Both the position numbers and the translations under genes were made by a program. Source: Rhizobium lentis (GTDB lineage: Bacteria > Pseudomonadota > Alphaproteobacteria > Rhizobiales > Rhizobiaceae). From it: a DNA stretch of 64,000 nt. This document shows, in pieces, positions 1 through 64,000 of this stretch. Position 1 is the stretch's first letter, and every line of letters begins with the position of its first letter. The stretch is taken from positions 62,001 through 126,000 of the forward strand of contig NZ_CP071455.1 of NCBI RefSeq assembly GCF_017352135.1, in the 5' to 3' direction. Under the pieces are notes generated by a model, which made no database searches, was not told the DNA's origin, and worked only from the letters and a program-made list of their open reading frames with translations.

Positions 1-936
1 ATGATCGGCGGTTTCGAGCGCCCGAGCGGCGGAACGATCCGCATCGATGCGAAAGATGTGACGAGCCTGCCGCCCGAGCGGCGCCCGACCGGTATGGTGT
101 TCCAGAGCCATGCGCTCTGGACGCATATGGATGTCTTCAACAACATCGCCTTCGGGCTGAAGCTTCGCCGGCTGCCGAAATCAGCAATCCATGAGCGTGT
201 CGAGAGTGCATTGGCGTTGGTCGGCCTTGCCGATTATGGGCGGCGGATGACGACGCAGCTCTCGGGTGGACAGCAGCAGCGCGTCGCGCTTGCCCGCTCG
301 CTGGTGCTCGAACCGAAGATCCTGCTGCTCGACGAACCCTTCGCCAGCCTCGATCAACACTTGCGCGAAAGATTGCGGGAGGAAGTGCGCGATATCCAGC
401 AGCGCCTCGGCATCACCACGCTTTTCGTCACCCACGGCCAGGACGAGGCCCTGGCGCTTGCCGACCGCATCGTCGTCATGCGCGACGGGCGTACTGAACA
501 GATTGCGCCGCCGAGTACCATCTACCGGCAGCCGCAGACAGCCTTCGTCGCCGGCTTCATCGGCTCGATGAATTTCGTCCAGAGCCACACGAGAAACGGT
601 GTCTGCGGGCACCCTCTCTTCCCGCTCGCCATTCCCATCGAGGATGGGCCGGTGACGCTTGCCGGCCGCCCCGAAGCGCTGGTGATCCGTCCTTCTGATC
701 AGGCGGATGCGGCGACTGCCCACCGCATCGTCGATTTCGGCACCCATAAGATGGTCGATATTGATCTCGTAGACGGCACACGCCTGAAGGCGATGGTGGC
801 GCCGGACGATCGAATCCGGGCCGGAATGAAGGTCGAGCCGAGCTTCGCGAGCTTCTTCGCCTTCCGCGACAGCGCGCTCGTGCATCAGTCGATGCCGGCA
901 AAGAGCGACGCGGAGGCTGAGCTCCTGTCGGTATAG
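1..936 (+). CDS. ABC transporter ATP-binding protein, 5' end outside window
   Basis: This is the nucleotide-binding subunit of an ABC importer, working at the inner face of the inner membrane. The window opens just after the Walker A loop, so the first visible residues are already inside the ATPase core. Visible motifs are the Q-loop (FQS, residue 35 of the visible part), signature LSGGQ (87-91), Walker B ILLLDEP (107-113) and the H-loop histidine (145). The roughly 100-residue tail fits a TOBE-like regulatory domain of the PotA/FbpC/MalK group. The gene converges on the inositol-phosphatase-like gene, with stop codons four bases apart. Its transporter partners must lie upstream of the window, so the substrate cannot be inferred. 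The true start is not in the window. Confidence 0.9.
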   Translation: MIGGFERPSGGTIRIDAKDVTSLPPERRPTGMVFQSHALWTHMDVFNNIAFGLKLRRLPKSAIHERVESALALVGLADYGRRMTTQLSGGQQQRVALARSLVLEPKILLLDEPFASLDQHLRERLREEVRDIQQRLGITTLFVTHGQDEALALADRIVVMRDGRTEQIAPPSTIYRQPQTAFVAGFIGSMNFVQSHTRNGVCGHPLFPLAIPIEDGPVTLAGRPEALVIRPSDQADAATAHRIVDFGTHKMVDIDLVDGTRLKAMVAPDDRIRAGMKVEPSFASFFAFRDSALVHQSMPAKSDAEAELLSV

Positions 937-940
937 GCGA

Positions 941-1795
941 TTACGCCTTGTTCGAGAAACCTTCCCTGAGCCAGGGATAGAGCGCCTTGCTGGCCGCAAG
1001 GATATCGCCGCGCCCGTCGACATCAGCACCGGAAAAACGCGTGACGATGCCGCCCGCCTCTTCGACCATCAGCGCCGAGGCGCCGAAATCATGGATCGAG
1101 AGCCCGTCCTCGAAGAAACCGTCCAGCCGGCCGCAGGCGACATAGGCGATCGACAGTGCGGCCGAGCCGAGGCGGCGCACGCCCGCCGTATTGGCCATCA
1201 GGCGCTTGATGGCGTCGAAATAGGTCTCTTCCGAAACCGCCTTGACCTGGCCAGGGATCGGCAGTCCGGCGCCAACAAGCACGTTTTCGATGTCGCTGAC
1301 ATCAGCGCAACGGATATGCTCGCCGTTGAGATAGGCGCCACCGCCGATCTCGGCGCTGAACAGCTCGTCCTGCATGGCGTCGTAGACGACGCCGGCGACG
1401 AGCCTGCCGCCTTCGGCAATCGAGATCGTGATGCCGAAATGCGGGACGCCCCATGCATAGTTGGTCGTGCCGTCGATCGGATCGATATAGATGACCGGGG
1501 TTTCCGGCCCGGCCGTACGGTTGCCGACGGCCTCCTCACCCTGGATGGCATAATCAGGGAAGGCCTTGATCATCTCCTCGACGATGATCCGCTCGACGGC
1601 GACATCGATCTCGGTCTGATAGTCGCGCGGCGCCTTCGCAAGCATTTCCTGAGAGGTTCTGCGCCGCAGCGAGGCGCGGGCCGTGTCGCCGGCCTTCAAT
1701 ACCGTTTCGGCAAGCACGACAAGACGGGATGAGGCGTTCGGAGAAAGACGCGCTGATATCGGGGAGGATGTCATGTGAAAATCCGGGTGCTGCAT
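941..1795 (-). CDS. Inositol monophosphatase family protein
   Basis: A Mg-dependent phosphatase of the IMPase/SuhB/CysQ fold, 284 residues if the first ATG is used. The metal-binding motifs are clear: GEE at 86-88, IDPIDGTTN at 104-112, and a C-terminal HDFGASA block in place of the usual WDxxAG. It is the last gene of the minus-strand ABC operon, 79 bases after the ATPase gene, so a role in dephosphorylating an imported sugar or inositol phosphate is plausible (inference). The start is uncertain: an AAAGGAG sequence lies rather far upstream of the ATG at 1795, and a second ATG lies at 1774. A second IMPase-family gene occurs at 27058-27882, again beside a Ugp-type importer. Confidence 0.85.
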   Translation of the reverse strand: MQHPDFHMTSSPISARLSPNASSRLVVLAETVLKAGDTARASLRRRTSQEMLAKAPRDYQTEIDVAVERIIVEEMIKAFPDYAIQGEEAVGNRTAGPETPVIYIDPIDGTTNYAWGVPHFGITISIAEGGRLVAGVVYDAMQDELFSAEIGGGAYLNGEHIRCADVSDIENVLVGAGLPIPGQVKAVSEETYFDAIKRLMANTAGVRRLGSAALSIAYVACGRLDGFFEDGLSIHDFGASALMVEEAGGIVTRFSGADVDGRGDILAASKALYPWLREGFSNKA

Positions 1796-1874
1796 GGGGT
1801 GGATCGTGCGGAGCCACTCCTTTCGCAGAGCCCGATGATGGTTTTATGAAGCCGCCGCACTTGTCCGATGCGAG

Positions 1875-2941
<1,067 letters not shown>

Positions 2942-2945
<4 letters not shown>

Positions 2946-3769
2946 TTCAGGGCTCCAGAGGTGAGGCCGGACACGATGCGGCGCTGCAAGAGAACGAAGA
3001 TGGCGAGGATTGGCGTCACATACATCGTGGCGTAGGCCATGATGTTGTTCCACTCGTTGGTGTTCGGCCCCATGAAGGAGTTGAGGCCGACGCTGGCCGG
3101 CTGAAGATCGACCGCCTGGATCATCGACTTCGAGTAGACGAATTCGCCGAAGGCCTGCATGAAGATCAGGATGGCGCTGACGAGGATGCCGTTGCGGGCA
3201 AGCGGCAGCACGATGTTGGAGAAAGCGCCAATGCGCGAATTGCCGTCGACGAGGGCCGCCTCCTCCAGTTCCTGCGGAACGCTCATGAAAGTGGCGCGCA
3301 CCAGGACGACGAAGAAGGGCATGTGTTTTGCTGCGATCGCGATGATGACGGCAAGGCGCGGATAGGAGAGCATGCCGATCTGCGAGAAGCCGACGAAGAT
3401 CGGCGTGATCATCAGCGAGGCCGGCAGAACCTGCAGCATCAGGATCAGGAACAGGCCGATATCCACCCAGACGTTGCGATATCTCGCGAGCACATAGGCA
3501 CAGCCGATGCCGAGCAGCGTGATCAGCGCCACGGAACCGAGCGCGATGACCAGCGAATTCCATAGATAGCGGCCCATGTCTCGGCTTTCCCAGACATAGG
3601 CGTAGGTTCCCCATTGGGGTGCTGCCGGCCAGAAGCTCGGCGGCGTGGCGAACATCTCGGAGCCGCTTTTCAGCGCCGTGATGTACATCCAGTAGAGCGG
3701 AAAAAGATAGATCGCCGCCATGACGATCGATATTGCCAGCATCAGCCGGTCACGGTTCGTCGTGCTCAT
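2942..3769 (-). CDS. Carbohydrate ABC transporter permease, MalG/UgpE type
   Basis: Inner-membrane subunit of 275 residues with about six predicted membrane segments. The cytoplasmic coupling motif reads EEAALVDGNSRIGAF before the conserved LP, the EAA loop that contacts the ATPase. The start (3769) overlaps the stop of the upstream permease in an ATGA arrangement, and its own stop overlaps the ATPase start in the same way, so translation of the three genes is probably coupled. The length is normal for the family. Confidence 0.92.
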
Positions 3770-4668
3770 CCGCGCACCTCGTGGCGCGTGGAGCGGACAT
3801 AGACGACGGACGCGAACATGACGAAAACGATCATGATGACGGAGATCGTCGCGCCCTTGGCGAAGTCGTATTGACGGAAGGAGAGATCCCAGGCCCAATA
3901 TTGGGTGACGTTCGACGAATTGTTCGGTCCCCCCGACGTGATCGCGGCGAAGAGATCGAATTGCTGCAGCGTGAAGATGAGTCCGAGCGCGACGATGGCG
4001 CCGATCGTCGAGCGCATCATCGGCAGCGTGATCGTCCAGAAGCGCTGCCAGACATTGGCGCCGTCGAGTTCGGCCGCTTCGTAGAGATCGGCCGGGATTC
4101 CGGCAAGACCGACCGAGAGCAGGATCATATTGAACGAGGCGCCGAGCCAGATATTGGCAATGATCACCGCATAAAGTGAATAATGCGGATCCGAACGCCA
4201 GAAAATGTTGCCGGAGATGATGCCGCTCTCCTTCAAGATAAAATTCAGGACGCCGAAGTCGCCGGAGAGGATCCAGTTCCAGATGGCGCCGGCAACGAGG
4301 CCGGGCATTATCCAGGAGACGAGGAACAGCCCGCGCATCCACGAGGCGCCGGGAAAATTGACCCAGAAGAACAGCGCCAGGCCGAAACCGATCAGGAACT
4401 GGCCGGCGATCGAGCCGGTGACGAAGATGAGGGTGTTGTAGAGGATCGGCAGCGTTTCCGGCTGCGCGAAGAGGTCAGTATAGTTCTTGAAGCCGACGAA
4501 GGGCCGCGAGAAGGTGCCGAGGCTGAACATGTCGACCTCCTGGAAGCTCATCACCACATTGTAGATAAGCGGCAGCCCCGCCATCAGGAACAGAAAGCCA
4601 AGGGGAAAAGCGACCAGCACGATATCGAAACCGCGGCCGTCCCTGACGCTCGTCAGGATCCTCTTCAT
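3766..4668 (-). CDS. Carbohydrate ABC transporter permease, MalF/UgpA type
   Basis: Partner permease of 300 residues. It starts with a short cytoplasmic N-terminus (MKRILTS) and a first membrane helix, and carries an EAA loop (YEAAELDGANVWQRF). The ATG at 4668 was chosen because GGAGG lies seven bases upstream and family homology begins there; the open frame continues upstream only into repeat DNA. A 375-base mosaic repeat separates this gene from the binding-protein gene of the same operon. Confidence 0.92.
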   Translation of the reverse strand: MKRILTSVRDGRGFDIVLVAFPLGFLFLMAGLPLIYNVVMSFQEVDMFSLGTFSRPFVGFKNYTDLFAQPETLPILYNTLIFVTGSIAGQFLIGFGLALFFWVNFPGASWMRGLFLVSWIMPGLVAGAIWNWILSGDFGVLNFILKESGIISGNIFWRSDPHYSLYAVIIANIWLGASFNMILLSVGLAGIPADLYEAAELDGANVWQRFWTITLPMMRSTIGAIVALGLIFTLQQFDLFAAITSGGPNNSSNVTQYWAWDLSFRQYDFAKGATISVIMIVFVMFASVVYVRSTRHEVRG

Positions 4669-5043
4669 GGGTCCTCCGATGTCCCGAACGGGGCCGTCAG
4701 GCGCGTGACGCGGAAGACGGCCCCTGCCGGGAGGAAATGGTTGAGTTTTCCCTTCTCCCCAGAGGGGAGAAGGTGGCCCGAAGGGTCGGATGAGGGGGCG
4801 GCGAGCTCGACGCTGACTGTTCTTCACTTGCGTTCAGAACGTTCGTCGCTTGCGCTCCTCACCTCCCTCATCTGCCTGTTGGGTATCCGTACCTGGGTCG
4901 AGCCGCGTGTCTCGCCCGTCCTTTCGGACCCCGTTGGGAGAAGAGGGAGCAAGCGGCGATCCCGGCCCTGCGCTTTGGCTCCGGGCGTTCGTCGCTGCAA
5001 TCGATCCACTGGATCGATTGCTTCGGCTGCGCCGAACCGCTCC
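4669..5043. repeat. Mosaic intergenic palindromic element (RIME-like) inside an ABC operon
   Basis: A gap of 375 bases without a gene, filled with palindromic modules. One is a perfect 10-bp stem, CCTTCTCCCC-AGA-GGGGAGAAGG, at 4751-4773, followed by the GGATGAGGGGG block. The other is a perfect 11-bp stem, GCAATCGATCC-ACT-GGATCGATTGC, at 4997-5021. The first module and its tail match what I know of rhizobial intergenic mosaic elements (RIME). Open frames across it are low-complexity shadows. It separates the highly expressed binding-protein gene from the permease genes, so it could act in mRNA processing or partial termination (inference). Confidence 0.75.
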
Positions 5044-6276
5044 TCACCCAAGCACAGCTTTGATCTTATCCGCGGCTTGATCGAGCGCGTCCTTCGGGCT
5101 CATCTGGCCGGTCAGCGCTGCCTGGATAGCATCCTGAATCGCCTTGGAGATCTTCGGCCATTGCGGATGCGGGCCGCGGGGCTTCGCGTATTTGAGCTGT
5201 TCGAGGAAGACCTTGAGGGCGGCATCCTTCAGCGGCTGGCCGCTCTCGGGGATCGAGATGTCGGAACGGGCCGGAAGCTGGCCGAAGTTCTTGAACATTT
5301 TGTCGTCCTGCGAGGCGAAATATTCGAGCGCCTTGAAAGCTTCGGCCGGATGTTTGCTGCTGGCGAAGATCGCCCAGTTGAAATCGCCCATGGCCGAGGA
5401 GCGTTCAGCTCCTTCCTTCGGAACCGGAAGCAGGGTGACGCCCCAGTCGAATTTCGCTTCCTGCACCATGCGGTCGAGTTCCCACGGACCCGAGATCGCC
5501 ATCGCCGCATTGCCCGAATTGAAGGTACCGGTCGAATCCCACTGGCCGCGCGTCAGACTATCGGGAGAGGCGAGCTTCTCATCGATGATCGTCTTCCAGA
5601 TCTCGAGCGCCTTTACCGCGCCGTCGGCATTGATGTGCTCGTAGCTGCCGCCGCCCATCTGCGCCCAGGGAAGGAACTGGAAGGTGCCTTCCTCGTTCGC
5701 CTTGGCCGAGAAGGCGAGACCGTAGATGTTCTTGGCGGGGTCGGTCAGCTTGCGGGCATCCTCGACCAACTCATCCCAGGTCTGCGGCGGCTTGTTCGGA
5801 TCGAGGCCCTTCGCCTTGAACATGTCCTTGTTGTAGTAGAGAGCTATCGTGTTGGTCGCCTTCGGCACGCCGTAATATTTGCCGTCCCATTCGACCGATT
5901 TCAGCGGGCCCGGGAAATAGTTATCCGGCTTGATGACGGTCGACTTGGAGATCATGTCGGTGAGATCGAGGAAGGCGCCGCGCGACGAGAAGAGCGCGTG
6001 CTCGGGATTGTCAACGGCGATGATGTCGGGCGCTTGGCCGGTCGCGTAGGCGCGCATGGCTTCAGTAACGACGTCGTCGAACTGGATCAGCCGGTATTCG
6101 ATGGTGATGCCGTTGTGTTGGTCATTGAATTCCTTGACCAAGGTCGGCGCAGGCTGGGTGTCCTTGTCAAGCGACCAGAGCGTCAGCTTGACGTCTTCCG
6201 CCTTGGCGGACAGACCGAAGAGCGAGACGCTTGCGAGCGCCAGAGCGCCAAGAATTGCATATTTGCGGATAGCCAT
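5044..6276 (-). CDS. Carbohydrate ABC transporter substrate-binding protein (family 1)
   Basis: Periplasmic solute-binding protein of 410 residues, of the MalE/UgpB type. A Sec signal peptide is visible (hydrophobic stretch 7-22, likely cleavage after SAKA at residue 26). The mature N-terminus [11 protein letters not shown] is the usual first beta strand of extracellular binding protein family 1. A strong ribosome-binding site, AAGGAGGAG, precedes the ATG. It is upstream of its permeases in the operon and downstream of the isomerase gene. The ligand is unknown, but the neighbours (sugar isomerase, Gfo/Idh/MocA dehydrogenase) point to a sugar or polyol. Confidence 0.92.
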
Positions 6277-6339
6277 GGTTCTCCTCCTTTGTGGTTATCC
6301 CCGTGGGCCGGCAATTCCTCTTTGCCGGCCACGATGTCA

Positions 6340-7242
6340 TCAGACCGGATCGACGACGAATTCGCCGCCCCGGGCATGCTTGAGGTGGTTCAACGCATAG
6401 ACCTGGCCGGTCATTTCGAGTTCGTCGCGGTAGACCGGGTCGTGCCAGCCTTCGATGTCGATCGATCCGCACCAGCCGGCAAGGCGCAACTCGGAAATGA
6501 TGTCGGTCCAGTTGCTGTCGCCGAAGCCCGGCGTGCGCATGAAAACAAACTTCTCCTTGCCGAAGATCCCGTGTTCCTTGATGACCTCCCAGCGGATGGT
6601 CGCGTCCTTGCCGTGGACGTGGAAGATCTTGTGCGCCCATTTGCGGATCTGCGGCATCGGGTCGATCAGATAGACCATCTGATGGCAGGGTTCCCACTCC
6701 AGCCCGATATGGTCATCCGGCGTTTCGTTGAAGATCAGTTCCCAGGCATCGGGATTGTGGGCGATGTTCCAGTCGCCGCTCGCCCAGTTGCCGTCCATGG
6801 CGCAATTTTCGAAAGCGATCCTGATGCCCTTGTCGGCGGCGCGCCTGGCGAGCTCGCTCCAGATCTCTCTGTAGCGCGGCAGACTGTCGGTCAGCGGTTT
6901 GCCGCGAATGCGGCCGGTGAAGCCGGCGACGCAGGAGGCGCCGAAGTGATGGGCGTTGTCGATGCAGTCCTTCCAGCCCTGCAACGTCTCCAGGTCAATT
7001 GCGTCCTCTTCCAGCGGGTTGCCGAACATGCCGAGCGTCGAAATGGTGATGTCGCGGTCGCCGATCGCGTCAAGGCAGCGCTTGCCGAGTTCGGCGAGAT
7101 TCTGGCCCTTGGTCGTCTGCCAGAAAAAGGGTTCGAAACTTTCGAAGCCGAGGTCAGCGATCTGGCCGATGCGTGCGGCGGCATCACCCTTGTTGCCGCT
7201 GACCATCGTGCCGATGCGAATGGATTTTGCAGGATTGCTCAC
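6340..7242 (-). CDS. Sugar phosphate isomerase/epimerase family protein (TIM barrel)
   Basis: A 300-residue xylose-isomerase-like TIM-barrel protein of the IolE/IolI/hexulose-3-epimerase group. Metal-site-like elements are visible: an acidic strand end (IAFENC near 150), GLEWEPCHQ near 187-195, FHVHGKD near 215-221, and IDIEGWHDP near 259-267. The start is a GTG at 7242 with AGGA about ten bases upstream; no in-frame ATG precedes it. It lies 11 bases after the dehydrogenase gene and 63 before the binding-protein gene, so it probably acts on the imported sugar. The exact reaction cannot be assigned. Confidence 0.85.
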   Translation of the reverse strand: MSNPAKSIRIGTMVSGNKGDAAARIGQIADLGFESFEPFFWQTTKGQNLAELGKRCLDAIGDRDITISTLGMFGNPLEEDAIDLETLQGWKDCIDNAHHFGASCVAGFTGRIRGKPLTDSLPRYREIWSELARRAADKGIRIAFENCAMDGNWASGDWNIAHNPDAWELIFNETPDDHIGLEWEPCHQMVYLIDPMPQIRKWAHKIFHVHGKDATIRWEVIKEHGIFGKEKFVFMRTPGFGDSNWTDIISELRLAGWCGSIDIEGWHDPVYRDELEMTGQVYALNHLKHARGGEFVVDPV

Positions 7243-7253
7243 GTCACTTCATC

Positions 7254-8288
7254 CTATGCTGAAATTTCGATGCGCCGGCCGGTCTTGGCGCTTTCGATCG
7301 CGCTGAAGACCATGGCGAGGCTTCTGATATTGTCGGAATTGACGGTCTCCGGCTGTTTGCCGGTGCCGATCGCCGCGATGAAATCGGCGATGACACTGGC
7401 GTGGCCGTGAGTCTCCTCATCATGTTCCGGACCGGGAACGTTTACGGAAACAAAGCCGTGCAGAAGGCCAGGCTCTTCGCCGGCGACGGCTGCCTTGAAA
7501 TTCTCGTCGCCGTCCCAGGTCAGCATTCCTTTCGAGCCGACGAGACGCCATTGGCTTTCCCAACTGGTGCGCTCGCCTTCCGCGCACCAGGAGCCGCGAT
7601 AGGTGAAGACGATATCGTCGGAAAATTCGAAGATGGCGTTTGCCGAGGCGCCGTGCCTGTACCAGGAGCCCTTCGGATTGCGCTCGACGCAATAGACGGC
7701 GAGCGGCTTCTTATCCGCGACATAGCGGGCCGCATCGAAGGTATGGATCGCCATGTCGAGCAGCAGCACATTGTCCATCTCCTCGCGGAAGCCGCCGAAA
7801 TGTGGCGCGATGAAGAAGTCGCAGTGAATGGCGGTGAGCTCGCCGATCGCACCGCTGTCGACGAAACGGCGCAGGCGCCTGACCCCCGAGATGAAGCGTC
7901 GGTTCTGGATGACGGCGTGGATACGGCCGGTCTCTGCCGCGAGATCGATCAGCGCAGCGCCTTCGGCAAGCGAGGCCGCCATCGGCTTTTCACTGAGCAC
8001 GTGGCAGCCGGCCTTGAGTGCGGTCGAAACAACATCATACCGGGCGGACGGAATGACGATGTCGAAGACGAGATCAGCCTTCGTGACAGCAATGACGTCG
8101 GACAGGTCCGAGCCGATGACTGCGCCTTCCAGACCGAACTCGGCGGCGAGCGTTTCCGCCGTCTCCCGGTTCAGGTCCACGAGGCCGACAATGGCGATGG
8201 ACTCGGCGAGTTGGGGGTTGGAAGCGATGGCGCGCAACCAACCTTTGGACATAGCTCCGCACCCGCACAGAATGGCACTGAATTTCAC
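7254..8288 (-). CDS. Gfo/Idh/MocA family oxidoreductase
   Basis: NAD(P)-dependent sugar or polyol dehydrogenase. The N-terminal Rossmann domain starts with the variant glycine motif CGCGAMSKGW, and the catalytic-type motif SEKPMA follows near residue 97. I place the start at a GTG (8288), because GGAGG stands seven bases upstream and the Rossmann strand begins at once (KFSAILCGC), giving 344 residues. An in-frame ATG further upstream (8366) would start inside the operator region and is unlikely. It is the first gene of the minus-strand ABC operon and is divergent from the LacI-type regulator. Confidence 0.88.
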   Translation of the reverse strand: MKFSAILCGCGAMSKGWLRAIASNPQLAESIAIVGLVDLNRETAETLAAEFGLEGAVIGSDLSDVIAVTKADLVFDIVIPSARYDVVSTALKAGCHVLSEKPMAASLAEGAALIDLAAETGRIHAVIQNRRFISGVRRLRRFVDSGAIGELTAIHCDFFIAPHFGGFREEMDNVLLLDMAIHTFDAARYVADKKPLAVYCVERNPKGSWYRHGASANAIFEFSDDIVFTYRGSWCAEGERTSWESQWRLVGSKGMLTWDGDENFKAAVAGEEPGLLHGFVSVNVPGPEHDEETHGHASVIADFIAAIGTGKQPETVNSDNIRSLAMVFSAIESAKTGRRIEISA

Positions 8289-8335
8289 GATTTCCTCCGA
8301 GGGAACGGCGCCAACTCTCTTGGTGACACGCATCC

Positions 8336-8372
8336 CGTAAACGTTTACGACTGTAGGCGAAAACATTTTACG
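8336..8372. promoter_or_regulatory. LacI-type operator pair between divergent genes
   Basis: A perfect 14-bp palindrome CGTAAACGTTTACG lies at 8336-8349, and a weaker copy CGAAAACATTTTACG at 8358-8372. The two centres are about 22 bases apart, two helical turns. LacI-family operators typically have a central CpG and this AT-rich arm pattern. The sites sit between the dehydrogenase start (8288) and the LacI-type gene start (8398), so they probably control the ABC operon and may also autoregulate the regulator (inference). Confidence 0.75.
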
Positions 8373-8397
8373 CTGTCAATAGAGGCGAAATGCGAAA

Positions 8398-9468
8398 ATG
8401 CGGAGCAAAGGAAAAGCGTCGGCAACGAGAGGCATCCGCCAACTTGCTGAACACCTTGATATCTCGATTGGCACGGTCTCCCGTGCCCTGAACGGCAAAC
8501 CCGACGTGAACGAGGAAACCCGCCGGCGCGTGCTGGCGGCGGCCGAAGAGCTCGGCTACGTCGCCAATCAATCGGGGCGAAGCCTTCGACAAGGAGAGAC
8601 GAAGGTCATCGGCTTCATGATTGAATCCAGCCAGGAAGTGGTCGAAAATGCCGACAACTTTTTCCTTGGGGTCACCAGCGGGCTGCAGCATTGCTTTGCC
8701 CGCCATAAGCTCGACCTCCTGATGCTCCCCTGCCCGGCCGATGAGGACCCGTGCGAATATCTGAAGCGCATGGTGGCGCGACGTATCGTCGATGCGATGA
8801 TCATCTCCAACACGCAGCGTATCGATCGGCGCATCGATCTTCTCTTGCGCGCAAAGATTCCCTTCCTCGCTGTCGGCCGCAGCCTTTCAGCCGGCAATTT
8901 CCCCTGGGTCGATCTGGATTTCGAGGGGGTCGCCGAACGCGCTGTCGAACGGCTGGTCGCGCGCGGCCATCGCCGGATCGCGATCACTGCGCCATCGACC
9001 GAGGCCAACCTCGGCTACGTCTTTGTCGACAGCTACCGCCGTGCGCTCGAACGGCACGGCATCCGCTTCGATCCCTTGCTGGTCATTCGCGTCAAGTCGA
9101 GCGAACAAGGCGGGTACCGCGCAGCACAGGAACTGCTGCAGTTTGAAGACCGCCCGACCGCAGTCATCCTGATATACGAGATCATGGCGATCGGCCTCTA
9201 CCGGCGGCTGACGGAATCGGGGATCCTCCCCGGTCGCGACCTCGCGGTCATAGGCTTCCGCGACGCTCCGCGCGCACGCTTCCTGCAGCCCTCGCTCAGC
9301 TGCTTCCGCATGTCGCTCCACGATCTCGGCATCGCGATCGGCCAGACGCTTCTCTCTAACATGCCGGCCTATCGCGCGTTCTATCCGGATGGCGGCCGCA
9401 ACATCATCTGGCCGCTGGAACTGGTATCCGGCGAAAGCGACGCGTTTGAGATCGGAGCCCTGACCTGA
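8398..9468 (+). CDS. LacI family transcriptional regulator
   Basis: A 356-residue repressor-type protein. The N-terminal helix-turn-helix and hinge are at about 13-60 (IRQLAEHLDISIGTVSRALNG, then the LGYVANQ hinge region), and the rest is a periplasmic-binding-protein-like effector domain. It is transcribed away from the sugar ABC operon; the operators at 8336-8372 lie between. By position it is the local regulator of 941-8288, with an imported sugar or its catabolite as the likely effector (inference). Confidence 0.93.
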   Translation: MRSKGKASATRGIRQLAEHLDISIGTVSRALNGKPDVNEETRRRVLAAAEELGYVANQSGRSLRQGETKVIGFMIESSQEVVENADNFFLGVTSGLQHCFARHKLDLLMLPCPADEDPCEYLKRMVARRIVDAMIISNTQRIDRRIDLLLRAKIPFLAVGRSLSAGNFPWVDLDFEGVAERAVERLVARGHRRIAITAPSTEANLGYVFVDSYRRALERHGIRFDPLLVIRVKSSEQGGYRAAQELLQFEDRPTAVILIYEIMAIGLYRRLTESGILPGRDLAVIGFRDAPRARFLQPSLSCFRMSLHDLGIAIGQTLLSNMPAYRAFYPDGGRNIIWPLELVSGESDAFEIGALT

Positions 9469-9529
9469 GCGTCTGTAAAGTAGACATGAGGTAGTATATT
9501 TTCTCGTAAATGTAGCATGGAACTTTCCG

Positions 9530-9778
9530 ATGAGAATGTCCTTCATGACCAGCGCCGGCTTCAACCAGAATCCAAGCAAGGCGAAGAAGGAGGCAAGCGA
9601 GCGGCCGCTTGTGATCACCGATCACGGCCAGGCAGCCTATGTGCTTGTCAGCTACGCCGCATTCCAGGCGACTTGGAAAGCGCCGAAGACGCTCTTTTCG
9701 GCATTGCGCGATCCTCGGGCGGATGAACGAGAATTCGAGCCCGAGCGGATCGGCTTCGACAGGACTCTCGAGTTCTGA
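9530..9778 (+). CDS. Type II antitoxin, Phd/YefM family
   Basis: An 82-residue antitoxin-like protein. The pattern FNQNPSKAKKEA, then PLVITDHGQAAYVLVSYAAF, is the Phd/YefM DNA-binding N-terminal fold. The C-terminal tail (FEPERIGFDR) is the type that wraps the toxin. The start may be the ATG at 9530 or the one at 9545, which matches family spacing better; no clear ribosome-binding site is seen for either. Its stop overlaps the ATG of a VapC-type toxin frame (TGATG), the usual toxin-antitoxin coupling. Because the toxin frame is broken, this is now probably an orphan antitoxin. Confidence 0.8.
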   Translation: MRMSFMTSAGFNQNPSKAKKEASERPLVITDHGQAAYVLVSYAAFQATWKAPKTLFSALRDPRADEREFEPERIGFDRTLEF

Positions 9779-10202
9779 TGGTGTTCCTCCTCGATACGAA
9801 TATCGTCTCCGCAGCGCGCGGGGTCGAACGGCAGGCGCGGGAATTCCAAGACTTCATGAGGAGTTTTCCGTCACTGAGGCCTATCTCGGCGGTCACGATC
9901 ATGGAAATCCAGTTCGGCATTCAGCGCGAGCGCACAAGGGACCCTGGCTTCGCCTAGAATCTCCACCGCTGGATGGACGAGATCGTGCTGGCGGAATTCG
10001 CCGGGCGCATCCTGCCGTTCGACACGGCGACGGCAAGCCGGGCCGGCCTGCTGCCGACCGCGGATAAGCGTCTCTCCGCCGATGCGATGATCGCAGCCAC
10101 GGCGCCGGAGCACGGACTGACGTGACGCGCAATGTCGCGCATTTCAACCCGCTCGGTGTCGAATGCATCGATCCCTGGCGCTTTGCCGGCGCGCCGAGCT
10201 GA
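9778..10202 (+). pseudogene. vapC: VapC-type PIN-domain toxin, inactivated
   Basis: The frame begins FLLDTNIVSAAR with the first PIN-domain acidic residue, and ISAVTIMEIQFGI carries the second conserved block. Codon 60 is an in-frame TAG (9955-9957), yet homology continues past it (LHRWMDEIVLAEF, then PTADKRLSADAMIAATA). A second lesion near 10120 is a one-base loss: the typical ending VTRNVAHFNPLGVECIDPW is readable only in the next frame and runs to the TGA at 10200-10202. A nonsense mutation plus a frameshift make a working toxin very unlikely. Confidence 0.85.
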
Positions 10203-10220
10203 GCGCTCGCGAGCTGTTCT

Positions 10221-11555
10221 TCATGCCCCTGCGGCGAAAAACCGGTTCCCCGGCCGCGGCAGGCCGAGATGCTCGCGCAGCGTCGTGCCTTCGTATTCGC
10301 TGCGGAACAGGCCGCGGCGCTGAAGCTCGGGAATCAGCCTGTCGGTGACATCAAGCAAACCTTGCGGAAGATAGGGGAAGACGACGTTGAAGCCATCCGA
10401 GCCTTCCTCATCCAGCCAGCGCTCCATCTCGTCGGCGATGCTTGCCGGCGTGCCGACGAAGGCGAGGCCGGCATAGCCGCCGTAGCGCTGCGCCAGCTGG
10501 CGCACGGTCAGCTTCTCCTCTGCAGCCAATTTCAGCACCTGTGCGCGGCCGGTCTTGCTGGCATTGGTGTCGGGAATATCGGCCGGCAGCGGCGCGTCTG
10601 GATCGAAGGCGGAAGCGTCGTGACCGAGGGCAATCGAAAGCGAGGCGATGGCGCTGTCGTAATGCACCAGGCTGTCGAGGGTGGCGCGTTTGCCGCGCGC
10701 CTCCTCGATGCTGTCGCCGACGATGACGAAGGCGGCAGGCAGGATCTTCAGATGGTCGCGGTTGCGGCCGATGGCTTCCATACGGCCCTTGATATCGGCA
10801 TAGAGCGCCTTGCCGGCGGCAAGATCACGCGGCGAACAGAAGACCATCTCGGCGGTCTCGGCAGCAAGCTGGCGGCCGGGATCGGACTGTCCGGCCTGAA
10901 CGATGACAGGCCAGCCCTGTGGTGGGCGGGCGATATTGAGTGGCCCGCGCACGCTCAGTTCTTCACCCTTGTGACCGAGCACATGCATTTTATCCGGATC
11001 GAAGAACAGGCCGCTCTCCCGGTCGCGGATAAAGGCATCGTCGGCGAAGCTGTCCCAGAGCCCGGTCACGACATCATAGAACTCGCGCGCACGATGATAA
11101 CGCTCGCCATGCTCCACGTGCTCATCCAGGCCGAAATTGAGTGCGGCATCGGGATTTGAAGTCGTAACGATGTTCCAGCCGGCGCGGCCGCTGCTGATGT
11201 GGTCGAGCGAGGCGAAACGCCGGGCGATGTGATAGGGCTCGTCGAAGGTGGTGGAGGCGGTGGCGACGAGGCCAATACGTTCCGTCACCGCTGCCAGCGC
11301 CGACAGCAGCGTGAAGGGCTCGAACGAAGTGACGGTATGGCTGCGCCTCAGCGCCTCAACGGGCATGTTGAGCACGGCCAGGTGATCGGCCATGAAGAAG
11401 GCGTCGAATTTCGCCCGCTCCAGCGCCTGGGCGAAGAACTTCAGATGCGCGAAATTGAAGTTGGCATCGGGGTAGGAACCGGGATAACGCCATGCGCCGG
11501 TGTGCAGGCTGACGGGACGCATGAAGGCGCCGAGGCGCAACTGCCGTGGGGTCAT
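10221..11555 (-). CDS. LLM class flavin-dependent monooxygenase (NtaA/SnaA/DszA-like)
   Basis: A 444-residue luciferase-fold monooxygenase that uses reduced FMN supplied by a separate reductase. Family features include the N-terminal LGAFMRPVSLHTGAWR, the DHLAVLNMP region, RFASLDHISSGRAGWNIVTT near 120-140, and the C-terminal GLAFVGTPASIADEMERWL. Relatives cleave C-S or C-N bonds in sulfones, sulfonates and nitrilotriacetate; the neighbouring SfnB-like genes favour organosulfur. The ATG at 11555 was preferred to the one at 11567 because AGGAAC stands in the right place before it. It is divergent from the SfnB-like gene at 11877. Confidence 0.9.
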   Translation of the reverse strand: MTPRQLRLGAFMRPVSLHTGAWRYPGSYPDANFNFAHLKFFAQALERAKFDAFFMADHLAVLNMPVEALRRSHTVTSFEPFTLLSALAAVTERIGLVATASTTFDEPYHIARRFASLDHISSGRAGWNIVTTSNPDAALNFGLDEHVEHGERYHRAREFYDVVTGLWDSFADDAFIRDRESGLFFDPDKMHVLGHKGEELSVRGPLNIARPPQGWPVIVQAGQSDPGRQLAAETAEMVFCSPRDLAAGKALYADIKGRMEAIGRNRDHLKILPAAFVIVGDSIEEARGKRATLDSLVHYDSAIASLSIALGHDASAFDPDAPLPADIPDTNASKTGRAQVLKLAAEEKLTVRQLAQRYGGYAGLAFVGTPASIADEMERWLDEEGSDGFNVVFPYLPQGLLDVTDRLIPELQRRGLFRSEYEGTTLREHLGLPRPGNRFFAAGA

Positions 11556-11876
11556 GATGTTCCTCATGGAGCGGGCAAGGCGGCCGCCTGCTCCGCATTG
11601 GGCTCATTGTGCAACCGTTGCGGCGAGGCAGCGGAATTCTGGTTACGTAGGTAGTCGCCGAAATCGAATCGAGACCGCAAGCAAGAATTCCGGGCTGGAA
11701 TTTTAACGCTTGCGGGGCCGCCTCGCCGCGACAGTGTTGAACGCAAACCCTAATCGCGGCGGTTGGGGGGCCGATAAGCAAACACTTTTCATTTTCGACG
11801 GCTTCTATAGAATTTGTGCTCTTATCTCGACGCTTGATTTCTTTCACCGATGGGCTCGTCAGAATTGGAGACATCG
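11556..11876. other. Divergent intergenic region with long-range inverted repeat
   Basis: A gap of 321 bases between two divergently transcribed flavoenzyme genes; no gene seen. It holds a perfect 10-bp inverted repeat, GCGGCGAGGC (11620-11629) and GCCTCGCCGC (11720-11729), each with a GAATTC nearby on the inner side, and a small TTCTATAGAA palindrome near 11803. Promoters for both genes must lie here. The sulfur-linked dyad motif found elsewhere in the window is not present. Confidence 0.5.
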
Positions 11877-13094
11877 ATGAACACCGTGCTGAGATCAACA
11901 GATCAGATCCGACCCTTGGCCGCCCGCATCGGCAGCGACGAGGAAGCGATCGCCACCGCCCGCAGACTGGCGGCGCAATTTGCCGCGCGCGCCGCCGAGC
12001 GCGATGCCGACCGGATCCTGCCGTTTGCCGAACTCGATCTTCTCGCGCAATCCGGCCTTCTGGCGATCACCGTGCCCGCGCAATATGGCGGGCTCGACGT
12101 CTCCAATGCCGTGCTTGCCGAGATCACCGCGATCCTGTCGGAGGCGGACGGTTCGATCGGCCAGATCCCGCAGAACCATTTCTATATTCTGGAGGCGCTA
12201 AGGACCGACGGCAGCGAGGAGCAGCAGCGTTATTTCTTCGGCCGCGTCCTGGCGGGCGACCGCTTCGGCAATGCGCTTTCCGAGCGCGGCACCAAGACGG
12301 TCGGCCACTACCACACGCGCATTACCCACGACGGCCCGGGCTACCGGATCAACGGCCGGAAATTCTATTCCACCGGCGTGCTCTTCGCCGACTGGATCAC
12401 CATCTTCGCGCTCGATCCGGAAGACCGGCTGACCATGGCTTTCGTGCCGAAGGGCACTGAAGGTGTCGAGATCGTCGACGACTGGGATGGCTTCGGCCAG
12501 CGCACCACCGGCAGCGGCACGACGATCCTCGACAATGTTTATGTGAGCGCCGATTCCGTGGTTTTTCATCACAAGGGTTTCGAGCGGCCGACGACGATCG
12601 GCTCTGTCGGCCAGATCATCCATGCCGGCATCGATCTCGGGATCGCGCGGGCGGCTTTTGCCGAAACGCTTGATTTCGTCAGGAAAAAATCGCGCCCCTG
12701 GATGGATAGCGGCCTCGATCGTGCCTCGGATGATCCGCTGACAATCGCCAAGGTCGGCCAGATCGCCATCCGGCTCGAAGCGGCAACCGCTCTGGTAGAG
12801 CGTGCCGGTAACAAGGTGGATGCCGCTCAGGTCGAAACGACGGAGGAAAAGGTGATCGAGGCCACGCTTGCGGTTGCCGCCGCCAAGGTACTGACAACAG
12901 AGGTGGCGATCGAGGCTTCGAATACGCTTTTCGAACTTGCTGGAACCTCGTCGGTACAAACAAGCCTCAATCTCGACCGCCACTGGCGCAACGCCCGTAC
13001 TCATACACTGCACGATCCCGTGCGCTGGAAATACCACGTTGTCGGCAACTACCATCTGAACGGCGTCATGCCGCCGAAAAACGGCGCGCTCTGA
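11877..13094 (+). CDS. SfnB family flavoprotein (acyl-CoA dehydrogenase fold)
   Basis: A 405-residue flavin enzyme with the acyl-CoA dehydrogenase fold, of the SfnB/DszC sulfur-acquisition group rather than a fatty-acid enzyme. Segments are the N-terminal helical domain (SGLLAITVPAQYGG), a middle beta domain (INGRKFYSTGVLFADW), and a C-terminal helical domain ending RHWRNARTHTLHDPVRWKY, a signature shared with DszC. The ATG at 11877 follows TTGGAG at proper spacing. SfnB proteins occur with two-component monooxygenases that use dimethylsulfone-like compounds; the substrate here is unknown. Confidence 0.85.
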   Translation: MNTVLRSTDQIRPLAARIGSDEEAIATARRLAAQFAARAAERDADRILPFAELDLLAQSGLLAITVPAQYGGLDVSNAVLAEITAILSEADGSIGQIPQNHFYILEALRTDGSEEQQRYFFGRVLAGDRFGNALSERGTKTVGHYHTRITHDGPGYRINGRKFYSTGVLFADWITIFALDPEDRLTMAFVPKGTEGVEIVDDWDGFGQRTTGSGTTILDNVYVSADSVVFHHKGFERPTTIGSVGQIIHAGIDLGIARAAFAETLDFVRKKSRPWMDSGLDRASDDPLTIAKVGQIAIRLEAATALVERAGNKVDAAQVETTEEKVIEATLAVAAAKVLTTEVAIEASNTLFELAGTSSVQTSLNLDRHWRNARTHTLHDPVRWKYHVVGNYHLNGVMPPKNGAL

Positions 13095-13118
13095 AATTCC
13101 CGCCTATTCAGCCGAAAA

Positions 13119-13138
13119 CCCCACCGCTGGCGGTGGGG
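13119..13138. terminator. Hairpin between convergent genes
   Basis: A perfect 9-bp stem, CCCCACCGC / GCGGTGGGG, with a two-base loop, lies 25 bases after the SfnB-like stop. No T-run follows on the plus strand. On the minus strand a short TTTT follows, so it may better terminate transcripts arriving from the convergent gene at 13360-14568. It is possibly bidirectional. Confidence 0.5.
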
Positions 13139-13176
13139 GCAGGCTGCTGACAACCACTGCGAAACCCCGCGACGGC

Positions 13177-13283
13177 ATCCTCGGCCTTGTGCCGAGGATC
13201 TGCGTACGTCTAATTAAGATACTGAAAAGAAACGGTTTCCTGCCAGGAAAATGCCGTCGTTAGATGCTCGGCACAAGGCCGAG
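13177..13283. repeat. Paired REP-like palindromes in inverted orientation
   Basis: The left unit, ATCCTCGGC-CTTGT-GCCGAGGAT (13177-13199), is a 9-bp stem hairpin. The right unit, CTCGGC-ACAAG-GCCGAG (13267-13283), is its reverse complement over 17 bases. So two hairpins also pair with each other, the layout of a bacterial interspersed mosaic element. The whole 13095-13359 gap has no gene. The CTCGGCACAAGGCCGAG core is, to my knowledge, common between rhizobial genes. Confidence 0.65.
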
Positions 13284-13359
13284 TATGACGGAGGAGAGGT
13301 TATCGACACACTGACCCATCGCGGGCGGTGGGTTTTGCTTTCGGTGACGAGCGTCCGCC

Positions 13360-14568
13360 TCAGCTGTAGAGGCTGACCTCCGGTATCCTGTCGTTCAGCA
13401 CGAATTCGCCGACTTCCCGCGCCTTGTAGAAGACCGGGTCGTGCAGAGTATGGGTGCGGACATTGCGCCAGAAGCGGTCGAAGCGGTATTTGTCCGCCGT
13501 CGAGCGCGCGCCCGTCAGCTCGAAGACGCGCGAGGTGATGTCGAGCGAGACATGAGTGGCATGGACCTTGGCGGCATAGGCTTCTGCCGCCGCCTCGCCG
13601 CGCTCACGCGCCGTCACTTGGCGCCCACGCGCAAGACCTGCCTGCACGGCGAATGCGGCGCTGTCGGCAAGGGCTGCCGAAGCCTTCAATTCCGCGGTGA
13701 ATTCCCCGACACGCTCGAGGATATAGGGGTCGTCGGCCGCCCGCTCGACGCCTGAGGTGATCCACGGCCGGGTGATGGTTCTGACGTAATCGACGGCGGC
13801 CTGCAGCGCGCCTTCGGCGGTGCCGAGATAGAAGTTGACGAAGACCAGCTGGATGAACGGCGTATTGAAGGTCGACAATACGGGCGGCGCTACGTCGGGC
13901 GGAGCCGGTGCGCCGACGAAGTCCTCTTCATAGACGGGGAAGTCGCGAAATTCGACGCTGCCGCTGTCGGACAGGCGCTGGCCGATATTGTCCCAATCGT
14001 CATTGGCGACGTAGCCCGGCCGGTTGGTCGGCACGGCGAAGCTGGTGATCTTATCGTCGAGCGCGGCATTGGCATTGATATAGTCGGAGACCCGCGCTGC
14101 CGTGGAAAAGGACTTGCGCCCATTCAGCACATAGCCGTTTCCGCGGCGGGTGAGCACCAGCCCGGGATCGCGCGGATTGACCGCCGCGCCCCAATAGAGG
14201 TTCTTCGCCACCGTTTCGCTGCCGAGCGCATGGGCGCGCGCGGGGTCGAGTGCCCAATAGATGTACTGGCTGTTGACATAGTGGTAGCCGAGCAGCTGGC
14301 CGATCGAGCTTTCGCCGCGCGCGAGGATGCGCACCAGTTTCAGTCCGTCGACCCAGTCGAGGCCGCCGCCACCGATCTCCGTTGGATGCAGCGCATTGAG
14401 GAGGCCGGCATTCTTCAACTTAACGATTTCGGCGAGCGGCGGGCGGCCTTCTCGGTCGAGGTCCGCGGCACGCCTGGAAAGATCAGCCGAGATCTCCTCC
14501 GCACGGGCAAAAAGGTCTTCTCGCGTCGGGTTGCGGCTCACTGCGAAAACGACATTGGACTGGCTCAT
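13360..14568 (-). CDS. SfnB/DszC-like acyl-CoA dehydrogenase-fold monooxygenase
   Basis: A 402-residue flavoprotein and a distant paralogue of the gene at 11877-13094. It has the same fold blocks: NALHPTEIGGGGLDWVDG, LNGRKSFSTAARVSDY, and the C-terminal RFDRFWRNVRTHTLHDPVFYK signature of DszC/SfnB enzymes. The ATG at 14568 follows TTTGGAG; the open frame upstream of it has no family similarity. It lies 79 bases after the binding-protein gene on the same strand, so importer and enzyme are probably co-transcribed. A likely FMNH2-dependent oxygenation of the imported organosulfur compound is inferred. Confidence 0.85.
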   Translation of the reverse strand: MSQSNVVFAVSRNPTREDLFARAEEISADLSRRAADLDREGRPPLAEIVKLKNAGLLNALHPTEIGGGGLDWVDGLKLVRILARGESSIGQLLGYHYVNSQYIYWALDPARAHALGSETVAKNLYWGAAVNPRDPGLVLTRRGNGYVLNGRKSFSTAARVSDYINANAALDDKITSFAVPTNRPGYVANDDWDNIGQRLSDSGSVEFRDFPVYEEDFVGAPAPPDVAPPVLSTFNTPFIQLVFVNFYLGTAEGALQAAVDYVRTITRPWITSGVERAADDPYILERVGEFTAELKASAALADSAAFAVQAGLARGRQVTARERGEAAAEAYAAKVHATHVSLDITSRVFELTGARSTADKYRFDRFWRNVRTHTLHDPVFYKAREVGEFVLNDRIPEVSLYS

Positions 14569-14647
14569 GGACGAAACTCCAAATCTCCAAAAAGATGATC
14601 CGGCGGGAGTTTGACGCTTCCGCCGGAAGGGATCGAGGATGACCGCC

Positions 14648-15694
14648 TCAGGAGAGCTTGTCCGGGATCCAGCTCGCGGTTGCCGCATCGCTTGTGCTGA
14701 AGGCCGGGATCTTTGCCGCCAGGTCCTCGATCGTCTTGACGCCGGCGGCGCGCAGGCTCTCCTGCGTCAGAAGCGTCGGCTTGACGGTGATCTGATGGGG
14801 AACGGTCTGGCCGGCGATTTCGAGGGCGGCGGCGCGGATGGAGACGGCGCCGACGACAGCCGGATTGGTCGCGACAGTCGCGACCCAGGGGCTGCCCTCC
14901 TCGGTGATCTCCTGGATGTCGGCCGTCGAAACGTCGGCCGAGTAGATCTTGATTTTGCTTGAAATGCCTAGGTCGTTGGCGGCGAGCTTCACGCCGCGGG
15001 CGAATTCGTCATAGGGCGCGAAGACCACGGTGATGTCGGGATTGGCGGTGAGCGCGGCCTTCGCCTGATCGGCGGTCGAGGTGGCGGTCGTGTCGCTGAC
15101 ATTGCCGAAGCGGGCCTTTTCCACAACGCCCTTATTCTCCGACTTGAACTTGTCCCAGACCTCGTTGCGGCGATCGAGCGGCGCAAAGCCCGCAACGTAG
15201 ACGTAGCCCGCTTTGAAGTCTTTGCCGTTGTCCTTCACCACCTGTTCGAGCGCAAGCGAAGCAAGCTCGTGGTCGCTCTGCTCGACCTGCGGGATCTTCA
15301 GGTTGTTGAGGTTGACGTCGAAGGCCACAACCTTGATGCCCTTGTCGAGCGCCTGCTGCACGACGTCGCCAAGCGACTCCGGCAGGCCGTGGTCGATGAC
15401 GATACCGGAGACGCCGAGATTGATCGCCTGCAGGATCTGTTCGCGCTGCTCGGCGGCATCCTGCCGGCCAGGGAAAACGCGCAGGTCGATATCCAGCGCC
15501 TTTGCCTGGGCCTCAGCACCGGCCTGATAGGCCTGGAAGAAATCGCCGGCGGAGATGTAGCTGATCAGCGCCACCTTGACGCCGCCCTTGTCGAAGGGGG
15601 CCGGAGCACCGGGCAGGCCATCGGCGTTTGCGTCTTGAATGAAAATGAACGGAATGACGGCAGCGGAGAGTGCGAGCCGTGCGAGGGATTTCAT
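14648..15694 (-). CDS. Sugar-type ABC transporter substrate-binding protein (RbsB-like)
   Basis: A 348-residue periplasmic binding protein of the ribose/galactose class (Peripla_BP_4). Signal peptide 1-24 ends in ANA-DG, then the typical VKVALISYISAGDFFQAY strand-helix and GIVIDHGLPESL blocks follow. It is divergent from the ATPase and permease genes at 15928-18458, which otherwise lack a binding protein, so the three form one importer split over a divergent promoter. It shares a transcript with an SfnB/DszC-like enzyme rather than a sugar kinase, which is unusual for this class. Confidence 0.9.
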   Translation of the reverse strand: MKSLARLALSAAVIPFIFIQDANADGLPGAPAPFDKGGVKVALISYISAGDFFQAYQAGAEAQAKALDIDLRVFPGRQDAAEQREQILQAINLGVSGIVIDHGLPESLGDVVQQALDKGIKVVAFDVNLNNLKIPQVEQSDHELASLALEQVVKDNGKDFKAGYVYVAGFAPLDRRNEVWDKFKSENKGVVEKARFGNVSDTTATSTADQAKAALTANPDITVVFAPYDEFARGVKLAANDLGISSKIKIYSADVSTADIQEITEEGSPWVATVATNPAVVGAVSIRAAALEIAGQTVPHQITVKPTLLTQESLRAAGVKTIEDLAAKIPAFSTSDAATASWIPDKLS

Positions 15695-15763
15695 CGTCGC
15701 GTTCCTTCTAACAATCGGAGGCGTCGTCTGACAGGTTTCGACCCTCGCGACGCGTCGATTTAT

Positions 15764-15795
15764 TAGATATATTATCTATGTTTTTAGTAGATTAA
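15764..15795. promoter_or_regulatory. Dyad motif ATCTA-N9-TAGATTAA (site A of shared sulfur motif)
   Basis: An AT-rich block between the divergent importer genes holds alternating boxes: TAGAT (15764-15768), ATCTA (15774-15778) and TAGAT (15788-15792), the last followed by TAAA. The outer pair forms the dyad ATCTA-N9-TAGAT. An almost identical string (ATATTATCTAT, then TAGTRGATTAAA) stands before the FMN reductase gene at 63576-63602, and a third version before metQ. The site lies 70 bases upstream of the binding-protein start and about 130 upstream of the ATPase start. Confidence 0.6.
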
Positions 15796-15927
15796 ATGAT
15801 CCGAATTTGCTGGCTGCGGGAGATTCTTTGTTTCCCTGGTGCAGTTCACCAGGGAAATGCGTGCCTGGAATTCGACCGTCCGAACAAGGCACACTTCAGG
15901 TTCGAATGCAGTCCCGGACTTTTGCCG

Positions 15928-17412
15928 ATGCCGCTCCTTCACGTTGACAATACGACTCGCAGCTTCGGGTCGACGCAGGCGCTTGCCGGCGCTCATCTTT
16001 CGATTGAGCGCGGCGAGATCGTGGCGCTGATGGGCGCGAACGGCGCGGGCAAGTCGACGCTGGTGAAGATCCTTTCCGGCGTACTTCCGGCCGATGGCGG
16101 CACGATCCATCTCGATGGCCATCTCTTTTCGCCGCGCAGCCCGGCCGAAGCGGCAAAAGCCGGTGTCGTGACCGTGCACCAATCGACGGATCTGGTCGGC
16201 GCGGCGGGGCTGAGCGTTGCAGACGCCCTGCTTCTCAACCGCTTCGCCGATCGCAGCACACCTTTCTTCGTGTCGCGCGCCGGCATCCGTCGCGCCGCGC
16301 AGGCGATGCTCGATGCCGCCGGCTTCAGCCTGCCGCTCGATCGTGATTTCGGCGAGCTTACCAGCGCTGACCGTCAGCTGGTGGCAATTGCCCGGGCGCT
16401 CGCCAATCGCGCGGATCTTCTCATTCTCGATGAGCCGACGGCGAGCCTTTCCGGAGCGGAAAGCCGACGGCTCTTCGATATTCTGCTTCGTTTGCGCAAA
16501 CGCGGCTTGGCGATCCTCTACATCTCGCACCGCACGGCCGATCTGGAAGCCGTCGCCGATCGTGCGCTCGTCATGCGTGGCGGTCGCGTCGTCGGCACCT
16601 TCTCGCGGCCGATCGATTTTTCGAGTGCCATCGAGACGATGATCGGCCGCAAGCTGGAAGCGGCGCGGCCGGATGCGCGGTCCGCGGCCGGGCCTGCGAT
16701 TTTCGAGATGCGCGATATCAGCCTCCTCCCGGCAAGCGCGTCCTTCGATCTGTCGCTGCACGAAGGCGAGGTCGTGGCGGTGACGGGCGTGCTCGGCGCC
16801 GGCAAGAGCCGGCTGCTCCAGGCGATCTTCGGCGTGACGGCGCTTAGCCGTGGTGCGATGTTTCTGGACGGCCGGCCGTATCAGCCGAAAAATCCGGCCG
16901 ACGCAATTGCGGCCGGTGTCGCCATGGCGGCCGAAGACCGCCACCGCTCTTCGCTGATGCCGGCGGCATGGCCTGGCCACTCGCTGTCGGCGACGATCAG
17001 CCTGCCGCATCTTGCCAAATGGTATCCGCGTGGTTTCCTTGTCGGCAGTCGCGAACGGCGCGAGGCCGAGCAGGCCATCGCCCGCCTCGGCATCAAGGCC
17101 GCAGGCCCGTTCGCCTCTGTCTGGTCGCTTTCAGGCGGCAACCAGCAGAAGGCGGTGATTGCCCGCTGGGAGGCTGAGCCGAGCCGACTCTTGCTGCTCG
17201 ACGAACCCTTTCAGGGCGTCGACGTCGGCGCCCGGCGCGACATCATCCGGACCATCCGCAGCCGCACCGACCTGGCGACGCTGATCGCGACCTCGGATCC
17301 GGAGGAGGCCTATGAGGTGGCCGACCGCATCCTCGTTATCGACCACCACGTGTTGAGACCCGCAATCGGCGGGGCCGCCGGTCATCCCGAAATCCAAGGA
17401 ATATCCGCATGA
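15928..17412 (+). CDS. Sugar-type ABC transporter ATP-binding protein with two ATPase domains (RbsA/MglA-like)
   Basis: A 494-residue tandem ATPase. In the first half, Walker A GANGAGKST is at 36-44, the degenerate signature LTSADRQ follows, and Walker B is LLILDEPTA. The second half has an altered Walker A (GVLGAGKSR), a good signature LSGGNQQK and LLLLDEPFQG. This asymmetry is normal for RbsA, MglA and XylG. The ATG at 15928 was chosen because the ATPase fold begins there; a longer open frame runs back through the promoter region. It overlaps the permease gene by four bases (ATGA). It partners the binding protein at 14648-15694. Confidence 0.92.
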   Translation: MPLLHVDNTTRSFGSTQALAGAHLSIERGEIVALMGANGAGKSTLVKILSGVLPADGGTIHLDGHLFSPRSPAEAAKAGVVTVHQSTDLVGAAGLSVADALLLNRFADRSTPFFVSRAGIRRAAQAMLDAAGFSLPLDRDFGELTSADRQLVAIARALANRADLLILDEPTASLSGAESRRLFDILLRLRKRGLAILYISHRTADLEAVADRALVMRGGRVVGTFSRPIDFSSAIETMIGRKLEAARPDARSAAGPAIFEMRDISLLPASASFDLSLHEGEVVAVTGVLGAGKSRLLQAIFGVTALSRGAMFLDGRPYQPKNPADAIAAGVAMAAEDRHRSSLMPAAWPGHSLSATISLPHLAKWYPRGFLVGSRERREAEQAIARLGIKAAGPFASVWSLSGGNQQKAVIARWEAEPSRLLLLDEPFQGVDVGARRDIIRTIRSRTDLATLIATSDPEEAYEVADRILVIDHHVLRPAIGGAAGHPEIQGISA

Positions 17413-18458
17413 CGACGATCGACGAAGAGACGCTGCCGCAGACCGGCACCCTGCCGCGCGCCGGCCGCAACCGCCTTGCCGCTTTCGGCGCGTTCCTGCG
17501 GTCGGGCGCGGTGTTCATCCTGCTTGCGCTCCTCGTCGTCGGTTTTACCATCGCCGAGCCCGCCTTCATCAATATCGCCAATCTGATGAGCATCCTGCAG
17601 GCGGTCTCCGTCGTCGCCATCCTCGGCGCTGGCGTCACCGTCACCCTTGCCGTCGGTGGTTTCGATCTGTCGATCGGCGCGGTCGCCGCCTCGAGCGTGA
17701 TGGCGGCGAGTTATGCGATGATCGTCTGGGGCTTCGACGCCTATGCGACGGTGCCGCTGGTGCTCGCCTTCGGCGCCATGGTCGGCCTGGTCAATGCCTT
17801 CCTGATCGTGCGCTTGAAGGTGCCGGATCTTCTGGCGACGCTGGCGATGATGTTCTTACTTTCCGGCCTGCAACTGATCCCGACCGCCGGCCGCTCGATT
17901 TCATCAGGCCTCACCCTGCCGGACGGCTCAAAGGCGACCGGCGCTTATGACCCGGCCTTCCTGTTGATCGGCCGCTACAGCATCTTCGGCACCCTGCCGG
18001 TTTCCGTGGTGTTGATGGCGGCGGTTGCCGTCCTTCTCTTCATCCTTACCGAACGCACCCGCGTCGGGCGGCTGCTGTTTGCGACCGGCGGCAACGAGGT
18101 CGCAACCCGGCTTGCGGGCGCTTCGACGGTCCGGCTGAAGACGCTCGCTTACGTCATTTCGGGCACGCTGGCATCGCTCGGCGGCATCGTCATTGCCGCC
18201 CGCGTCGGGCGCGGCGATATCTCCTCCGGCGGCTCTCTGCTGATGGATTCGGTTGCCGCTGCATTGATCGGTTTCGCCGTCTTCAACCTCAGGCGTCCAA
18301 ACGTGCTCGGCACCATTGCCGGCGCCGTCTTCGTCGGCGTGCTCTTGAACGGCCTCACCATGCTGAACGCCCCCTACTACACGCAGGACTTCGTCAAGGG
18401 CGCCGTGCTCGTCGGAGCCCTGGCGCTGACCTACGGCCTCGGCCGCAGCAATCCCTAA
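17409..18458 (+). CDS. Sugar-type ABC transporter permease (RbsC-like)
   Basis: Inner-membrane permease of 349 residues, BPD_transp_2 family, with eight to ten predicted helices. The conserved motif GGFDLSIGAVAASSV matches the ribose-type GGIDLSVGS block, and AALIGFAVFNLRRPNVLGT corresponds to the conserved C-terminal loop. It overlaps the ATPase gene by four bases and is followed after 16 bases by the LLM monooxygenase gene, so importer and enzyme are in one operon. Confidence 0.92.
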   Translation: MTTIDEETLPQTGTLPRAGRNRLAAFGAFLRSGAVFILLALLVVGFTIAEPAFINIANLMSILQAVSVVAILGAGVTVTLAVGGFDLSIGAVAASSVMAASYAMIVWGFDAYATVPLVLAFGAMVGLVNAFLIVRLKVPDLLATLAMMFLLSGLQLIPTAGRSISSGLTLPDGSKATGAYDPAFLLIGRYSIFGTLPVSVVLMAAVAVLLFILTERTRVGRLLFATGGNEVATRLAGASTVRLKTLAYVISGTLASLGGIVIAARVGRGDISSGGSLLMDSVAAALIGFAVFNLRRPNVLGTIAGAVFVGVLLNGLTMLNAPYYTQDFVKGAVLVGALALTYGLGRSNP

Positions 18459-18474
18459 TCCAAGGAAAAAAGAC

Positions 18475-19872
18475 ATGACCCGCCAGATCAGGCTCAACGC
18501 CTTCGACATGAACTGCGTCGGACACCAGTCGCCGGGGCTCTGGCGCCATCCGCGCGACAAGTCCTGGACCTACAAGGATCTCGACTATTGGGTGCATCTG
18601 GCAAAGACGCTGGAGCGCGGCAAGTTCGACGGGCTATTCATCGCCGATGTGCTCGGCGTCTACGATGTGCTGAACGGCAATGTTGATGCGGCATTGCGCC
18701 ATTCCGCGCAGGTGCCGGTCAACGATCCGCTGCAGCTCATCCCGACCATGTCTTATGAGACCGAGCATCTCGGCTTCGGCCTGACCGCGTCGCTCTCCTT
18801 CGAGCATCCCTACACTTTCGCCCGCCGCATCTCGACGCTCGACCACCTGACCAAGGGCCGTGTCGGCTGGAACATCGTCACCTCCTACCTCAACAGCGGT
18901 GCGCTCAATATCGGTCAGCCGGCGCAGACGAAGCACGACGACCGCTACGATCTTGCCGAGGAATATCTGGAGGTCTGCTACAAGCTCTGGGAGGGAAGCT
19001 GGGAGGATGGCGCCGTCGTCCGCGACCGGGAAACCGGCATCTTCACCCATCCCGACAAAGTTCACTCCATCGGCCATTCCGGCAGGCATTTCAACGTGCC
19101 CGGCATTCACCTGAGTGAGCCCTCCCCGCAACGCACGCCGGTGCTCTATCAGGCCGGCGCCTCCAGCCGCGGCAAGGATTTCGCCGGCGCCCATGCCGAA
19201 TGCATCTTTGTTGCGTCGCCCTCGAAGGCCGTACTGAAGCGTTATGTCGCCAATGTCCGCGAGGCGGCCGAGCGTGTCGGCCGCAATCCGCGCGAAATCC
19301 TCGCCTTCAACCTGCAGACCGTGATCCTCGGCGAGACGGATGCGGAGGCGCAACGGAAGTTCAACGACTACCGCAAATATGCCTCCTTCGAAGGCGCGCT
19401 GACGCTGATCTCGGGCTGGACCGGCATCGATTTCGGCCAGTTCGGACCGGATGAGGTGCTGCGGCATCGTCATACCAATGCCGTGCAATCGGCCGTCGAG
19501 ACCTTCACGACAATCGATCCGACGAAGGAATGGACGGTGCGCGAAATGGCCGATTGGGTCGGCGTCGGCGGTTTCGGTCCTGTCTTCGTCGGCTCGCCGC
19601 AGACGGTCGCCGATCTGATGCAGGAATGGATCGAGGATACCGATGTCGATGGCTTCAACCTCGCCTATGCCGTAACGCCCGAGAGCTTCGAGGATGCCGT
19701 CGATCTGCTGGTGCCGGAACTGCAGAAGCGCGGCGTCTACAAGACCGAATATGCCAAAGGAACGCTGCGTGAGAAGCTTGGGGGAGCGGGCCCTCGGCTT
19801 GTCGCGCCGCATCCGGGTGTCGCCTATCGCAATCTCTTCGGCGAGCCCGCGCGTATCGCCGCCCGCGGCTGA
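18475..19872 (+). CDS. LLM class flavin-dependent monooxygenase (DmoA/NtaA/DszA-like)
   Basis: A 465-residue FMNH2-dependent monooxygenase. Features are IRLNAFDMNCVGHQSPGLWR at the N-terminus, DGLFIADVLGVYDV, RISTLDHLTKGRVGWNIVTS, and GPVFVGSPQTVADLMQEW near the C-terminus. DmoA, DszA and SnaA are the closest named types I can recall, two of which act on sulfur compounds. AAGGAAAA precedes the ATG. It sits directly behind the RbsC-like permease, so the imported compound is probably its substrate. It needs an external reductase; the FMN reductase at 62969-63529 is the only candidate in the window. Confidence 0.9.
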   Translation: MTRQIRLNAFDMNCVGHQSPGLWRHPRDKSWTYKDLDYWVHLAKTLERGKFDGLFIADVLGVYDVLNGNVDAALRHSAQVPVNDPLQLIPTMSYETEHLGFGLTASLSFEHPYTFARRISTLDHLTKGRVGWNIVTSYLNSGALNIGQPAQTKHDDRYDLAEEYLEVCYKLWEGSWEDGAVVRDRETGIFTHPDKVHSIGHSGRHFNVPGIHLSEPSPQRTPVLYQAGASSRGKDFAGAHAECIFVASPSKAVLKRYVANVREAAERVGRNPREILAFNLQTVILGETDAEAQRKFNDYRKYASFEGALTLISGWTGIDFGQFGPDEVLRHRHTNAVQSAVETFTTIDPTKEWTVREMADWVGVGGFGPVFVGSPQTVADLMQEWIEDTDVDGFNLAYAVTPESFEDAVDLLVPELQKRGVYKTEYAKGTLREKLGGAGPRLVAPHPGVAYRNLFGEPARIAARG

Positions 19873-19881
19873 GCGAATAAT

Positions 19882-19912
19882 GGCTGGGTGACAAAAAATA
19901 TCTCGCCCAGCC
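19882..19912 (+). other. Intercistronic hairpin
   Basis: A 10-bp stem with one G-T pair (GGCTGGGTGA / TCGCCCAGCC form) and an A-rich loop stands ten bases after the monooxygenase stop. No T-run follows, so it is more likely an RNA-stabilising or partial-termination element than a full terminator. The dipeptide-type importer genes follow on the same strand. Confidence 0.4.
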
Positions 19913-19996
19913 CGGTCATTCGAATTTAATCTCTATGACAGTCGGTACTTCGCCCTGAATATGGGCGCTCGGAACATGATCGATCAGGAGGGGCTC

Positions 19997-21607
19997 ATGA
20001 CCATTCCAGAAATCTCGCGGCGCGCGCTGATGAAGGGCACCGCTCTGCTGTTTGCCTCGACGGCGCTCGCCCGGCAAGCCCTTGCGCAGGCCGCGCCAAG
20101 CGGCGGCCGGCTGGTCGTTGCGGCCGATTCCGAGCCGAAGAACCTCAACCCCGCCATCGTCGCCTCGAACGGCGTCTTCTTCATCGCAAGCAAGGTGGTC
20201 GAGCCGCTCGCCGAAGCCTCGTTCGACGGCAAGGACGGGCTTGCGCCGCGCCTTGCCACCTCCTGGGAAGGTTCGCCCGACGGCCTCTCCGTCACCTTCA
20301 AGCTGCGCGACGGCGTCACCTGGCATGACGGCAAGCCGTTCACCTCGTTCGATGTCGCCTTCTCCGCGCTCAAGATCTGGAAGCCGCTGCAAAATCTCGG
20401 CCGTCTGGTCTTCGCCAATCTCGAAGCCGTCGATACGCCCGACGATTACACCGCCATCTTCCGCTTCTCCAAGCCGACGCCGTTCCAGCTCATCCGTAAT
20501 GCGCTGCCTGTCGTAACCAGCGTCGTCGCCAAACATATTTTCGACGGCACCGATATCGCCACCAATGCAGCCAATAATGCACTGGTCGGCACCGGCCCGT
20601 TCAAATTCGCCGAACACAAGCCCGGCGAATATTATCGGCTGACACGCAATGAGAATTATTGGGAAAAGGATCAGCCGAAACTCGACGAGATCGTCTACCG
20701 CGTGCTGCCTGATCGCGAGGCGGCGGGAGCGGCGCTCGAAGCAGACGAAATCCAGCTTGCCGCCTTCTCGGCGGTGCCGCTCGCCGATCTCGACCGTATA
20801 TCCAAGATCGACGGCATCAAGGTGATTTCCAAGGGCTACGAGGCCCTGACCTACCAGCTCGTCGTGGAGATCAATCACCGCCGCAAGGAACTCGCCGACC
20901 TCAGGGTGCGCCAGGCAATCGCCCATGCGATCGACAAGAAATTCGTGGTCGACACGATCTTCCTCGGTTATGCCGCCGCCTCGACCGGGCCGGTGCCGAA
21001 GAACGCACCGGAATTCTACACGTCCGATGTCGCGACCTATGAGTTCAACCCCGCGGCCGCCAACGATATCCTCGACAAGGCGGGTTACATCAAGGGGCCG
21101 GATGGCAACCGCTTCTCGCTGAAGCTCCGCCCCGCCCCCTATTTCAACGAGACCCGGCAATTCGGTGATTACCTTCGTCAGGCGCTCGCGGTGATCGGCA
21201 TCAATGCCGAGATCGTCAATGCCGATGCGGCCGCGCACCAGAAGGCTGTTTATACGAATCACGATTTCGATCTCGCCGTCGGCCCACCGGTCTTCCGCGG
21301 CGATCCGGCAATCTCCACCACCATTCTCGTCCAATCAGGTACGCCCGATGGTGTGCCCTTCTCCAACCAGGGCGGTTATGCCAATCCGGAACTCGACAAG
21401 ATCATCAAGCAGGCTGCGCAGACCATCGACACCGGTGCGCGCACCGGTCTCTACCGCAAGTTCCAACAGCTTGTAGTCGCCGACCTGCCGCTGATCAACG
21501 TCGCGGAATGGGGCTTCATCACCGTCGCGCGCGACACCGTGCTCAACGTCTCGAACAATCCGCGCTGGGCCGTCTCGAACTGGGGCGATACCGCGCTGCA
21601 ATCATGA
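19997..21607 (+). CDS. Dipeptide/oligopeptide-type ABC substrate-binding protein (family 5)
   Basis: A 536-residue periplasmic protein with a twin-arginine-type signal (SRRALMKG at 7-14, hydrophobic stretch, cleavage near ALA at 30). Family 5 blocks are LATSWEGSPDGLSVTFKLRD and GVTWHDGKPFTSFDV. The ATG at 19997 follows AGGAGG with six-base spacing; an earlier in-frame ATG at 19961 is not preferred. It heads a five-gene importer set. Members bind peptides, nickel, opines or glutathione-like compounds. Next to flavin monooxygenases, a sulfur-containing ligand is possible (inference). Confidence 0.9.
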   Translation: MTIPEISRRALMKGTALLFASTALARQALAQAAPSGGRLVVAADSEPKNLNPAIVASNGVFFIASKVVEPLAEASFDGKDGLAPRLATSWEGSPDGLSVTFKLRDGVTWHDGKPFTSFDVAFSALKIWKPLQNLGRLVFANLEAVDTPDDYTAIFRFSKPTPFQLIRNALPVVTSVVAKHIFDGTDIATNAANNALVGTGPFKFAEHKPGEYYRLTRNENYWEKDQPKLDEIVYRVLPDREAAGAALEADEIQLAAFSAVPLADLDRISKIDGIKVISKGYEALTYQLVVEINHRRKELADLRVRQAIAHAIDKKFVVDTIFLGYAAASTGPVPKNAPEFYTSDVATYEFNPAAANDILDKAGYIKGPDGNRFSLKLRPAPYFNETRQFGDYLRQALAVIGINAEIVNADAAAHQKAVYTNHDFDLAVGPPVFRGDPAISTTILVQSGTPDGVPFSNQGGYANPELDKIIKQAAQTIDTGARTGLYRKFQQLVVADLPLINVAEWGFITVARDTVLNVSNNPRWAVSNWGDTALQS

Positions 21608-21647
21608 TAGGATCGGCGGCAATTTTCTTCCAGAGGCCCTCTCCGGC

Positions 21648-22637
21648 GTGAAACGAGCCATCATCCTCCTGAGGCGCAGGGCGATCAGCAGCATTCCGGT
21701 GCTGCTGATCGTGGTGATCTTCACGTTTTTCCTGCTCGAATCCGCCTCGGGCGATGCCGTCGACGCCTATCTCGGCTCGATCGGCGGCGGTGATGCGGCC
21801 CTGATTCAGTCGCTGCGTGAGAGCTATGGCCTCGACCGGTCCATGCTTGCGCGCCTCTGGCTCTATCTTTCCTCGCTCGCGCGGTTCGATCTCGGCTGGT
21901 CGGTCGCCTTCAACCGGCCGGTCGGCGAACTGATTGCCGAGCGCCTGCCCAATACACTGCTGCTGATGGGCAGCGCGACGGCGCTTTCCTTCGGCCTCGG
22001 CTCAGCGCTCGGCGTCCTTGCGGGCGCGCGGCCAGGCAGCGTACGGGATCGGCTGCTGTCGATCGGTTCGCTTGTCGTTTATGCCATTCCGAGCTTTTGG
22101 CTCGGCCTGGTGCTCAGCATCACCTTTTCGGTGAAGCTGCGCTGGTTTCCCATCGCCGGCATAGAGACGATCGCTTCCGGCAAGACGGGATTTGCGCGCG
22201 CGCTCGATATATTTGATCATCTGGTGCTGCCGGTCGGTGCGCTTGCCATGATCTATCTCGCTTTGTTCCTGCGAGTGATGCGGAGCGGCATGGCTGAGGC
22301 ATGGAAGCTGGATTTCGTGCTCTTTGCCCGCGCCAAGGGTCTGTCGCGAAGCCGCATCGTGCTGCGCCATGTCGCGCGCAATGCGCTGCTGCCGCTCGTC
22401 ACCATGCTCGGGCTGCAATCGGCCGCCATGCTCGGCGGCAGCGTCGTGATCGAAAGCGTCTTTGCGATCCCGGGGTTCGGGCGGTTGGCGCAGGAGGCGG
22501 TCAATGGCCGCGATGCACCGCTGTTGATGGGCATCGTCGTCACCAGTGCCGTGCTCGTTATCGCCGTCAACTTCCTCGTCGATCTCGTCTATGCCGCGCT
22601 CGACCCGCGCATCGGCGCTTCGGAGGGCGGCGTATGA
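21648..22637 (+). CDS. Dipeptide-type ABC transporter permease (DppB-like)
   Basis: A 329-residue membrane protein of the DppB/OppB family. The long first periplasmic loop includes SLRESYGLDRSMLARLWLYL, and the coupling loop has ARAKGLSRSRIVLRHVARNA. It starts with GTG at 21648; no in-frame ATG fits the family N-terminus. A 40-base gap follows the binding-protein gene, and the stop overlaps the DppC-like start (ATGA). Confidence 0.92.
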   Translation: MKRAIILLRRRAISSIPVLLIVVIFTFFLLESASGDAVDAYLGSIGGGDAALIQSLRESYGLDRSMLARLWLYLSSLARFDLGWSVAFNRPVGELIAERLPNTLLLMGSATALSFGLGSALGVLAGARPGSVRDRLLSIGSLVVYAIPSFWLGLVLSITFSVKLRWFPIAGIETIASGKTGFARALDIFDHLVLPVGALAMIYLALFLRVMRSGMAEAWKLDFVLFARAKGLSRSRIVLRHVARNALLPLVTMLGLQSAAMLGGSVVIESVFAIPGFGRLAQEAVNGRDAPLLMGIVVTSAVLVIAVNFLVDLVYAALDPRIGASEGGV

Positions 22638-23467
22638 GCCGTCTCCAGCACTTCTTCAGCACCTGGGAAGGTGTGGCCGGGCTTGCGCTCCTCGTCATCC
22701 TGCTGTTGGCCGGCCTGCTCGCACCCGTCATCTCGCCGGGCGACCCGCTGAGAATCGCCGGCCGAGCGCTGCTCGCGCCGTTTTCCGAGCCGGCTTTTCC
22801 GCTCGGCACCGATCGTCTTGGCCGCGATGTGCTCGCCGGTCTGCTTTACGGTGCGCGCACCTCACTTGTGGTCGGCCTCGCGGCAGCCTTATCGGCCATG
22901 GTCCTCGGTGTCTGCGTCGGCATGGCGGCCGGTTTTGCCGGCGGGGTCGTCGACGAAGCGCTGATGCGGGTGGTCGACGCCTTCCAGATCGTGCCGGCTT
23001 TCCTGCTGGCACTTGCCTTCGTCAGCACCATCGGCGTCTCGACGCCTGTCGTCGTCCTGGCCATCGCACTTGGCAGTTGGGCGGATCCGGCGCGGCTGAC
23101 ACGAGCGCAGGTGCTTGCGATCCGGGAGCAGGATTATGTCGCTTCGGCGAAGGTGATCGGCATGCATCCGCTTGAGATCGCCGTCCGCGAAGTCCTGCCG
23201 AACGCGCTGCCGCCGGTGCTTGCGCTTTCCGCCACCATCGTCGCCGGCGCGATCCTCACCGAGGCGGCGCTTTCCTTTCTAGGCCTCGGCAATCCCAATA
23301 TCGCCACCTGGGGTTCAATGATCGCAGAGGGTCGCAGCGTGCTGCGTTCGGCATCCTATCTCTCGGTCATCCCCGGCGCAGCGCTTGCCGTGACCGTGCT
23401 CAGCGTCCACCTCTTCAGCGAGGGCCTCGGCAAGGCGCTGGCCGAGAACGGCGTGAGGGCGGTATGA
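22634..23467 (+). CDS. Dipeptide-type ABC transporter permease (DppC-like)
   Basis: A 277-residue permease. The first helix is followed by FPLGTDRLGRDVLAGLLYGA, the family hallmark before helix two, and the coupling loop reads ASAKVIGMHPLEIAVREVLP. The start at 22634 overlaps the previous stop by four bases, and its stop overlaps the next ATPase start in the same way. An open frame extends upstream but lies over dppB. Confidence 0.92.
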   Translation: MSRLQHFFSTWEGVAGLALLVILLLAGLLAPVISPGDPLRIAGRALLAPFSEPAFPLGTDRLGRDVLAGLLYGARTSLVVGLAAALSAMVLGVCVGMAAGFAGGVVDEALMRVVDAFQIVPAFLLALAFVSTIGVSTPVVVLAIALGSWADPARLTRAQVLAIREQDYVASAKVIGMHPLEIAVREVLPNALPPVLALSATIVAGAILTEAALSFLGLGNPNIATWGSMIAEGRSVLRSASYLSVIPGAALAVTVLSVHLFSEGLGKALAENGVRAV

Positions 23468-24249
23468 GCGGTATTTTCTGCAGCCTGAAACAGTTTTCGG
23501 TCATTTATGGGCGCGGCACGGCCGCGCTCGATGGCATCGATCTCGATATCGTCGCCGGCGAGAGGCTGGCCATCATCGGCGAAAGCGGTTCCGGCAAGAG
23601 CACGCTTGCCCGCGCGCTCGCCGGTCTGCTGCCTGAAGGAGCGAAGGTCGGCGGCAAAATGCAGTGGTCTGTCCTTGGCCATTCGCCCCGTCCCGGCCGC
23701 GATTTCGGCTTCGTCTTCCAGGATCCGGGCTCCAGCCTCAATCCCGTGATCACGATCGGCGAGCAGATCGCCGAAGGCGCCAGGCGCCATCTCGGCTTCA
23801 GCTGGAAACAGGCTTATATCAGAGCCGAGGAATTGCTCGAGCGAGTGCAGATGCCGCGGCCTGACAGGGTCATGCGGGCCTTTCCGCACCAGCTTTCCGG
23901 CGGCCAGCGCCAGCGCGTGGCGATTGCGGCGGCCATCGCTGCAAGACCTGCGCTGCTGATCGCCGACGAGGCGACCAGCGCGCTCGACGTCGTGGTCCAA
24001 GCCGAAATTGTCCGTCTTCTCGACGGTCTGGTGCGCGAGGACGGCATGACGTTGCTCTTCATCACCCATGACATCGCGCTCGCTTCCGGCTTCGTCGATC
24101 GCATCGCCGTCTTTCACAATGCGCGGCTGGTCGAAACGGGTCCCGTTCGTTCGGTGCTTTCAGCGCCGGCAAATGATCATACCGCCGCCCTCATCGCCAG
24201 CCATCGCGATCTGGCGACGCCGCCGCTGATCGCAGGGGTGGCTTCATGA
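23464..24249 (+). CDS. Dipeptide-type ABC ATP-binding protein (DppD-like)
   Basis: A 261-residue ATPase. Walker A GESGSGKST is at 39-47, then FVFQDPGSSLNP (Q-loop), signature LSGGQRQR, Walker B ALLIADEATSALD and H-loop FITHD. It is shorter than E. coli DppD because it lacks the long C-terminal cysteine-containing extension. It overlaps both neighbours by four bases. Confidence 0.92.
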   Translation: MSGIFCSLKQFSVIYGRGTAALDGIDLDIVAGERLAIIGESGSGKSTLARALAGLLPEGAKVGGKMQWSVLGHSPRPGRDFGFVFQDPGSSLNPVITIGEQIAEGARRHLGFSWKQAYIRAEELLERVQMPRPDRVMRAFPHQLSGGQRQRVAIAAAIAARPALLIADEATSALDVVVQAEIVRLLDGLVREDGMTLLFITHDIALASGFVDRIAVFHNARLVETGPVRSVLSAPANDHTAALIASHRDLATPPLIAGVAS

Positions 24250-25028
24250 ACCCCGCGCTGCTTTCCTTAGCAAACATCTCCAAAGCCTTTTTGTCCTCGG
24301 GTCGCCGGGTCGCTGCTCTCGACAATGTCTCGCTGACGATCGCAGCCGGCGAAACCCTTGGCCTCGTCGGGGCCTCCGGCAGCGGGAAATCGACGTTGTC
24401 GCGCATCCTGTTGCGGCTTCTCTCGGCCGACGCCGGCGCGATCCGCTTCGAGGGAGAGGATTGGCTTGCGTTGAACGGTGCGCCGTTGCGCCGCAAACGG
24501 GCGCGCATGCAGATGGTGTTCCAGGATCCGCTCGCGGCCTTCAATCCGCTGGCGAGCGTAAGTGTGGCGCTCGACGATCCGCTGCGTATCCACGGCATCG
24601 TGCCCAGGGAACGACGTGCCGGCGAGATCGCAATGCTTCTCGAACGCGTCGGCCTGCCCGCCGATTATGCCTCACGTCCAATCCGCGCTCTCTCCGGCGG
24701 CCAGCGCCAGCGTGTGGCGATCGCCCGAGCTATCGCTACGCGTCCCTCTCTGTTGGTGCTTGACGAGGCGGTATCGGCGCTCGACGTCACCGTGCGCGGC
24801 AGGATTCTCGAACTTCTGGTCAGCCTGCAGAAGGAACAGGGCATTGCCTGTCTGTTCATTTCGCATGATCTTGCCGTGGTGCGTGCCGTGTCCCACCGCA
24901 TCGCCGTCATGGATGGCGGACGGATCGTCGAGACCGGTCCGGCGGCGGCAGTCGTTGCCAAACCGAAATCCGATGCCGGCAGCGCGCTCGTGGCAGCGGT
25001 CCCTCGCCTCGTTACCGATCCGTCCTGA
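24246..25028 (+). CDS. Dipeptide-type ABC ATP-binding protein (DppF-like)
   Basis: A 260-residue ATPase. Walker A GASGSGKST is at 42-50, with Q-loop MVFQDPLAAFNP, signature LSGGQRQR, Walker B LLVLDEAVSALD and H-loop FISHD. It completes the DppBCDF-like importer. The class V aminotransferase gene begins 12 bases later behind a good AAGGAG site, so that enzyme is co-expressed with the importer. Confidence 0.92.
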   Translation: MNPALLSLANISKAFLSSGRRVAALDNVSLTIAAGETLGLVGASGSGKSTLSRILLRLLSADAGAIRFEGEDWLALNGAPLRRKRARMQMVFQDPLAAFNPLASVSVALDDPLRIHGIVPRERRAGEIAMLLERVGLPADYASRPIRALSGGQRQRVAIARAIATRPSLLVLDEAVSALDVTVRGRILELLVSLQKEQGIACLFISHDLAVVRAVSHRIAVMDGGRIVETGPAAAVVAKPKSDAGSALVAAVPRLVTDPS

Positions 25029-25039
25029 AGGAGATGCCG

Positions 25040-26134
25040 ATGTTCGATCTTGGTTGGAATCCCCTGCATGGCGTGCCGTCCTACCCCGTGGAGCGCTTCG
25101 GCACCCTCGCCGACAGGATCGGCGGCATCTTGCGCAGCCGTGGCGATGTCTTACTGGTGCAGGCCGAGGCGGTGGTGGCGCTGGAGGCGGTCGCGGTCAG
25201 CCTTGCGCGCCCCGGCCTTGCCGCACTCAACATCGTCACCAGTCCCTATGGCCGCTGGTTTGGTCAATGGCTGCGGCGGGGTGGTGCCAGGGTTGAGGAT
25301 ATCGTCGCCGAGCCAGGCCTGCCAATCGAGATCGAAGCGGTCGCGAAAGCGTTGCAGGCCGGCCCTCACATCGACGTCATCGCTGTGGGTCACGCGGAAT
25401 CCGCGAGCGGCATTCTCAATCCCCTGCCCGAGATAATGGCGCTTGCCCGGGCTCGCGGCATCGTCACCGTTGTCGATGCGGTCGCCTCGGTCGGCGGCCA
25501 TCAGTTCGACGTCGATCATCTCGGCATCGACATCGCCGTCATAGGTCCGCAGAAGGCGCTCGGCGGTCCGGCGGGCGTCTCCGCGCTCTCCGTAAGCCAG
25601 CGCGCCTGGCAGCTCATTCTCAAGGAGGGCGCACAGCGCGACTCGATCCTGTCGCTGGCCGATCTGAAAAGATGGGTCGACGATGGCCGGCGCGGTCTGC
25701 CGGGAACGCCGGCGCCGCTGGAATTCTTTGCGCTGGAGGCGGCTCTCGACCGTATCGAGGCCGAAGGTATGGAGAATGTCATCGCCCGCCATGCGCTGGC
25801 GGCGTCGGCGACGCGGGCTGGGCTTGCCGCACTCGGCGCCGGAGCCTGGGCGCCGCCGGCAAAGGCTTCCAACCTGGTCACGGCGGTGCCGGTGCCGCAG
25901 GCGTTGGCGCCTGCTGCACTGATCGCCGCTGCGGCGCGGTTGGGTGTCGAGTTGACCGAGGGTGTTGGGACGGCGCCCATCAATCTCGTGCGTCTGAATC
26001 ACACCGGCCCACGCGCTGCATTCCAGACGGTACTTGCTAATGTCGCGGCTTACGGCGCGGCCCTTCGGCAGGCCGGCCACCCATCTGACATTGCCGCAGC
26101 ATCCGAGGCGATTTCAGTGGTCTACAGTCGATGA
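25040..26134 (+). CDS. Class V aminotransferase family PLP enzyme
   Basis: A 364-residue fold-type I PLP enzyme of the serine-glyoxylate/alanine-glyoxylate aminotransferase and cysteine-desulfurase superfamily. PLP-site residues are visible: DAVASVGG (Asp146) and GPQKALGGPAG with the Schiff-base Lys172. The N-terminal cofactor block is less typical than in AGXT. ATG 25040 was preferred to 25034 because AAGGAG abuts the latter. It is the last gene of the dipeptide-type importer operon, so it probably acts on the imported compound, perhaps by transamination or C-S cleavage (inference). Confidence 0.85.
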   Translation: MFDLGWNPLHGVPSYPVERFGTLADRIGGILRSRGDVLLVQAEAVVALEAVAVSLARPGLAALNIVTSPYGRWFGQWLRRGGARVEDIVAEPGLPIEIEAVAKALQAGPHIDVIAVGHAESASGILNPLPEIMALARARGIVTVVDAVASVGGHQFDVDHLGIDIAVIGPQKALGGPAGVSALSVSQRAWQLILKEGAQRDSILSLADLKRWVDDGRRGLPGTPAPLEFFALEAALDRIEAEGMENVIARHALAASATRAGLAALGAGAWAPPAKASNLVTAVPVPQALAPAALIAAAARLGVELTEGVGTAPINLVRLNHTGPRAAFQTVLANVAAYGAALRQAGHPSDIAAASEAISVVYSR

Positions 26135-26204
26135 AAGCCTGCTTCGGCCTTGATAATCACAGCTCGTCAAGGCAGGAGAATGGCATCACGGAGACTTGGC
26201 AGAG

Positions 26205-27068
26205 ATGACGAAATTGCTGGATGCACAGGGCCTGGAGATTTCACACGCGGGGCATCGCACCCGCCTGAAATGGCACCGGCTGCGCAAGCGCTTTGCTGAT
26301 CCACTGTTTTCAGCCGAGGTGATGGCGGAAGGTTTTGCAGCAGGCGCCTCGATGGAACTCGACCTGCGCGTGCGCGCCGACGGCGGCTTCGTCGTGCTGC
26401 ACGACAAGGAGCTGGAAGGCGAAACAACGGGATATGGACCGATCGCCAAAAAGAGTGGCTCCGACCTCCGCGACATCCGGATGAAGGAGGGCGCCCGGCC
26501 GCTGATCCTCAGCGAGGATCTCGCAGGCATGATGCAGGCGACGCATCCGGCCGCGTTGCTGCAATTCGACATGAAGGACGATTACGAAGCGATCGGCGCA
26601 AGCGGCATCGCGCATCTTGCCGAGCATTTCCGCGATATCGCTGCTTCGGTGATCGTCAGCGGCGGCTGTCTCGACCTCGTTATGGCAGTCAAGGAAAAGC
26701 TTCCGCATCTGCTGCGCGGCATCGATCCGACCGATAAGCTTTACGGCATCCGGGAGGCCAGCGGTTGGAAGGCCGCCGAAACGGAACTGCGCGCCGATCT
26801 GCGCGGGCCGACCGAACCCGACACAGTCTACCTCCACTGGCCGCTGATCCTTGCTGCCGCCAAGGACGGCTTCGACATGATCGCGCTCTGCCGTGACGAA
26901 GGCAAACGCGTCGACGCATGGACCTTCACCCTGAAGGATCCGGAGGCAGGATTCAGTGAAGAGGAGTGGCGCAGCTTCTCGGCATTGATGGCCCTGAAGC
27001 CGGATCAGATCACCACCGATGAGGCGCCGGCGACCGAACGCGCCTGGCGTCGGCGCATTAGCGGGTAA
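26205..27068 (+). CDS. Divergent glycerophosphodiester phosphodiesterase family protein
   Basis: A 287-residue GDPD-like TIM-barrel protein. The catalytic residues can be traced (HR at 17-18, ELD at 51-53, LHD with His66), but the spacing after the first HR is longer than in standard GDPDs: a basic insert (TRLKWHRLRKRF) replaces the usual GxxxxxPENT. The start is the ATG at 26205, with GGAG 11 bases upstream; a TTG at 26196 is an alternative. It converges on, and overlaps by 11 bases, the IMPase gene at 27058-27882. It probably hydrolyses a glycerophosphodiester or related phosphodiester. Confidence 0.75.
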   Translation: MTKLLDAQGLEISHAGHRTRLKWHRLRKRFADPLFSAEVMAEGFAAGASMELDLRVRADGGFVVLHDKELEGETTGYGPIAKKSGSDLRDIRMKEGARPLILSEDLAGMMQATHPAALLQFDMKDDYEAIGASGIAHLAEHFRDIAASVIVSGGCLDLVMAVKEKLPHLLRGIDPTDKLYGIREASGWKAAETELRADLRGPTEPDTVYLHWPLILAAAKDGFDMIALCRDEGKRVDAWTFTLKDPEAGFSEEEWRSFSALMALKPDQITTDEAPATERAWRRRISG

Positions 27069-27882
27069 CGGGCGCCAGTCCTTCGATATCGAGAATGAAA
27101 GCGAATTCATCGGCAAGTCCCGGCGAATGGGCGATCACCGGTCCGCCTTGCGTAAGCAATCTCTCAACAGGCGGCATCACCACCGTCGCGCCGGCCTCTG
27201 CGGCGATCAGCGCGCCGGCCAGCATGTCCCACGCATTGAGCTGACGTTCGTAATAGAGATCGGCGGCACCCTCGGCGACGCGAACCAGGTCGATGGCAGC
27301 CGCGCCCATGCGGCGATAATCCATGCCGCGTTCATGCAGCCGCCGGGAGAGCGCGAGATAATCGTCGAAACTCGTCTTGCGGGAATGGCCGAGGATGACG
27401 AGCGCATTGGCCGGATCGGTGGTTGCGGCGGCATGAATGGCAAGCCGATCCTTGAAGGCGCCGCCGCCGCGAACGGCATGGAAAACCTTGTCCTCAGCGG
27501 CGTCGTAGACCACGCCGACCTCGACCCTATCGTCGGCGACGAAGGCGATCGAGATGCCCCAATGCCGGAAGCCCCTGATATAATTGGTCGTACCGTCGAT
27601 GGGATCGACGACCCACGTGCCGGCCCCGCCCGACAGTCCGCCGCTCTCCTCTCCCATGAATGAATCGCCCGGAAAGCGCGAGATAAGTCCGTCGCGGATT
27701 GCCTGCTCGGCTTTTCTGTCGGCAACGGTGACGAAATCCTGCAAGCCCTTGTTTTCGACAGCGAGCATGCCGGGGTTTGAAACCCTCCGAGACCGCGCCG
27801 TTTCCCGTCCCACCTCCAGAGCCACGGTGATCGCAGCCTCCGCCCTTGCGCCAATGGCGGCGGCATCGAATGCGGAATTCAT
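27058..27882 (-). CDS. Inositol monophosphatase family protein
   Basis: A 274-residue Mg-dependent phosphatase. Metal-site motifs are GEES at 77-80, DPIDGTTN at 93-100 and a good NAWDMLAGALI WD motif near the C-terminus. It is the last gene of a seven-gene minus-strand operon. Its ATG overlaps the stop of the LacI-type regulator by one base (TGATG). Downstream of a glycerophosphodiesterase and a Ugp-type importer, it could remove phosphate from an inositol or sugar phosphate (inference). It is a homologue, but not a close copy, of the gene at 941-1795. Confidence 0.88.
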   Translation of the reverse strand: MNSAFDAAAIGARAEAAITVALEVGRETARSRRVSNPGMLAVENKGLQDFVTVADRKAEQAIRDGLISRFPGDSFMGEESGGLSGGAGTWVVDPIDGTTNYIRGFRHWGISIAFVADDRVEVGVVYDAAEDKVFHAVRGGGAFKDRLAIHAAATTDPANALVILGHSRKTSFDDYLALSRRLHERGMDYRRMGAAAIDLVRVAEGAADLYYERQLNAWDMLAGALIAAEAGATVVMPPVERLLTQGGPVIAHSPGLADEFAFILDIEGLAPVTR

Positions 27883-28886
27883 CAGGCTGTCCTTCTCTTT
27901 ATCAATGTCACCGGCGTGAATTCGACGCGCGCCGTCAGCTCGGGTTCGGCCATCCGGCTCATCAGCAGGTCGACGGTCTGTTCGGCCTGGAGATCGCAGG
28001 GTTGGCGGATGGTCGTAAGGTCGTAAGCGGTCCAGCTCGCCTGAGGAATATCGTCATGGCCAATGACGGAAAGCGGCGGCGCATCATTACGGCCGCGGCC
28101 TCGCATCATGCGGTCGATCACGCCGCAGGCCATGTAGTCGTTGGCGCAAAACAGCCCGTCGATACCCGAGCCGGCAAGCTCGCCGGCCGCATCGTAGCCG
28201 CTCCGGTAATCATTGATTTTGACATGCAGAAACTCCGCTTCGACGCCCAGCTGCCTGCAGCGCGCGACGAAGGCCTCGCTGCGCCGCCGCGCCGTATAGG
28301 ATATGGCGGGTGCGGCCATCACGGCGGGCTTTCGCACGCCGTTGTCGATCAGGTGGGTGGCCGCAAGATGGCCGGCCATGCGGTCATCGGAAATGATGCG
28401 ATCGACGAAGGGAATGTCGTTACCCTTGTTGATCAGCACGATCGGCACGCCCTCGGCCGCACATTGCTCGCAGATCTCACCCGGCGGTGCGTCCGAGGTG
28501 ACGATGACGCCGGACACGGCATAGTGCAGCAGCTGGCCGATGACCGTCGAGGTATCCGCTTCCTGTGAGGTCGGCAGCAGGATGGGGCGGAAATTCCGCG
28601 CCAGCAGCACCCGTGACAGATGCTCGATCTGCTGCGTGCGGAATGGGTTGTCGAAACCGGCGGCGACGAGGCCGACGAGATCGGAGCGTTTGTTGGTGAG
28701 GCTCCGGGCAAGGTAGTTCACCCGATAGCCGAGTTCCTTGGCCGCCTGATAGACCTTCTCCCGGGTTTTCGGCGAGACGCTGGCATCCGGGGTGAAGGCG
28801 CGCGACACGGCAGCGCGCGAGACGCCGGCCACCCGCGCGACGTCGAAGGAGGTTACCTTGCGTGGTCCCTTGTCCCTGTCAGCCAA
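27882..28886 (-). CDS. LacI family transcriptional regulator
   Basis: A 334-residue regulator with helix-turn-helix SFDVARVAGVSRAAVSRAF at about 13-31, followed by the hinge LGYRVNYLARSL and a periplasmic-binding-like effector domain (Peripla_BP_3). The start is a TTG at 28886 with AAGGA about eight bases upstream; it lies within the end of the GDPD gene (eight-base overlap). Being the sixth gene of the operon it probably controls, it is an example of an internal autoregulator. Confidence 0.9.
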   Translation of the reverse strand: MADRDKGPRKVTSFDVARVAGVSRAAVSRAFTPDASVSPKTREKVYQAAKELGYRVNYLARSLTNKRSDLVGLVAAGFDNPFRTQQIEHLSRVLLARNFRPILLPTSQEADTSTVIGQLLHYAVSGVIVTSDAPPGEICEQCAAEGVPIVLINKGNDIPFVDRIISDDRMAGHLAATHLIDNGVRKPAVMAAPAISYTARRRSEAFVARCRQLGVEAEFLHVKINDYRSGYDAAGELAGSGIDGLFCANDYMACGVIDRMMRGRGRNDAPPLSVIGHDDIPQASWTAYDLTTIRQPCDLQAEQTVDLLMSRMAEPELTARVEFTPVTLIKRRTA

Positions 28887-29649
28887 ATGCTCGTTCCTTC
28901 ATCAGAGGCGCCCGCATCAGATCGGGCAGATCGGTGCAGATACCGAGAACCGAGAGTTTCATGAGGTCATCGAGAATGGTCCGCCGCTCCTCGTGCCAAA
29001 GCACGATCTCGCGGCCCGCCTCGAAGGCGCGCGCCATCAGCGCCTCGGTCACCAGATCCTGCGGGCGCTCCCCTGCCCTCTCCCAGCAGAGATGGAGAAT
29101 ATCGGCGCCGGCCTCATCACCGAGCGCATGCGGATCGTGGCCGACGCGGATCAGCAACGAGAGCGGAAAATCGCAGGCCGCATCTCTGAGTTCGCGCACC
29201 TGTGCGGTATCGAAGGAACCAAGGCAAGCAAAGCGCTGGTTCATTTCGACAAGGTGCTGCCAGCAGCGGATGCCGGTCCCCGGCGCCTTGAGCTCGACAT
29301 AGAGACCGGTCCCGGTCTCGCGGGCGAGAGCGGCGACCTCGGAAAAGCTCGGTACGTCGACGCCGTCAAGGGCAACGAGCTCCGCCGCCGTCATTTCCGA
29401 AATCCGCCGGTCGATGCCGTAGACCCGCTGCAGATGGTCGTCGTGTGATACGACCACAACGCCGTCGCCGGTCAGCTGCGTGTCGAGCTCCCACATCTCC
29501 GCACCGAGTTCAGCCGCGCGGCGGAAGGCGGCGAGCGTGTTTTCGCGTTCGTGGCCGCTGGCGCCGCGATGGCCGATGCAAAAGGGAAGCCGGCCCTTGG
29601 CGGTCGGCCAGCCGTAGCGTTTGAAAAAGGCCGAAAAATCGCGGTTCAT
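28879..29649 (-). CDS. Glycerophosphodiester phosphodiesterase
   Basis: A 256-residue GDPD with canonical motifs: IGHRGASGHERENT (His27, Arg28, and ENT at 36-38), WELDTQLT (Glu54, Asp56) and VVSHDDHL (His69). It hydrolyses glycerophosphodiesters to glycerol-3-phosphate and an alcohol. No signal peptide is seen, so it is cytosolic and acts after import. The start overlaps the ATPase stop by one base (TGATG). Its place directly behind a UgpABCE-like importer strongly suggests that the importer brings in intact glycerophosphodiesters. Confidence 0.92.
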   Translation of the reverse strand: MNRDFSAFFKRYGWPTAKGRLPFCIGHRGASGHERENTLAAFRRAAELGAEMWELDTQLTGDGVVVVSHDDHLQRVYGIDRRISEMTAAELVALDGVDVPSFSEVAALARETGTGLYVELKAPGTGIRCWQHLVEMNQRFACLGSFDTAQVRELRDAACDFPLSLLIRVGHDPHALGDEAGADILHLCWERAGERPQDLVTEALMARAFEAGREIVLWHEERRTILDDLMKLSVLGICTDLPDLMRAPLMKERAFG

Positions 29650-30704
29650 CAGAGCCTCGTTCCGTTCTCGTCGAAAACGAACACGCCGCGGCTGTCGATC
29701 CCCCAGGCGACGTCGTCGCCGACGTGAATGTCGTTGCGCACAGGCTGGATCGAGCGCAGCAGCGGGCCGCCGGCAAGACGCACGTCGTAAAGGTTCTCTC
29801 GCCCTTGCGTTTCTGCAAAGGTGATCTTGCCGGACACGCTGACGTCGCCGGCGGGCGTAAAATGCTCCGGCCGGACGCCGAGCATCAGCTTGGTGCCTTC
29901 TGCCGCACCGATGGCGTTTGGCAACGGCACCCGGATCTCGCTTTCCGGGATTGCGAAGGCGCCCTTGTCCATGACGCCGCGCAGGAAGGTGATCGGGGGA
30001 TTGCCGAGAAAGCCGGCGACGAAGGCGGTCTTCGGATCGTTGTACATTTCAGCCGGCGTGGCGATCTGGACGATCTCGCCCTCTTTCATGATGGCAATGC
30101 GGTCGCACATGCTCATTGCCTCAACCTGGTCATGGGTGACGAGAATGGCGGTGATGCCGGTCTCGCGCTGCAGGCGGCGGATTTCCGAGCGCATTTCGAG
30201 ACGCAGCTTGGCGTCGAGATTGGCGAGCGGTTCGTCGAGCAGCAGCACGTCGGGTTTGCGGATCAGCGCGCGCGCCAGCGCTACGCGCTGCTGCTGGCCG
30301 CCTGACAGTTCGGCCGGGCGTCGGCCCATCAGATTGCCGATCTGGACAAGGGTTGCGATACGGTCGACCTCCTTGCGGATATCTGTGGCCGGCGTGCCCT
30401 TCACCTTCAAGGGAAAGCCGATGTTCTCGGCAACCGTCATATGCGGGTAGAGCGCATAGGACTGAAAGACGACGCCGACATTGCGGGCCTGGCTCGGCAG
30501 GTCGGTAACGTCGCGATCGCCGAACAGGATGCGTCCACCGGTCGGCCGGTGAATGCCGCAGACCGCGAAAAGCGTCGTCGACTTGCCGCAGCCGGAAGGG
30601 CCGAGCAGCGCCAGCATCTCGCCGCTGCCCACTTCGAGCCGCATGTTCTCGATGACTTTGGTCGAGCCGAAGCTCTTCGAAAAATTGTCGAGGAGGACGC
30701 GCAT
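29649..30704 (-). CDS. ABC transporter ATP-binding protein, UgpC/MalK family
   Basis: A 351-residue ATPase. Walker A GPSGCGKST is at 35-43, with VVFQSYALYPH, LSGGQQQR, LLLDEPLANLD and LVTHDQVEA, then a C-terminal TOBE/OB region. It overlaps both neighbours by one base (TGATG at each side), showing tight translational coupling with the permease and the GDPD. Confidence 0.93.
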   Translation of the reverse strand: MRVLLDNFSKSFGSTKVIENMRLEVGSGEMLALLGPSGCGKSTTLFAVCGIHRPTGGRILFGDRDVTDLPSQARNVGVVFQSYALYPHMTVAENIGFPLKVKGTPATDIRKEVDRIATLVQIGNLMGRRPAELSGGQQQRVALARALIRKPDVLLLDEPLANLDAKLRLEMRSEIRRLQRETGITAILVTHDQVEAMSMCDRIAIMKEGEIVQIATPAEMYNDPKTAFVAGFLGNPPITFLRGVMDKGAFAIPESEIRVPLPNAIGAAEGTKLMLGVRPEHFTPAGDVSVSGKITFAETQGRENLYDVRLAGGPLLRSIQPVRNDIHVGDDVAWGIDSRGVFVFDENGTRL

Positions 30705-31546
30705 CAGCCTTTGCTCCCGCCGCCGTAGATGTTCATCAGATATTTGTTGAAGAGTGCGTAGGCGATCAGCACCGGAACGAGGTAGAAGAGTCCGACCGCC
30801 TTGAACATGTTGAAATCGTAGTTGTTGTCGTCGGCGAGGAAGCCCGCGAGATAGACCGAAAGCACCTGCACGTCATTGCCTGGCGCGAGCACCTGCGGCA
30901 GGATGAATTCGCCCCAGCCGGACAGGAAGGAGAAGAGCCCGAGCGCCATGATCCCGGGCTTGACCTGCGGCAGCACGAGGCTCTTCCAGACGCGGAAGCG
31001 GGAGGCGCCGTCGACGACACCGGCCATTTCGATTTCCCAGGGCACCGTATCGTAGAAGCCCTTCATCAGCCAGATCCCGAGCGGCAGGTCGATCGCCGCC
31101 TTCACCAGGATGACGCCGATCAGCGAATTATAGAGCCCGATCATCTGCAGCACGATGAAGATGGCAATGATCAGCGTCACCGACGGGAAGGCGTGCAAGA
31201 CCATGACGCCGGCGAGGAAGAAGCCTCGCGCCGGCACGTTCAATCGCGAGAGAACGTAGCCGGCCATCGACGAGACCAGGAGTACGAGACTGGTGGTGCA
31301 GGCCGAAAATAGCAGCGTATTGACGGTCACCTGCCAGATGTTCGCCTTGCCCGCCGTCGTCTGCCACAGGAAACGCCAGTGATTGACCGTGAAACCAGAG
31401 GGCAGCAGCGCATCCGGCTGCTTCACTGTTACGGTGTCGAGGAAGAGGTAGACATACATCAGAAGCAGCGGCAGGCTGACGATCGTCAGTGCTGAAACGA
31501 CAGGCCAGCTGCTGTAATTTGCCGAGGGCTGCGATCGTTCGGCCAT
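30704..31546 (-). CDS. Carbohydrate ABC transporter permease, MalG/UgpE type
   Basis: A 280-residue permease with the EAA-type loop IEMAGVVDGASRFRVWKSLV. The ATG at 31546 was chosen because GAGGA lies about seven bases upstream; a TTG at 31552 would overlap the previous stop. It shares an operon with the long permease upstream and the UgpC-like ATPase downstream. Confidence 0.92.
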   Translation of the reverse strand: MAERSQPSANYSSWPVVSALTIVSLPLLLMYVYLFLDTVTVKQPDALLPSGFTVNHWRFLWQTTAGKANIWQVTVNTLLFSACTTSLVLLVSSMAGYVLSRLNVPARGFFLAGVMVLHAFPSVTLIIAIFIVLQMIGLYNSLIGVILVKAAIDLPLGIWLMKGFYDTVPWEIEMAGVVDGASRFRVWKSLVLPQVKPGIMALGLFSFLSGWGEFILPQVLAPGNDVQVLSVYLAGFLADDNNYDFNMFKAVGLFYLVPVLIAYALFNKYLMNIYGGGSKG

Positions 31547-31548
31547 GG

Positions 31549-32850
31549 TCAATCCTCGATCAGGGGCTTGGCGACAAGCGTGCGGTAGTTGAAGACGCGC
31601 AGATAGAGGAGCGACAGCGTCACGCCGATGACGACGAGCACCAGCGCCATGGCCGCGCCCAGCCCGTATTCAAGGTTGCCGGCATAGTTCCTGAGTGCCG
31701 TGTGATAGGCGGCGAGCGCCCAAACCTCCGTGGCGTTGCCAGGCCCGCCATTGGTGGCGAGCAGGGTTTCATTGAAGGAGGCGAGCAGCGACAGTGTCTG
31801 ATAGCAGGTGACGAAGAGGATCGGCCAGCGCATCTGCGGCAGGATGATGTAGCGAATCTGCTGCCAGCGCGACGCGCCGTCGACCTCGCTTGCATAAAAT
31901 TGGCTCTTCGGAATGGCCTTCATCGCCGAGGAAAAGACCAGCATGCCCATCGAGGCGCCGATGAAACCGTTGATCAGAACGACGAAGAACCAGGCATTAT
32001 AGGCGGTGTCGAGGAGATAATTCTTCGGCGGATAGCCGAACTTGCCCATCAGCACCGAAATGAAGCCGGTGTCCCAGGCGAGCCATTTCCACAGCATGAC
32101 ATAGATGACGACGGGCGTGATGCGGGGCAGCAGCCAGATGCCGCGGAAGATCGAGGCCGGCGCCGGCGGCATGTAATGCGTCCAGATTGCCAGCAGCAGC
32201 GCATAGCCGACATTGAAGAGCGTCAGCACCAGCGCGACATAGAGCGCGGTATTCAAGAGCACGCGCGCCATGTCGGGTGAGGTGGCGATGCGCGAGAAAT
32301 TGTCGGTCGTCCAGGTCCAGCCGGTGTAGGTGGCCTCAGCGACGGCTTCCTTCTGTTCCAGCGTCAGATTCAGGCCGAGCGTATCAAGAGCGGAAAAAAG
32401 CTCTTCCTTGCTGTCAAAGCGTGTGTTGACGGCGGAGCGGTTGAACTGTTCGGAAATCTGTTTGACGTCGCGCGTCGAAGGCCGTTCGGCAAGATCCTTG
32501 ATCATGCGCTCGGCTTCGCGCCGCGTCGGGAAGACCTCGCCGGCGTGCTTGGCGCGCAATTCCGCAGCAATGCCGTGCGCCAGGCCGAGACCTTCCACGG
32601 CCTTGAGGCCGGCTTCATCGATCGCGTAGCGCGGTTCGGCCAGTTCAGCGGCGATATCGGGCATCGCCGATTTCAATATTATCAGGGAATTAGGGGCGAT
32701 TTGGTAGACGCCGCCTGATATCCCGGTCGCGGTCGACATGTTGGTCATCGAGAAGACTGCCGTCAGAATGACCGGCAGCAGGAAGAAGAGGACGATCATG
32801 ATCGCCGCGGGCGCGATCATCACCAGTCCGAGCCTTCTGGACGATTTCAT
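31549..32850 (-). CDS. Carbohydrate ABC transporter permease (MalF type) with large periplasmic insert
   Basis: A 433-residue permease, about 130-140 residues longer than most family members. Helix one is at about 9-33. The next membrane helix begins only near 198, so residues 40-180 form an extra, mostly helical and charged domain that must lie in the periplasm. The remaining part is a standard permease core with YASEVDGASRWQQIRYIILP as coupling loop. GAGGAGG precedes the ATG at 32850; the upstream open frame is non-coding. E. coli MalF has a comparable P2 loop that docks the binding protein; whether the two are related is not clear. Confidence 0.9.
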   Translation of the reverse strand: MKSSRRLGLVMIAPAAIMIVLFFLLPVILTAVFSMTNMSTATGISGGVYQIAPNSLIILKSAMPDIAAELAEPRYAIDEAGLKAVEGLGLAHGIAAELRAKHAGEVFPTRREAERMIKDLAERPSTRDVKQISEQFNRSAVNTRFDSKEELFSALDTLGLNLTLEQKEAVAEATYTGWTWTTDNFSRIATSPDMARVLLNTALYVALVLTLFNVGYALLLAIWTHYMPPAPASIFRGIWLLPRITPVVIYVMLWKWLAWDTGFISVLMGKFGYPPKNYLLDTAYNAWFFVVLINGFIGASMGMLVFSSAMKAIPKSQFYASEVDGASRWQQIRYIILPQMRWPILFVTCYQTLSLLASFNETLLATNGGPGNATEVWALAAYHTALRNYAGNLEYGLGAAMALVLVVIGVTLSLLYLRVFNYRTLVAKPLIED

Positions 32851-32912
32851 GGAAGCCTCCTCGCGGATCGACCGGGCGGCGGGGTGCCGCCGCCCGGAAG
32901 GGTGCTTCGATC

Positions 32913-34259
32913 TTAGCGGATGACGATCTTGTCGCCGAGCGTGCCCTTCAGCTCGCTCTCGGCATCGCCGATGGCGGCGTCGACGGTCTTGGCGCCGGTC
33001 CAGGAAGCTTCGAGGTTCTTCCACATGATGTTCCAATATTTGCCGAAATCGGAATTGTTCGGCATCGCATTGGCATGCGGCAGCAGGCGCTCGGTGGCTT
33101 CCCGGGTCCAGCGGTCGGCCGAGTAGAAGTCGACTTCCGATTCCGCCTCGGAAATGCCGAGATGGGCTGACTTGACCGCATGCAGCGCGTTGATGCGCGG
33201 CTCGGAGGCGATCGTGATCAGCTGGGCCGCGATATCGGTCTCCTCCTTGTCGTGGCCTGCCGTCAACAGGTAGACGAGCGGGTGGGTCAGCGTGTTGGCC
33301 TTGCCGCCTTCGCCGGCCGGGATCAGCGTGAAGATCACGTTGCCGAAGAAGTCCTTGAGGCCTTCCTGATTAACGAGGCGGGCATAGTGCCAGGTGCCGC
33401 CGTCCCAGATGCCGGCCTTGCCGGTGGCGACTTCCTTCCACCACTGATCGCCAGGCATGCCGATATGGTTCTTCTTGGTGACGCCCGCCTTAACGGCGTC
33501 GGCGAAGAACTGGTAAGTGCGCTGCATGGCGGCCTTGTCGAAAACGAGCTTGCCGCCTTCTTCCATCGTACCGCCGAACGAGGTGTAGAACTGCCAATAG
33601 TCAGGGCCGTTGCTGGGGCGCGGATAGAAGCCGTAGCCGGGCTGGACGACGCCCTTGTCCTGCATCTTCTTGGCGTCTTCGAGCAGGTTCTTCATGGTGT
33701 ACTTGCCGTCCTGGACGTTTTGCGGCAGAGCATCCAAATCGGCGTCGCTGTAGCCGATCGCCTTCATGTGCGGCTTCCAGAAGAACATCGGACGGGATTC
33801 GGCGTCCTGCGGAATGCCGTAGACGGCACCGTTATAGGAAGCGATCTGCAGCAGGTTCTCATAAATGCCGTTGAGCGGCCAAGCGTCGAGATCGACGTAG
33901 TCCTCGATCGGAACGATAAGGCCGGCCTGCGACCACGGCGCGATATCCTCGTGGCCGCTGGCGACGATGTTCGGGGCGGTCTTGGCTTCTGCAGCAAGGG
34001 TCAGCGCCTGCTTGAAGTCGTCCCAGCCGGAATAGGCTTTTTTCTCGACCTTGATCTTCAGCTCTTCGCCCTTGAGAGCGGCTTGGCGCTCCAGCTGCTG
34101 GGCGGCGATGTCGATGGCGTCGAGGCGATAGACGTCGTTCGGACCGGTGCCGCCAGCCCAGACGGTGATGGTAACGTCCTTGGCGAATGCGAGAGCAGAA
34201 GTCGAAGCCAGGATGGCGGCAGCGACGGTGAGGGACTTCAGTGTCGGCAAAATGGTCAT
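32913..34259 (-). CDS. ABC transporter substrate-binding protein (family 1)
   Basis: A 448-residue periplasmic binding protein. Signal peptide 1-26 ends in LAFA, and the mature protein begins KDVTITVWAGG. The ATG at 34259 was preferred over 34268, because GGGGAG abuts the latter and is nine bases from the former. It is the first gene of the seven-gene importer, GDPD, LacI and IMPase operon and partners the long-insert permease. By operon context the ligand may be a glycerophosphodiester or phosphorylated polyol; sequence alone does not prove this. Confidence 0.92.
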   Translation of the reverse strand: MTILPTLKSLTVAAAILASTSALAFAKDVTITVWAGGTGPNDVYRLDAIDIAAQQLERQAALKGEELKIKVEKKAYSGWDDFKQALTLAAEAKTAPNIVASGHEDIAPWSQAGLIVPIEDYVDLDAWPLNGIYENLLQIASYNGAVYGIPQDAESRPMFFWKPHMKAIGYSDADLDALPQNVQDGKYTMKNLLEDAKKMQDKGVVQPGYGFYPRPSNGPDYWQFYTSFGGTMEEGGKLVFDKAAMQRTYQFFADAVKAGVTKKNHIGMPGDQWWKEVATGKAGIWDGGTWHYARLVNQEGLKDFFGNVIFTLIPAGEGGKANTLTHPLVYLLTAGHDKEETDIAAQLITIASEPRINALHAVKSAHLGISEAESEVDFYSADRWTREATERLLPHANAMPNNSDFGKYWNIMWKNLEASWTGAKTVDAAIGDAESELKGTLGDKIVIR

Positions 34260-34791
34260 TTTCTTCATCTCCCCAGAAGAGCAGTGTGAGGCCTCTTTGA
34301 CGGGTCATCACTGGTGTTGACGACCGTTTCAAAAACCCGCGAAAACGTGACAAGTCCCGCTCTATGGGCTTAACGTAACGGCCGAATGACAAAATTGAGC
34401 ACGTGTGCAAAATTATTATGACGATGTTCTGAATGTGGTCAATTGCCGATGCTGAGGCGACATCGCTTCTGGGTGAAAATCAGCATCGATGGCGATCTTG
34501 AAGGCCTGAATGAAGTGCCCCTTGCCTCCGTTTTCGCAATCAGCTATTGGTAGTGAAGGATTTGACCAGCAAGGGAGGCGTGCAATGACAGATATTTCCT
34601 CGTCCAACGCCTCTTTGGCATAGGCTTCCGAAGCTCCCTACCCTCGTTCATCCGAGACCTTTCAAGCTTCACCATCCGAAGACGGCTTCCATTTCGCACG
34701 CAGCGTTTTGGCACGGCGACGTCCGGGCAACATGGCGTTGCGCTTTTCAGGCTTGAAGAAGGGCGGTTCAGCATTCCGACCGCGATTGATC
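34260..34791. other. Intergenic region with operon promoter and one candidate operator
   Basis: A gap of 532 bases before the minus-strand operon. An imperfect palindrome TTGAGCACGTGTGCAA with a CACGTG core (34395-34410) is a candidate site for the operon's LacI-type regulator; it matches its own reverse complement at 12 of 16 positions. On the plus strand, GGGAGG stands before a very short frame of 12 codons (34585-34623, MTDISSSNASLA), which could be a leader or a gene remnant. Nothing else is recognisable. Confidence 0.4.
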
Positions 34792-34974
34792 ATGAACAAT
34801 CAGCACGCCGGCGAGAGCTTGGCGACATCCATGAGCGAGCTTTGCTCGCGATTTAGCTTTCGAGAAATTCTCGTCGCAACCATAATTGCCCGGCGGAAAC
34901 GTCGTAGCATGGTGAACAGCTTGGACTCTTTTCCAGCATGGCTGCGCCGCGACCTCGCTTTATCAGGTGAATAG
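34792..34974 (+). CDS. Small protein with DUF1127-like C-terminal motif
   Basis: A possible 60-residue protein. The C-terminal part (IIARRKRRSMVNSLDSFPAW followed by LRRDLAL) resembles the DUF1127 pattern of a basic stretch, LxxL, then L-x-R-D-I-G-L. DUF1127 proteins are small and abundant in rhizobia, with roles in RNA and phosphate regulation reported for some. No convincing ribosome-binding site is seen, and a longer frame from 34708 is also open, so the start is uncertain. Whether it is expressed is not clear. Confidence 0.45.
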   Translation: MNNQHAGESLATSMSELCSRFSFREILVATIIARRKRRSMVNSLDSFPAWLRRDLALSGE

Positions 34975-35163
34975 ATCGGCTTCCTCGCCGATGTTGGGGA
35001 ATGTCCGGCCGGGATGGTTTCAAGGCAAAATCATGCCGGCCGGCTTCGGCGGCCGAGCCGCGCTTTGCTTGAAATATCTCGAACTTTAAGTTAGGGGATT
35101 ATGCTTGGATTTCGGTATCCACATCCCGCATTTTTCCGATCATCGTTTTTGCACGTCCGTTCC

Positions 35164-35622
35164 ATGAGCCTTGAATCCGTCCGTGCCTTTTTCCGCACCC
35201 ATGCACCAGATATCGAAATCATCGAAACCGCCGAGAGCTCCTCGACGGTGGCACTTGCTGCCGAAGCCCATGGCGTCGAGCCGGCCCAGATCGCCAAGAC
35301 GATCTGTCTGCGCGTCGGAGAACAGGCGATGCTGGTCGTTGCCGGCGGCACGGCGCGCCTCGACAATCGCAAGTTCAAGGATACGTTCGGAGGCAAGGGG
35401 CGCATGCTCGATGCGGAGGAAGTCGTGGCTATGACGAGCCATCCTGTCGGCGGCGTCTGTCCGTTCGGCCTGCCCGCGCCGCTGCCCATCTATTGCGATG
35501 TCTCGCTGAAGCGCTTCGATGAGGTCGTGCCCGCGGCCGGCTCGACGAACTCGGCCGTGCGCATCGAAACCGGGCGCCTTGCGGAACTGACCGGCGCCAG
35601 CTGGGTCGACGTCTGCCAGTAA
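35164..35622 (+). CDS. YbaK/EbsC family aminoacyl-tRNA deacylase
   Basis: A 152-residue trans-editing-domain protein. It hydrolyses mischarged aminoacyl-tRNAs such as Cys- or Ala-tRNAPro. The fold blocks are present: AKTICLRV with the conserved catalytic-type lysine (Lys45), AMLVVAGGTARLDNRK, and GGVCPFGLPAPLPIYCD, then RFDEVVPAAGSTNSAVRI. An open frame reaches back to 35101, but similarity begins with MSLESVRAFF, so the ATG at 35164 is used. It is monocistronic, cytosolic and well conserved. Confidence 0.9.
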   Translation: MSLESVRAFFRTHAPDIEIIETAESSSTVALAAEAHGVEPAQIAKTICLRVGEQAMLVVAGGTARLDNRKFKDTFGGKGRMLDAEEVVAMTSHPVGGVCPFGLPAPLPIYCDVSLKRFDEVVPAAGSTNSAVRIETGRLAELTGASWVDVCQ

Positions 35623-35697
35623 AGAACTTCACACCTCAGAAAGAGTACCTATATTAGCTCCCGATATGCCATGATTGTGCATGACAGGAGATCAGGA

Positions 35698-36705
35698 ATG
35701 CCGGGTGCCGTTTCGCGTTTTGCCAAAATTGCGGCGATTGCCGTACTGACGAGCGCTACCGTTTTTGCTTCGCTCGGGGATGCCGAGGCTCGCCGCGCCG
35801 GCAGCTCCGGTTTCGGGAGCCGCGGCACGCGGACATTCCAGGCTCCACCCGTCACCCAAACCGCGCCTGCTCCTGCTGCGCCGATCGAACGTTCGATGAC
35901 GCCGCGTCCGCAGACGACGGCGCCAGCCACGGCACAGCAGCCCCTCGGCGCCCAGCGGCCCGGATTCTTCAACGGCTTCGGCCGTTCGATGATCGGGGGC
36001 CTGATCGCCGGCGGCCTCCTCGGCATGCTGCTTGGCCACGGATTCGGCGGAGGCTTCGGCTTCCTCGGCATGCTGCTGCAGATCGCCTTGATCGGCGGCG
36101 CCGTCATGCTCGCCATGCGTTATTTCGCCAACCGCCGCCAGCCATCTTATGGCGTAGGCGGCCAGAGCCGGTCCTACGGCCAGTCTTTCAACATGTCGCC
36201 CGCGAACCATTCTTCGTTCCAGATCCCGGCGATCGGTTCGGGCGCCGGCTACGGCGGGCAGTCGCGCGGCAATCGCCCGAACGACGAAATCGGGCTGGCG
36301 CAGGCTGATCTCGATCAGTTCGAGGAGTTGCTGACGAGCGTGCAGACCGCTTACGGCGCGGAAGACTACGGTACGCTGCGCCGGCTGACGACGCCTGAGG
36401 CGATGTCCTATCTTGCTGAGGAACTCGGCGAAAACGCCACCAATGGCGTGCGCAACCGTGTCTCCGACGTCAAGCTGCTGCAGGGCGATATCGCCGAGGC
36501 CTGGCGCGAGGACGGCCAGGAATATGCAACGCTCGCCATGCGCTACTCTTCGATCGATGCCATGGTCGAACGCGACAGCGGCCGCGTCGTTTCCGGCGAC
36601 GACCGCCGCCCGAGCGAAAGCACCGAGATCTGGACCTTCGTGCGCAAGCCCGGCGCTGACTGGAAGCTCGCCGCAATCCAGGGCACTGGGCAGCGGGCCG
36701 CTTGA
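35698..36705 (+). CDS. Tim44-like domain membrane protein
   Basis: A 335-residue protein. It has an N-terminal signal or anchor (about 5-28, ending AEARR), a proline- and glutamine-rich linker, and a glycine-rich double hydrophobic segment (SMIGGLIAGGLLGMLLGHGF, then LLQIALIGGAVMLAMRYF). A C-terminal Tim44-like domain from about 200 to 330 follows (DLDQFEELLTSVQTAYGAED and TEIWTFVRKPGADWKLAAIQ). AGGAG precedes the ATG at 35698. The bacterial family is widespread in alphaproteobacteria without a firm function; membrane association is expected. Confidence 0.85.
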   Translation: MPGAVSRFAKIAAIAVLTSATVFASLGDAEARRAGSSGFGSRGTRTFQAPPVTQTAPAPAAPIERSMTPRPQTTAPATAQQPLGAQRPGFFNGFGRSMIGGLIAGGLLGMLLGHGFGGGFGFLGMLLQIALIGGAVMLAMRYFANRRQPSYGVGGQSRSYGQSFNMSPANHSSFQIPAIGSGAGYGGQSRGNRPNDEIGLAQADLDQFEELLTSVQTAYGAEDYGTLRRLTTPEAMSYLAEELGENATNGVRNRVSDVKLLQGDIAEAWREDGQEYATLAMRYSSIDAMVERDSGRVVSGDDRRPSESTEIWTFVRKPGADWKLAAIQGTGQRAA

Positions 36706-36760
36706 AGAAAGCCTTGCCTCTTTTGTGCCGCCCAAACTGTCGGTCAGTCTGGGCGGCATT

Positions 36761-37792
36761 TTAATTCACCGCGACCGGTCTGGAGCGCATGCGGGAGACC
36801 GTCTCGCGCTCGGCGCGCTTGCAGCGCATCGGCGGCAGGCCGCGATCCATCAGGTCCATGTCTTCGAGCACCATGTCGCCCATCTTCTTGAAGGCGCCGT
36901 CGAGCGCACCGGCACGGTGCGCCGAGCGGATGAAGCCTTTCAGCTTCCGCACCGGATGGTCCGCCGGCAGCGGCTCTTGCGGATAGACATCGCTTGCTGC
37001 GACGATGTGGCCCGACGAGACAGCTCCCATCAGCGCATCGAAATCGACGACATCGGCGCGGCTGAGCAGGATGAAGGCCGCGCCTTTGCGCATGCTGGCA
37101 AACGCCTCGGCGCCGAGAAAACCCTTGTTTTCGCTAGTGACGGCTGCGACGACGAAGACGAAGTCGCTTTTCGTCAGCACATCCTCCAGGCTTGCGGGCT
37201 CGACGCTGTTTTCTTCGAGGATCGAGCGGGGCAGCCAGGGATCGAAGACCCTGATGCGCGCCCGGAAGCCGGACAGCACCCGGCGCAGCGCCCTGCCGAG
37301 ATCGCCGAAGCCGACGATGCCGATGTCGGAACCAGCGATGAGCCGCGCGCTCGCATTGCCCTCCCCGCCCCAGAGCTCGGTGCCTTCGCGAAAAGCGACA
37401 TCCCCATCGACGATACCGCGCGCCAAGGCCAGCGCGAAGCCTAGACCGATTTCGGCGACCGGCTCGGCGAAGACCTGACCCGTCGTCACGACATGAATGC
37501 CGCGCTCAAAGAGCACGTCATAGGGCATGTTGTTGAGAAGATTGCTCTCGACATTGAGGATCGAGCGCAGAGCCGGCATTTTCGCGAGCGTTTCGGCCGA
37601 AAGCGGCGGCTGGCCGATGATGTAACGCGCCCTGCCGAGAATGTCGTCGCCGAGGGCGGCGATATTTTCGGGATCGGCCTCGACGATTTCGTATTTCGCA
37701 TGCAGTTCGGCGCGTGCCTTGTCGGTGAAGATCAAGTCAAGCGTGCGCGGCTCGGGCGCACTGATCGCCAGCGGCCGGTCGATATTGGTCAT
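36761..37792 (-). CDS. D-2-hydroxyacid dehydrogenase family protein
   Basis: A 343-residue NAD-dependent dehydrogenase. The nucleotide-binding motif is IGIVGFGDLGRALRR, followed by the FDPWLP strand. The catalytic set is suggested by LLSRADVVD (Arg), DVYPQEPLPADHP (acidic residue) and IRSAHRAGAL (His), though this last block differs from the usual PHxGG. The ATG at 37792 lies six bases after GGAGGAG; a longer open frame upstream is not supported. It stands alone on the minus strand, converging with the Tim44-like gene. Confidence 0.87.
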   Translation of the reverse strand: MTNIDRPLAISAPEPRTLDLIFTDKARAELHAKYEIVEADPENIAALGDDILGRARYIIGQPPLSAETLAKMPALRSILNVESNLLNNMPYDVLFERGIHVVTTGQVFAEPVAEIGLGFALALARGIVDGDVAFREGTELWGGEGNASARLIAGSDIGIVGFGDLGRALRRVLSGFRARIRVFDPWLPRSILEENSVEPASLEDVLTKSDFVFVVAAVTSENKGFLGAEAFASMRKGAAFILLSRADVVDFDALMGAVSSGHIVAASDVYPQEPLPADHPVRKLKGFIRSAHRAGALDGAFKKMGDMVLEDMDLMDRGLPPMRCKRAERETVSRMRSRPVAVN

Positions 37793-38074
37793 GAGCATCT
37801 CCTCCATCGCGGCGGCTTGCGCCGCCTCGGCTCTTCGATTGATAGCTTCTGTGCGAGAAGCTTTCCAGCTCATGAGCCTTCGATGCCTCACATGAGGTGG
37901 CGGCGCTGTCGAAAGCGGCATTTGCCTATCAGATAAGCAATTGAATCGCCTTGGTATTTCTGAGGGTTTTCGTTGACGGCGCAAACTCATTGAACTAGCT
38001 TGAGCGCGCGTCTTTGAACCATGCCTGATGGTGGCAGCCGCCGCGTATTGGAAAACGAACGAGGGGATCGAGCA

Positions 38075-38674
38075 ATGAAATCAGCACTCAAGAGCGGTCT
38101 GCTCGCTTTGGCCGCCATAGCGCTGCCGGCGGTTGCCTCTGCCCATCCCGCGGTCGGCGAAGCGGCGGGTTTCAGCCATGGCTTTGTCCATCCGATGTCC
38201 GGCCTCGATCATGTCCTCGCCATGGTGATGGTCGGCGTTTTCGCCTTTCAGCTCGGCGGCCGCGCCGCATGGCTCATGCCGACGACCTTCGTTTTGGTTA
38301 TGGCGCTCGGCGGTGTCCTTGGCGTTGCCGGCATCAATGTTCCCTTCGTTGAAACCGGTATCGCGCTTTCCGTTGTCGTGCTCGGCGCCGTTGTGGCGCT
38401 CAATGTCAAAGCGCCGCTCGCCGCATCGCTCGGAGTCGTCGGGCTCTTCGCCGTCTTTCACGGTCACGCGCACGGGAGCGAAATGCCGGAGAATGCGACG
38501 GGCGCCGCCTATGCTGCCGGTTTCATGATCGCCACCGCATTGCTGCACGTCGCCGGCCTAGGCCTTGGCTACCTCGTGGGTCGCGCCGGAGAACGGCAGG
38601 GTGCCTTCGTGACCCGTGCCGCCGGCGGCATTGCCGCAATATCAGGCATCGGCATCCTGGCCGGCATGATCTAG
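38075..38674 (+). CDS. HupE/UreJ family membrane protein
   Basis: A 199-residue integral membrane protein with a cleavable signal (1-23, ends ASA-HP) and six to seven hydrophobic segments. The family signature HPMSGLDHVLAM near 39-50 and the FHGHAHG block carry conserved histidines thought to bind nickel. HupE proteins move nickel for hydrogenase and UreJ for urease. Neither enzyme is encoded in the window, so this is a stand-alone metal permease candidate. A strong terminator follows 55 bases after its stop. Confidence 0.9.
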   Translation: MKSALKSGLLALAAIALPAVASAHPAVGEAAGFSHGFVHPMSGLDHVLAMVMVGVFAFQLGGRAAWLMPTTFVLVMALGGVLGVAGINVPFVETGIALSVVVLGAVVALNVKAPLAASLGVVGLFAVFHGHAHGSEMPENATGAAYAAGFMIATALLHVAGLGLGYLVGRAGERQGAFVTRAAGGIAAISGIGILAGMI

Positions 38675-38729
38675 GCCTGGTAGCTTTCCGGCCGCCTTCG
38701 GCATCACGTATACCTTACAGTCCGATCGG

Positions 38730-38760
38730 AACGCCCGGCACGCCATTGCCGGGCGTTTTT
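38730..38760 (+). terminator. Rho-independent terminator after HupE/UreJ gene
   Basis: The stem AACGCCCGGC / GCCGGGCGTT (10 bp) has an eight-base loop and is followed directly by a run of T to 38760. It separates the HupE/UreJ gene from the cyd regulon. Confidence 0.9.
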
Positions 38761-38787
38761 GCATCATGGCCGCAAAGTGACGCAGAC

Positions 38788-38801
38788 TTGACTCAAATCA
38801 A
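38788..38801 (+). promoter_or_regulatory. FixK/FNR-type anaerobox
   Basis: TTGACTCAAATCAA is an exact match to TTGA-N6-TCAA, the FNR/FixK consensus known in rhizobia. It lies 167 bases upstream of the GbsR/MarR-like gene that heads the cydDCABX cluster, so the bd oxidase is probably induced under low oxygen (inference). Confidence 0.75.
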
Positions 38802-38912
38802 ATCCGGCCATGCGTTGTCGAGCTATATTTGACACGTGTTCAACGGACGGACATCCAAATTGACGCAGGCTGCCTTGCCTGTTGGCGGCGAGGTGCGAAA
38901 GTCACTATAGTA

Positions 38913-38932
38913 ATTTCAGAAATTTCTGAAAT
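38913..38932. promoter_or_regulatory. Perfect 20-bp palindrome, probable autoregulatory operator
   Basis: ATTTCAGAAATTTCTGAAAT is fully symmetric and ends 22 bases before the start codon of the GbsR/MarR-type gene. Winged-helix dimers of this family bind such palindromes, so it is a good candidate operator for that regulator acting on its own cyd operon. Confidence 0.7.
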
Positions 38933-38954
38933 CACAGACGCAACGGAAATTACA

Positions 38955-39533
38955 ATGAACCTTCCGCCTCTCGTCCAGTCCTTCGTTCTTCACTTCGGCG
39001 AAATGGGCTCGCGCTGGGGGATCAACCGCACGGTCGGCCAGATCTATGCCCTGCTCTTCGTCTCGCCCGCGCCGCTTTGCGCGGAGGAGATCGCCGATTC
39101 CCTCAGCGTCTCGCGGTCCAACGTGTCGATGAGCCTGCGCGAACTGCAGGCCTGGAACCTCGTCCTTCTCAAACACAAGCCTGATGATCGCCGCGATTTC
39201 TTCACCACGCCGGACGATGTCTGGCAGATATTGAGGACGCTCGCCGAGGAGCGAAAGAAGCGGGAAGTCGACCCGACGCTGTCGGTTCTGCGCGAAATCC
39301 TGATGCAGCGCCCCGCAAGCGAAACCGAGCGCTATGCGCAGGAGCGCATGGGCGAGATGCATACGCTGATTGAACAGCTGACGCATTGGTATGAAGACGT
39401 AAAGCAACTTGAAACGGAAAGGCTCGCGACGCTACTCTCGCTTGGCGCGAAAGTGACAAAGCTTCTGGAGGCCAAGGACCGGGTCATCTCGCTCGGCCGC
39501 GGCCGCCGGCCGAATCCTGCGAACAAGAGTTAG
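38955..39533 (+). CDS. GbsR/MarR family winged-helix regulator of the cyd operon
   Basis: A 192-residue DNA-binding protein. The winged-helix part at about 10-100 is visible as WGINRTVGQIYALLFVSPAP, then AEEIADSLSVSRSNVSMSLR with the recognition helix, and a wing DDRRDFFTT. The C-terminal region (about 100-190) is helical and likely dimerises. The ATG at 38955 is used because the upstream frame runs through the operator palindrome. The gene ends four bases before cydD, so it is the first gene of the cyd operon and probably its repressor; the signal is unknown. Confidence 0.87.
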   Translation: MNLPPLVQSFVLHFGEMGSRWGINRTVGQIYALLFVSPAPLCAEEIADSLSVSRSNVSMSLRELQAWNLVLLKHKPDDRRDFFTTPDDVWQILRTLAEERKKREVDPTLSVLREILMQRPASETERYAQERMGEMHTLIEQLTHWYEDVKQLETERLATLLSLGAKVTKLLEAKDRVISLGRGRRPNPANKS

Positions 39534-39537
39534 CGCC

Positions 39538-41268
39538 ATGGGCACTGCTTTCTCCGACGCGACAATCGAAGCGAGGGCCCGGCCGCGGGATGAAGAGGTT
39601 CCCTCGCCACGCGCCGACGCGGCGAAAGGCCGGCTGCGTAATGCGGCGATGCTGCAGGCGCTGGCCGCCGCCATCTGGATTCCGCAGGCCGGATTGCTGG
39701 CCGCCTCGGTCGGCCGTATCGCCGATGGCGGCGGATTTCATGACGTTTTGTGGCCGGCCTTCGGCATCCTCGTCCTTGGATTGGTGAGAAGCTGTCTCGA
39801 CGCGACTGGCGGGCGCCTGGCCTTTCGCGCCGCCCGCACGCAGCTCAGCCGCAAGCGTCAGGCCGCCGCCGCTGCCCTTTCCCTGTTGTCGCCGGTCGAC
39901 CGCGGCCGGCCGGCATCTGGCAAAGCCGCGAGCGTCATCGGCGAACAGGCCGAACTCATCGTGCCTTATCTCTCGCGTTTCCGGCCGGCGCGGATGAAGG
40001 CGAGCCTTGTGCCGCTCGTCATCCTCGCCTTTATCCTACCGGTCTCCTGGGTTGCCGCGCTGGTCCTGCTGTTGGCCGCGCCGTTGATCCCGCTCTTCAT
40101 GGCGCTGATCGGCTGGCGCGCCCAGGCGGCAAGCGAAAGACAGCTCGTCGCGACCGGCGGTCTCAACGGCTTTCTGCTCGATCGCCTGCGCGGATTGACG
40201 ACGATCCGCGCGCTCGACGCGGTCGATGCGACCGCTCTCAAGCTGCGTTCGGAGGCGGAGTTGCTTCGCGCGCGCACTATGGCAGTGCTGAAGATCGCTT
40301 TTCTGTCCTCGGCCGTGCTCGAGCTTTTCGCGGCGCTCGGCGTGGCGATGATTGCCGTCTATGTCGGCTTCAGTCTGCTCGGCGAAATTCGCTTCGGCAC
40401 CTGGGTAGGCAGGCTCGACCTGACCGAGGGGTTGTTCATCCTGCTGCTCGCCCCCGCCTTCTTCGAGCCGCTGCGTGAACTCTCAGCGGTCTGGCACGAC
40501 CGGGCCGCCGGCGAAGCGGCGCTGAAAGCGCTGGACGCCCTTGCCGGCGTCAGCTTGCCTATCCGAGGATCGGCCGAACCGGCGGCTGTAGTTGGCACCG
40601 AGGCGCCGGACGTCCATCTCGAAAATCTCGCCTTTCGCTATGGTGCCGACGAACCGCTGATCCTAGACGGCTTCAATCTCGATGTCACTGCTGGCGAACA
40701 TCTGGCGCTGCTCGGTGCCAGCGGTTCCGGCAAGTCGACGCTTCTTTCGCTGATTGCAGGCCTGGCGCCCTCTGCCGATGGCCGCATCATGATTGGCGGC
40801 GTCGACCTTACCGACGAAACTGCCGCGAACCTTCGGGGCGGCATGGCTTGGATCGGCCAGAAACCGCATATCTTTGCCGGTACCATCGCCGGCAATATTG
40901 CGCTCGGCAGGCCGGGCACCTCACGCGGCGATGTGGCGGATGCTCTTGCCGCCGCCGGCCTTGAAAAGGCGGCTGATGCCTATGGAAGCCGGCCGCTTGG
41001 TGAGAACGGAATCGGACTTTCCGGCGGCGAGGCGCTGCGGCTTGCAATCGCGCGCGCGGCCTGCAACCCGCATCTGAAGATCATCCTGGCCGATGAGCCG
41101 ACCGCCCATCTCGACGCCGCCACCGCGGCTGATGTAACCGAGAGCCTGCTTGCGCTCGCGCAGGGTCGTACCCTCATCGTCGCGACACACGATCCGCTCC
41201 TGGCCGCCCGCATGCATCGCGCCATCCGCATCGACGCCGATCTTGCCATGAGGGAGGCCGCCGAATGA
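39538..41268 (+). CDS. cydD: Thiol reductant ABC exporter subunit CydD
   Basis: A 576-residue half-transporter: six membrane helices in the first 330 residues and a C-terminal ATPase. Walker A GASGSGKST is at 393-401, signature LSGGE at 494-498, Walker B IILADEPT at 515-522. With CydC it exports cysteine or glutathione to the periplasm, needed for assembly of cytochrome bd. It overlaps cydC by four bases and stands upstream of cydAB, the usual cydDCAB order of alphaproteobacteria. Confidence 0.95.
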   Translation: MGTAFSDATIEARARPRDEEVPSPRADAAKGRLRNAAMLQALAAAIWIPQAGLLAASVGRIADGGGFHDVLWPAFGILVLGLVRSCLDATGGRLAFRAARTQLSRKRQAAAAALSLLSPVDRGRPASGKAASVIGEQAELIVPYLSRFRPARMKASLVPLVILAFILPVSWVAALVLLLAAPLIPLFMALIGWRAQAASERQLVATGGLNGFLLDRLRGLTTIRALDAVDATALKLRSEAELLRARTMAVLKIAFLSSAVLELFAALGVAMIAVYVGFSLLGEIRFGTWVGRLDLTEGLFILLLAPAFFEPLRELSAVWHDRAAGEAALKALDALAGVSLPIRGSAEPAAVVGTEAPDVHLENLAFRYGADEPLILDGFNLDVTAGEHLALLGASGSGKSTLLSLIAGLAPSADGRIMIGGVDLTDETAANLRGGMAWIGQKPHIFAGTIAGNIALGRPGTSRGDVADALAAAGLEKAADAYGSRPLGENGIGLSGGEALRLAIARAACNPHLKIILADEPTAHLDAATAADVTESLLALAQGRTLIVATHDPLLAARMHRAIRIDADLAMREAAE

Positions 41269-42956
41269 GTTTCTTTGCTGCAGATATCAGGCCCATCCTG
41301 CGTCTCTTCCTCGGGGAGCGCCGGCGTGCGCTGTTACTCGGCGCTATGCTTTCCGCAGCGACGGTGACGGCCGGCATTGCGCTGCTCGGCCTCTCCGGCT
41401 GGTTCATCACCGCCACTTCGCTTGCCGGTCTTTCCGCCGCTGCGGCTCTGACTTTCGACGTTTTTGCGCCGGCGGCCGGCATCCGTCTGCTGGCCATCAT
41501 CAGGACCGCGGCACGCTACGGTGAAAGGCTCGCGACCCATGACGCGACGCTCGGTGTGCTCGCCGCACTTCGCGAGAGGCTATTTCGCGGCTTTGCCGAA
41601 CCGCGTGCCGCCTGCGTTCTCCTGCACCGCCCCGCGCGGCTGCTCTTCCGGCTGACGGCCGACATCGATGCGCTCGATTCCCTCTATCTCCGCATTCTCG
41701 TGCCGGCTGCTGTCGCGATCGGCGCGGCCCTGGCTGCAAGCGTGGTACTGGGGCTGATGCACCCCCTGTTCGGCCTGTGTTTCGGCCTTTTTCTCGCCGG
41801 CGCCGGCCTCGGCCTGCCTTTGATCGCCGGCCGCGCGGCGCGCAGACATGCTGGGCGGCGCGCCCATGGCATCGAGGCGCTGCGCTCACGGACGATCGAT
41901 CTCGTCGCCGGCCAGACCGACCTGTTGATGGCCGGTCGGCTTGCGGCGCAGAGGGGTGCGATTGCTGCGGCCGACAGCTATGCCGTTCGCGCCGATGATC
42001 GGCTGAACCGCATCGAAACCGGCCTGACCTTCAGCTTCGGCATCGTCTCAACACTCTTGCTGACGGGATCGCTGCTTGCCGTCGCGGCCCTTGCGGAAAC
42101 GAAGACGATTACCGCACCTGTCGCAGCCCTCGGCCTGCTCGTCGCCTTCGCGGCGGTCGAACCCTTCGCCGCGTTGCGCCGCGGCGCCCTGGAACTCGGA
42201 CGGACGATGCTTGCCGCAAAGCGGATCGCGCCCCGAATTGCCGTCGCCGATGTAACCGAACCGTTGGCGACGCCGCTGCCGGGATATGCCTTTTCTGTGG
42301 CCGACGTGGCCGCCTTTCATGAAAATTCCGCCGTGCCGGTGCTCCAAGGCATCGATCTTGTGCTCAAGCAGGGCGATCGCCTCGCCGTCATCGGCAGCAG
42401 CGGCGCCGGCAAGTCGAGCCTGCTCGCTCTGCTTTCCCACGAGTTGCCGGCAAGGACAGGTTACGTCGCTGCGATGACGGCGACCCTGCTGACTCAGCGG
42501 ACGGAACTCTTCGAGGATAGCCTGCGCGGCAACCTCGTCCTTGCAAATCCGGATGCCACAGAGGCCAGCCTTCGCGAAGCGCTGGCCGCGGCCGGCCTGC
42601 TTGCCGATGTCGAGGCCATGCCGCGCGGGCTCGATACGCCGCTCGGCGAAGGCGGCCTCGGCCTTTCCGGCGGGCAGTCGCGCCGGCTCGCGCTTGCCCG
42701 CCTCTTCCTGCGCGACACGCCGCTCTGGTTGCTCGACGAGCCGACCGAAGGCCTCGATGGCCCGACCGCCCGTGATGTGCTCCAGCGTCTTTCGGCGAAG
42801 GCGGCGGGCCGCTCGCTGGTGATCGCAACGCATATCCGCCGCGAGGCTGCGATCGCAGACCGCATCGCCATCATCGAAAGCGGACGTATTTCAGAAGTTT
42901 CGTGCCGCGGAGAGGCGGCGTTCGAAAGGGCGCTCGGCCGGCTGCGGCCGGATTGA
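41265..42956 (+). CDS. cydC: Thiol reductant ABC exporter subunit CydC
   Basis: A 563-residue partner of CydD. The N-terminal membrane domain has the conserved LLGLSGWFITATSLAGLS block near 40-57 and IRLLAIIRTAARYGERLATHD near 73-93. Walker A in the ATPase is GSSGAGKSS (377-385), signature LSGGQSRR, Walker B LWLLDEPTEGLD. The ATPase spacing after Walker A is somewhat shorter than in E. coli CydC. cydA follows after 74 bases. Confidence 0.95.
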   Translation: MSFFAADIRPILRLFLGERRRALLLGAMLSAATVTAGIALLGLSGWFITATSLAGLSAAAALTFDVFAPAAGIRLLAIIRTAARYGERLATHDATLGVLAALRERLFRGFAEPRAACVLLHRPARLLFRLTADIDALDSLYLRILVPAAVAIGAALAASVVLGLMHPLFGLCFGLFLAGAGLGLPLIAGRAARRHAGRRAHGIEALRSRTIDLVAGQTDLLMAGRLAAQRGAIAAADSYAVRADDRLNRIETGLTFSFGIVSTLLLTGSLLAVAALAETKTITAPVAALGLLVAFAAVEPFAALRRGALELGRTMLAAKRIAPRIAVADVTEPLATPLPGYAFSVADVAAFHENSAVPVLQGIDLVLKQGDRLAVIGSSGAGKSSLLALLSHELPARTGYVAAMTATLLTQRTELFEDSLRGNLVLANPDATEASLREALAAAGLLADVEAMPRGLDTPLGEGGLGLSGGQSRRLALARLFLRDTPLWLLDEPTEGLDGPTARDVLQRLSAKAAGRSLVIATHIRREAAIADRIAIIESGRISEVSCRGEAAFERALGRLRPD

Positions 42957-43030
42957 GCGAGACCACATGCCTTCGACGCCGGCCGGCGCTGAGGAACGCT
43001 TGTATCCCGTGGGACCGTGGGAGAAAGACA

Positions 43031-44611
43031 ATGGAACTAGATATCGTGGCGCTATCGCGCTTCCAATTCGCGCTGACGGCGCTTTACCACTTCCTGTTCG
43101 TGCCGCTGACGCTCGGTCTGTCCGTGCTCTTGGCGATCATGGAAACCGTCTATGTCATGACCGGCCGCCAGATCTGGCGGCAGATGACGAAATTCTGGGG
43201 GACACTGTTCGGCATCAATTTCGTGCTGGGCGTGGCCACAGGCATCGTCATGGAATTCCAGTTCGGCATGAACTGGAGCTATTACAGCTATTATGTCGGC
43301 GACATCTTCGGCGCGCCGCTGGCGATCGAAGGCCTGATGGCCTTCTTCCTCGAGGCGACCTTTGTCGGCCTGTTCTTCTTCGGCTGGGACAAGCTGTCGA
43401 AAGTCGGCCATCTCGTCGCCACCTGGGCGGTGGCGCTCGGCTCGAATTTTTCCGCACTCTGGATCCTCATCGCCAATGGCTGGATGCAGAACCCGGTGGG
43501 ATCGGCGCTCAATCCACAGACGATGCGCATGGAGATCACGAGCTTCTTCGACGTCGTCTTCAACCCGGTCGCCCAGGCGAAATTCGTCCATACCGTGTCG
43601 GCGGGTTATGTCTGCGCCTCGATCTTCGTGCTCGGCGTCTCGGCCTGGTATGTGCTGAAGGGCCGGCATATCGAGCTTGCCAAACGTTCGATGGCGGTGG
43701 CCGCCTCCTTCGGCCTCGCCTCGGCGCTCTCGGTCGTCGTGCTCGGCGACGAGAGCGGTTATCTTGCGACTGAAAACCAGAAGATGAAACTTGCCGCCAT
43801 CGAAGGCATGTGGAAGACGGAGCCGGCTCCGGCCGCCTTCACGGCCTTCGGCTTCCCGGATCAGGAAGCGCGCGAGACGCACTTTGCCGTGCATATCCCA
43901 TGGGTTATGGGCTTGATCGGCACACGGTCGCTGACCACCGAAATCCCCGGCATCGATAAGCTTGAACAGCAGGCCGAAGCGCGCATCCGCGACGGCATCA
44001 AGGCTTACGACGCGCTGATGCAGATCCGCGCTGCACCCGCACAGGATCAGGTGGCGCAGGAAGTCCGCACTTCCTTCGAGGATCTCGGCCACGATCTCGG
44101 CTATGCGCTGCTTCTGAAGCGCTATGTCGACGATCCCCGCCTGGCGACCGACGCGCAGATCGCCCAGGCGGCGCGCGATACGATCCCGCATGTGCCGACG
44201 CTCTTCTGGTCCTTCCGCATCATGGTCGGCCTCGGCATCTTCTTCATACTCCTGACGGCGACCTTCTTCTGGCTGTCGGCGCGGCGTCGTCTCGATAAAT
44301 ACCCGCAGCTTCTGAGAATTGCCGTGCTGGCGATCCCACTCCCCTGGATCGCCATCGAACTCGGCTGGGTCGTTGCCGAATTCGGCCGCCAGCCCTGGGT
44401 GATCGAAGGCGTGCTGCCGACGGCCGCCGCAGTCTCCAGCCTCGGCGCCGGCACCGTGCTTTTGACGATCATCGGATTTGCCGCGCTCTACACAGTGCTG
44501 ATCGTCATCGAGATGAGCCTGATGATCAAGGCGATCCGCCAGGGACCGGAGCCGGACGACGAGCCGGAAGCCGTCCTGATTTCCGAAACCCTCGTCCCGG
44601 CCGCGGAGTGA
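43031..44611 (+). CDS. cydA: Cytochrome bd ubiquinol oxidase subunit I, CydA
   Basis: A 526-residue integral membrane oxidase subunit. Heme ligands can be placed: His20 (E. coli His19), His187 (His186) and Met398 (Met393). The proton-path acidic residues Glu100 and Glu108 in AIEGLMAFFLEAT are present. The quinol-binding Q-loop around 250-330 is present, in a length that looks like the short-Q-loop type. The ATG at 43031 is used, as the protein begins MELDIVALSRFQFALTALYH like its relatives. It oxidises ubiquinol and reduces oxygen with high affinity. Confidence 0.96.
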   Translation: MELDIVALSRFQFALTALYHFLFVPLTLGLSVLLAIMETVYVMTGRQIWRQMTKFWGTLFGINFVLGVATGIVMEFQFGMNWSYYSYYVGDIFGAPLAIEGLMAFFLEATFVGLFFFGWDKLSKVGHLVATWAVALGSNFSALWILIANGWMQNPVGSALNPQTMRMEITSFFDVVFNPVAQAKFVHTVSAGYVCASIFVLGVSAWYVLKGRHIELAKRSMAVAASFGLASALSVVVLGDESGYLATENQKMKLAAIEGMWKTEPAPAAFTAFGFPDQEARETHFAVHIPWVMGLIGTRSLTTEIPGIDKLEQQAEARIRDGIKAYDALMQIRAAPAQDQVAQEVRTSFEDLGHDLGYALLLKRYVDDPRLATDAQIAQAARDTIPHVPTLFWSFRIMVGLGIFFILLTATFFWLSARRRLDKYPQLLRIAVLAIPLPWIAIELGWVVAEFGRQPWVIEGVLPTAAAVSSLGAGTVLLTIIGFAALYTVLIVIEMSLMIKAIRQGPEPDDEPEAVLISETLVPAAE

Positions 44612-44617
44612 CCTGCT

Positions 44618-45772
44618 ATGATCCTTCACGAACTCATCGACTATGAAACCCTGCGGATCATTTGGTGGCTGCTGCTCGGCGTACTGCTGATCGCCTTCGC
44701 GACAACAGGCGGCTTCGATCTCGGCGTCGGCACGCTTCTGCCCTTTGTCGCCAGGACCGATACGGAACGGCGCGTGGCGATCAACACCATCGGCGCCACC
44801 TGGGAGGGCAACCAGGTCTGGCTGATCCTCGGCGGCGGCGCCATCTTCGCCGCCTGGCCGCCGCTTTATGCGGTTTCCTTTTCCGGCTTCTATCTGGCGA
44901 TGTTCGCGATCCTTTTCGCGCTCATCCTGCGCCCGGTCGGTTTCAAATACCGGTCGAAGCGGGAAAGCGCCCGCTGGCGCAACGGCTGGGACTGGGCGCT
45001 CTTCATCGGCGGCTTCGTGCCGGCGCTGATCTTCGGTGTTGCCGTCGGCAATGTGCTGCAGGGTGTGCCCTTCCGCTTTGCCGACGACATGCGGATCTTC
45101 TACGAAGGTTCGTTCATCGCCCTGCTCAATCCCTACGCACTGCTTTGCGGCCTGCTTTCCGTCGCAATGCTGACGATGCATGGCGCGGCCTGGCTGGTGC
45201 TGAAGGCGAGCGGGCCGGTTGCGGAACGTGCCAGAAGCTATGGCAGCATCGCCGCCCTTGCCGCGATCGTGCTTTTCGCCCTCGGCGGCCTCTTCCTGTG
45301 GATGGGCATCGACGGCTACCGCATCACCAGCGATATCAGCCCGATCGGGCCTTCCAATCCGCTGCTGAAGACGGTGGTGGTCGAGAACGGCGCGTGGCTT
45401 GCCAATTACAGCGTCCATTCCTGGATGGTCGTGGCGCCCGTCCTCGGCTTTGCCGGCGCGGCACTGGCCTTCATCGCCATGCGGGCAAGGCGCGAGGTGA
45501 TGACGCTGCTTTTCAGCAAGGTTTCGATAACAGGCATCATCTCGACGGTCGGTCTGTCGATGTTCCCGTTCATCCTGCCCTCCTCGCTTGATCCGCGATC
45601 GAGCCTGGCAGTCTGGGATGCATCGTCCAGCCATATGACGCTGTTCATCATGCTGGTCGTAACGGTGATCTTCCTGCCGATCATCGTCGCCTACACCGCC
45701 TGGGTCTATAAGGTTCTCTGGGGCAAGGTCGACGAGACGTCCGTCACCGACAAGAACAGCCACGCCTACTGA
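44618..45772 (+). CDS. cydB: Cytochrome bd ubiquinol oxidase subunit II, CydB
   Basis: A 384-residue membrane subunit that pairs with CydA. Conserved parts are WWLLLGVLLIAFATTGGFDL at the N-terminus, then TIGATWEGNQVWLILGGGAI, and SYSVHSW-like NYSVHSWMVVAP. It begins six bases after the cydA stop, and cydX follows 12 bases after its own stop. Confidence 0.95.
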   Translation: MILHELIDYETLRIIWWLLLGVLLIAFATTGGFDLGVGTLLPFVARTDTERRVAINTIGATWEGNQVWLILGGGAIFAAWPPLYAVSFSGFYLAMFAILFALILRPVGFKYRSKRESARWRNGWDWALFIGGFVPALIFGVAVGNVLQGVPFRFADDMRIFYEGSFIALLNPYALLCGLLSVAMLTMHGAAWLVLKASGPVAERARSYGSIAALAAIVLFALGGLFLWMGIDGYRITSDISPIGPSNPLLKTVVVENGAWLANYSVHSWMVVAPVLGFAGAALAFIAMRARREVMTLLFSKVSITGIISTVGLSMFPFILPSSLDPRSSLAVWDASSSHMTLFIMLVVTVIFLPIIVAYTAWVYKVLWGKVDETSVTDKNSHAY

Positions 45773-45784
45773 GGGAGACGAACA

Positions 45785-45907
45785 ATGTGGTACTTTGCAT
45801 GGATCCTCGGCCTGCCGCTGGCGGCCGCCTTCGCCGTCCTCAATGCCATGTGGTATGAGCTCATGGACGACGCCGCCAGAAAGAAGGCTTCGGAGCTGCG
45901 CAAGTAG
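45785..45907 (+). CDS. cydX: Cytochrome bd small subunit CydX (CydX/YbgT family)
   Basis: A 40-residue, single-helix membrane protein, beginning MWYFAWILGLPLAAAFAVLN and continuing with AMWYELMDDA and a lysine-rich end. This is the CydX pattern: aromatic N-terminus, one helix, acidic then basic tail. GGGAGACGAACA precedes the ATG. It is needed for stable, active bd oxidase in other bacteria. The gene is easily missed because of its length. Confidence 0.93.
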   Translation: MWYFAWILGLPLAAAFAVLNAMWYELMDDAARKKASELRK

Positions 45908-45910
45908 AAA

Positions 45911-45942
45911 TCTAAGGGCGCGGCTTGCACTGCGCCCTTAGA
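45911..45942 (+). terminator. Hairpin after cydX
   Basis: A perfect 11-bp stem, TCTAAGGGCGC / GCGCCCTTAGA, with a ten-base loop begins three bases after the cydX stop. Only a weak T-rich tail (TGGTTTGG) follows. It probably ends the cyd transcript or protects its 3' end. Confidence 0.65.
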
Positions 45943-45992
45943 CTGGTTTGGTAACAGCCTCGCTCTATTTTTCGGCGTCATCTTCTGCATAA

Positions 45993-46118
45993 GCCCCTCA
46001 TCCGGCTTCTCCCGCTTGCGGGGCGAAGGGGTATGCCGCACCCGCTTTCCCCAACCTCCACGCTGAGTTTGGCACGTCCCCTCGCCCCGTTTACGGGGAG
46101 AGGGTTAGGGTGAGGGGC
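45993..46118. repeat. Intergenic palindromic element with terminal inverted repeats
   Basis: The element is bounded by GCCCCTCA (45993-46000) and TGAGGGGC (46111-46118). It contains two internal GC-rich hairpins and resembles the mosaic element at 4669-5043 (CTTCTCCC and GATGAGGGG-type modules). It is flanked by an imperfect 20-base direct repeat at 45922-45941 and 46125-46144 (17 of 20 identical). The gap between cydX and the fusion gene holds no coding sequence. Confidence 0.65.
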
Positions 46119-46152
46119 AAGCACGGCTCGAACTGCGCCCTTTGCTTTTTCA

Positions 46153-48156
46153 TCAGCCTTCCAGCCACTTCACCTGATCGGGCGTGAGCTTGATGTCGAG
46201 AGCCGACAGGCTGTCCTCCAGTTCGGCGACGGTGCGCGGCCCGATCAGCGGAATGACCGGGAAAGGCTGGGCGATCACATAGGCGAGCGCGATGTGGATC
46301 GGATTGCGGCCGAGCTTGTTGGCAAGCTCGATGGCGCGGTCGCGGCGTCCGAAGTTACGCTCGGAATACCAGACGCGCACGATCTCCTCATCGTCTCGCT
46401 TGTCGCGGCCGGCGCGGTCGGTGAAGAAGCCGCGGCCCTGGCTGGACCAGGCGAAGTTCGGGATCTGCTTCTCATTCAGCCACGTCTTCCAGTCGTCATC
46501 GGAGGCTGCGACGCAACCGGCCCAGATCGGATCGAGCATCTCTGCGAGCGAAAAGTTGTTGGAGAGTGCCGCCGGCGCCGTTTTGCCGGTCTTTTCGGCA
46601 TAGGCGATCGCCTCGTCGAAACGTGCCCGCGTCCAGTTCGAACCACCGAAGATGCCGCGAATGCGGCCGCGTTTGACCTCGGCGTCCATGGCATCGACGA
46701 ACTCGCCGACGGGTACATCAGTGTTGTCGCGATGCATGAAATAGATGTCGACATAGTCGGTTTTCAGCCGGGCGAGCGACTGGTCGAGCTGCTTTGCAAT
46801 CATGTCGGGGTAGCAGAGCGGCGAGTGCGCGCCCTTGCCGATCAACACGATTTCCTCGCGCGGCACCTTGCGGCTGGTGTGCCAGTCGCCGAAGATCGCC
46901 TCCGTCTTGCCGGCGCCATAGACGAAGGCCGTATCGAAGGCGTTGCCGCCGGCTTCGTAGAAGGCATCGAGCGTCAGCGACGCAGCCGCGAAGTTCGGGA
47001 AGAACTCGAAGCCGAGGGTCACGACTGAGGCCGGCTTGGAAATACCGGGGATCTGGCGCTGCGGAATGCTGTTGCCCCGCTTGACCATGCCGCCTGATAT
47101 GTTGGCCGTGCGTTTGGCGGCTTTCTCCACACCATATTCGAGACCGACCGAGGCGCGCCACTGGTCGAGCACGCGCAGGTTTCCGATCGAATCCGCCCAG
47201 CTCATGCCGGGGGTGCTGAACTCGGTCTTGCCGGCGCGGATGGCATCGCCCGCAGCGTCCGCCTCGAAGGAATAGAGCCAGCGATTCTCTTTGATCTCGA
47301 CCGTTTCCTGTTTGCCGCCCTTGAAGACCTCGATCTTGCCGACGCCGCCCTTGTGGCCGGAGGCAAACCAGAAGTCGGCGACCTCGATCCGGCCCTCGGA
47401 GCCGATGATGCGCAGCACATTATCCTGCTGGGCCATGATCGAGCAGGAGACTTCTGCAATGATCTCGTTCGGGAATTTCAGCACCGCGGAAGCCCATTCG
47501 TCGACGCCGCTCTCACCGAGATGCGCGACGCCCGAAACCTTCTTCGGTTCGAGGAAGGCTTTGCCCTCCGCCGCGCCTGCTATCAGCCTCGCCATGGAAA
47601 CCGGATAGCCGCCGACATCGAGAATGCCGCCGCCGGCAGTATCGTTGGCGAAAAGCCGGTGCTCCGGCTTATAGCTGCCCATGTTGAAGCCGAAGCTCGA
47701 GCGGATGATGCGGATCGTGCCGATGATGCCGCTCTTGATGAGGTCGACCAGCTTTTCCGTCTGTGGATGCACACGATACATGAAGGCCTCGCCGGCAAAG
47801 ACGCCAGCCTTCTTGGCTTCGTAATAGACGGCTTCGGCGTCATAAGCCGAAAGTGCGATCGGCTTTTCGACGAGGATATGCTTGCCAGCGCGTGCGGCCT
47901 TGATCGCCCATTCGGCATGACCGGTATGAGGTACGGAGATATAGACTGCATCGACCTCAGGGTCGGTAAGGAGCGCCTCGTAGCCGTTGACGATGCGGGC
48001 CCCGGGGAAGTTCTCCTGAAGTCCTGGCTTGGAAGGATTACGGGTGGCGATCGCCACCAGTTTGCCGGTGCGCGAATGGGCGACGCCGTCCGCAAAGGTG
48101 CGGGCGATAGTACCGGGGCCGATGATGCCCCAGCGGATCGGTTGATCGGAAGTCAT
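46153..48156 (-). CDS. Fused Gfo/Idh/MocA dehydrogenase and aldo/keto reductase
   Basis: A 667-residue two-domain enzyme. Residues 1 to about 345 form a Gfo/Idh/MocA oxidoreductase (Rossmann WGIIGPGTIARTF, VEKPIAL with Lys98). Residues about 360-667 form an aldo/keto reductase barrel with the full catalytic tetrad traceable as Asp408, Tyr413, Lys441 and His475. Both active sites look intact, so the protein may carry out two redox steps on a sugar, or oxidise one substrate and reduce another with shared cofactor. It is the last gene of the ABC operon 46153-52336. GAGGA precedes the ATG. Both halves are in one uninterrupted frame. Confidence 0.9.
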   Translation of the reverse strand: MTSDQPIRWGIIGPGTIARTFADGVAHSRTGKLVAIATRNPSKPGLQENFPGARIVNGYEALLTDPEVDAVYISVPHTGHAEWAIKAARAGKHILVEKPIALSAYDAEAVYYEAKKAGVFAGEAFMYRVHPQTEKLVDLIKSGIIGTIRIIRSSFGFNMGSYKPEHRLFANDTAGGGILDVGGYPVSMARLIAGAAEGKAFLEPKKVSGVAHLGESGVDEWASAVLKFPNEIIAEVSCSIMAQQDNVLRIIGSEGRIEVADFWFASGHKGGVGKIEVFKGGKQETVEIKENRWLYSFEADAAGDAIRAGKTEFSTPGMSWADSIGNLRVLDQWRASVGLEYGVEKAAKRTANISGGMVKRGNSIPQRQIPGISKPASVVTLGFEFFPNFAAASLTLDAFYEAGGNAFDTAFVYGAGKTEAIFGDWHTSRKVPREEIVLIGKGAHSPLCYPDMIAKQLDQSLARLKTDYVDIYFMHRDNTDVPVGEFVDAMDAEVKRGRIRGIFGGSNWTRARFDEAIAYAEKTGKTAPAALSNNFSLAEMLDPIWAGCVAASDDDWKTWLNEKQIPNFAWSSQGRGFFTDRAGRDKRDDEEIVRVWYSERNFGRRDRAIELANKLGRNPIHIALAYVIAQPFPVIPLIGPRTVAELEDSLSALDIKLTPDQVKWLEG

Positions 48157-48191
48157 GGAGTCCTCTTTCGTCGTTCTGCCTTGGGATTGGT

Positions 48192-49274
48192 TCAGCGGAG
48201 CCGTTTGCCGGCGCCGTCGAAAAGGAATGAGCGGTTAGCGGGAAGGCCGACGGTCAGCGTCTCGCGATTGCCTGATGTGCGTGATTCCGGCCGCTCGATA
48301 ATCAACTGCTCGGCGCCGATGGCGGCATAGATGTAGCTGGTATTGCCGAGATGTTCGGCGACATCGACAGCGACGGTGAGATCAGCATCGCCCGCACCGG
48401 CATCGACAAAATGCTCGGGCCGGATTCCGAGGGTTACCTTCGTGCCGGTTTCAACGGGGTCCGCCACGAGCAGCGGCAGACGTGTCTCCGGATTGCTTTC
48501 CAGCGCGATTACCGCCCTGCCCGGCTGCGCCTCGCTCACAACGGCCTTCAAGAAATTCATCTTCGGCGAGCCGACGAAGCCGGCGACAAACTGGTTGGCG
48601 GGATCGTCGTAAAGGTCGAGTGGCGCACCAATCTGCTCGATGTTGCCGGCGCGCAGCACGACGATCCTGTCGGCGAGCGTCATCGCTTCCGTCTGGTCGT
48701 GGGTGACATAGATCATCGTCGTGCCGAGCTGTTTGTGCAGCCTGGAGATTTCGACGCGCATCTGCACGCGCAGTTCCGCGTCGAGGTTCGACAAGGGCTC
48801 GTCGAACAGGAAGACCTCAGGCTCGCGGACGATGGCGCGGCCAATGGCGACGCGCTGGCGCTGGCCGCCAGAAAGCTGCTTCGGTCGCCGCTTCATCAGC
48901 TCTGTGATCTGCAGGATTTCGGCAACACGGCGCACACGCCGTTCGGTGTCCTCTTTCGGATTGCCGTTCATGCGCAGGCCGAAGCTCAAATTCTCCTCGA
49001 CGGTCAGGTGCGGATAGAGCGCGTAGGACTGAAAGACCATGGCGATGCCGCGGTCGGCGGGCTCAACGTCGTTGACGACCCTGCCGCCGATCCGAAGCTC
49101 GCCTGATGTGATCTCCTCGAGGCCGGCGATCATCCTCAGCAGCGTGGACTTGCCGCAGCCGGAGGGGCCGACGAAGACGACGAATTCGCCATCCTTTACC
49201 TCGAGGTTGGCGCCATGGATGATCTCAAAGCCGCCGAAGCGCTTGACGATGTTGGTAAGTGAAAGCTCTGCCAT
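48192..49274 (-). CDS. ABC transporter ATP-binding protein, UgpC/MalK family
   Basis: A 360-residue ATPase. Walker A GPSGCGKST is at 37-45, with MVFQSYALYPHLTVEENLSF, LSGGQRQR, VFLFDEPLSNLD and YVTHDQTEA; the TOBE region carries the GIRPEHF motif seen in this family. It lies 12 bases after the permease gene and 35 before the fusion dehydrogenase gene. Confidence 0.93.
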   Translation of the reverse strand: MAELSLTNIVKRFGGFEIIHGANLEVKDGEFVVFVGPSGCGKSTLLRMIAGLEEITSGELRIGGRVVNDVEPADRGIAMVFQSYALYPHLTVEENLSFGLRMNGNPKEDTERRVRRVAEILQITELMKRRPKQLSGGQRQRVAIGRAIVREPEVFLFDEPLSNLDAELRVQMRVEISRLHKQLGTTMIYVTHDQTEAMTLADRIVVLRAGNIEQIGAPLDLYDDPANQFVAGFVGSPKMNFLKAVVSEAQPGRAVIALESNPETRLPLLVADPVETGTKVTLGIRPEHFVDAGAGDADLTVAVDVAEHLGNTSYIYAAIGAEQLIIERPESRTSGNRETLTVGLPANRSFLFDGAGKRLR

Positions 49275-49286
49275 GCGGCCCCCCGA

Positions 49287-50123
49287 TTACTTGATTGCGC
49301 CGGCCGCGATGCCGGCGATGAAATGGCGCTGGAGAGCCACGAATACGACGAGGATCGGCGCCGTCAGCAGCACCGCGCCGGCCATGATGCCACCCCAGGA
49401 AACCTTGGTCAGGCCGATCAGCGTTCCCAATGCCACCGGCGCCGTCATCATCCCAGGCCTGGAGTTGATGAGCAGCGGCCAGAGGTAATTGTTCCACGAG
49501 TGCAAGAAGAGAATGATCGCCAATGCCGCCATGGTCGGGCGGGCCAGCGGCAGCGCGATGCGAAGGAAAATCTGCCATTCCTTGACACCCTCGACGCGGG
49601 CCGCATCGAAGAGCTCGCCCGGCATCATCGAGAAGGATTGCCGCATGAACAGCACGCCGAGCGAATTGAAGAGCGGCGGCACGATCAGAGCCACCCAGGT
49701 GTTTGCCAGCTTGAACTCGCGCGCCACCATGATGAATTGCGGGATGACGACCACGGAGAACGGCAGCGTGATCGTGCCGAGGATGATCGCGATGACGATG
49801 GAGCGGCCGACGAAACGGTAACGTGCCAGCGCCCAGCCGGCCATCGACGTCAGCATCACCGAGAGCGCGGTGTAGATCAGCGCCACGCCGATGGAGATCA
49901 CCATGGCCCCGATGAAATCGGTATCGGCCTGCAGGTTCTTGAAATTCTCGACGAAGTTGGTCGATGGCCACAGCACGATCTCGGGATTGAAGATGCCGTT
50001 GTCGGGCATGGTCGAGAAGACGAACATCATCCACAGCGGAAACAGCCAGATCAGCGCCAGCGGCGCCAGCACGGCATGCAGCGCGATCTGACGGACGAGA
50101 AGGGATTGCGATTTGGATCTCAT
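49287..50123 (-). CDS. Carbohydrate ABC transporter permease, MalG/UgpE type
   Basis: A 278-residue permease of six helices. The coupling loop is LFDAARVEGVKEWQIFLRIA, a slightly altered EAA motif. The start overlaps the previous permease stop (ATGA). Confidence 0.92.
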   Translation of the reverse strand: MRSKSQSLLVRQIALHAVLAPLALIWLFPLWMMFVFSTMPDNGIFNPEIVLWPSTNFVENFKNLQADTDFIGAMVISIGVALIYTALSVMLTSMAGWALARYRFVGRSIVIAIILGTITLPFSVVVIPQFIMVAREFKLANTWVALIVPPLFNSLGVLFMRQSFSMMPGELFDAARVEGVKEWQIFLRIALPLARPTMAALAIILFLHSWNNYLWPLLINSRPGMMTAPVALGTLIGLTKVSWGGIMAGAVLLTAPILVVFVALQRHFIAGIAAGAIK

Positions 50124-50979
50124 TTCGGGTCCCTCCCGATCCAGAGATTGAAGAGAGAGATCACCACGGCGAGAGCGGCCATTGTATAGGCGATTGCCGA
50201 GGCATAGCCGAAATTCAAGGAGGTGAAACCCTGGCGATAGAGGAAGAGGCCGAGTGTTTCCGTGCCGCCGCCGGGACCGCCGCGATTGGTAATGAGGAAG
50301 GGTTCGGTAAAGAGCTGCATGGTGCCGATCACCGAGAGTACGACACAGAAGAGGATGATCGGTTTCAGGAGCGGCAGGGTGATGTGAAAGAATTGCTGTG
50401 CCTTGCTCACCCGGTCGAGCGTCGCTGCCTCGTAGACATCGTCAGGAATGGCCTGCAGGCCCGCCAGGATAATGATGGCGTTATACCCGGCCCATCGCCA
50501 CGTGACGGCGAGGATGATCACTGCCATCGCGGCATTTGCGTTGTCGAACCAGGAGACCGGGCTGAAGCCGATCGCTGAAATTAACTTGTTGATGATGCCG
50601 AAATCGAGGCTGAACATCAGTCGAAACACGGCCGCGTAAGCGACCTCGCCGACGACGACGGGGGCAAAGAAGGCGAAACGGAAAAGCGGCCGCGCTTTCA
50701 GGAGCGGCGAATTGAGCAGCACGGCCATGACGGTCGCCAGCGCGATCATGACGGGCACCTGGATCACCAGGATGATCAGCGTGTTGTAAAGAGCGTTATA
50801 GAAGGCCGGATCGTAAAACAGCCGGCCCCAATTGGCCTGAAAACTGTATTTCCACGGGTTGATACGCGTGTTCTGAAAGGAAATCAGGAACGAGTTGATG
50901 ATCGGCCAGACCCAGAACGTGGCGAAGATCAGCAGATAGGGGCGAGGAACGCATAGGCGCTCCGGGTTCTGAACGGCAT
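50120..50979 (-). pseudogene. Carbohydrate ABC transporter permease (MalF type), frameshifted near the N-terminus
   Basis: The natural start is the ATG at 50979, directly behind GGAGGAGG; it reads MPFRTRSAYAFLAP and then leaves the frame. Typical permease sequence (YLLIFATFWVWPIINSFLIS onward) continues in the next frame to the stop at 50120. The break is in a run of four C on the coding strand (50939-50942 on the plus strand, GGGG); one more C would restore an uninterrupted 286-residue protein. The other three importer genes are intact, so this may be a sequencing error, a recent mutation or a slippage-controlled switch. The core has the coupling loop VYEAATLDRVSKAQQFFHIT. Confidence 0.75.
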
Positions 50980-51061
50980 CGAGCCTCCTCCTTACGAACG
51001 AATGACCGGCAGCGTTACAAGCCGGGAAAAGCCGGGCGCTTCGGGCGCCCGGCATCGTCAC

Positions 51062-52336
51062 TCATTGCGCGATCGGAAGTCCGGTTGCGGAAGCGATCTG
51101 ATTGGCGGCGTCGTCGAGCGCCGCCTTTGCATCGGGGTAGCCGCCGGCGAAGAACTTCGCCTGCGTTGCTCTGAAGATGCCTTCGGCATCACTCTGGAAG
51201 GCCGTGCCGCGGCTCGGTACGATCTTCGGCAGCGTCGCGAGGATATCGGCCCAAACCTTCTGGCCGCCCCAATAAGGCTGCGGCTCGTTGACGAAGGGGT
51301 CCTTTTCGGCAGAAAGCAGCGACGGCACCAGGCCGAACTCCTTCAGCATGGTGACCTGACCCTCATTCGTACCGAGGGCGTAGTTGACGAATTTCCAGGC
51401 CGCCTCCTTATTTGCGGAGGCCGCCGAAATGGCGAGCGACGAACCGCCGAGATTGGCCGCATGGGGACCGTCGGCCTTCAGGCTCGGCATTCTATAGACG
51501 CCCCACTTGCCCTTGAGATCGGGAGAGGTCGAGCGCACGGTGCCTTCATACCAGCCGCCATAGAGCTGGCTCGCGGCCTTGCCGGCGGTATTGGCCTGGA
51601 TCTTCTCGTCCCAGTTGGCTGCCGTCAGCGTGCCGGCGTCCTTCATCTCCTTCACCTTTTGCAGGGCGGCGACGCAGGCCGGCTGGTTGATGGTGATGTT
51701 CTGGCCATCGGTCGAGAAATAGCCGCAGCCCTGCTCGTTGGCGATCATGCGGAACCATTCGCTATCGCCGTTGAAATCGGCTTGTGCCATGACGACGCCG
51801 GGATTGGCGGCGGAAATCTTCTTGCCGGCGGCGATGAAATCGTCCCAGGTGCTGATCGTGCTCGGATCGACGCCGGCCTTTTCGTACATGTCACGGCGGT
51901 AGAAGACGGCGACGGGGCCGGAATCCCACGGCATGGCATAGGCGACATCGCCAACTTCAAGCTCGGTACGCTTGAAGTCGGGGAACTTCGCCTGAATCTC
52001 TGCCGTGTAGCCGAGTTCCTTCAGATTGGCGAAGCAATCCGGGAAGCGGCTCCAGAAGATTTCGGCCTCGAAATTCTCGATGCTGACAATATCGGGCAGG
52101 CCGTCGCCCCCGGCAGCGCAGGCTGCAAGCGTCTTGTCGAAGACCTGGCTGTTTCCGAGGTCCTCGACGGTCACCTTGATATCGGGGAATTGTTTATTGA
52201 AACCCGGAAGCGTGGATTTCAATGCCGACGCGGCGACATTCCAGCTCCAGATGGTCAGATTGGCCGTCTCAGCGAAGGCGGAGCCGGAAGCAAGCAGTGC
52301 GACAGCTGCGGTCGCGGCGAGAAGTTTGAAGCGCAT
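51062..52336 (-). CDS. ABC transporter substrate-binding protein (family 1)
   Basis: A 424-residue periplasmic binding protein. Signal peptide 1-22 ends SAFA-ET, with mature start NLTIWSWNVAASAL. GGGAGGATTTTCA precedes the ATG. It is the first gene of the third carbohydrate importer operon and is divergent from the AraC-type regulator at 52423, 86 bases away. The ligand is unknown. Confidence 0.92.
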   Translation of the reverse strand: MRFKLLAATAAVALLASGSAFAETANLTIWSWNVAASALKSTLPGFNKQFPDIKVTVEDLGNSQVFDKTLAACAAGGDGLPDIVSIENFEAEIFWSRFPDCFANLKELGYTAEIQAKFPDFKRTELEVGDVAYAMPWDSGPVAVFYRRDMYEKAGVDPSTISTWDDFIAAGKKISAANPGVVMAQADFNGDSEWFRMIANEQGCGYFSTDGQNITINQPACVAALQKVKEMKDAGTLTAANWDEKIQANTAGKAASQLYGGWYEGTVRSTSPDLKGKWGVYRMPSLKADGPHAANLGGSSLAISAASANKEAAWKFVNYALGTNEGQVTMLKEFGLVPSLLSAEKDPFVNEPQPYWGGQKVWADILATLPKIVPSRGTAFQSDAEGIFRATQAKFFAGGYPDAKAALDDAANQIASATGLPIAQ

Positions 52337-52422
52337 TGAAAATCCTCCCTTTTCAATTGCCGATCTTTCACGAACGCGGTTAGACTATCTGCAAGGGAGC
52401 GGCTGTCTCCTAAAAAGGGAAT

Positions 52423-53343
52423 ATGGATTTGGCGGAAAGTAAGATCGGCACGAGTGCAATCTATCGGCCCGGCGCTAGCAGCATTGAGGGCTCGCCGACG
52501 GCGCTGCAAATGTTTCATGCCCATCCGCTCGTCATGGCGATGCCGCACTGGCATGCGCAGGTCGAGGTCAACTATGTCTTGCGCGGCACTGTTCACTATC
52601 GGATGAGCGATCACGATTTCCGCCTGAACGCCGGCGAAATGTGCCTCTTCTGGGGTGGGCAGCCGCATCAAATGGACGAATCGTCGGACGATTCGCTCTA
52701 TGCCGGCGCTCATCTGCCGCTCATCTATTTCTTCCGGCTGCGTCTGCCGATCAGCATTTCCAGCCGGCTGATGAAGGGCGAGACGCTGCTGACTTCGGCG
52801 ACCGATGCCGCCGACAACGAAAACTTCGCCCGCTGGTTCCGCTATTCCAAGTCCGGCGATGCAGCCAAGGCCCAGCACGCCGTCGATGAATTGCTGCTGC
52901 GCATCGAGCGTATCGCACTCGAACCCTATTCGATGACGACATCGAAGACGACCGTCAGCCTGGAAGGCGATCAGCCGCATCCCAATTCCTCGCGCAGCGT
53001 TGCGCGCATGTGCGATTTCATCGCCGCCAATTTTCTGCAGGACATCGATTCGGTCGATATCGCTCGCGCCGCCGATCTGCATCCGAAATATGCCATGAAC
53101 CTTTTCAAGCGATCGACCGGCATGACGCTCAGCAAATATGTGACGCTGCTCAGGCTGTCTCGTGCCCAGGCGATGCTGATGAGCGAAGGCGCCAATGTGC
53201 TGCAGGTGGCGATGGACAGCGGCTTCGGCTCGATCAGCGCCTTCAACAAATCCTTCCGCCACATCGCCGGCATGTCGCCATCGGATTTCCGCCGCGATAT
53301 CCGGCTGGTGACGACGGTGCCCGCCGGCGCCTTCCGCAATTAA
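52423..53343 (+). CDS. AraC family transcriptional regulator
   Basis: A 306-residue regulator. The N-terminal cupin-like effector domain has HWHAQVEVNYVLRGTVHYRM and a GEMCLFWGGQPHQM block, similar in layout to MelR/ChbR-type regulators. The C-terminal double helix-turn-helix spans about 195-297 (VDIARAADLHPKYAMNLFKR, then SGFGSISAFNKSFRHIAGMS and PSDFRR). It is divergent from the importer operon 46153-52336 and is probably its activator. Confidence 0.93.
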   Translation: MDLAESKIGTSAIYRPGASSIEGSPTALQMFHAHPLVMAMPHWHAQVEVNYVLRGTVHYRMSDHDFRLNAGEMCLFWGGQPHQMDESSDDSLYAGAHLPLIYFFRLRLPISISSRLMKGETLLTSATDAADNENFARWFRYSKSGDAAKAQHAVDELLLRIERIALEPYSMTTSKTTVSLEGDQPHPNSSRSVARMCDFIAANFLQDIDSVDIARAADLHPKYAMNLFKRSTGMTLSKYVTLLRLSRAQAMLMSEGANVLQVAMDSGFGSISAFNKSFRHIAGMSPSDFRRDIRLVTTVPAGAFRN

Positions 53344-53550
53344 CTTGCGTCCGCGCCCGTCATATGCGGCGAGCTCTGTCTGGATGCCCTCGGGATTGCG
53401 CGGGAAGGCGATCTTGTGCAGGACCTCGGCGTTGTTTGCCAGGCGCGGTCGCTCCTTGATCTCGACACCGGCCTTTTCCAGGCGGGCGAAGGTGTCATCG
53501 ACATCCTCGAACAGGAAGGTCAGGTGGCGAGGCCGGCCGTGCCTTCGGGC
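53344..53550 (-). pseudogene. 3' fragment of a VOC/glyoxalase family gene
   Basis: On the minus strand an open stretch reads GRPRHLTFLFEDVDDTFARL, then EKAGVEIKERPRLANNAEVL and HKIAFPRNPEGIQTELAAYD. This is the C-terminal half of a vicinal-oxygen-chelate protein, including the typical Glu in QTEL. No start codon with matching upstream half is found, and no stop follows at the expected place, as the frame runs on into the AraC gene. It looks like a remnant left by deletion or rearrangement. Confidence 0.6.
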
Positions 53551-53646
53551 ACGTCACCCCCCTTTGCTGTAGCAGATGGGCGGTCACTTGTGTTCTATCG
53601 CGGTCATGGCTACGCTGTCGCTCCGGAGATGGGGACTACCAAAAAT

Positions 53647-54147
53647 ATGCATGTTCGAAGAGCGGTAGCCGCCGACGCGCAAGAGTTGTGCGGTCTCCTG
53701 AACGAAATCATTCTGGCCGGCGGAACAACGGCTCTCGAGACACCGCTTACGGCCGCGGAATTCGCAGACTGGTTCATCGACGGCGAGTTTCCCCTTGTCT
53801 GCCATGTTGCGGAGCATGACCGGTCGCTTGCCGGCTTTCAGTCGTTGAGCCTCTATGGCGATCCGCCAAAAGGTTATGCGGATATCGCAACATTTGCCCG
53901 CATCAGCCCGAAGATTTCCGGCGTCGGCCGCGCCCTTTTTCCGGCGACACGGGCAGCAGCCGAGGAGCTCGGGCTCGAATTCATCAATGCGACCATTCGC
54001 GCCGACAATGTCAGCGGTCTTGCTTATTACACAAAGATGGGCTTCGAGCCCTATGACAGGCTTATCCAGGTTCCGCTTTTGGACGGAACACCCATCGATC
54101 GGATCAAGAAGCGTTTCAGGCTCCACAGCCGCCCGGCATCCTCCTAG
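53647..54147 (+). CDS. GNAT family N-acetyltransferase
   Basis: A 166-residue acetyltransferase-fold protein beginning MHVRRAVAADAQELCGLLNE. The acetyl-CoA region is around ISGVGRALFPATRAAAEELG, a variant of the RxxGxG/A loop, followed by FINATIRADNVSGLAYYTKM and GFEPYDR. The ATG at 53647 fits the fold start; an ATG at 53629 would abut its GGAG. An open frame upstream crosses the VOC remnant and is not coding. The acceptor substrate is unknown. Confidence 0.8.
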   Translation: MHVRRAVAADAQELCGLLNEIILAGGTTALETPLTAAEFADWFIDGEFPLVCHVAEHDRSLAGFQSLSLYGDPPKGYADIATFARISPKISGVGRALFPATRAAAEELGLEFINATIRADNVSGLAYYTKMGFEPYDRLIQVPLLDGTPIDRIKKRFRLHSRPASS

Positions 54148-54165
54148 TGACCCCAAAGGCGTCGC

Positions 54166-55260
54166 TCAGAGGCCGGCCCCCGAGCGTTGTTCTTCCGGGA
54201 GCCAGGAGCGGTAGAGCGGATGATCGGCGGCGATCGGCATCGGCGTCGGTTTGCCGGTGCGTTGCGAGAAATAGGCGGCTGTCACCAATTCCAGAGAATT
54301 GCGGGCGTCCTGCAGCGTCACTGGTGGGTCGGTGTCGTCGACGATCGCCTTGTGGAAAAGCTCGAACTGACGGGTATAGCCATCCTCGCCGGGCACATAG
54401 GCGGCAAGCGCCGCGTCGATCCGCGCCTGATGCTCCTCTGTCCCGGCGATGAACGTCCAGGGATCACGGCCCATGGTATAAGGTTCGATGATGCTCTCGG
54501 CGACAAGGTCGTTGAAGCAGAAGCGCAGCCGCGATATCTCCTTGCGTGAGCCGAGGGTCATCGACAGCGTCGCCAGCGAGCCGTTCTGCATCTTCACCGA
54601 AAGTGCTGCCGTATCCTCAACCTCGATCGGGTTGACCAGCGTAGCGCCATAGGAAAATACCTCGGCACAGGGGCCGTGCACGTAGTTCAGCATGTCATGA
54701 GCGTGAATCGCATGGCCGAGAAGGCCGCCGCCGAGTTCGCTCGCCCATTTGCCGCGCCACGGCACGGCGTAATAATCCGGGCCACGCCACCAATGGGTTT
54801 CGATCGTCGTTAGAAAGGGCTTGCCGGTCAGGCCCTGTTCGATCAGGAGCTTCAACTTCTGCAGGCCGGAGCCGTAGCGATACTGAAAGATCGGCATCAG
54901 CTTCCTGCCGGGAAAGCGGGCGAGGATGCGGCCCATCTCGTCAACTTCGGCAATCGAGCCGAAGAGCGGCTTTTCGCAGATCACGTGCTTGCCTGACACA
55001 ATGCCCTTGCGGCAAAGCTCGAAATGCGAGCTCGGCGGCGTCGAAATGTCGATGATGTCGAGATCGTCACGGGCAAACAGCGACTCCGCATCCTGCGTAT
55101 ATTCAGCAATACCGAATTCCTCGCACAGCGCCCTGCCGCGATCTTCGTCCAGCGAGCAGAGCACGGGAACCTCGAAAAGCTCCTTGTTCCAGCCGAAGCC
55201 GGTCAGATGCCGCGCGGCGATGCCTGCGCCGATGACCCCGACGCGCAATTTCCTGGCCAT
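54166..55260 (-). CDS. Gfo/Idh/MocA family oxidoreductase
   Basis: A 364-residue NAD(P)-dependent dehydrogenase: Rossmann VGVIGAGIAARHLTG at 6-20, CEKPLFG with the conserved lysine, and a C-terminal GFO_IDH_MocA_C domain with GGGLLGHAIHAHDML. GAGGAGG precedes the ATG. It lies 10 bases after another dehydrogenase of the same superfamily, so the two form a pair that probably acts on one sugar or inositol derivative. Confidence 0.88.
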   Translation of the reverse strand: MARKLRVGVIGAGIAARHLTGFGWNKELFEVPVLCSLDEDRGRALCEEFGIAEYTQDAESLFARDDLDIIDISTPPSSHFELCRKGIVSGKHVICEKPLFGSIAEVDEMGRILARFPGRKLMPIFQYRYGSGLQKLKLLIEQGLTGKPFLTTIETHWWRGPDYYAVPWRGKWASELGGGLLGHAIHAHDMLNYVHGPCAEVFSYGATLVNPIEVEDTAALSVKMQNGSLATLSMTLGSRKEISRLRFCFNDLVAESIIEPYTMGRDPWTFIAGTEEHQARIDAALAAYVPGEDGYTRQFELFHKAIVDDTDPPVTLQDARNSLELVTAAYFSQRTGKPTPMPIAADHPLYRSWLPEEQRSGAGL

Positions 55261-55270
55261 GCTATCCTCC

Positions 55271-56281
55271 TCAGCGGGCGCCTATGCGCGCGGCTTTCGT
55301 CTGCGCCTCGAGCGAAAGGCGGCAGACTTCGAACACGTGATCCTGTGTCATCGCCGTCTGCGTGCGGTTGCCGACGTCGGCGGTGAAAGCGTCGAAATAA
55401 TCGAGCTTTTCGCCGCTGCAATCGATATGGGTCATTTCCTTGCCATTGACGAGGAAGAGATGATCCTTGCCCGGCCGGCCGGCAATATCGATATATTTGC
55501 GCAGCTCGATATAACCCTCGGTGCCGAGGATGGTCAGACGCCCGTCGCCCCAGGTCGGCAGCGCCTCCGGTGTGAACCAGTCGACGCGCACATAGCCCGC
55601 CGCCTTGTCGGAGCGAAGCAGCACTTCGCCGAAATCCTGGAAGGCCGGCTTGTCCGGCATGCCGAAATTGCCGATCGAGCTGGCGATGACCTCGCCTGAG
55701 GTCGAGCCGGTATAAAACAGGAACTGGTCGACCTGATGCGATGCGATATCGACGATGATGCCGCCAAAGGCTTCGGGGTCGAAGAACCAGCTGGGCCGGG
55801 TCGGCAGCTGCAGCCGGTGCGGGCCGACGCCCAGCGTCTGGATCACCTTGCCGATCGCGCCTTCCTTTACGAGCTTGCCGGCCTTGACGGCGGAACGCAC
55901 GCAATGGCGCTCGGAAAAGCAGATCGAAAAGATCTTGCCCGTTTCGGCGACGGTCTTCTTGACCTCCTCAAGCTGGGCGAATGTCGTCACGCCAGGCTTG
56001 TCGGTCATCACGTCCTTGCCGGCTTTCATCGCGCGGATGGCAAGGCCGGCCCGATCGCGCGGGATCGCGGAAATGCAGATGACGTCGATCGACGGATCGG
56101 CAAAAAGTTTTTCCCGGTCGATCTGCGGCGCGTCGGGATAGGTCTTCTCGAAGGCCTCGCGCAATGCCGGTACGGAGGTCTGAGGGCAGTAGCCGACGAA
56201 CTCGCCGCCTGCGGCAAGCAATCCCTTCACGTGATCGAACGTATGCCCATGGTCGATTCCGACGACGGCAAATCTCAACAT
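55271..56281 (-). CDS. Gfo/Idh/MocA family oxidoreductase
   Basis: A 336-residue dehydrogenase. The Rossmann start is LRFAVVGIDHGHTFDHVKGL, with an unusual G-I-D-H-G-H in place of GxGxxG, and TDKPGVTTF carries the conserved lysine. The C-terminal domain has GGIIVDIASHQVDQFLFYTG. The ATG at 56281 was chosen since AGGAGG stands 11 bases upstream and the first strand begins there. The altered glycine motif suggests non-standard cofactor binding. Confidence 0.85.
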   Translation of the reverse strand: MLRFAVVGIDHGHTFDHVKGLLAAGGEFVGYCPQTSVPALREAFEKTYPDAPQIDREKLFADPSIDVICISAIPRDRAGLAIRAMKAGKDVMTDKPGVTTFAQLEEVKKTVAETGKIFSICFSERHCVRSAVKAGKLVKEGAIGKVIQTLGVGPHRLQLPTRPSWFFDPEAFGGIIVDIASHQVDQFLFYTGSTSGEVIASSIGNFGMPDKPAFQDFGEVLLRSDKAAGYVRVDWFTPEALPTWGDGRLTILGTEGYIELRKYIDIAGRPGKDHLFLVNGKEMTHIDCSGEKLDYFDAFTADVGNRTQTAMTQDHVFEVCRLSLEAQTKAARIGAR

Positions 56282-56646
56282 CGCTGCAATATCCTCCTGG
56301 GATTTTCTTAAGCCCGGCTGATGCCGGCATCCTCCATGTCGGGGCAAAACAGATAACGAAACTTGGCTCCTGTCAAGGCGAGGTAGAGACCGAAATTGCG
56401 CGCAGATAGATATAACTACTTGAAATAATACAATTATTTTGTATCTAAATAGTTATTTACCGGTTTCTGTACGGCGTTTTGGCAGCACGCGGCTCATTCG
56501 ATCCCATTGGACGAAAGTCTTTTTCCCAAGCATGTCTTGCCCCATCTGCGTGAATGTGATCGATTTCAGCCGTCACCGGCTGGAGGGTGGCAACGATCTC
56601 GGAAATTTAAAGAGTGCACCACGCTCGCCTATGACGGAGGACCACC
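56282..56646. promoter_or_regulatory. Divergent promoter region with nested AT-rich palindromes
   Basis: A gap of 365 bases between a minus-strand dehydrogenase pair and the FAH-family gene. A very AT-rich core (56405-56460) holds AAATAAT-ACA-ATTATTT (56423-56439) nested in the inverted repeat ATAACTA (56412-56418) / TAGTTAT (56450-56456). It stands out sharply from the GC-rich surroundings and is a candidate operator or curved promoter DNA. No gene seen. Confidence 0.55.
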
Positions 56647-57807
56647 ATGTCTCATCCCCTTCTCGATGCCGACGCTTCGGCTGGTCTTTTTGTCGGCCGC
56701 GTCTGGAATCCCGAGGTCGCCGGACCGAGTATTGTCACGCTTCGGGAGGGAGTGCTGATCGATATCACGTCGCGCGAGGCGCCGACGCTGAGCGCTTTGC
56801 TCGAGAAGCAGGATGCTGCCGGCTTCGTCCGTGCCGCAAATGGCAAGACGATCGGCACCTTGGGGGAGATCGCCGCCAACAGCAACGGAGCGCCGGATGA
56901 GACGCGCTCCTACCTCCTTGCGCCTGCCGACCTGCAGGCGGTCAAGGCCTGCGGCGTCACCTTTGCCCAGTCGATGATCGAGCGCGTCATCGAGGAGAAG
57001 GCGGCCGGCAGTCCTGAACGTGCCGCCTCGATCCGCGAGCGCGTCAGCACGTTGATCGGCGGCAGCCTCACCAATCTCAAGGCCGGCTCGCAGGAGGCCG
57101 CCAAGGTCAAGCAGGCGCTGATCGACGAGGGCATGTGGTCGCAATATCTCGAGGTCGGCATCGGTCCCGACGCCGAGGTCTTCACCAAGGCGCCGGTGCT
57201 GTCCTCCGTCGGGTGGGGCGCGGATGTCGGCTTGCACCCGATCTCGACCTGGAACAATCCCGAGCCGGAAATCGTGCTTGCCGTCAACAGCCGCGGCGAG
57301 ATCAAGGGTGCGACGCTCGGTAACGACGTCAATCTGCGTGATGTCGAGGGCCGCTCCGCGCTGCTGCTCGGCAAGGCGAAGGACAACAATGCCTCCTGCT
57401 CGATCGGTCCCTTCGTCCGCCTGTTCGATGCCGGTTACGGCCTGGATGATGTGCGCAAGGCGGAACTTGACCTCAAGGTCACCGGCCGCGATGGCTTCGT
57501 GCTCAACGGCAAGAGCTCGATGTCGCAGATCAGCCGCGATCCGACCGATCTCGTCAAGCAGACGCTTGGCCCCCACCATCAGTATCCCGATGGGTTCATG
57601 CTCTTTCTCGGCACCTTGTTTGCGCCGACCCAGGACCGCGACGCACCGAAGCAGGGCTTTACCCACAAGATCGGCGACGTCGTCGAAATCTCCTCGGCGG
57701 GGCTCGGCGCACTGGTCAACACCGTGCGTCTCTCCACCGAATGCCCGCCCTGGACTTTCGGCATTTCGGCGCTGATGCGCAATCTCGCACAGCGGGGATT
57801 TCTTTGA
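56647..57807 (+). CDS. Fumarylacetoacetate hydrolase (FAH) family protein
   Basis: A 386-residue enzyme with a C-terminal FAH domain. The metal ligands are suggested by NPEPEIVLAVN (Glu-x-Glu) and TLGNDVNLRDVEGR (Asp), about 30 residues apart as usual. GGAGGACCACC precedes the ATG. Relatives hydrolyse diketo acids or dehydrate 2-keto-3-deoxy sugar acids. With two dehydrogenases divergent next to it, the latter kind of sugar-acid pathway seems likely (inference). It converges on the mutase gene, with stops one base apart. Confidence 0.87.
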   Translation: MSHPLLDADASAGLFVGRVWNPEVAGPSIVTLREGVLIDITSREAPTLSALLEKQDAAGFVRAANGKTIGTLGEIAANSNGAPDETRSYLLAPADLQAVKACGVTFAQSMIERVIEEKAAGSPERAASIRERVSTLIGGSLTNLKAGSQEAAKVKQALIDEGMWSQYLEVGIGPDAEVFTKAPVLSSVGWGADVGLHPISTWNNPEPEIVLAVNSRGEIKGATLGNDVNLRDVEGRSALLLGKAKDNNASCSIGPFVRLFDAGYGLDDVRKAELDLKVTGRDGFVLNGKSSMSQISRDPTDLVKQTLGPHHQYPDGFMLFLGTLFAPTQDRDAPKQGFTHKIGDVVEISSAGLGALVNTVRLSTECPPWTFGISALMRNLAQRGFL

Positions 57808-57808
57808 G

Positions 57809-59947
57809 CTACTGGTTTCGCCGCCTGCCCTGCAAGAGGTCGAGGACGGAGTTTGCCGCCTCGAGGACGTTCGTGCCCGGCCCGAACACGGCCGCAACGC
57901 CGTGTTCGTGCAGGAATTCATAGTCCTGCCGCGGGATGACGCCGCCGCAGACGACAATGATATCGTCACCCCCCTGCTCTTTCAGCTTGTCGACCAGCTG
58001 TGGCATCAGCGTCCTGTGACCCGCTGCCAGTGACGAGACTCCAACCACATTGACCTTTTCGCCAAGCGCCATCTCGACAGCCTCGTCAGGTGTCTGGAAC
58101 AACGGACCGGCGAGCACATCGAAGCCGATATCGCCGAAGGCCGAGGCGATCACCTTGGCGCCACGGTCGTGACCGTCCTGACCGAGCTTGGCAACCATGA
58201 TTTTCGGCCGCTGTCCCATCGCTTCCGTGACCTCCGCCATGCGGGTCTTCAGCACCGCAAGTTCCGGCTCGTTGTCATAGGCCTCGCCATAGACGCCCTT
58301 GATGACGGCAGGCGTTGCGGCATGATCGCCGAAGGCATCACGCATGGCATCCGAGATCTCGCCGACGGTGGCGCGGGCCCGCGCTGCCTCGATGGCGGCT
58401 TCCAGGAGGTTTCCCCTGCCGCTCCGCGCGACCTCCGTCAGGCTGGCCAGAGTCTCGCGCACGGTGGCGCCGTCGCGCCGTCTCTTGGTTTCCTCGATCC
58501 GTTTGATCTGGGCGTTGCGCACCGCACTGTTGTCGATCTTCAAAATGTCGATCGGCTGTTCGTTGTCGAGCCTGTAGCGATTGACGCCGACGATGACCTC
58601 CTCGCCTTTGTCGACGGCCGCCTGCCGGCGCGCCGCCGCTTCCTCGATCAGTCGCTTCGGCAGGCCGTCATTGACGGCGCGGGTCATGCCGCCGAGCGCT
58701 TCCACTTCTTCGATCAACGCCCAGGCGTGGTCGGCAAGTTCCTTCGTCAGGCTTTCGACGTAATAGGAGCCGGCCAGCGGGTCGACGACCTTGGTCACCC
58801 CGGTTTCATGCTGGAGGATGAGCTGGGTGTTGCGGGCGATGCGGGCGGAAAATTCCGTCGGCAGCGCGATCGCCTCGTCGAAGGAATTCGTGTGCAGGGA
58901 CTGCGTGCCGCCGAGCACGGCCGACATCGCTTCGAAGGCGGTGCGGACGATGTTGTTATAGGGGTCCTGTTCCTGCAATGAGACGCCGGAGGTCTGGCAA
59001 TGGGTACGCAGCATCAGCGAAGTTTCCTTCTTCGGCTGGAACTCCTCCATGATCCGGGTCCAGAGCAGGCGGGCGGCGCGGAGTTTTGCGGCCTCCATGA
59101 AGAAATTCATGCCGATGGCGAAGAAGAAGGAGAGCCTTCCGGCGAAATCGTCGACATCGAGGCCCTTCTTGATTGCGGCGCGGACATATTCGCGGCCGTC
59201 GGCCAGCGTGAAGGCGAGCTCCTGCACCAGCGTCGCGCCGGCCTCCTGCATGTGATAGCCGGAGATCGAGATCGAGTTGAACTTAGGCATCTCCCTTGCC
59301 GTATAGTCGATGATGTCGGCAACGATCCGCATCGAAGGCTCGGGCGGATAGATATAGGTGTTGCGGACCATGAACTCCTTGAGAATGTCGTTCTGAATGG
59401 TTCCCGACAGCTCTGCGCGGGAAACACCTTGCTCTTCACCAGCGACGATGAAATTGGCGAGGATCGGAATGACGGCGCCGTTCATGGTCATCGAAACAGA
59501 CATTTCCCCAAGCGGAATGCCGTCGAACAGGATTTTCATGTCCTCGACGCTATCAATCGCGACGCCCGCCTTGCCGACATCGCCCTCGACGCGGGGGTGA
59601 TCGCTGTCATAACCACGATGGGTGGCAAGATCGAAGGCAACCGACAGGCCCTTCTGGCCGGCAGCGAGATTGCGGCGATAAAAGGCGTTGGATTCCTCTG
59701 CCGTCGAGAAGCCGGCATATTGCCGGATCGTCCATGGCCGGCCGGCGTACATCGTCGCGCGTGGCCCGCGGGTGAAGGGCGAAAAACCGGGCAGCGAGCC
59801 GAGGTGCGCCGCGCCTTCGACATCGTCGGCGGTATAGAGCGGCTTGACGGCGATGCCTTCCGGCGTGTGCCAGGTCAGTGTGTCGGGCAAGGCGCGCAGC
59901 TCCTTCTGCGCAAGCTCCACCCAATCCGACAGCGTCTTCTTCGTCAT
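57809..59947 (-). CDS. bhbA: Methylmalonyl-CoA mutase
   Basis: A 712-residue single-chain adenosylcobalamin-dependent mutase that interconverts methylmalonyl-CoA and succinyl-CoA. The N-terminal barrel has [20 protein letters not shown] and [11 protein letters not shown]. The C-terminal B12-binding domain has the D-x-H-x-x-G motif at 591-596 (lower axial ligand His593), with [10 protein letters not shown] and FGPGT later. GGAGG precedes the ATG at 59947; the nine-residue longer form starting at 59974 is less likely. The same gene in Sinorhizobium is called bhbA and elsewhere mutB or scpA. It stands apart from its usual partner genes. Confidence 0.96.
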
Positions 59948-60077
59948 GCGTTCCTCCGGCTCTTTCATCGCCACCTTATCATTTCACAGGTGGCTGATGC
60001 GATACAGCCTTAGGACAATTAACGCAGCAAAGCATTCGCTGCCTGCCGTTCGCCCGCCGCAAGCCTCCGCCCTTGAC

Positions 60078-60731
60078 CTATCGATGATCGAGCTTGGCGA
60101 CCAGCCGGTCGCCTAGCCACTGGATGCCGCAGACGAGGACGATGAGGACGGCTACCACCGCGATCATCACGCTGGTTTCAAAACGCTGGTAGCCGTAGCG
60201 GATGGCGAGATCGCCGAGACCGCCGGCGCCGATTGCACCGGCCATGGCGGAGGCGCCGATCAGCGTCACCAGCGTGACGGTGAAACCTGCGACGATGCCA
60301 GACAGTGCTTCCGGCACCAGCACCTCGCGGACGATTGTCCAGCGATTGCCGCCCATGGCGCGCACTGCATCGATCAACCCGCGGTCGACCTCGCGCAGCG
60401 ATACTTCGGCAATACGCGCGTAGTAGGGAGTCGCGGCGATGGCGAGCGGCACGATGGCTGCCCATGTGCCGAGCGCCGTGCCGACGATCAGCCGCGTCAG
60501 TGGGATCAGCGCCACCAGCAGGATGATGAAGGGCACCGAACGGAAGCCGCTGATAACAGCGCCGAGGACGCGATTGATCCAGAGATTTTCAGCGATGCCG
60601 CCGCGTGCCGTCACAACAAGGGCAAGGCCGAGCGGCAGGCCGGCGACGAGTGAAATCACGCCCGAGGCGACGGTCATCAGGACCGTTTCCCAAAGCGAAC
60701 GGATCAGCAGTTCAAGCATGATCGGCGTCAT
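60078..60731 (-). CDS. metI: Methionine ABC transporter permease MetI
   Basis: A 217-residue permease of five helices. Typical blocks are GFRSVPFIILLVALIPLTRL, then AEVSLREVDRGLIDAVRAMG (the coupling loop) and TLIGASAMAGAIGAGGLGDL. The ATG at 60731 follows GGAGG; the gene overlaps the end of metN by 20 bases. Confidence 0.94.
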   Translation of the reverse strand: MTPIMLELLIRSLWETVLMTVASGVISLVAGLPLGLALVVTARGGIAENLWINRVLGAVISGFRSVPFIILLVALIPLTRLIVGTALGTWAAIVPLAIAATPYYARIAEVSLREVDRGLIDAVRAMGGNRWTIVREVLVPEALSGIVAGFTVTLVTLIGASAMAGAIGAGGLGDLAIRYGYQRFETSVMIAVVAVLIVLVCGIQWLGDRLVAKLDHR

Positions 60732-61797
60732 AGCCAAGCACCTCCACCCGGGCGGACCGGGCCGTCAGGAATTGTTCGACCTTTCCGGCAAGCGCGGGAT
60801 CGCGCGTGGGAATGGCGATGAAGAACCGCGCTACCGGCTGGTTCTGGATATGGTCGATGCCGCCGTGGACGAGGCGGAACGAATGCGGCAGTGCCGCCGA
60901 GAGTTCGGCAAACAGCGCGCCTTGTGCTTCGGGTCCGGCGAGATCGACGCTGAGGATCGCTTCGCTGCCCGCCGTCGCCGACAGCCGGCCGGCGATATGA
61001 TCCGGAAGCTGCGGCCGGATGCCGCCGAGCAGGCTCCTGGTGGTCTCAGCCTGCGGATTGGCGAAGATCGACCAGACCTGCCCTTCCTCGACGATCCGGC
61101 CGGCATCGATGACTGCGACGCGATCGGCAATGCCGCGCACCACTTCCATCTCGTGCGTGATCAGCAGGATGGTCAGTCCGAGCTTACCGTTGATATCCTT
61201 GAGCAGCGCCAGGATCGACCGAGTCGTCTCGGGATCGAGCGCCGATGTCGCCTCGTCCGATAACAGGAGCGCCGGGCGTGCCGCGAGCGCCCGGGCGATG
61301 CCGACGCGCTGCTTCTGGCCGCCCGAGAGTGACGAGGGATAGGCCTTCGCCTTGTCGGCAAGGCCGACGAGCTCAAGCAGTTCATGCGCCCGCTTCAGTC
61401 GCTCGGCCTTGGCAACACCCTCGATCTTCAGCGGCAGTGCGACATTGTCTTCGACCGTCTTGGCGGAAAGCAGATTGAAATGCTGAAAGATCATGCCGAT
61501 GCGGCGACGGAGCAGCTGCAGCTCCTGCTCCTGAAGCCGGGTGATATCACGGCCTTCGATGCGGATTTCGCCGCTGTCGGCACGCTCCAGCCCGTTCAGG
61601 CAGCGGATCAGAGTCGATTTGCCGGCGCCGCTGCGACCGATGATGCCGAGGATCTCGCCCCTCTTCACTTTCAGTGAAATTCCATCGAGCGCCGGCGTGG
61701 CTCCGAACCGCCGCTTCACGTCGGTAAGCCTCACCACCTCCTCGGCCGCCGCTTGTGGCTGTGCCTCAATCGCCGTGGTGGAAACAAACGAATTCAT
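60712..61797 (-). CDS. metN: Methionine ABC transporter ATP-binding protein MetN
   Basis: A 361-residue ATPase. Walker A GRSGAGKST is at 54-62, with IGMIFQHFNLLSAKTV, LSGGQKQR and LLLSDEATSALD, then a C-terminal NIL/ACT-like domain (from about 280) which in E. coli binds methionine and inhibits transport. The N-terminus is about 18 residues longer than in E. coli. It is separated from metQ by 87 bases with a strong hairpin. Confidence 0.95.
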   Translation of the reverse strand: MNSFVSTTAIEAQPQAAAEEVVRLTDVKRRFGATPALDGISLKVKRGEILGIIGRSGAGKSTLIRCLNGLERADSGEIRIEGRDITRLQEQELQLLRRRIGMIFQHFNLLSAKTVEDNVALPLKIEGVAKAERLKRAHELLELVGLADKAKAYPSSLSGGQKQRVGIARALAARPALLLSDEATSALDPETTRSILALLKDINGKLGLTILLITHEMEVVRGIADRVAVIDAGRIVEEGQVWSIFANPQAETTRSLLGGIRPQLPDHIAGRLSATAGSEAILSVDLAGPEAQGALFAELSAALPHSFRLVHGGIDHIQNQPVARFFIAIPTRDPALAGKVEQFLTARSARVEVLGYDADHA

Positions 61798-61818
61798 GTG
61801 CTTTTCCTTACAAACACT

Positions 61819-61854
61819 GAAGGCGGCCCCGGCAAGGACACCCGGGCCGCCTTC
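61819..61854 (-). terminator. Strong hairpin between metQ and metN
   Basis: An 11-bp perfect stem, GAAGGCGGCCC / GGGCCGCCTTC, lies between the metQ stop (61885) and the metN start (61797). No proper T-run follows on the minus strand (AGTGTTTG). It is likely a partial terminator or 3' protector that gives more metQ than metNI mRNA, as is common for binding-protein genes. Confidence 0.6.
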
Positions 61855-61884
61855 GGCGGGCCTTAACCCCGGCCCTCTTTCGGA

Positions 61885-62724
61885 TCAATAGGCGCTGAGA
61901 CCCGTGCCCTTGTAGACCTTGTCGAACTCGGCCTTGACGGTGTCATTCTGATAGGAAGACACAAGCGTTTTGACCCAGTCGGCATCCTTGTTCTCGTCCT
62001 TGACGGCGATGAAGTTGCGGTACGGATTATCGGCGATCGGCTCCTGCGCAATGCGTTCGGCCGGCGAAAGGCCGCTCTTCAGCGCCCAGTCGGTGTTGAC
62101 GACGCCTGCATCCAGATCGTCGATCGAACGGCCGACAATGCCAGCGTCGAGCTCCTTGATCTCGATTTTCTTCGGATTGTCGATGACGTCGGCAACGGTT
62201 GCGAGAATGCCCGTGCCGTCCTTCAGCTTGATCAGGCCTTCATTCTGCAGAACGCGGAGCGCCCGGCCTTCGTTCGAGGGGTCGTTCGGCACGCCAATGA
62301 CAGCCCCTTCCGGGATCTCGGCGACGGATTTGTGCTTCTTGCTATAGAGGCCGATCGGCCAGACCCCGGTATAACCGACGCGCACGATGTGATAGCCGTG
62401 CTGCTTGACCTGGTTGTCGAGATAGGGCTGGTGCTGGAAGGCGTTGGCGTCGATTTCGCCACGCTCCAGCGCTTCGTTCGGCTGGGTATAGTCGTTGAAG
62501 GTAATGGTCTCGATCTTGAGGCCCTTCTTGGCCGCCTCGTTCGTGACCACGCGCCATACGTCCTCATCCTCGCCGGCCATGATGCCGACCTTGATCGACT
62601 TGTCTTCGGCAAAGGAAGGAGCGGGCGCTGCAAAGGAAATTAGCGCGGCAGCGGAAACAGCGACGGCTGCAAGAGCCGCGCGGCGCGAAAGGTGGAAGCC
62701 GTGAAGATTTTTGTTCTTGGTCAT
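61885..62724 (-). CDS. metQ: Methionine ABC transporter substrate-binding protein MetQ
   Basis: A 279-residue NlpA/MetQ family protein. The signal peptide (1-39, hydrophobic 18-38) carries a twin-arginine-like LSRRAAL and no lipobox cysteine, so unlike E. coli MetQ it is predicted soluble in the periplasm. Family blocks are IKVGIMAGEDEDVWRVV, GEIDANAFQHQPYLDNQ and IGVPNDPSNEGRALRVLQ. Its promoter region holds site C of the shared sulfur motif. Confidence 0.94.
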   Translation of the reverse strand: MTKNKNLHGFHLSRRAALAAVAVSAAALISFAAPAPSFAEDKSIKVGIMAGEDEDVWRVVTNEAAKKGLKIETITFNDYTQPNEALERGEIDANAFQHQPYLDNQVKQHGYHIVRVGYTGVWPIGLYSKKHKSVAEIPEGAVIGVPNDPSNEGRALRVLQNEGLIKLKDGTGILATVADVIDNPKKIEIKELDAGIVGRSIDDLDAGVVNTDWALKSGLSPAERIAQEPIADNPYRNFIAVKDENKDADWVKTLVSSYQNDTVKAEFDKVYKGTGLSAY

Positions 62725-62871
62725 TTTATGTCCCGTCTGACTGAATGAGGCCGAACGCCCCGAGCGGGCCGATCATGGCAAATGCGCGCATCGGGAGCGA
62801 AGTACGAAAGTCTGATGTGGAGGAAAGGTCGGAAATACTCTTGCCTTGCCGTCGATATCGGCAGGATAAAT

Positions 62872-62893
62872 TTCCATTAAATTTGTGGATTAA
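62872..62893. promoter_or_regulatory. Dyad motif TTCCA-N9-TGGATTAA (site C of shared sulfur motif)
   Basis: TTCCA at 62872-62876 and TGGATTAA at 62886-62893 have the same nine-base spacing and the same GATTAA right flank as sites A and B. It lies 149 bases upstream of the metQ start in the only intergenic space available for its promoter. Confidence 0.5.
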
Positions 62894-62927
62894 TTGCGGC
62901 TCGTAAGCATATTCTAAAAAATGAAAA

Positions 62928-62945
62928 CGGCGCCTCCGGGCGCCG
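62928..62945 (-). terminator. Terminator of the FMN reductase gene
   Basis: A 7-bp stem, CGGCGCC / GGCGCCG, with loop TCCG is followed on the minus strand by TTTTCATTTTTT. It begins 23 bases after the reductase stop and separates it from metQ. Confidence 0.85.
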
Positions 62946-62968
62946 CCTCAAACCTGTTTCGGCACTTT

Positions 62969-63529
62969 TCACTCGGCAGCGATAAGCGCTTGATGTCGGG
63001 CAGGAAAGAAGGCAGAAAGCTCGCGAATGACATCTTCGATCCGCTTGGAAAGCGGCTCGGACGAGACGCGGTAATCGGTGAAGTCACGGTCGGAAGCATA
63101 AATGGCCGTCGGCAGCGTGTGGGACATGAAGAAGCCGAAGAGCGGGCGGAGCTGATGCTCGACCACAAGCGCATGCCGGTCGCCGCCGCCGGTTGCGCTG
63201 ATCACGATCGGCTTGGCGCGCAGCTCATGCGGATCGATCAGGTCGATCAGATGTTTGAAGAGGCCGGGATAGCTGCCTTTGTAGGTCGGCGCGCCGATAA
63301 CCAGCACGTCGGCATTGACGATGTCGTCGATGATGTCCTTGGCGCGGCTGTCGAGATCGTCACGGCGCAGCGCTTGGCCAAGCGAGGGGCCGACATCGGC
63401 CAGGTCGTAGATGGTGTTGTCGAAGCCGTATTTCTCACGGGCGAGACTGGCGACGTTTTCGACGAGCGCGAAGGTCTTCGAGGGGCGGTTGAAGCTACCC
63501 GCAAGGCCGACCAGTGTATGAGCAGACAT
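62969..63529 (-). CDS. NADPH-dependent FMN reductase (SsuE/MsuE family)
   Basis: A 186-residue flavodoxin-fold reductase. The flavin phosphate loop is GSFNRPSKT at 11-19, with VLVIGAPTYKGSYPGLFKHL near 75-94, then ISATGGGDRHALVVEHQLRP, a block typical of MsuE/SsuE. It reduces FMN for two-component monooxygenases such as SsuD or DszA types. AAGGAAA precedes the ATG. It has its own terminator and, about 50 bases upstream, site B of the sulfur motif, almost identical to site A beside the monooxygenase operons 45 kb away. Confidence 0.92.
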   Translation of the reverse strand: MSAHTLVGLAGSFNRPSKTFALVENVASLAREKYGFDNTIYDLADVGPSLGQALRRDDLDSRAKDIIDDIVNADVLVIGAPTYKGSYPGLFKHLIDLIDPHELRAKPIVISATGGGDRHALVVEHQLRPLFGFFMSHTLPTAIYASDRDFTDYRVSSEPLSKRIEDVIRELSAFFPARHQALIAAE

Positions 63530-63575
63530 GCCATTTCCTTCCTATACGTGCCGTAACCGATGTCGTTCTCCGAGA

Positions 63576-63602
63576 ATATTATCTATAAAAATAGTGGATT
63601 AA
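63576..63602. promoter_or_regulatory. Dyad motif ATCTA-N9-TGGATTAA (site B of shared sulfur motif)
   Basis: ATATTATCTAT at 63576-63586 is identical to 15769-15779. ATCTA (63581-63585) and TGGATTAA (63595-63602) are spaced by nine bases as at site A. It stands 52 bases upstream of the FMN reductase start, in operator position. Confidence 0.6.
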
Positions 63603-63743
63603 AGGAATGATGATCCCTCTTCCCCATATGAGATGAAAAATGCGTTCGTGCCTGTCGCGATAGCGACGTTCGAAACCGCATGATGCGTCCCGCCGGAATA
63701 TCGAGGGATTTCCGGCTCGATGCATCACCTGCATGCGGCTGAC

Positions 63744-64000
63744 CTAGGATTTCGGCTTTGGGATGCGCGGCAGGAAGACCGTCAGAAGGCCGAGCAGCGG
63801 CAGGTAGGAGCAGAGGCGGTAGACGAAGGCGATGCCGTGGGTGTCGGCAAAATCGCCGAGCAACGCCGCGCCAAGCCCCCCTGCCCCGAATGCAAAGCCG
63901 AAGAAGACGCCGGCAATCAGCCCGACGCGGCCAGGCACCAGTTCCTGGGCGAAGACGACGATCGCCGAAAAGGCCGAAGCAAAGACAAGGCCGATGACGA
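63744..64000 (-). CDS. MFS transporter, fosmidomycin-resistance (Fsr) type, C-terminal part
   Basis: Only the last 85 or so codons are inside the window; the 5' part lies beyond its end. The visible part reads VVFAQELVPGRVGLIAGVFF, then GFAFGAGGLGAALLGDFADT and a last helix LCSYLPLLGLLTVFLPRIPK. This matches the final helices of Fsr-like drug exporters of the major facilitator superfamily. It converges on nothing within the window; 214 bases separate it from the FMN reductase start. Confidence 0.8.
   Translation of the reverse strand, partial: VIGLVFASAFSAIVVFAQELVPGRVGLIAGVFFGFAFGAGGLGAALLGDFADTHGIAFVYRLCSYLPLLGLLTVFLPRIPKPKS

Follow-up and report, generated by a model that had tools for sequence, protein, structure and literature searches.

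What connects the promoters of a periplasmic binding protein, an FMN reductase and a methionine importer within one stretch of the Rhizobium lentis genome (64,000 nucleotides, referred to as the window)? Soil sulfur is mostly organic, and sulfur supply bears on symbiosis because of nitrogenase and Fe-S proteins. Besides an effect of LsrB, the rhizobial control of sulfate assimilation and of organosulfur scavenging is undescribed in the literature found, as far as its accessible parts go. We consider it probable that the three sites described below (A, B and C) serve as operators in a single regulon for sulfur acquisition, shared by Rhizobium and relatives in its family, and are bound by a dimer of an Rrf2-family protein, Rrf2-B, which would repress the target genes until sulfur is short. 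A short operator, a list of targets and one candidate regulator gene make the question directly testable, and the predicted targets include a small protein of uncharacterised function.

The preliminary description placed a 22-base motif, WTCYA-N9-TRGATTAA, at 15774-15795 (A), 62872-62893 (C) and 63581-63602 (B), all on the plus strand, and it is found there. The exact pattern has three matches in the 6.42-Mb genome, all inside the window (none for the reversed pattern), a count that proves little alone, the pattern having been derived from sites A, B and C themselves. First-order Markov simulations of the window (60 runs) never produced it, and with three mismatches its frequency in the window is unremarkable (18 matches vs 19.4 expected). 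Restated independently of the 22-base pattern, each site is a copy of one 17-bp palindrome, TCTAYWAAnTTWRTAGA. Searched as TCTAYWAAWTTWRTAGA with up to three mismatches, the palindrome matches the window at exactly three places, A, B and C (0.05 expected), and none of 100 window shuffles gave three such matches. The dyad proper, TCTA-N9-TAGA, spans 17 bp: 15775-15791 at A (extended site 15765-15798), 63582-63598 at B (63574-63605) and 62873-62889 at C, before metQ (62864-62896). Site A is the weakest copy, with three mismatches to the palindrome. The GATTAA flank, and the ATATTATCTAT common to A and B, are both present as described, but lie largely outside the dyad, one on each side. The one-sided pattern was dropped in favour of the palindrome, since the GATTAA flank is absent at cysH and imperfect at a tauD-like site. 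The presumed target genes lie on the minus strand, and in their orientation the sites read TTTAATCYACTA-N5-ATRGA-N-AATAT. A sulfur-related SfnB/LLM pair at 10221-13094 is nevertheless without the palindrome at up to three mismatches.

Downstream of operator A, on the minus strand, lie a gene for a periplasmic binding protein (SBP, Peripla_BP_4; 14648-15694) and, in the same direction, one for a DszC/SfnB-like acyl-CoA-dehydrogenase-type protein (13360-14688) that reaches neither family's curated cut-off. Diverging from the SBP gene, genes on the plus strand encode a sugar-type ABC importer ATPase (15925-17412, start approximate), a BPD_transp_2 permease (17409-18458) and an NtaA/DmoA-family FMN-dependent monooxygenase (18475-19872; TIGR03860 573.8 bits, cut-off 279.7). 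Near sites B and C, the minus strand carries an msuE-type FMN reductase gene (62969-63529; TIGR03566 244.6 bits, cut-off 212.5), metQ (61885-62724; TIGR00363 247.8 bits, cut-off 228.85), a metN-like ATPase gene (60712-61797; ABC_MetN is its best NCBIfam family, with a score under the cut-off) and metI (60078-60737; NF008049 230.1 bits, cut-off 212). As a terminator-like stem-loop on the minus strand (62924-62949; weak, one found vs 1.2 expected in shuffles) separates msuE and metQ, metQ may have its own promoter.

The position of the dyad suggests how it could act. At A and B, the palindrome likely fills the 17-bp spacer of an apparent -35/-10 pair. The putative -35 of the SBP promoter, ATTTAA (15792-15797, minus strand), is conserved outside the dyad and overlaps part of the GATTAA flank, and its putative -10, TAATAT (15769-15774, minus strand), is a conserved AT-rich block. 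The corresponding msuE elements on the minus strand would be CTTTAA (63599-63604) and TAATAT (63576-63581), the latter being CAATAT in many relatives. These calls were read from conservation and spacing and are unclear at C; an E. coli-type promoter scan of B and C recognised no promoter. At cysH the palindrome likely overlaps the apparent -10. In the msuE promoter of one relative (L023) the dyad ends 33 nt upstream of the ATG, which leaves room for a promoter-overlapping site only. A site within the -35/-10 spacer would imply repression. At msnO8 the TTTAATC flank points toward the gene, and hence is no -35 at that promoter.

Orthologous promoters retain the arms. Site A was found in all 30 orthologous SBP promoters fetched and site B in 26 of 30 MsuE promoters, the four counted as lacking it (L030-L033) belonging to distant relatives with 51-57% identity. 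The mean major-base fraction of the dyad is 0.93 (SBP) and 0.87 (the 26 MsuE promoters) vs 0.71 and 0.54 in the upstream and downstream flanks of the former and 0.52 and 0.45 in those of the latter, in alignments anchored on the site, which somewhat favours the dyad. Equivalents of site C precede MetQ relatives in four loci (L329, L356, L375 and L388).

Across the R. lentis genome, the palindrome at up to two mismatches occurs at 12 places, the reversed pattern at none. Nine of them precede sulfur genes: cysHDN, two msuE, metQ, a metQ-like gene, ssuA, an ssuD-like gene, a tauD-like gene and msnO8. Of the other three, two (C1:769010 and C2:551487) seem to be chance matches and one lies before an orphan. 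A sequence model, R1, was derived from sites picked by hand in the SBP, MsuE and MetQ promoters, so that matches there are not independent; this includes its E-values of 5.5e-6 (A), 8.6e-7 (B) and 3.0e-4 (C), as it was trained on these very sites (for A, plus orthologues). When 150 of the 257 first-look candidates in the same genome were scored with it, nine separate places reached E<=1; five of these lie outside the training gene groups, and four of the five precede sulfur genes. What goes beyond the preliminary description is the palindromic form, the geometry of the promoters, cysHDN as a target and the candidate regulator.

In 40 genomes of the genus the palindrome alone was found at 128 places, the reversed pattern at one. 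We sorted by hand the neighbours of 102 sites in relatives (71 of the 123 in other genomes of the genus and 31 of the 71 beyond it): 57 belong to a sulfur-use family, 12 are importer binding proteins, nine flavoproteins, eight members of one orphan family, two small proteins and 14 other or none, these 14 sites being without a sulfur-linked neighbour. These are raw counts; the control, the reversed pattern, applies to the numbers of sites. The 57 comprise CysH (10), MsnO8 (10), MsuE (8), other LLM monooxygenases (11, not all LLM monooxygenases being sulfur enzymes), MetQ (4), TauD-like proteins (3), CysG (3), TauA (1), CysK (1), SsuD-like (1), the site-A importer (2) and SsuA-like proteins (3, of which those in L324 and L399 score under the SsuA cut-off and that in L396 was assigned by 28% identity only). 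One could suppose that the sites are no more than strong AT-rich promoter sequence that these genes have in common by coincidence, with no dedicated regulator, and the conserved flanks do resemble core promoter elements; the excess over the reversed pattern, the location mainly at sulfur genes and the tracking of one regulator gene (below) make this the least probable of the explanations considered.

The results support the proposal that the three neighbourhoods serve one sulfur process: the arms are better conserved than the flanking DNA, and the genome-wide matches fall mainly before sulfur genes and not at random. In the accessible parts of the literature searched (including PMC11975290, PMC8557817, PMC9338935, PMC2940859 and PMC3511301) the motif and its regulator are not described and the site is assigned to no named rhizobial regulator, which agrees with the reading as a possibly undescribed sulfur regulon.

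Two Rrf2-family proteins, Rrf2-A and Rrf2-B, are candidates for the binder. Rrf2-A scores 134.1 bits with PF02082 (cut-off 30) and 119.2 bits with TIGR00738 (cut-off 73.3), and a relative of Rrf2-B (L326:4271-4741) scores 113.2 bits with the latter. The R. lentis copy of Rrf2-B, encoded at C1:929748-930209 on the minus strand, was placed in the family through its homologues, with PF02082 in all of at least 120 listed. Four cysteines, C-x8-C-x2-C-x5-C, are invariant in all 94 distinct Rrf2-A and Rrf2-B proteins from the fetched loci, and both proteins have the segment IPKKFL, which, by analogy, would belong to the recognition helix.

Rrf2-A was favoured at first. Its gene is present in all 37 genus genomes, divergent from cysHDN with the palindrome between, and in 80 of 80 named loci, mostly of Rhizobium, the rrf2-A/cysH intergenic region contains a dyad, (T/C)CTA-N9-TAG, preceded in all 80 by TTGACA, 14 nt before the CTA arm in 78; the shared cysteines and putative recognition helix would suit Rrf2-A as well as Rrf2-B. 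It was rejected as the main binder on the family genomes outside the genus: none of the 14 with Rrf2-A but without Rrf2-B carries a site. Moreover, four loci outside the genus (L198, L201, L203 and L204) keep rrf2-A beside cysH without a palindrome at up to four mismatches, and among the sites listed outside the genus close to an Rrf2 gene, the one in G156, a genome with both genes, is alone in adjoining rrf2-A. We thus regard Rrf2-A as an unlikely binder.

The sites follow Rrf2-B. Among the non-genus genomes of the family, 32 of the 55 that encode Rrf2-B have sites (55 sites, 4 control), as do 10 of the 79 with neither protein, which is control level (16 sites, 22 control); the remaining 23 of the 55 have no site at up to one mismatch. 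Presence was called at >=60% identity to Rrf2-A and >=53% to the R. lentis Rrf2-B, with G082 and G195 (an intermediate relative) counted as neither and the broken copy of G159 as present. The association of sites with Rrf2-B has a Fisher p of 1.1e-9 (148 genomes) and, with one genome per genus (22 of 41 with Rrf2-B vs 6 of 67 without), a p of 5e-7, both optimistic because the genomes are related. Physical linkage adds to this: 16 of the 64 non-genus sites listed (71 in all) lie within 10 kb of rrf2-B, with 0.24 expected at 5-Mb genomes. Beside the neighbourhoods retrieved for sorting, 12 further ones were taken because they contain an rrf2 gene. In other genera rrf2-B adjoins cysPTWA-type sulfate importers, FAD proteins or LLM monooxygenases. 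No site at up to two mismatches lies in the 16 kb around the R. lentis rrf2-B, thus local autoregulation is not seen in this genome.

LysR-type regulators follow a T-N11-A rule, which the dyad includes, and the sites could in principle be those of a LysR-type activator, LsrB. The spacer between -35 and -10 is an unusual place for such an activator, yet this is the dyad's likely position at A and B. LsrB was rejected on its distribution, which the sites do not follow: 145 of 151 genomes encode it, and so do 88 of the 93 that lack Rrf2-B, in which site counts stay at the level of the control. Deletion of lsrB in Agrobacterium tumefaciens alters the expression of cysI, cysN, cysD and cysH under H2O2 (PMC11975290); the word 'motif' is absent from the main text of that paper. 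Altogether, LsrB is a very improbable binder.

We propose that a dimer of the hitherto uncharacterised Rrf2-B would bind the 17-bp palindrome. When sulfur is plentiful, the bound dimer would block RNA polymerase, because the palindrome likely fills the -35/-10 spacer (A and B) or overlaps the -10 (cysH). When sulfur is scarce, Rrf2-B would leave the operators and the target genes would be expressed together: cysHDN for assimilatory sulfate reduction, the FMN reductase gene msuE, the flavin monooxygenase genes (ssuD-like, msnO8 and DmoA-type), the gene of a taurine-dioxygenase-like protein, and those of sulfonate, methionine and other importers. Sensing would likely fall to the four invariant cysteines, perhaps by means of a metal or Fe-S site.

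CymR, a repressor of Bacillus subtilis and Staphylococcus aureus, relies on a complex with CysK and O-acetylserine for sensing. It is an Rrf2-family protein, represented among the PDB sequence relatives (2y75, 3t8r), and is described as the master regulator of cysteine metabolism (PMC2940859, as far as accessible). The predicted Rrf2-B targets would fit a CymR-type control of cysteine and sulfur-source genes, computationally only, and the comparison with CymR covers the proteins. CymR differs in coming from Firmicutes instead of Alphaproteobacteria and in having, when aligned, no cysteines where Rrf2-A and Rrf2-B have four; it reportedly binds no Fe-S cluster (PMC9338935, accessible part), and Rrf2-A and L326 score 79.2 and 81.2 bits with its equivalog NF047409 (cut-off 195). 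The Fe-S-sensing IscR, RirA and NsrR belong to the same family and have cysteines clustered in the same region of the protein, but Rrf2-A and L326 are far below their curated cut-offs, three cysteines instead of four are stated for RirA and NsrR (PMC5863699 and PMC5411485, accessible parts), and the predicted targets of Rrf2-B are mainly sulfur genes. Tentatively, this undescribed four-cysteine repressor might be a proteobacterial CymR-like master regulator that does the work of CymR with a cysteine cluster resembling that of the Fe-S sensors; a metal or Fe-S site would then signal cellular sulfur supply directly by its state, and the paralogue divergent from the cysHDN target would make a two-regulator circuit. 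We hold this extension to be somewhat doubtful. LsrB resembles the proposed regulator in affecting cysteine-biosynthesis genes in A. tumefaciens (PMC11975290, accessible part) and, unlike the sites, is near-universal in the family.

Overlapping sets of sulfonate and sulfate genes are controlled by CysB and Cbl in Escherichia coli and by SfnR in Pseudomonas; the former are LysR activators, the latter a sigma-54 activator, and neither is an Rrf2 repressor.

The three dyad sites (WTCYA-N9-TRGATTAA) of the preliminary description are present in the window, where the pattern matches at 15774-15795 (site A), 62872-62893 (site C) and 63581-63602 (site B). These are the only exact matches to the 22-base pattern in the 6.42-Mb genome (reversed pattern: 0); since the pattern was derived from the sites themselves, independent tests were sought. 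On the minus strand, site A is followed by the gene of a binding protein (Peripla_BP_4) and that of a DszC/SfnB-like protein; in the opposite direction lie genes for an ABC ATPase of the sugar type, for a permease and for a monooxygenase of the DmoA family. Site B precedes an msuE-type FMN reductase gene, and site C precedes metQ, a metN-like ATPase gene and metI. The site-A region is matched by 94 plasmid records, 88 of them from Rhizobium.

A sequence-only model built from 36 sites, with which 150 of 257 genome candidates were scored, matched at nine separate places (E<=1). Four of these are the three window sites and a second msuE; the remaining five fall outside the gene groups on which the model was trained, and belong to the cysHDN promoter, an operon for an MsnO8-type monooxygenase, genes for a taurine-dioxygenase-like protein and for an SsuD-like monooxygenase, and the gene of a 64-aa orphan protein. 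It was from these genome-wide sites that the palindromic nature of the motif (TCTAYWAAnTTWRTAGA) was recognised. The palindrome occurs with two mismatches at 12 places in the genome (reversed: 0), site A, with three mismatches, being outside these. Nine of the 12 precede sulfur genes, extending the targets by an importer of the SsuA family and an operon of MetQ-like and MetN-like genes; of the other three, one precedes the orphan and two are probably random. At up to three mismatches the window holds A, B, C and nothing else (0.05 expected), and no palindrome was found at a second sulfur locus (10221-13094), where a clear SfnB (TIGR04022, 624 bits) is encoded together with a monooxygenase of the DmoA family. 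In the gap of this locus, near 11803, there is a half-site-like TTCTATAGAATTTGTG.

The arms are conserved in orthologous promoters, as had been predicted: counting our own copies, an upstream site is found in 30/30 fetched site-A loci and 26/30 fetched MsuE loci, the four exceptions being MsuE relatives of 51-57% identity. The mean major-base fraction is 0.93 in the dyad of site-A promoters and 0.87 in that of MsuE promoters versus 0.45-0.71 in the flanks. When the 30 MsuE loci were searched with a regular expression, 5 had sites behind msuE, the position of metQ in our genome; MetQ-associated sites also turn up elsewhere among those fetched from relatives. With one mismatch, the palindrome occurs in 35/40 genomes of the genus (128 sites versus 1 reversed). 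A sulfur-use family lies downstream in 57 of the 102 sites fetched from relatives: CysH, MsnO8, MsuE, other LLM monooxygenases, MetQ, TauD-like, CysG, TauA, CysK with cystathionine beta-lyase, SsuD-like, the site-A importer and three weak SsuA-like matches. The others precede binding proteins of unassigned substrate (12), flavoproteins (9), the orphan (8), small proteins (2) and other or no genes (14). In one relative (locus L379) the genes downstream of the site encode a cysteine-synthase-like protein and a cystathionine beta-lyase. Three sites in a genome of another genus (G162; L405, L407, L408) stand before genes for a siderophore-type binding protein, a peroxiredoxin-like protein and a product that matches no NCBIfam family, which may be due to chance or point to a broader connection with stress.

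In 80/80 named loci, mostly Rhizobium, the palindrome separates cysH from the divergent gene of Rrf2-A, an Rrf2-family protein (CysH motif detected in 78); in four loci outside the genus Rrf2-A adjoins cysH and the palindrome is absent. Outside the genus, sites cluster near the gene of Rrf2-B, a paralogue about 45% identical to Rrf2-A. Among 148 such genomes, sites were found in 32/55 with Rrf2-B (55 sites, 4 control), 0/14 with Rrf2-A only and 10/79 with neither (16 sites, 22 control); the contrast persists with one genome per genus (22/41 with Rrf2-B versus 6/67 without). rrf2-B is within 10 kb of 16 of the 64 listed sites, 0.24 being expected assuming 5-Mb genomes. One genome counted as Rrf2-B present (G159) has an 82% identical Rrf2-A with divergent cysH and no sites; its rrf2-B is matched only by two overlapping fragments that differ in reading frame (G159:C2:104297-104675), which would mean either decay of the regulator or a fault in the assembly. 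Next to rrf2-B in other genera are genes for a sulfate importer of the CysP type, FAD proteins or LLM monooxygenases; within the genus, several genomes have a site followed by an FAD-protein gene and then rrf2-B (L326; L352 and L362 by position). In our genome rrf2-B (C1:929748-930209, minus strand) adjoins an SfnB-like gene, with no site nearby. Deletion of LsrB is reported to affect cys genes in Agrobacterium (PMC11975290); LsrB is present in 145/151 genomes, including 88/93 without Rrf2-B.

Promoter elements were assigned from conservation and spacing. Gene-oriented msuE and site-A binding-protein promoters read (C/A)TTTAA, 17-bp palindrome, TAATAT or similar, so that the palindrome matches a sigma-70 spacer in length and position. 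At cysH, TTGACA is upstream in 80/80 named loci, 14 nt ahead of the CTA arm in 78, and the palindrome thus covers the likely -10. The dyad of one msuE promoter (L023) ends 33 nt ahead of the start codon. A protein bound on the dyad would hide the promoter, which makes a repressor most likely. Three observations count against this: at msnO8 the TTTAATC flank points toward the gene, an E. coli-type promoter scan recognised none at B and C, and no clear -10 was seen at site C.

Compared by sequence, the solved proteins nearest to Rrf2-A and Rrf2-B are 4cic (a BadM/Rrf2 regulator), CymR and IscR. While the predicted targets resemble those of CymR, Rrf2-A and a close Rrf2-B relative score under the curated cut-offs of CymR, IscR, RirA and NsrR. 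Four cysteines (C-x8-C-x2-C-x5-C) are kept in 94/94 distinct A and B sequences from the fetched loci, whereas CymR is reported not to bind an Fe-S cluster (PMC9338935). We suggest that the regulator would act like CymR without being CymR by family tests, and that its cysteines may serve a different sensor. Among 120 listed homologues the database names are 'Rrf2 family' or 'transcriptional regulator', with one source-given 'CymR'. All of the evidence is comparative; binding to the sites, repression, a sulfur signal and any role for Rrf2-A are predictions.

The 64-aa orphan (L080:3775-3969, genome C1:2055274-2055468, minus strand) matches no Pfam or NCBIfam family, and is a candidate sulfur-starvation protein of unassigned function. 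It has the form M.KQVIEYAGVPVGIV.PD...LKFIAVKFHVHDLD (62-68 aa), with relatives in L315, L321, L332, L336, L340, L348, L363, L376 and L400, and its place behind the palindrome recurs in several genomes. A 31-codon frame (MTDIDILATLLGRS...; L080 ~4047-4142, C1, minus strand) between operator and orphan could encode a small protein or be a leader. In other genera (L269:7469-7639, L270:7032-7196, L397, L398) the palindrome precedes 51-56 aa proteins with, judged by eye, one membrane segment.
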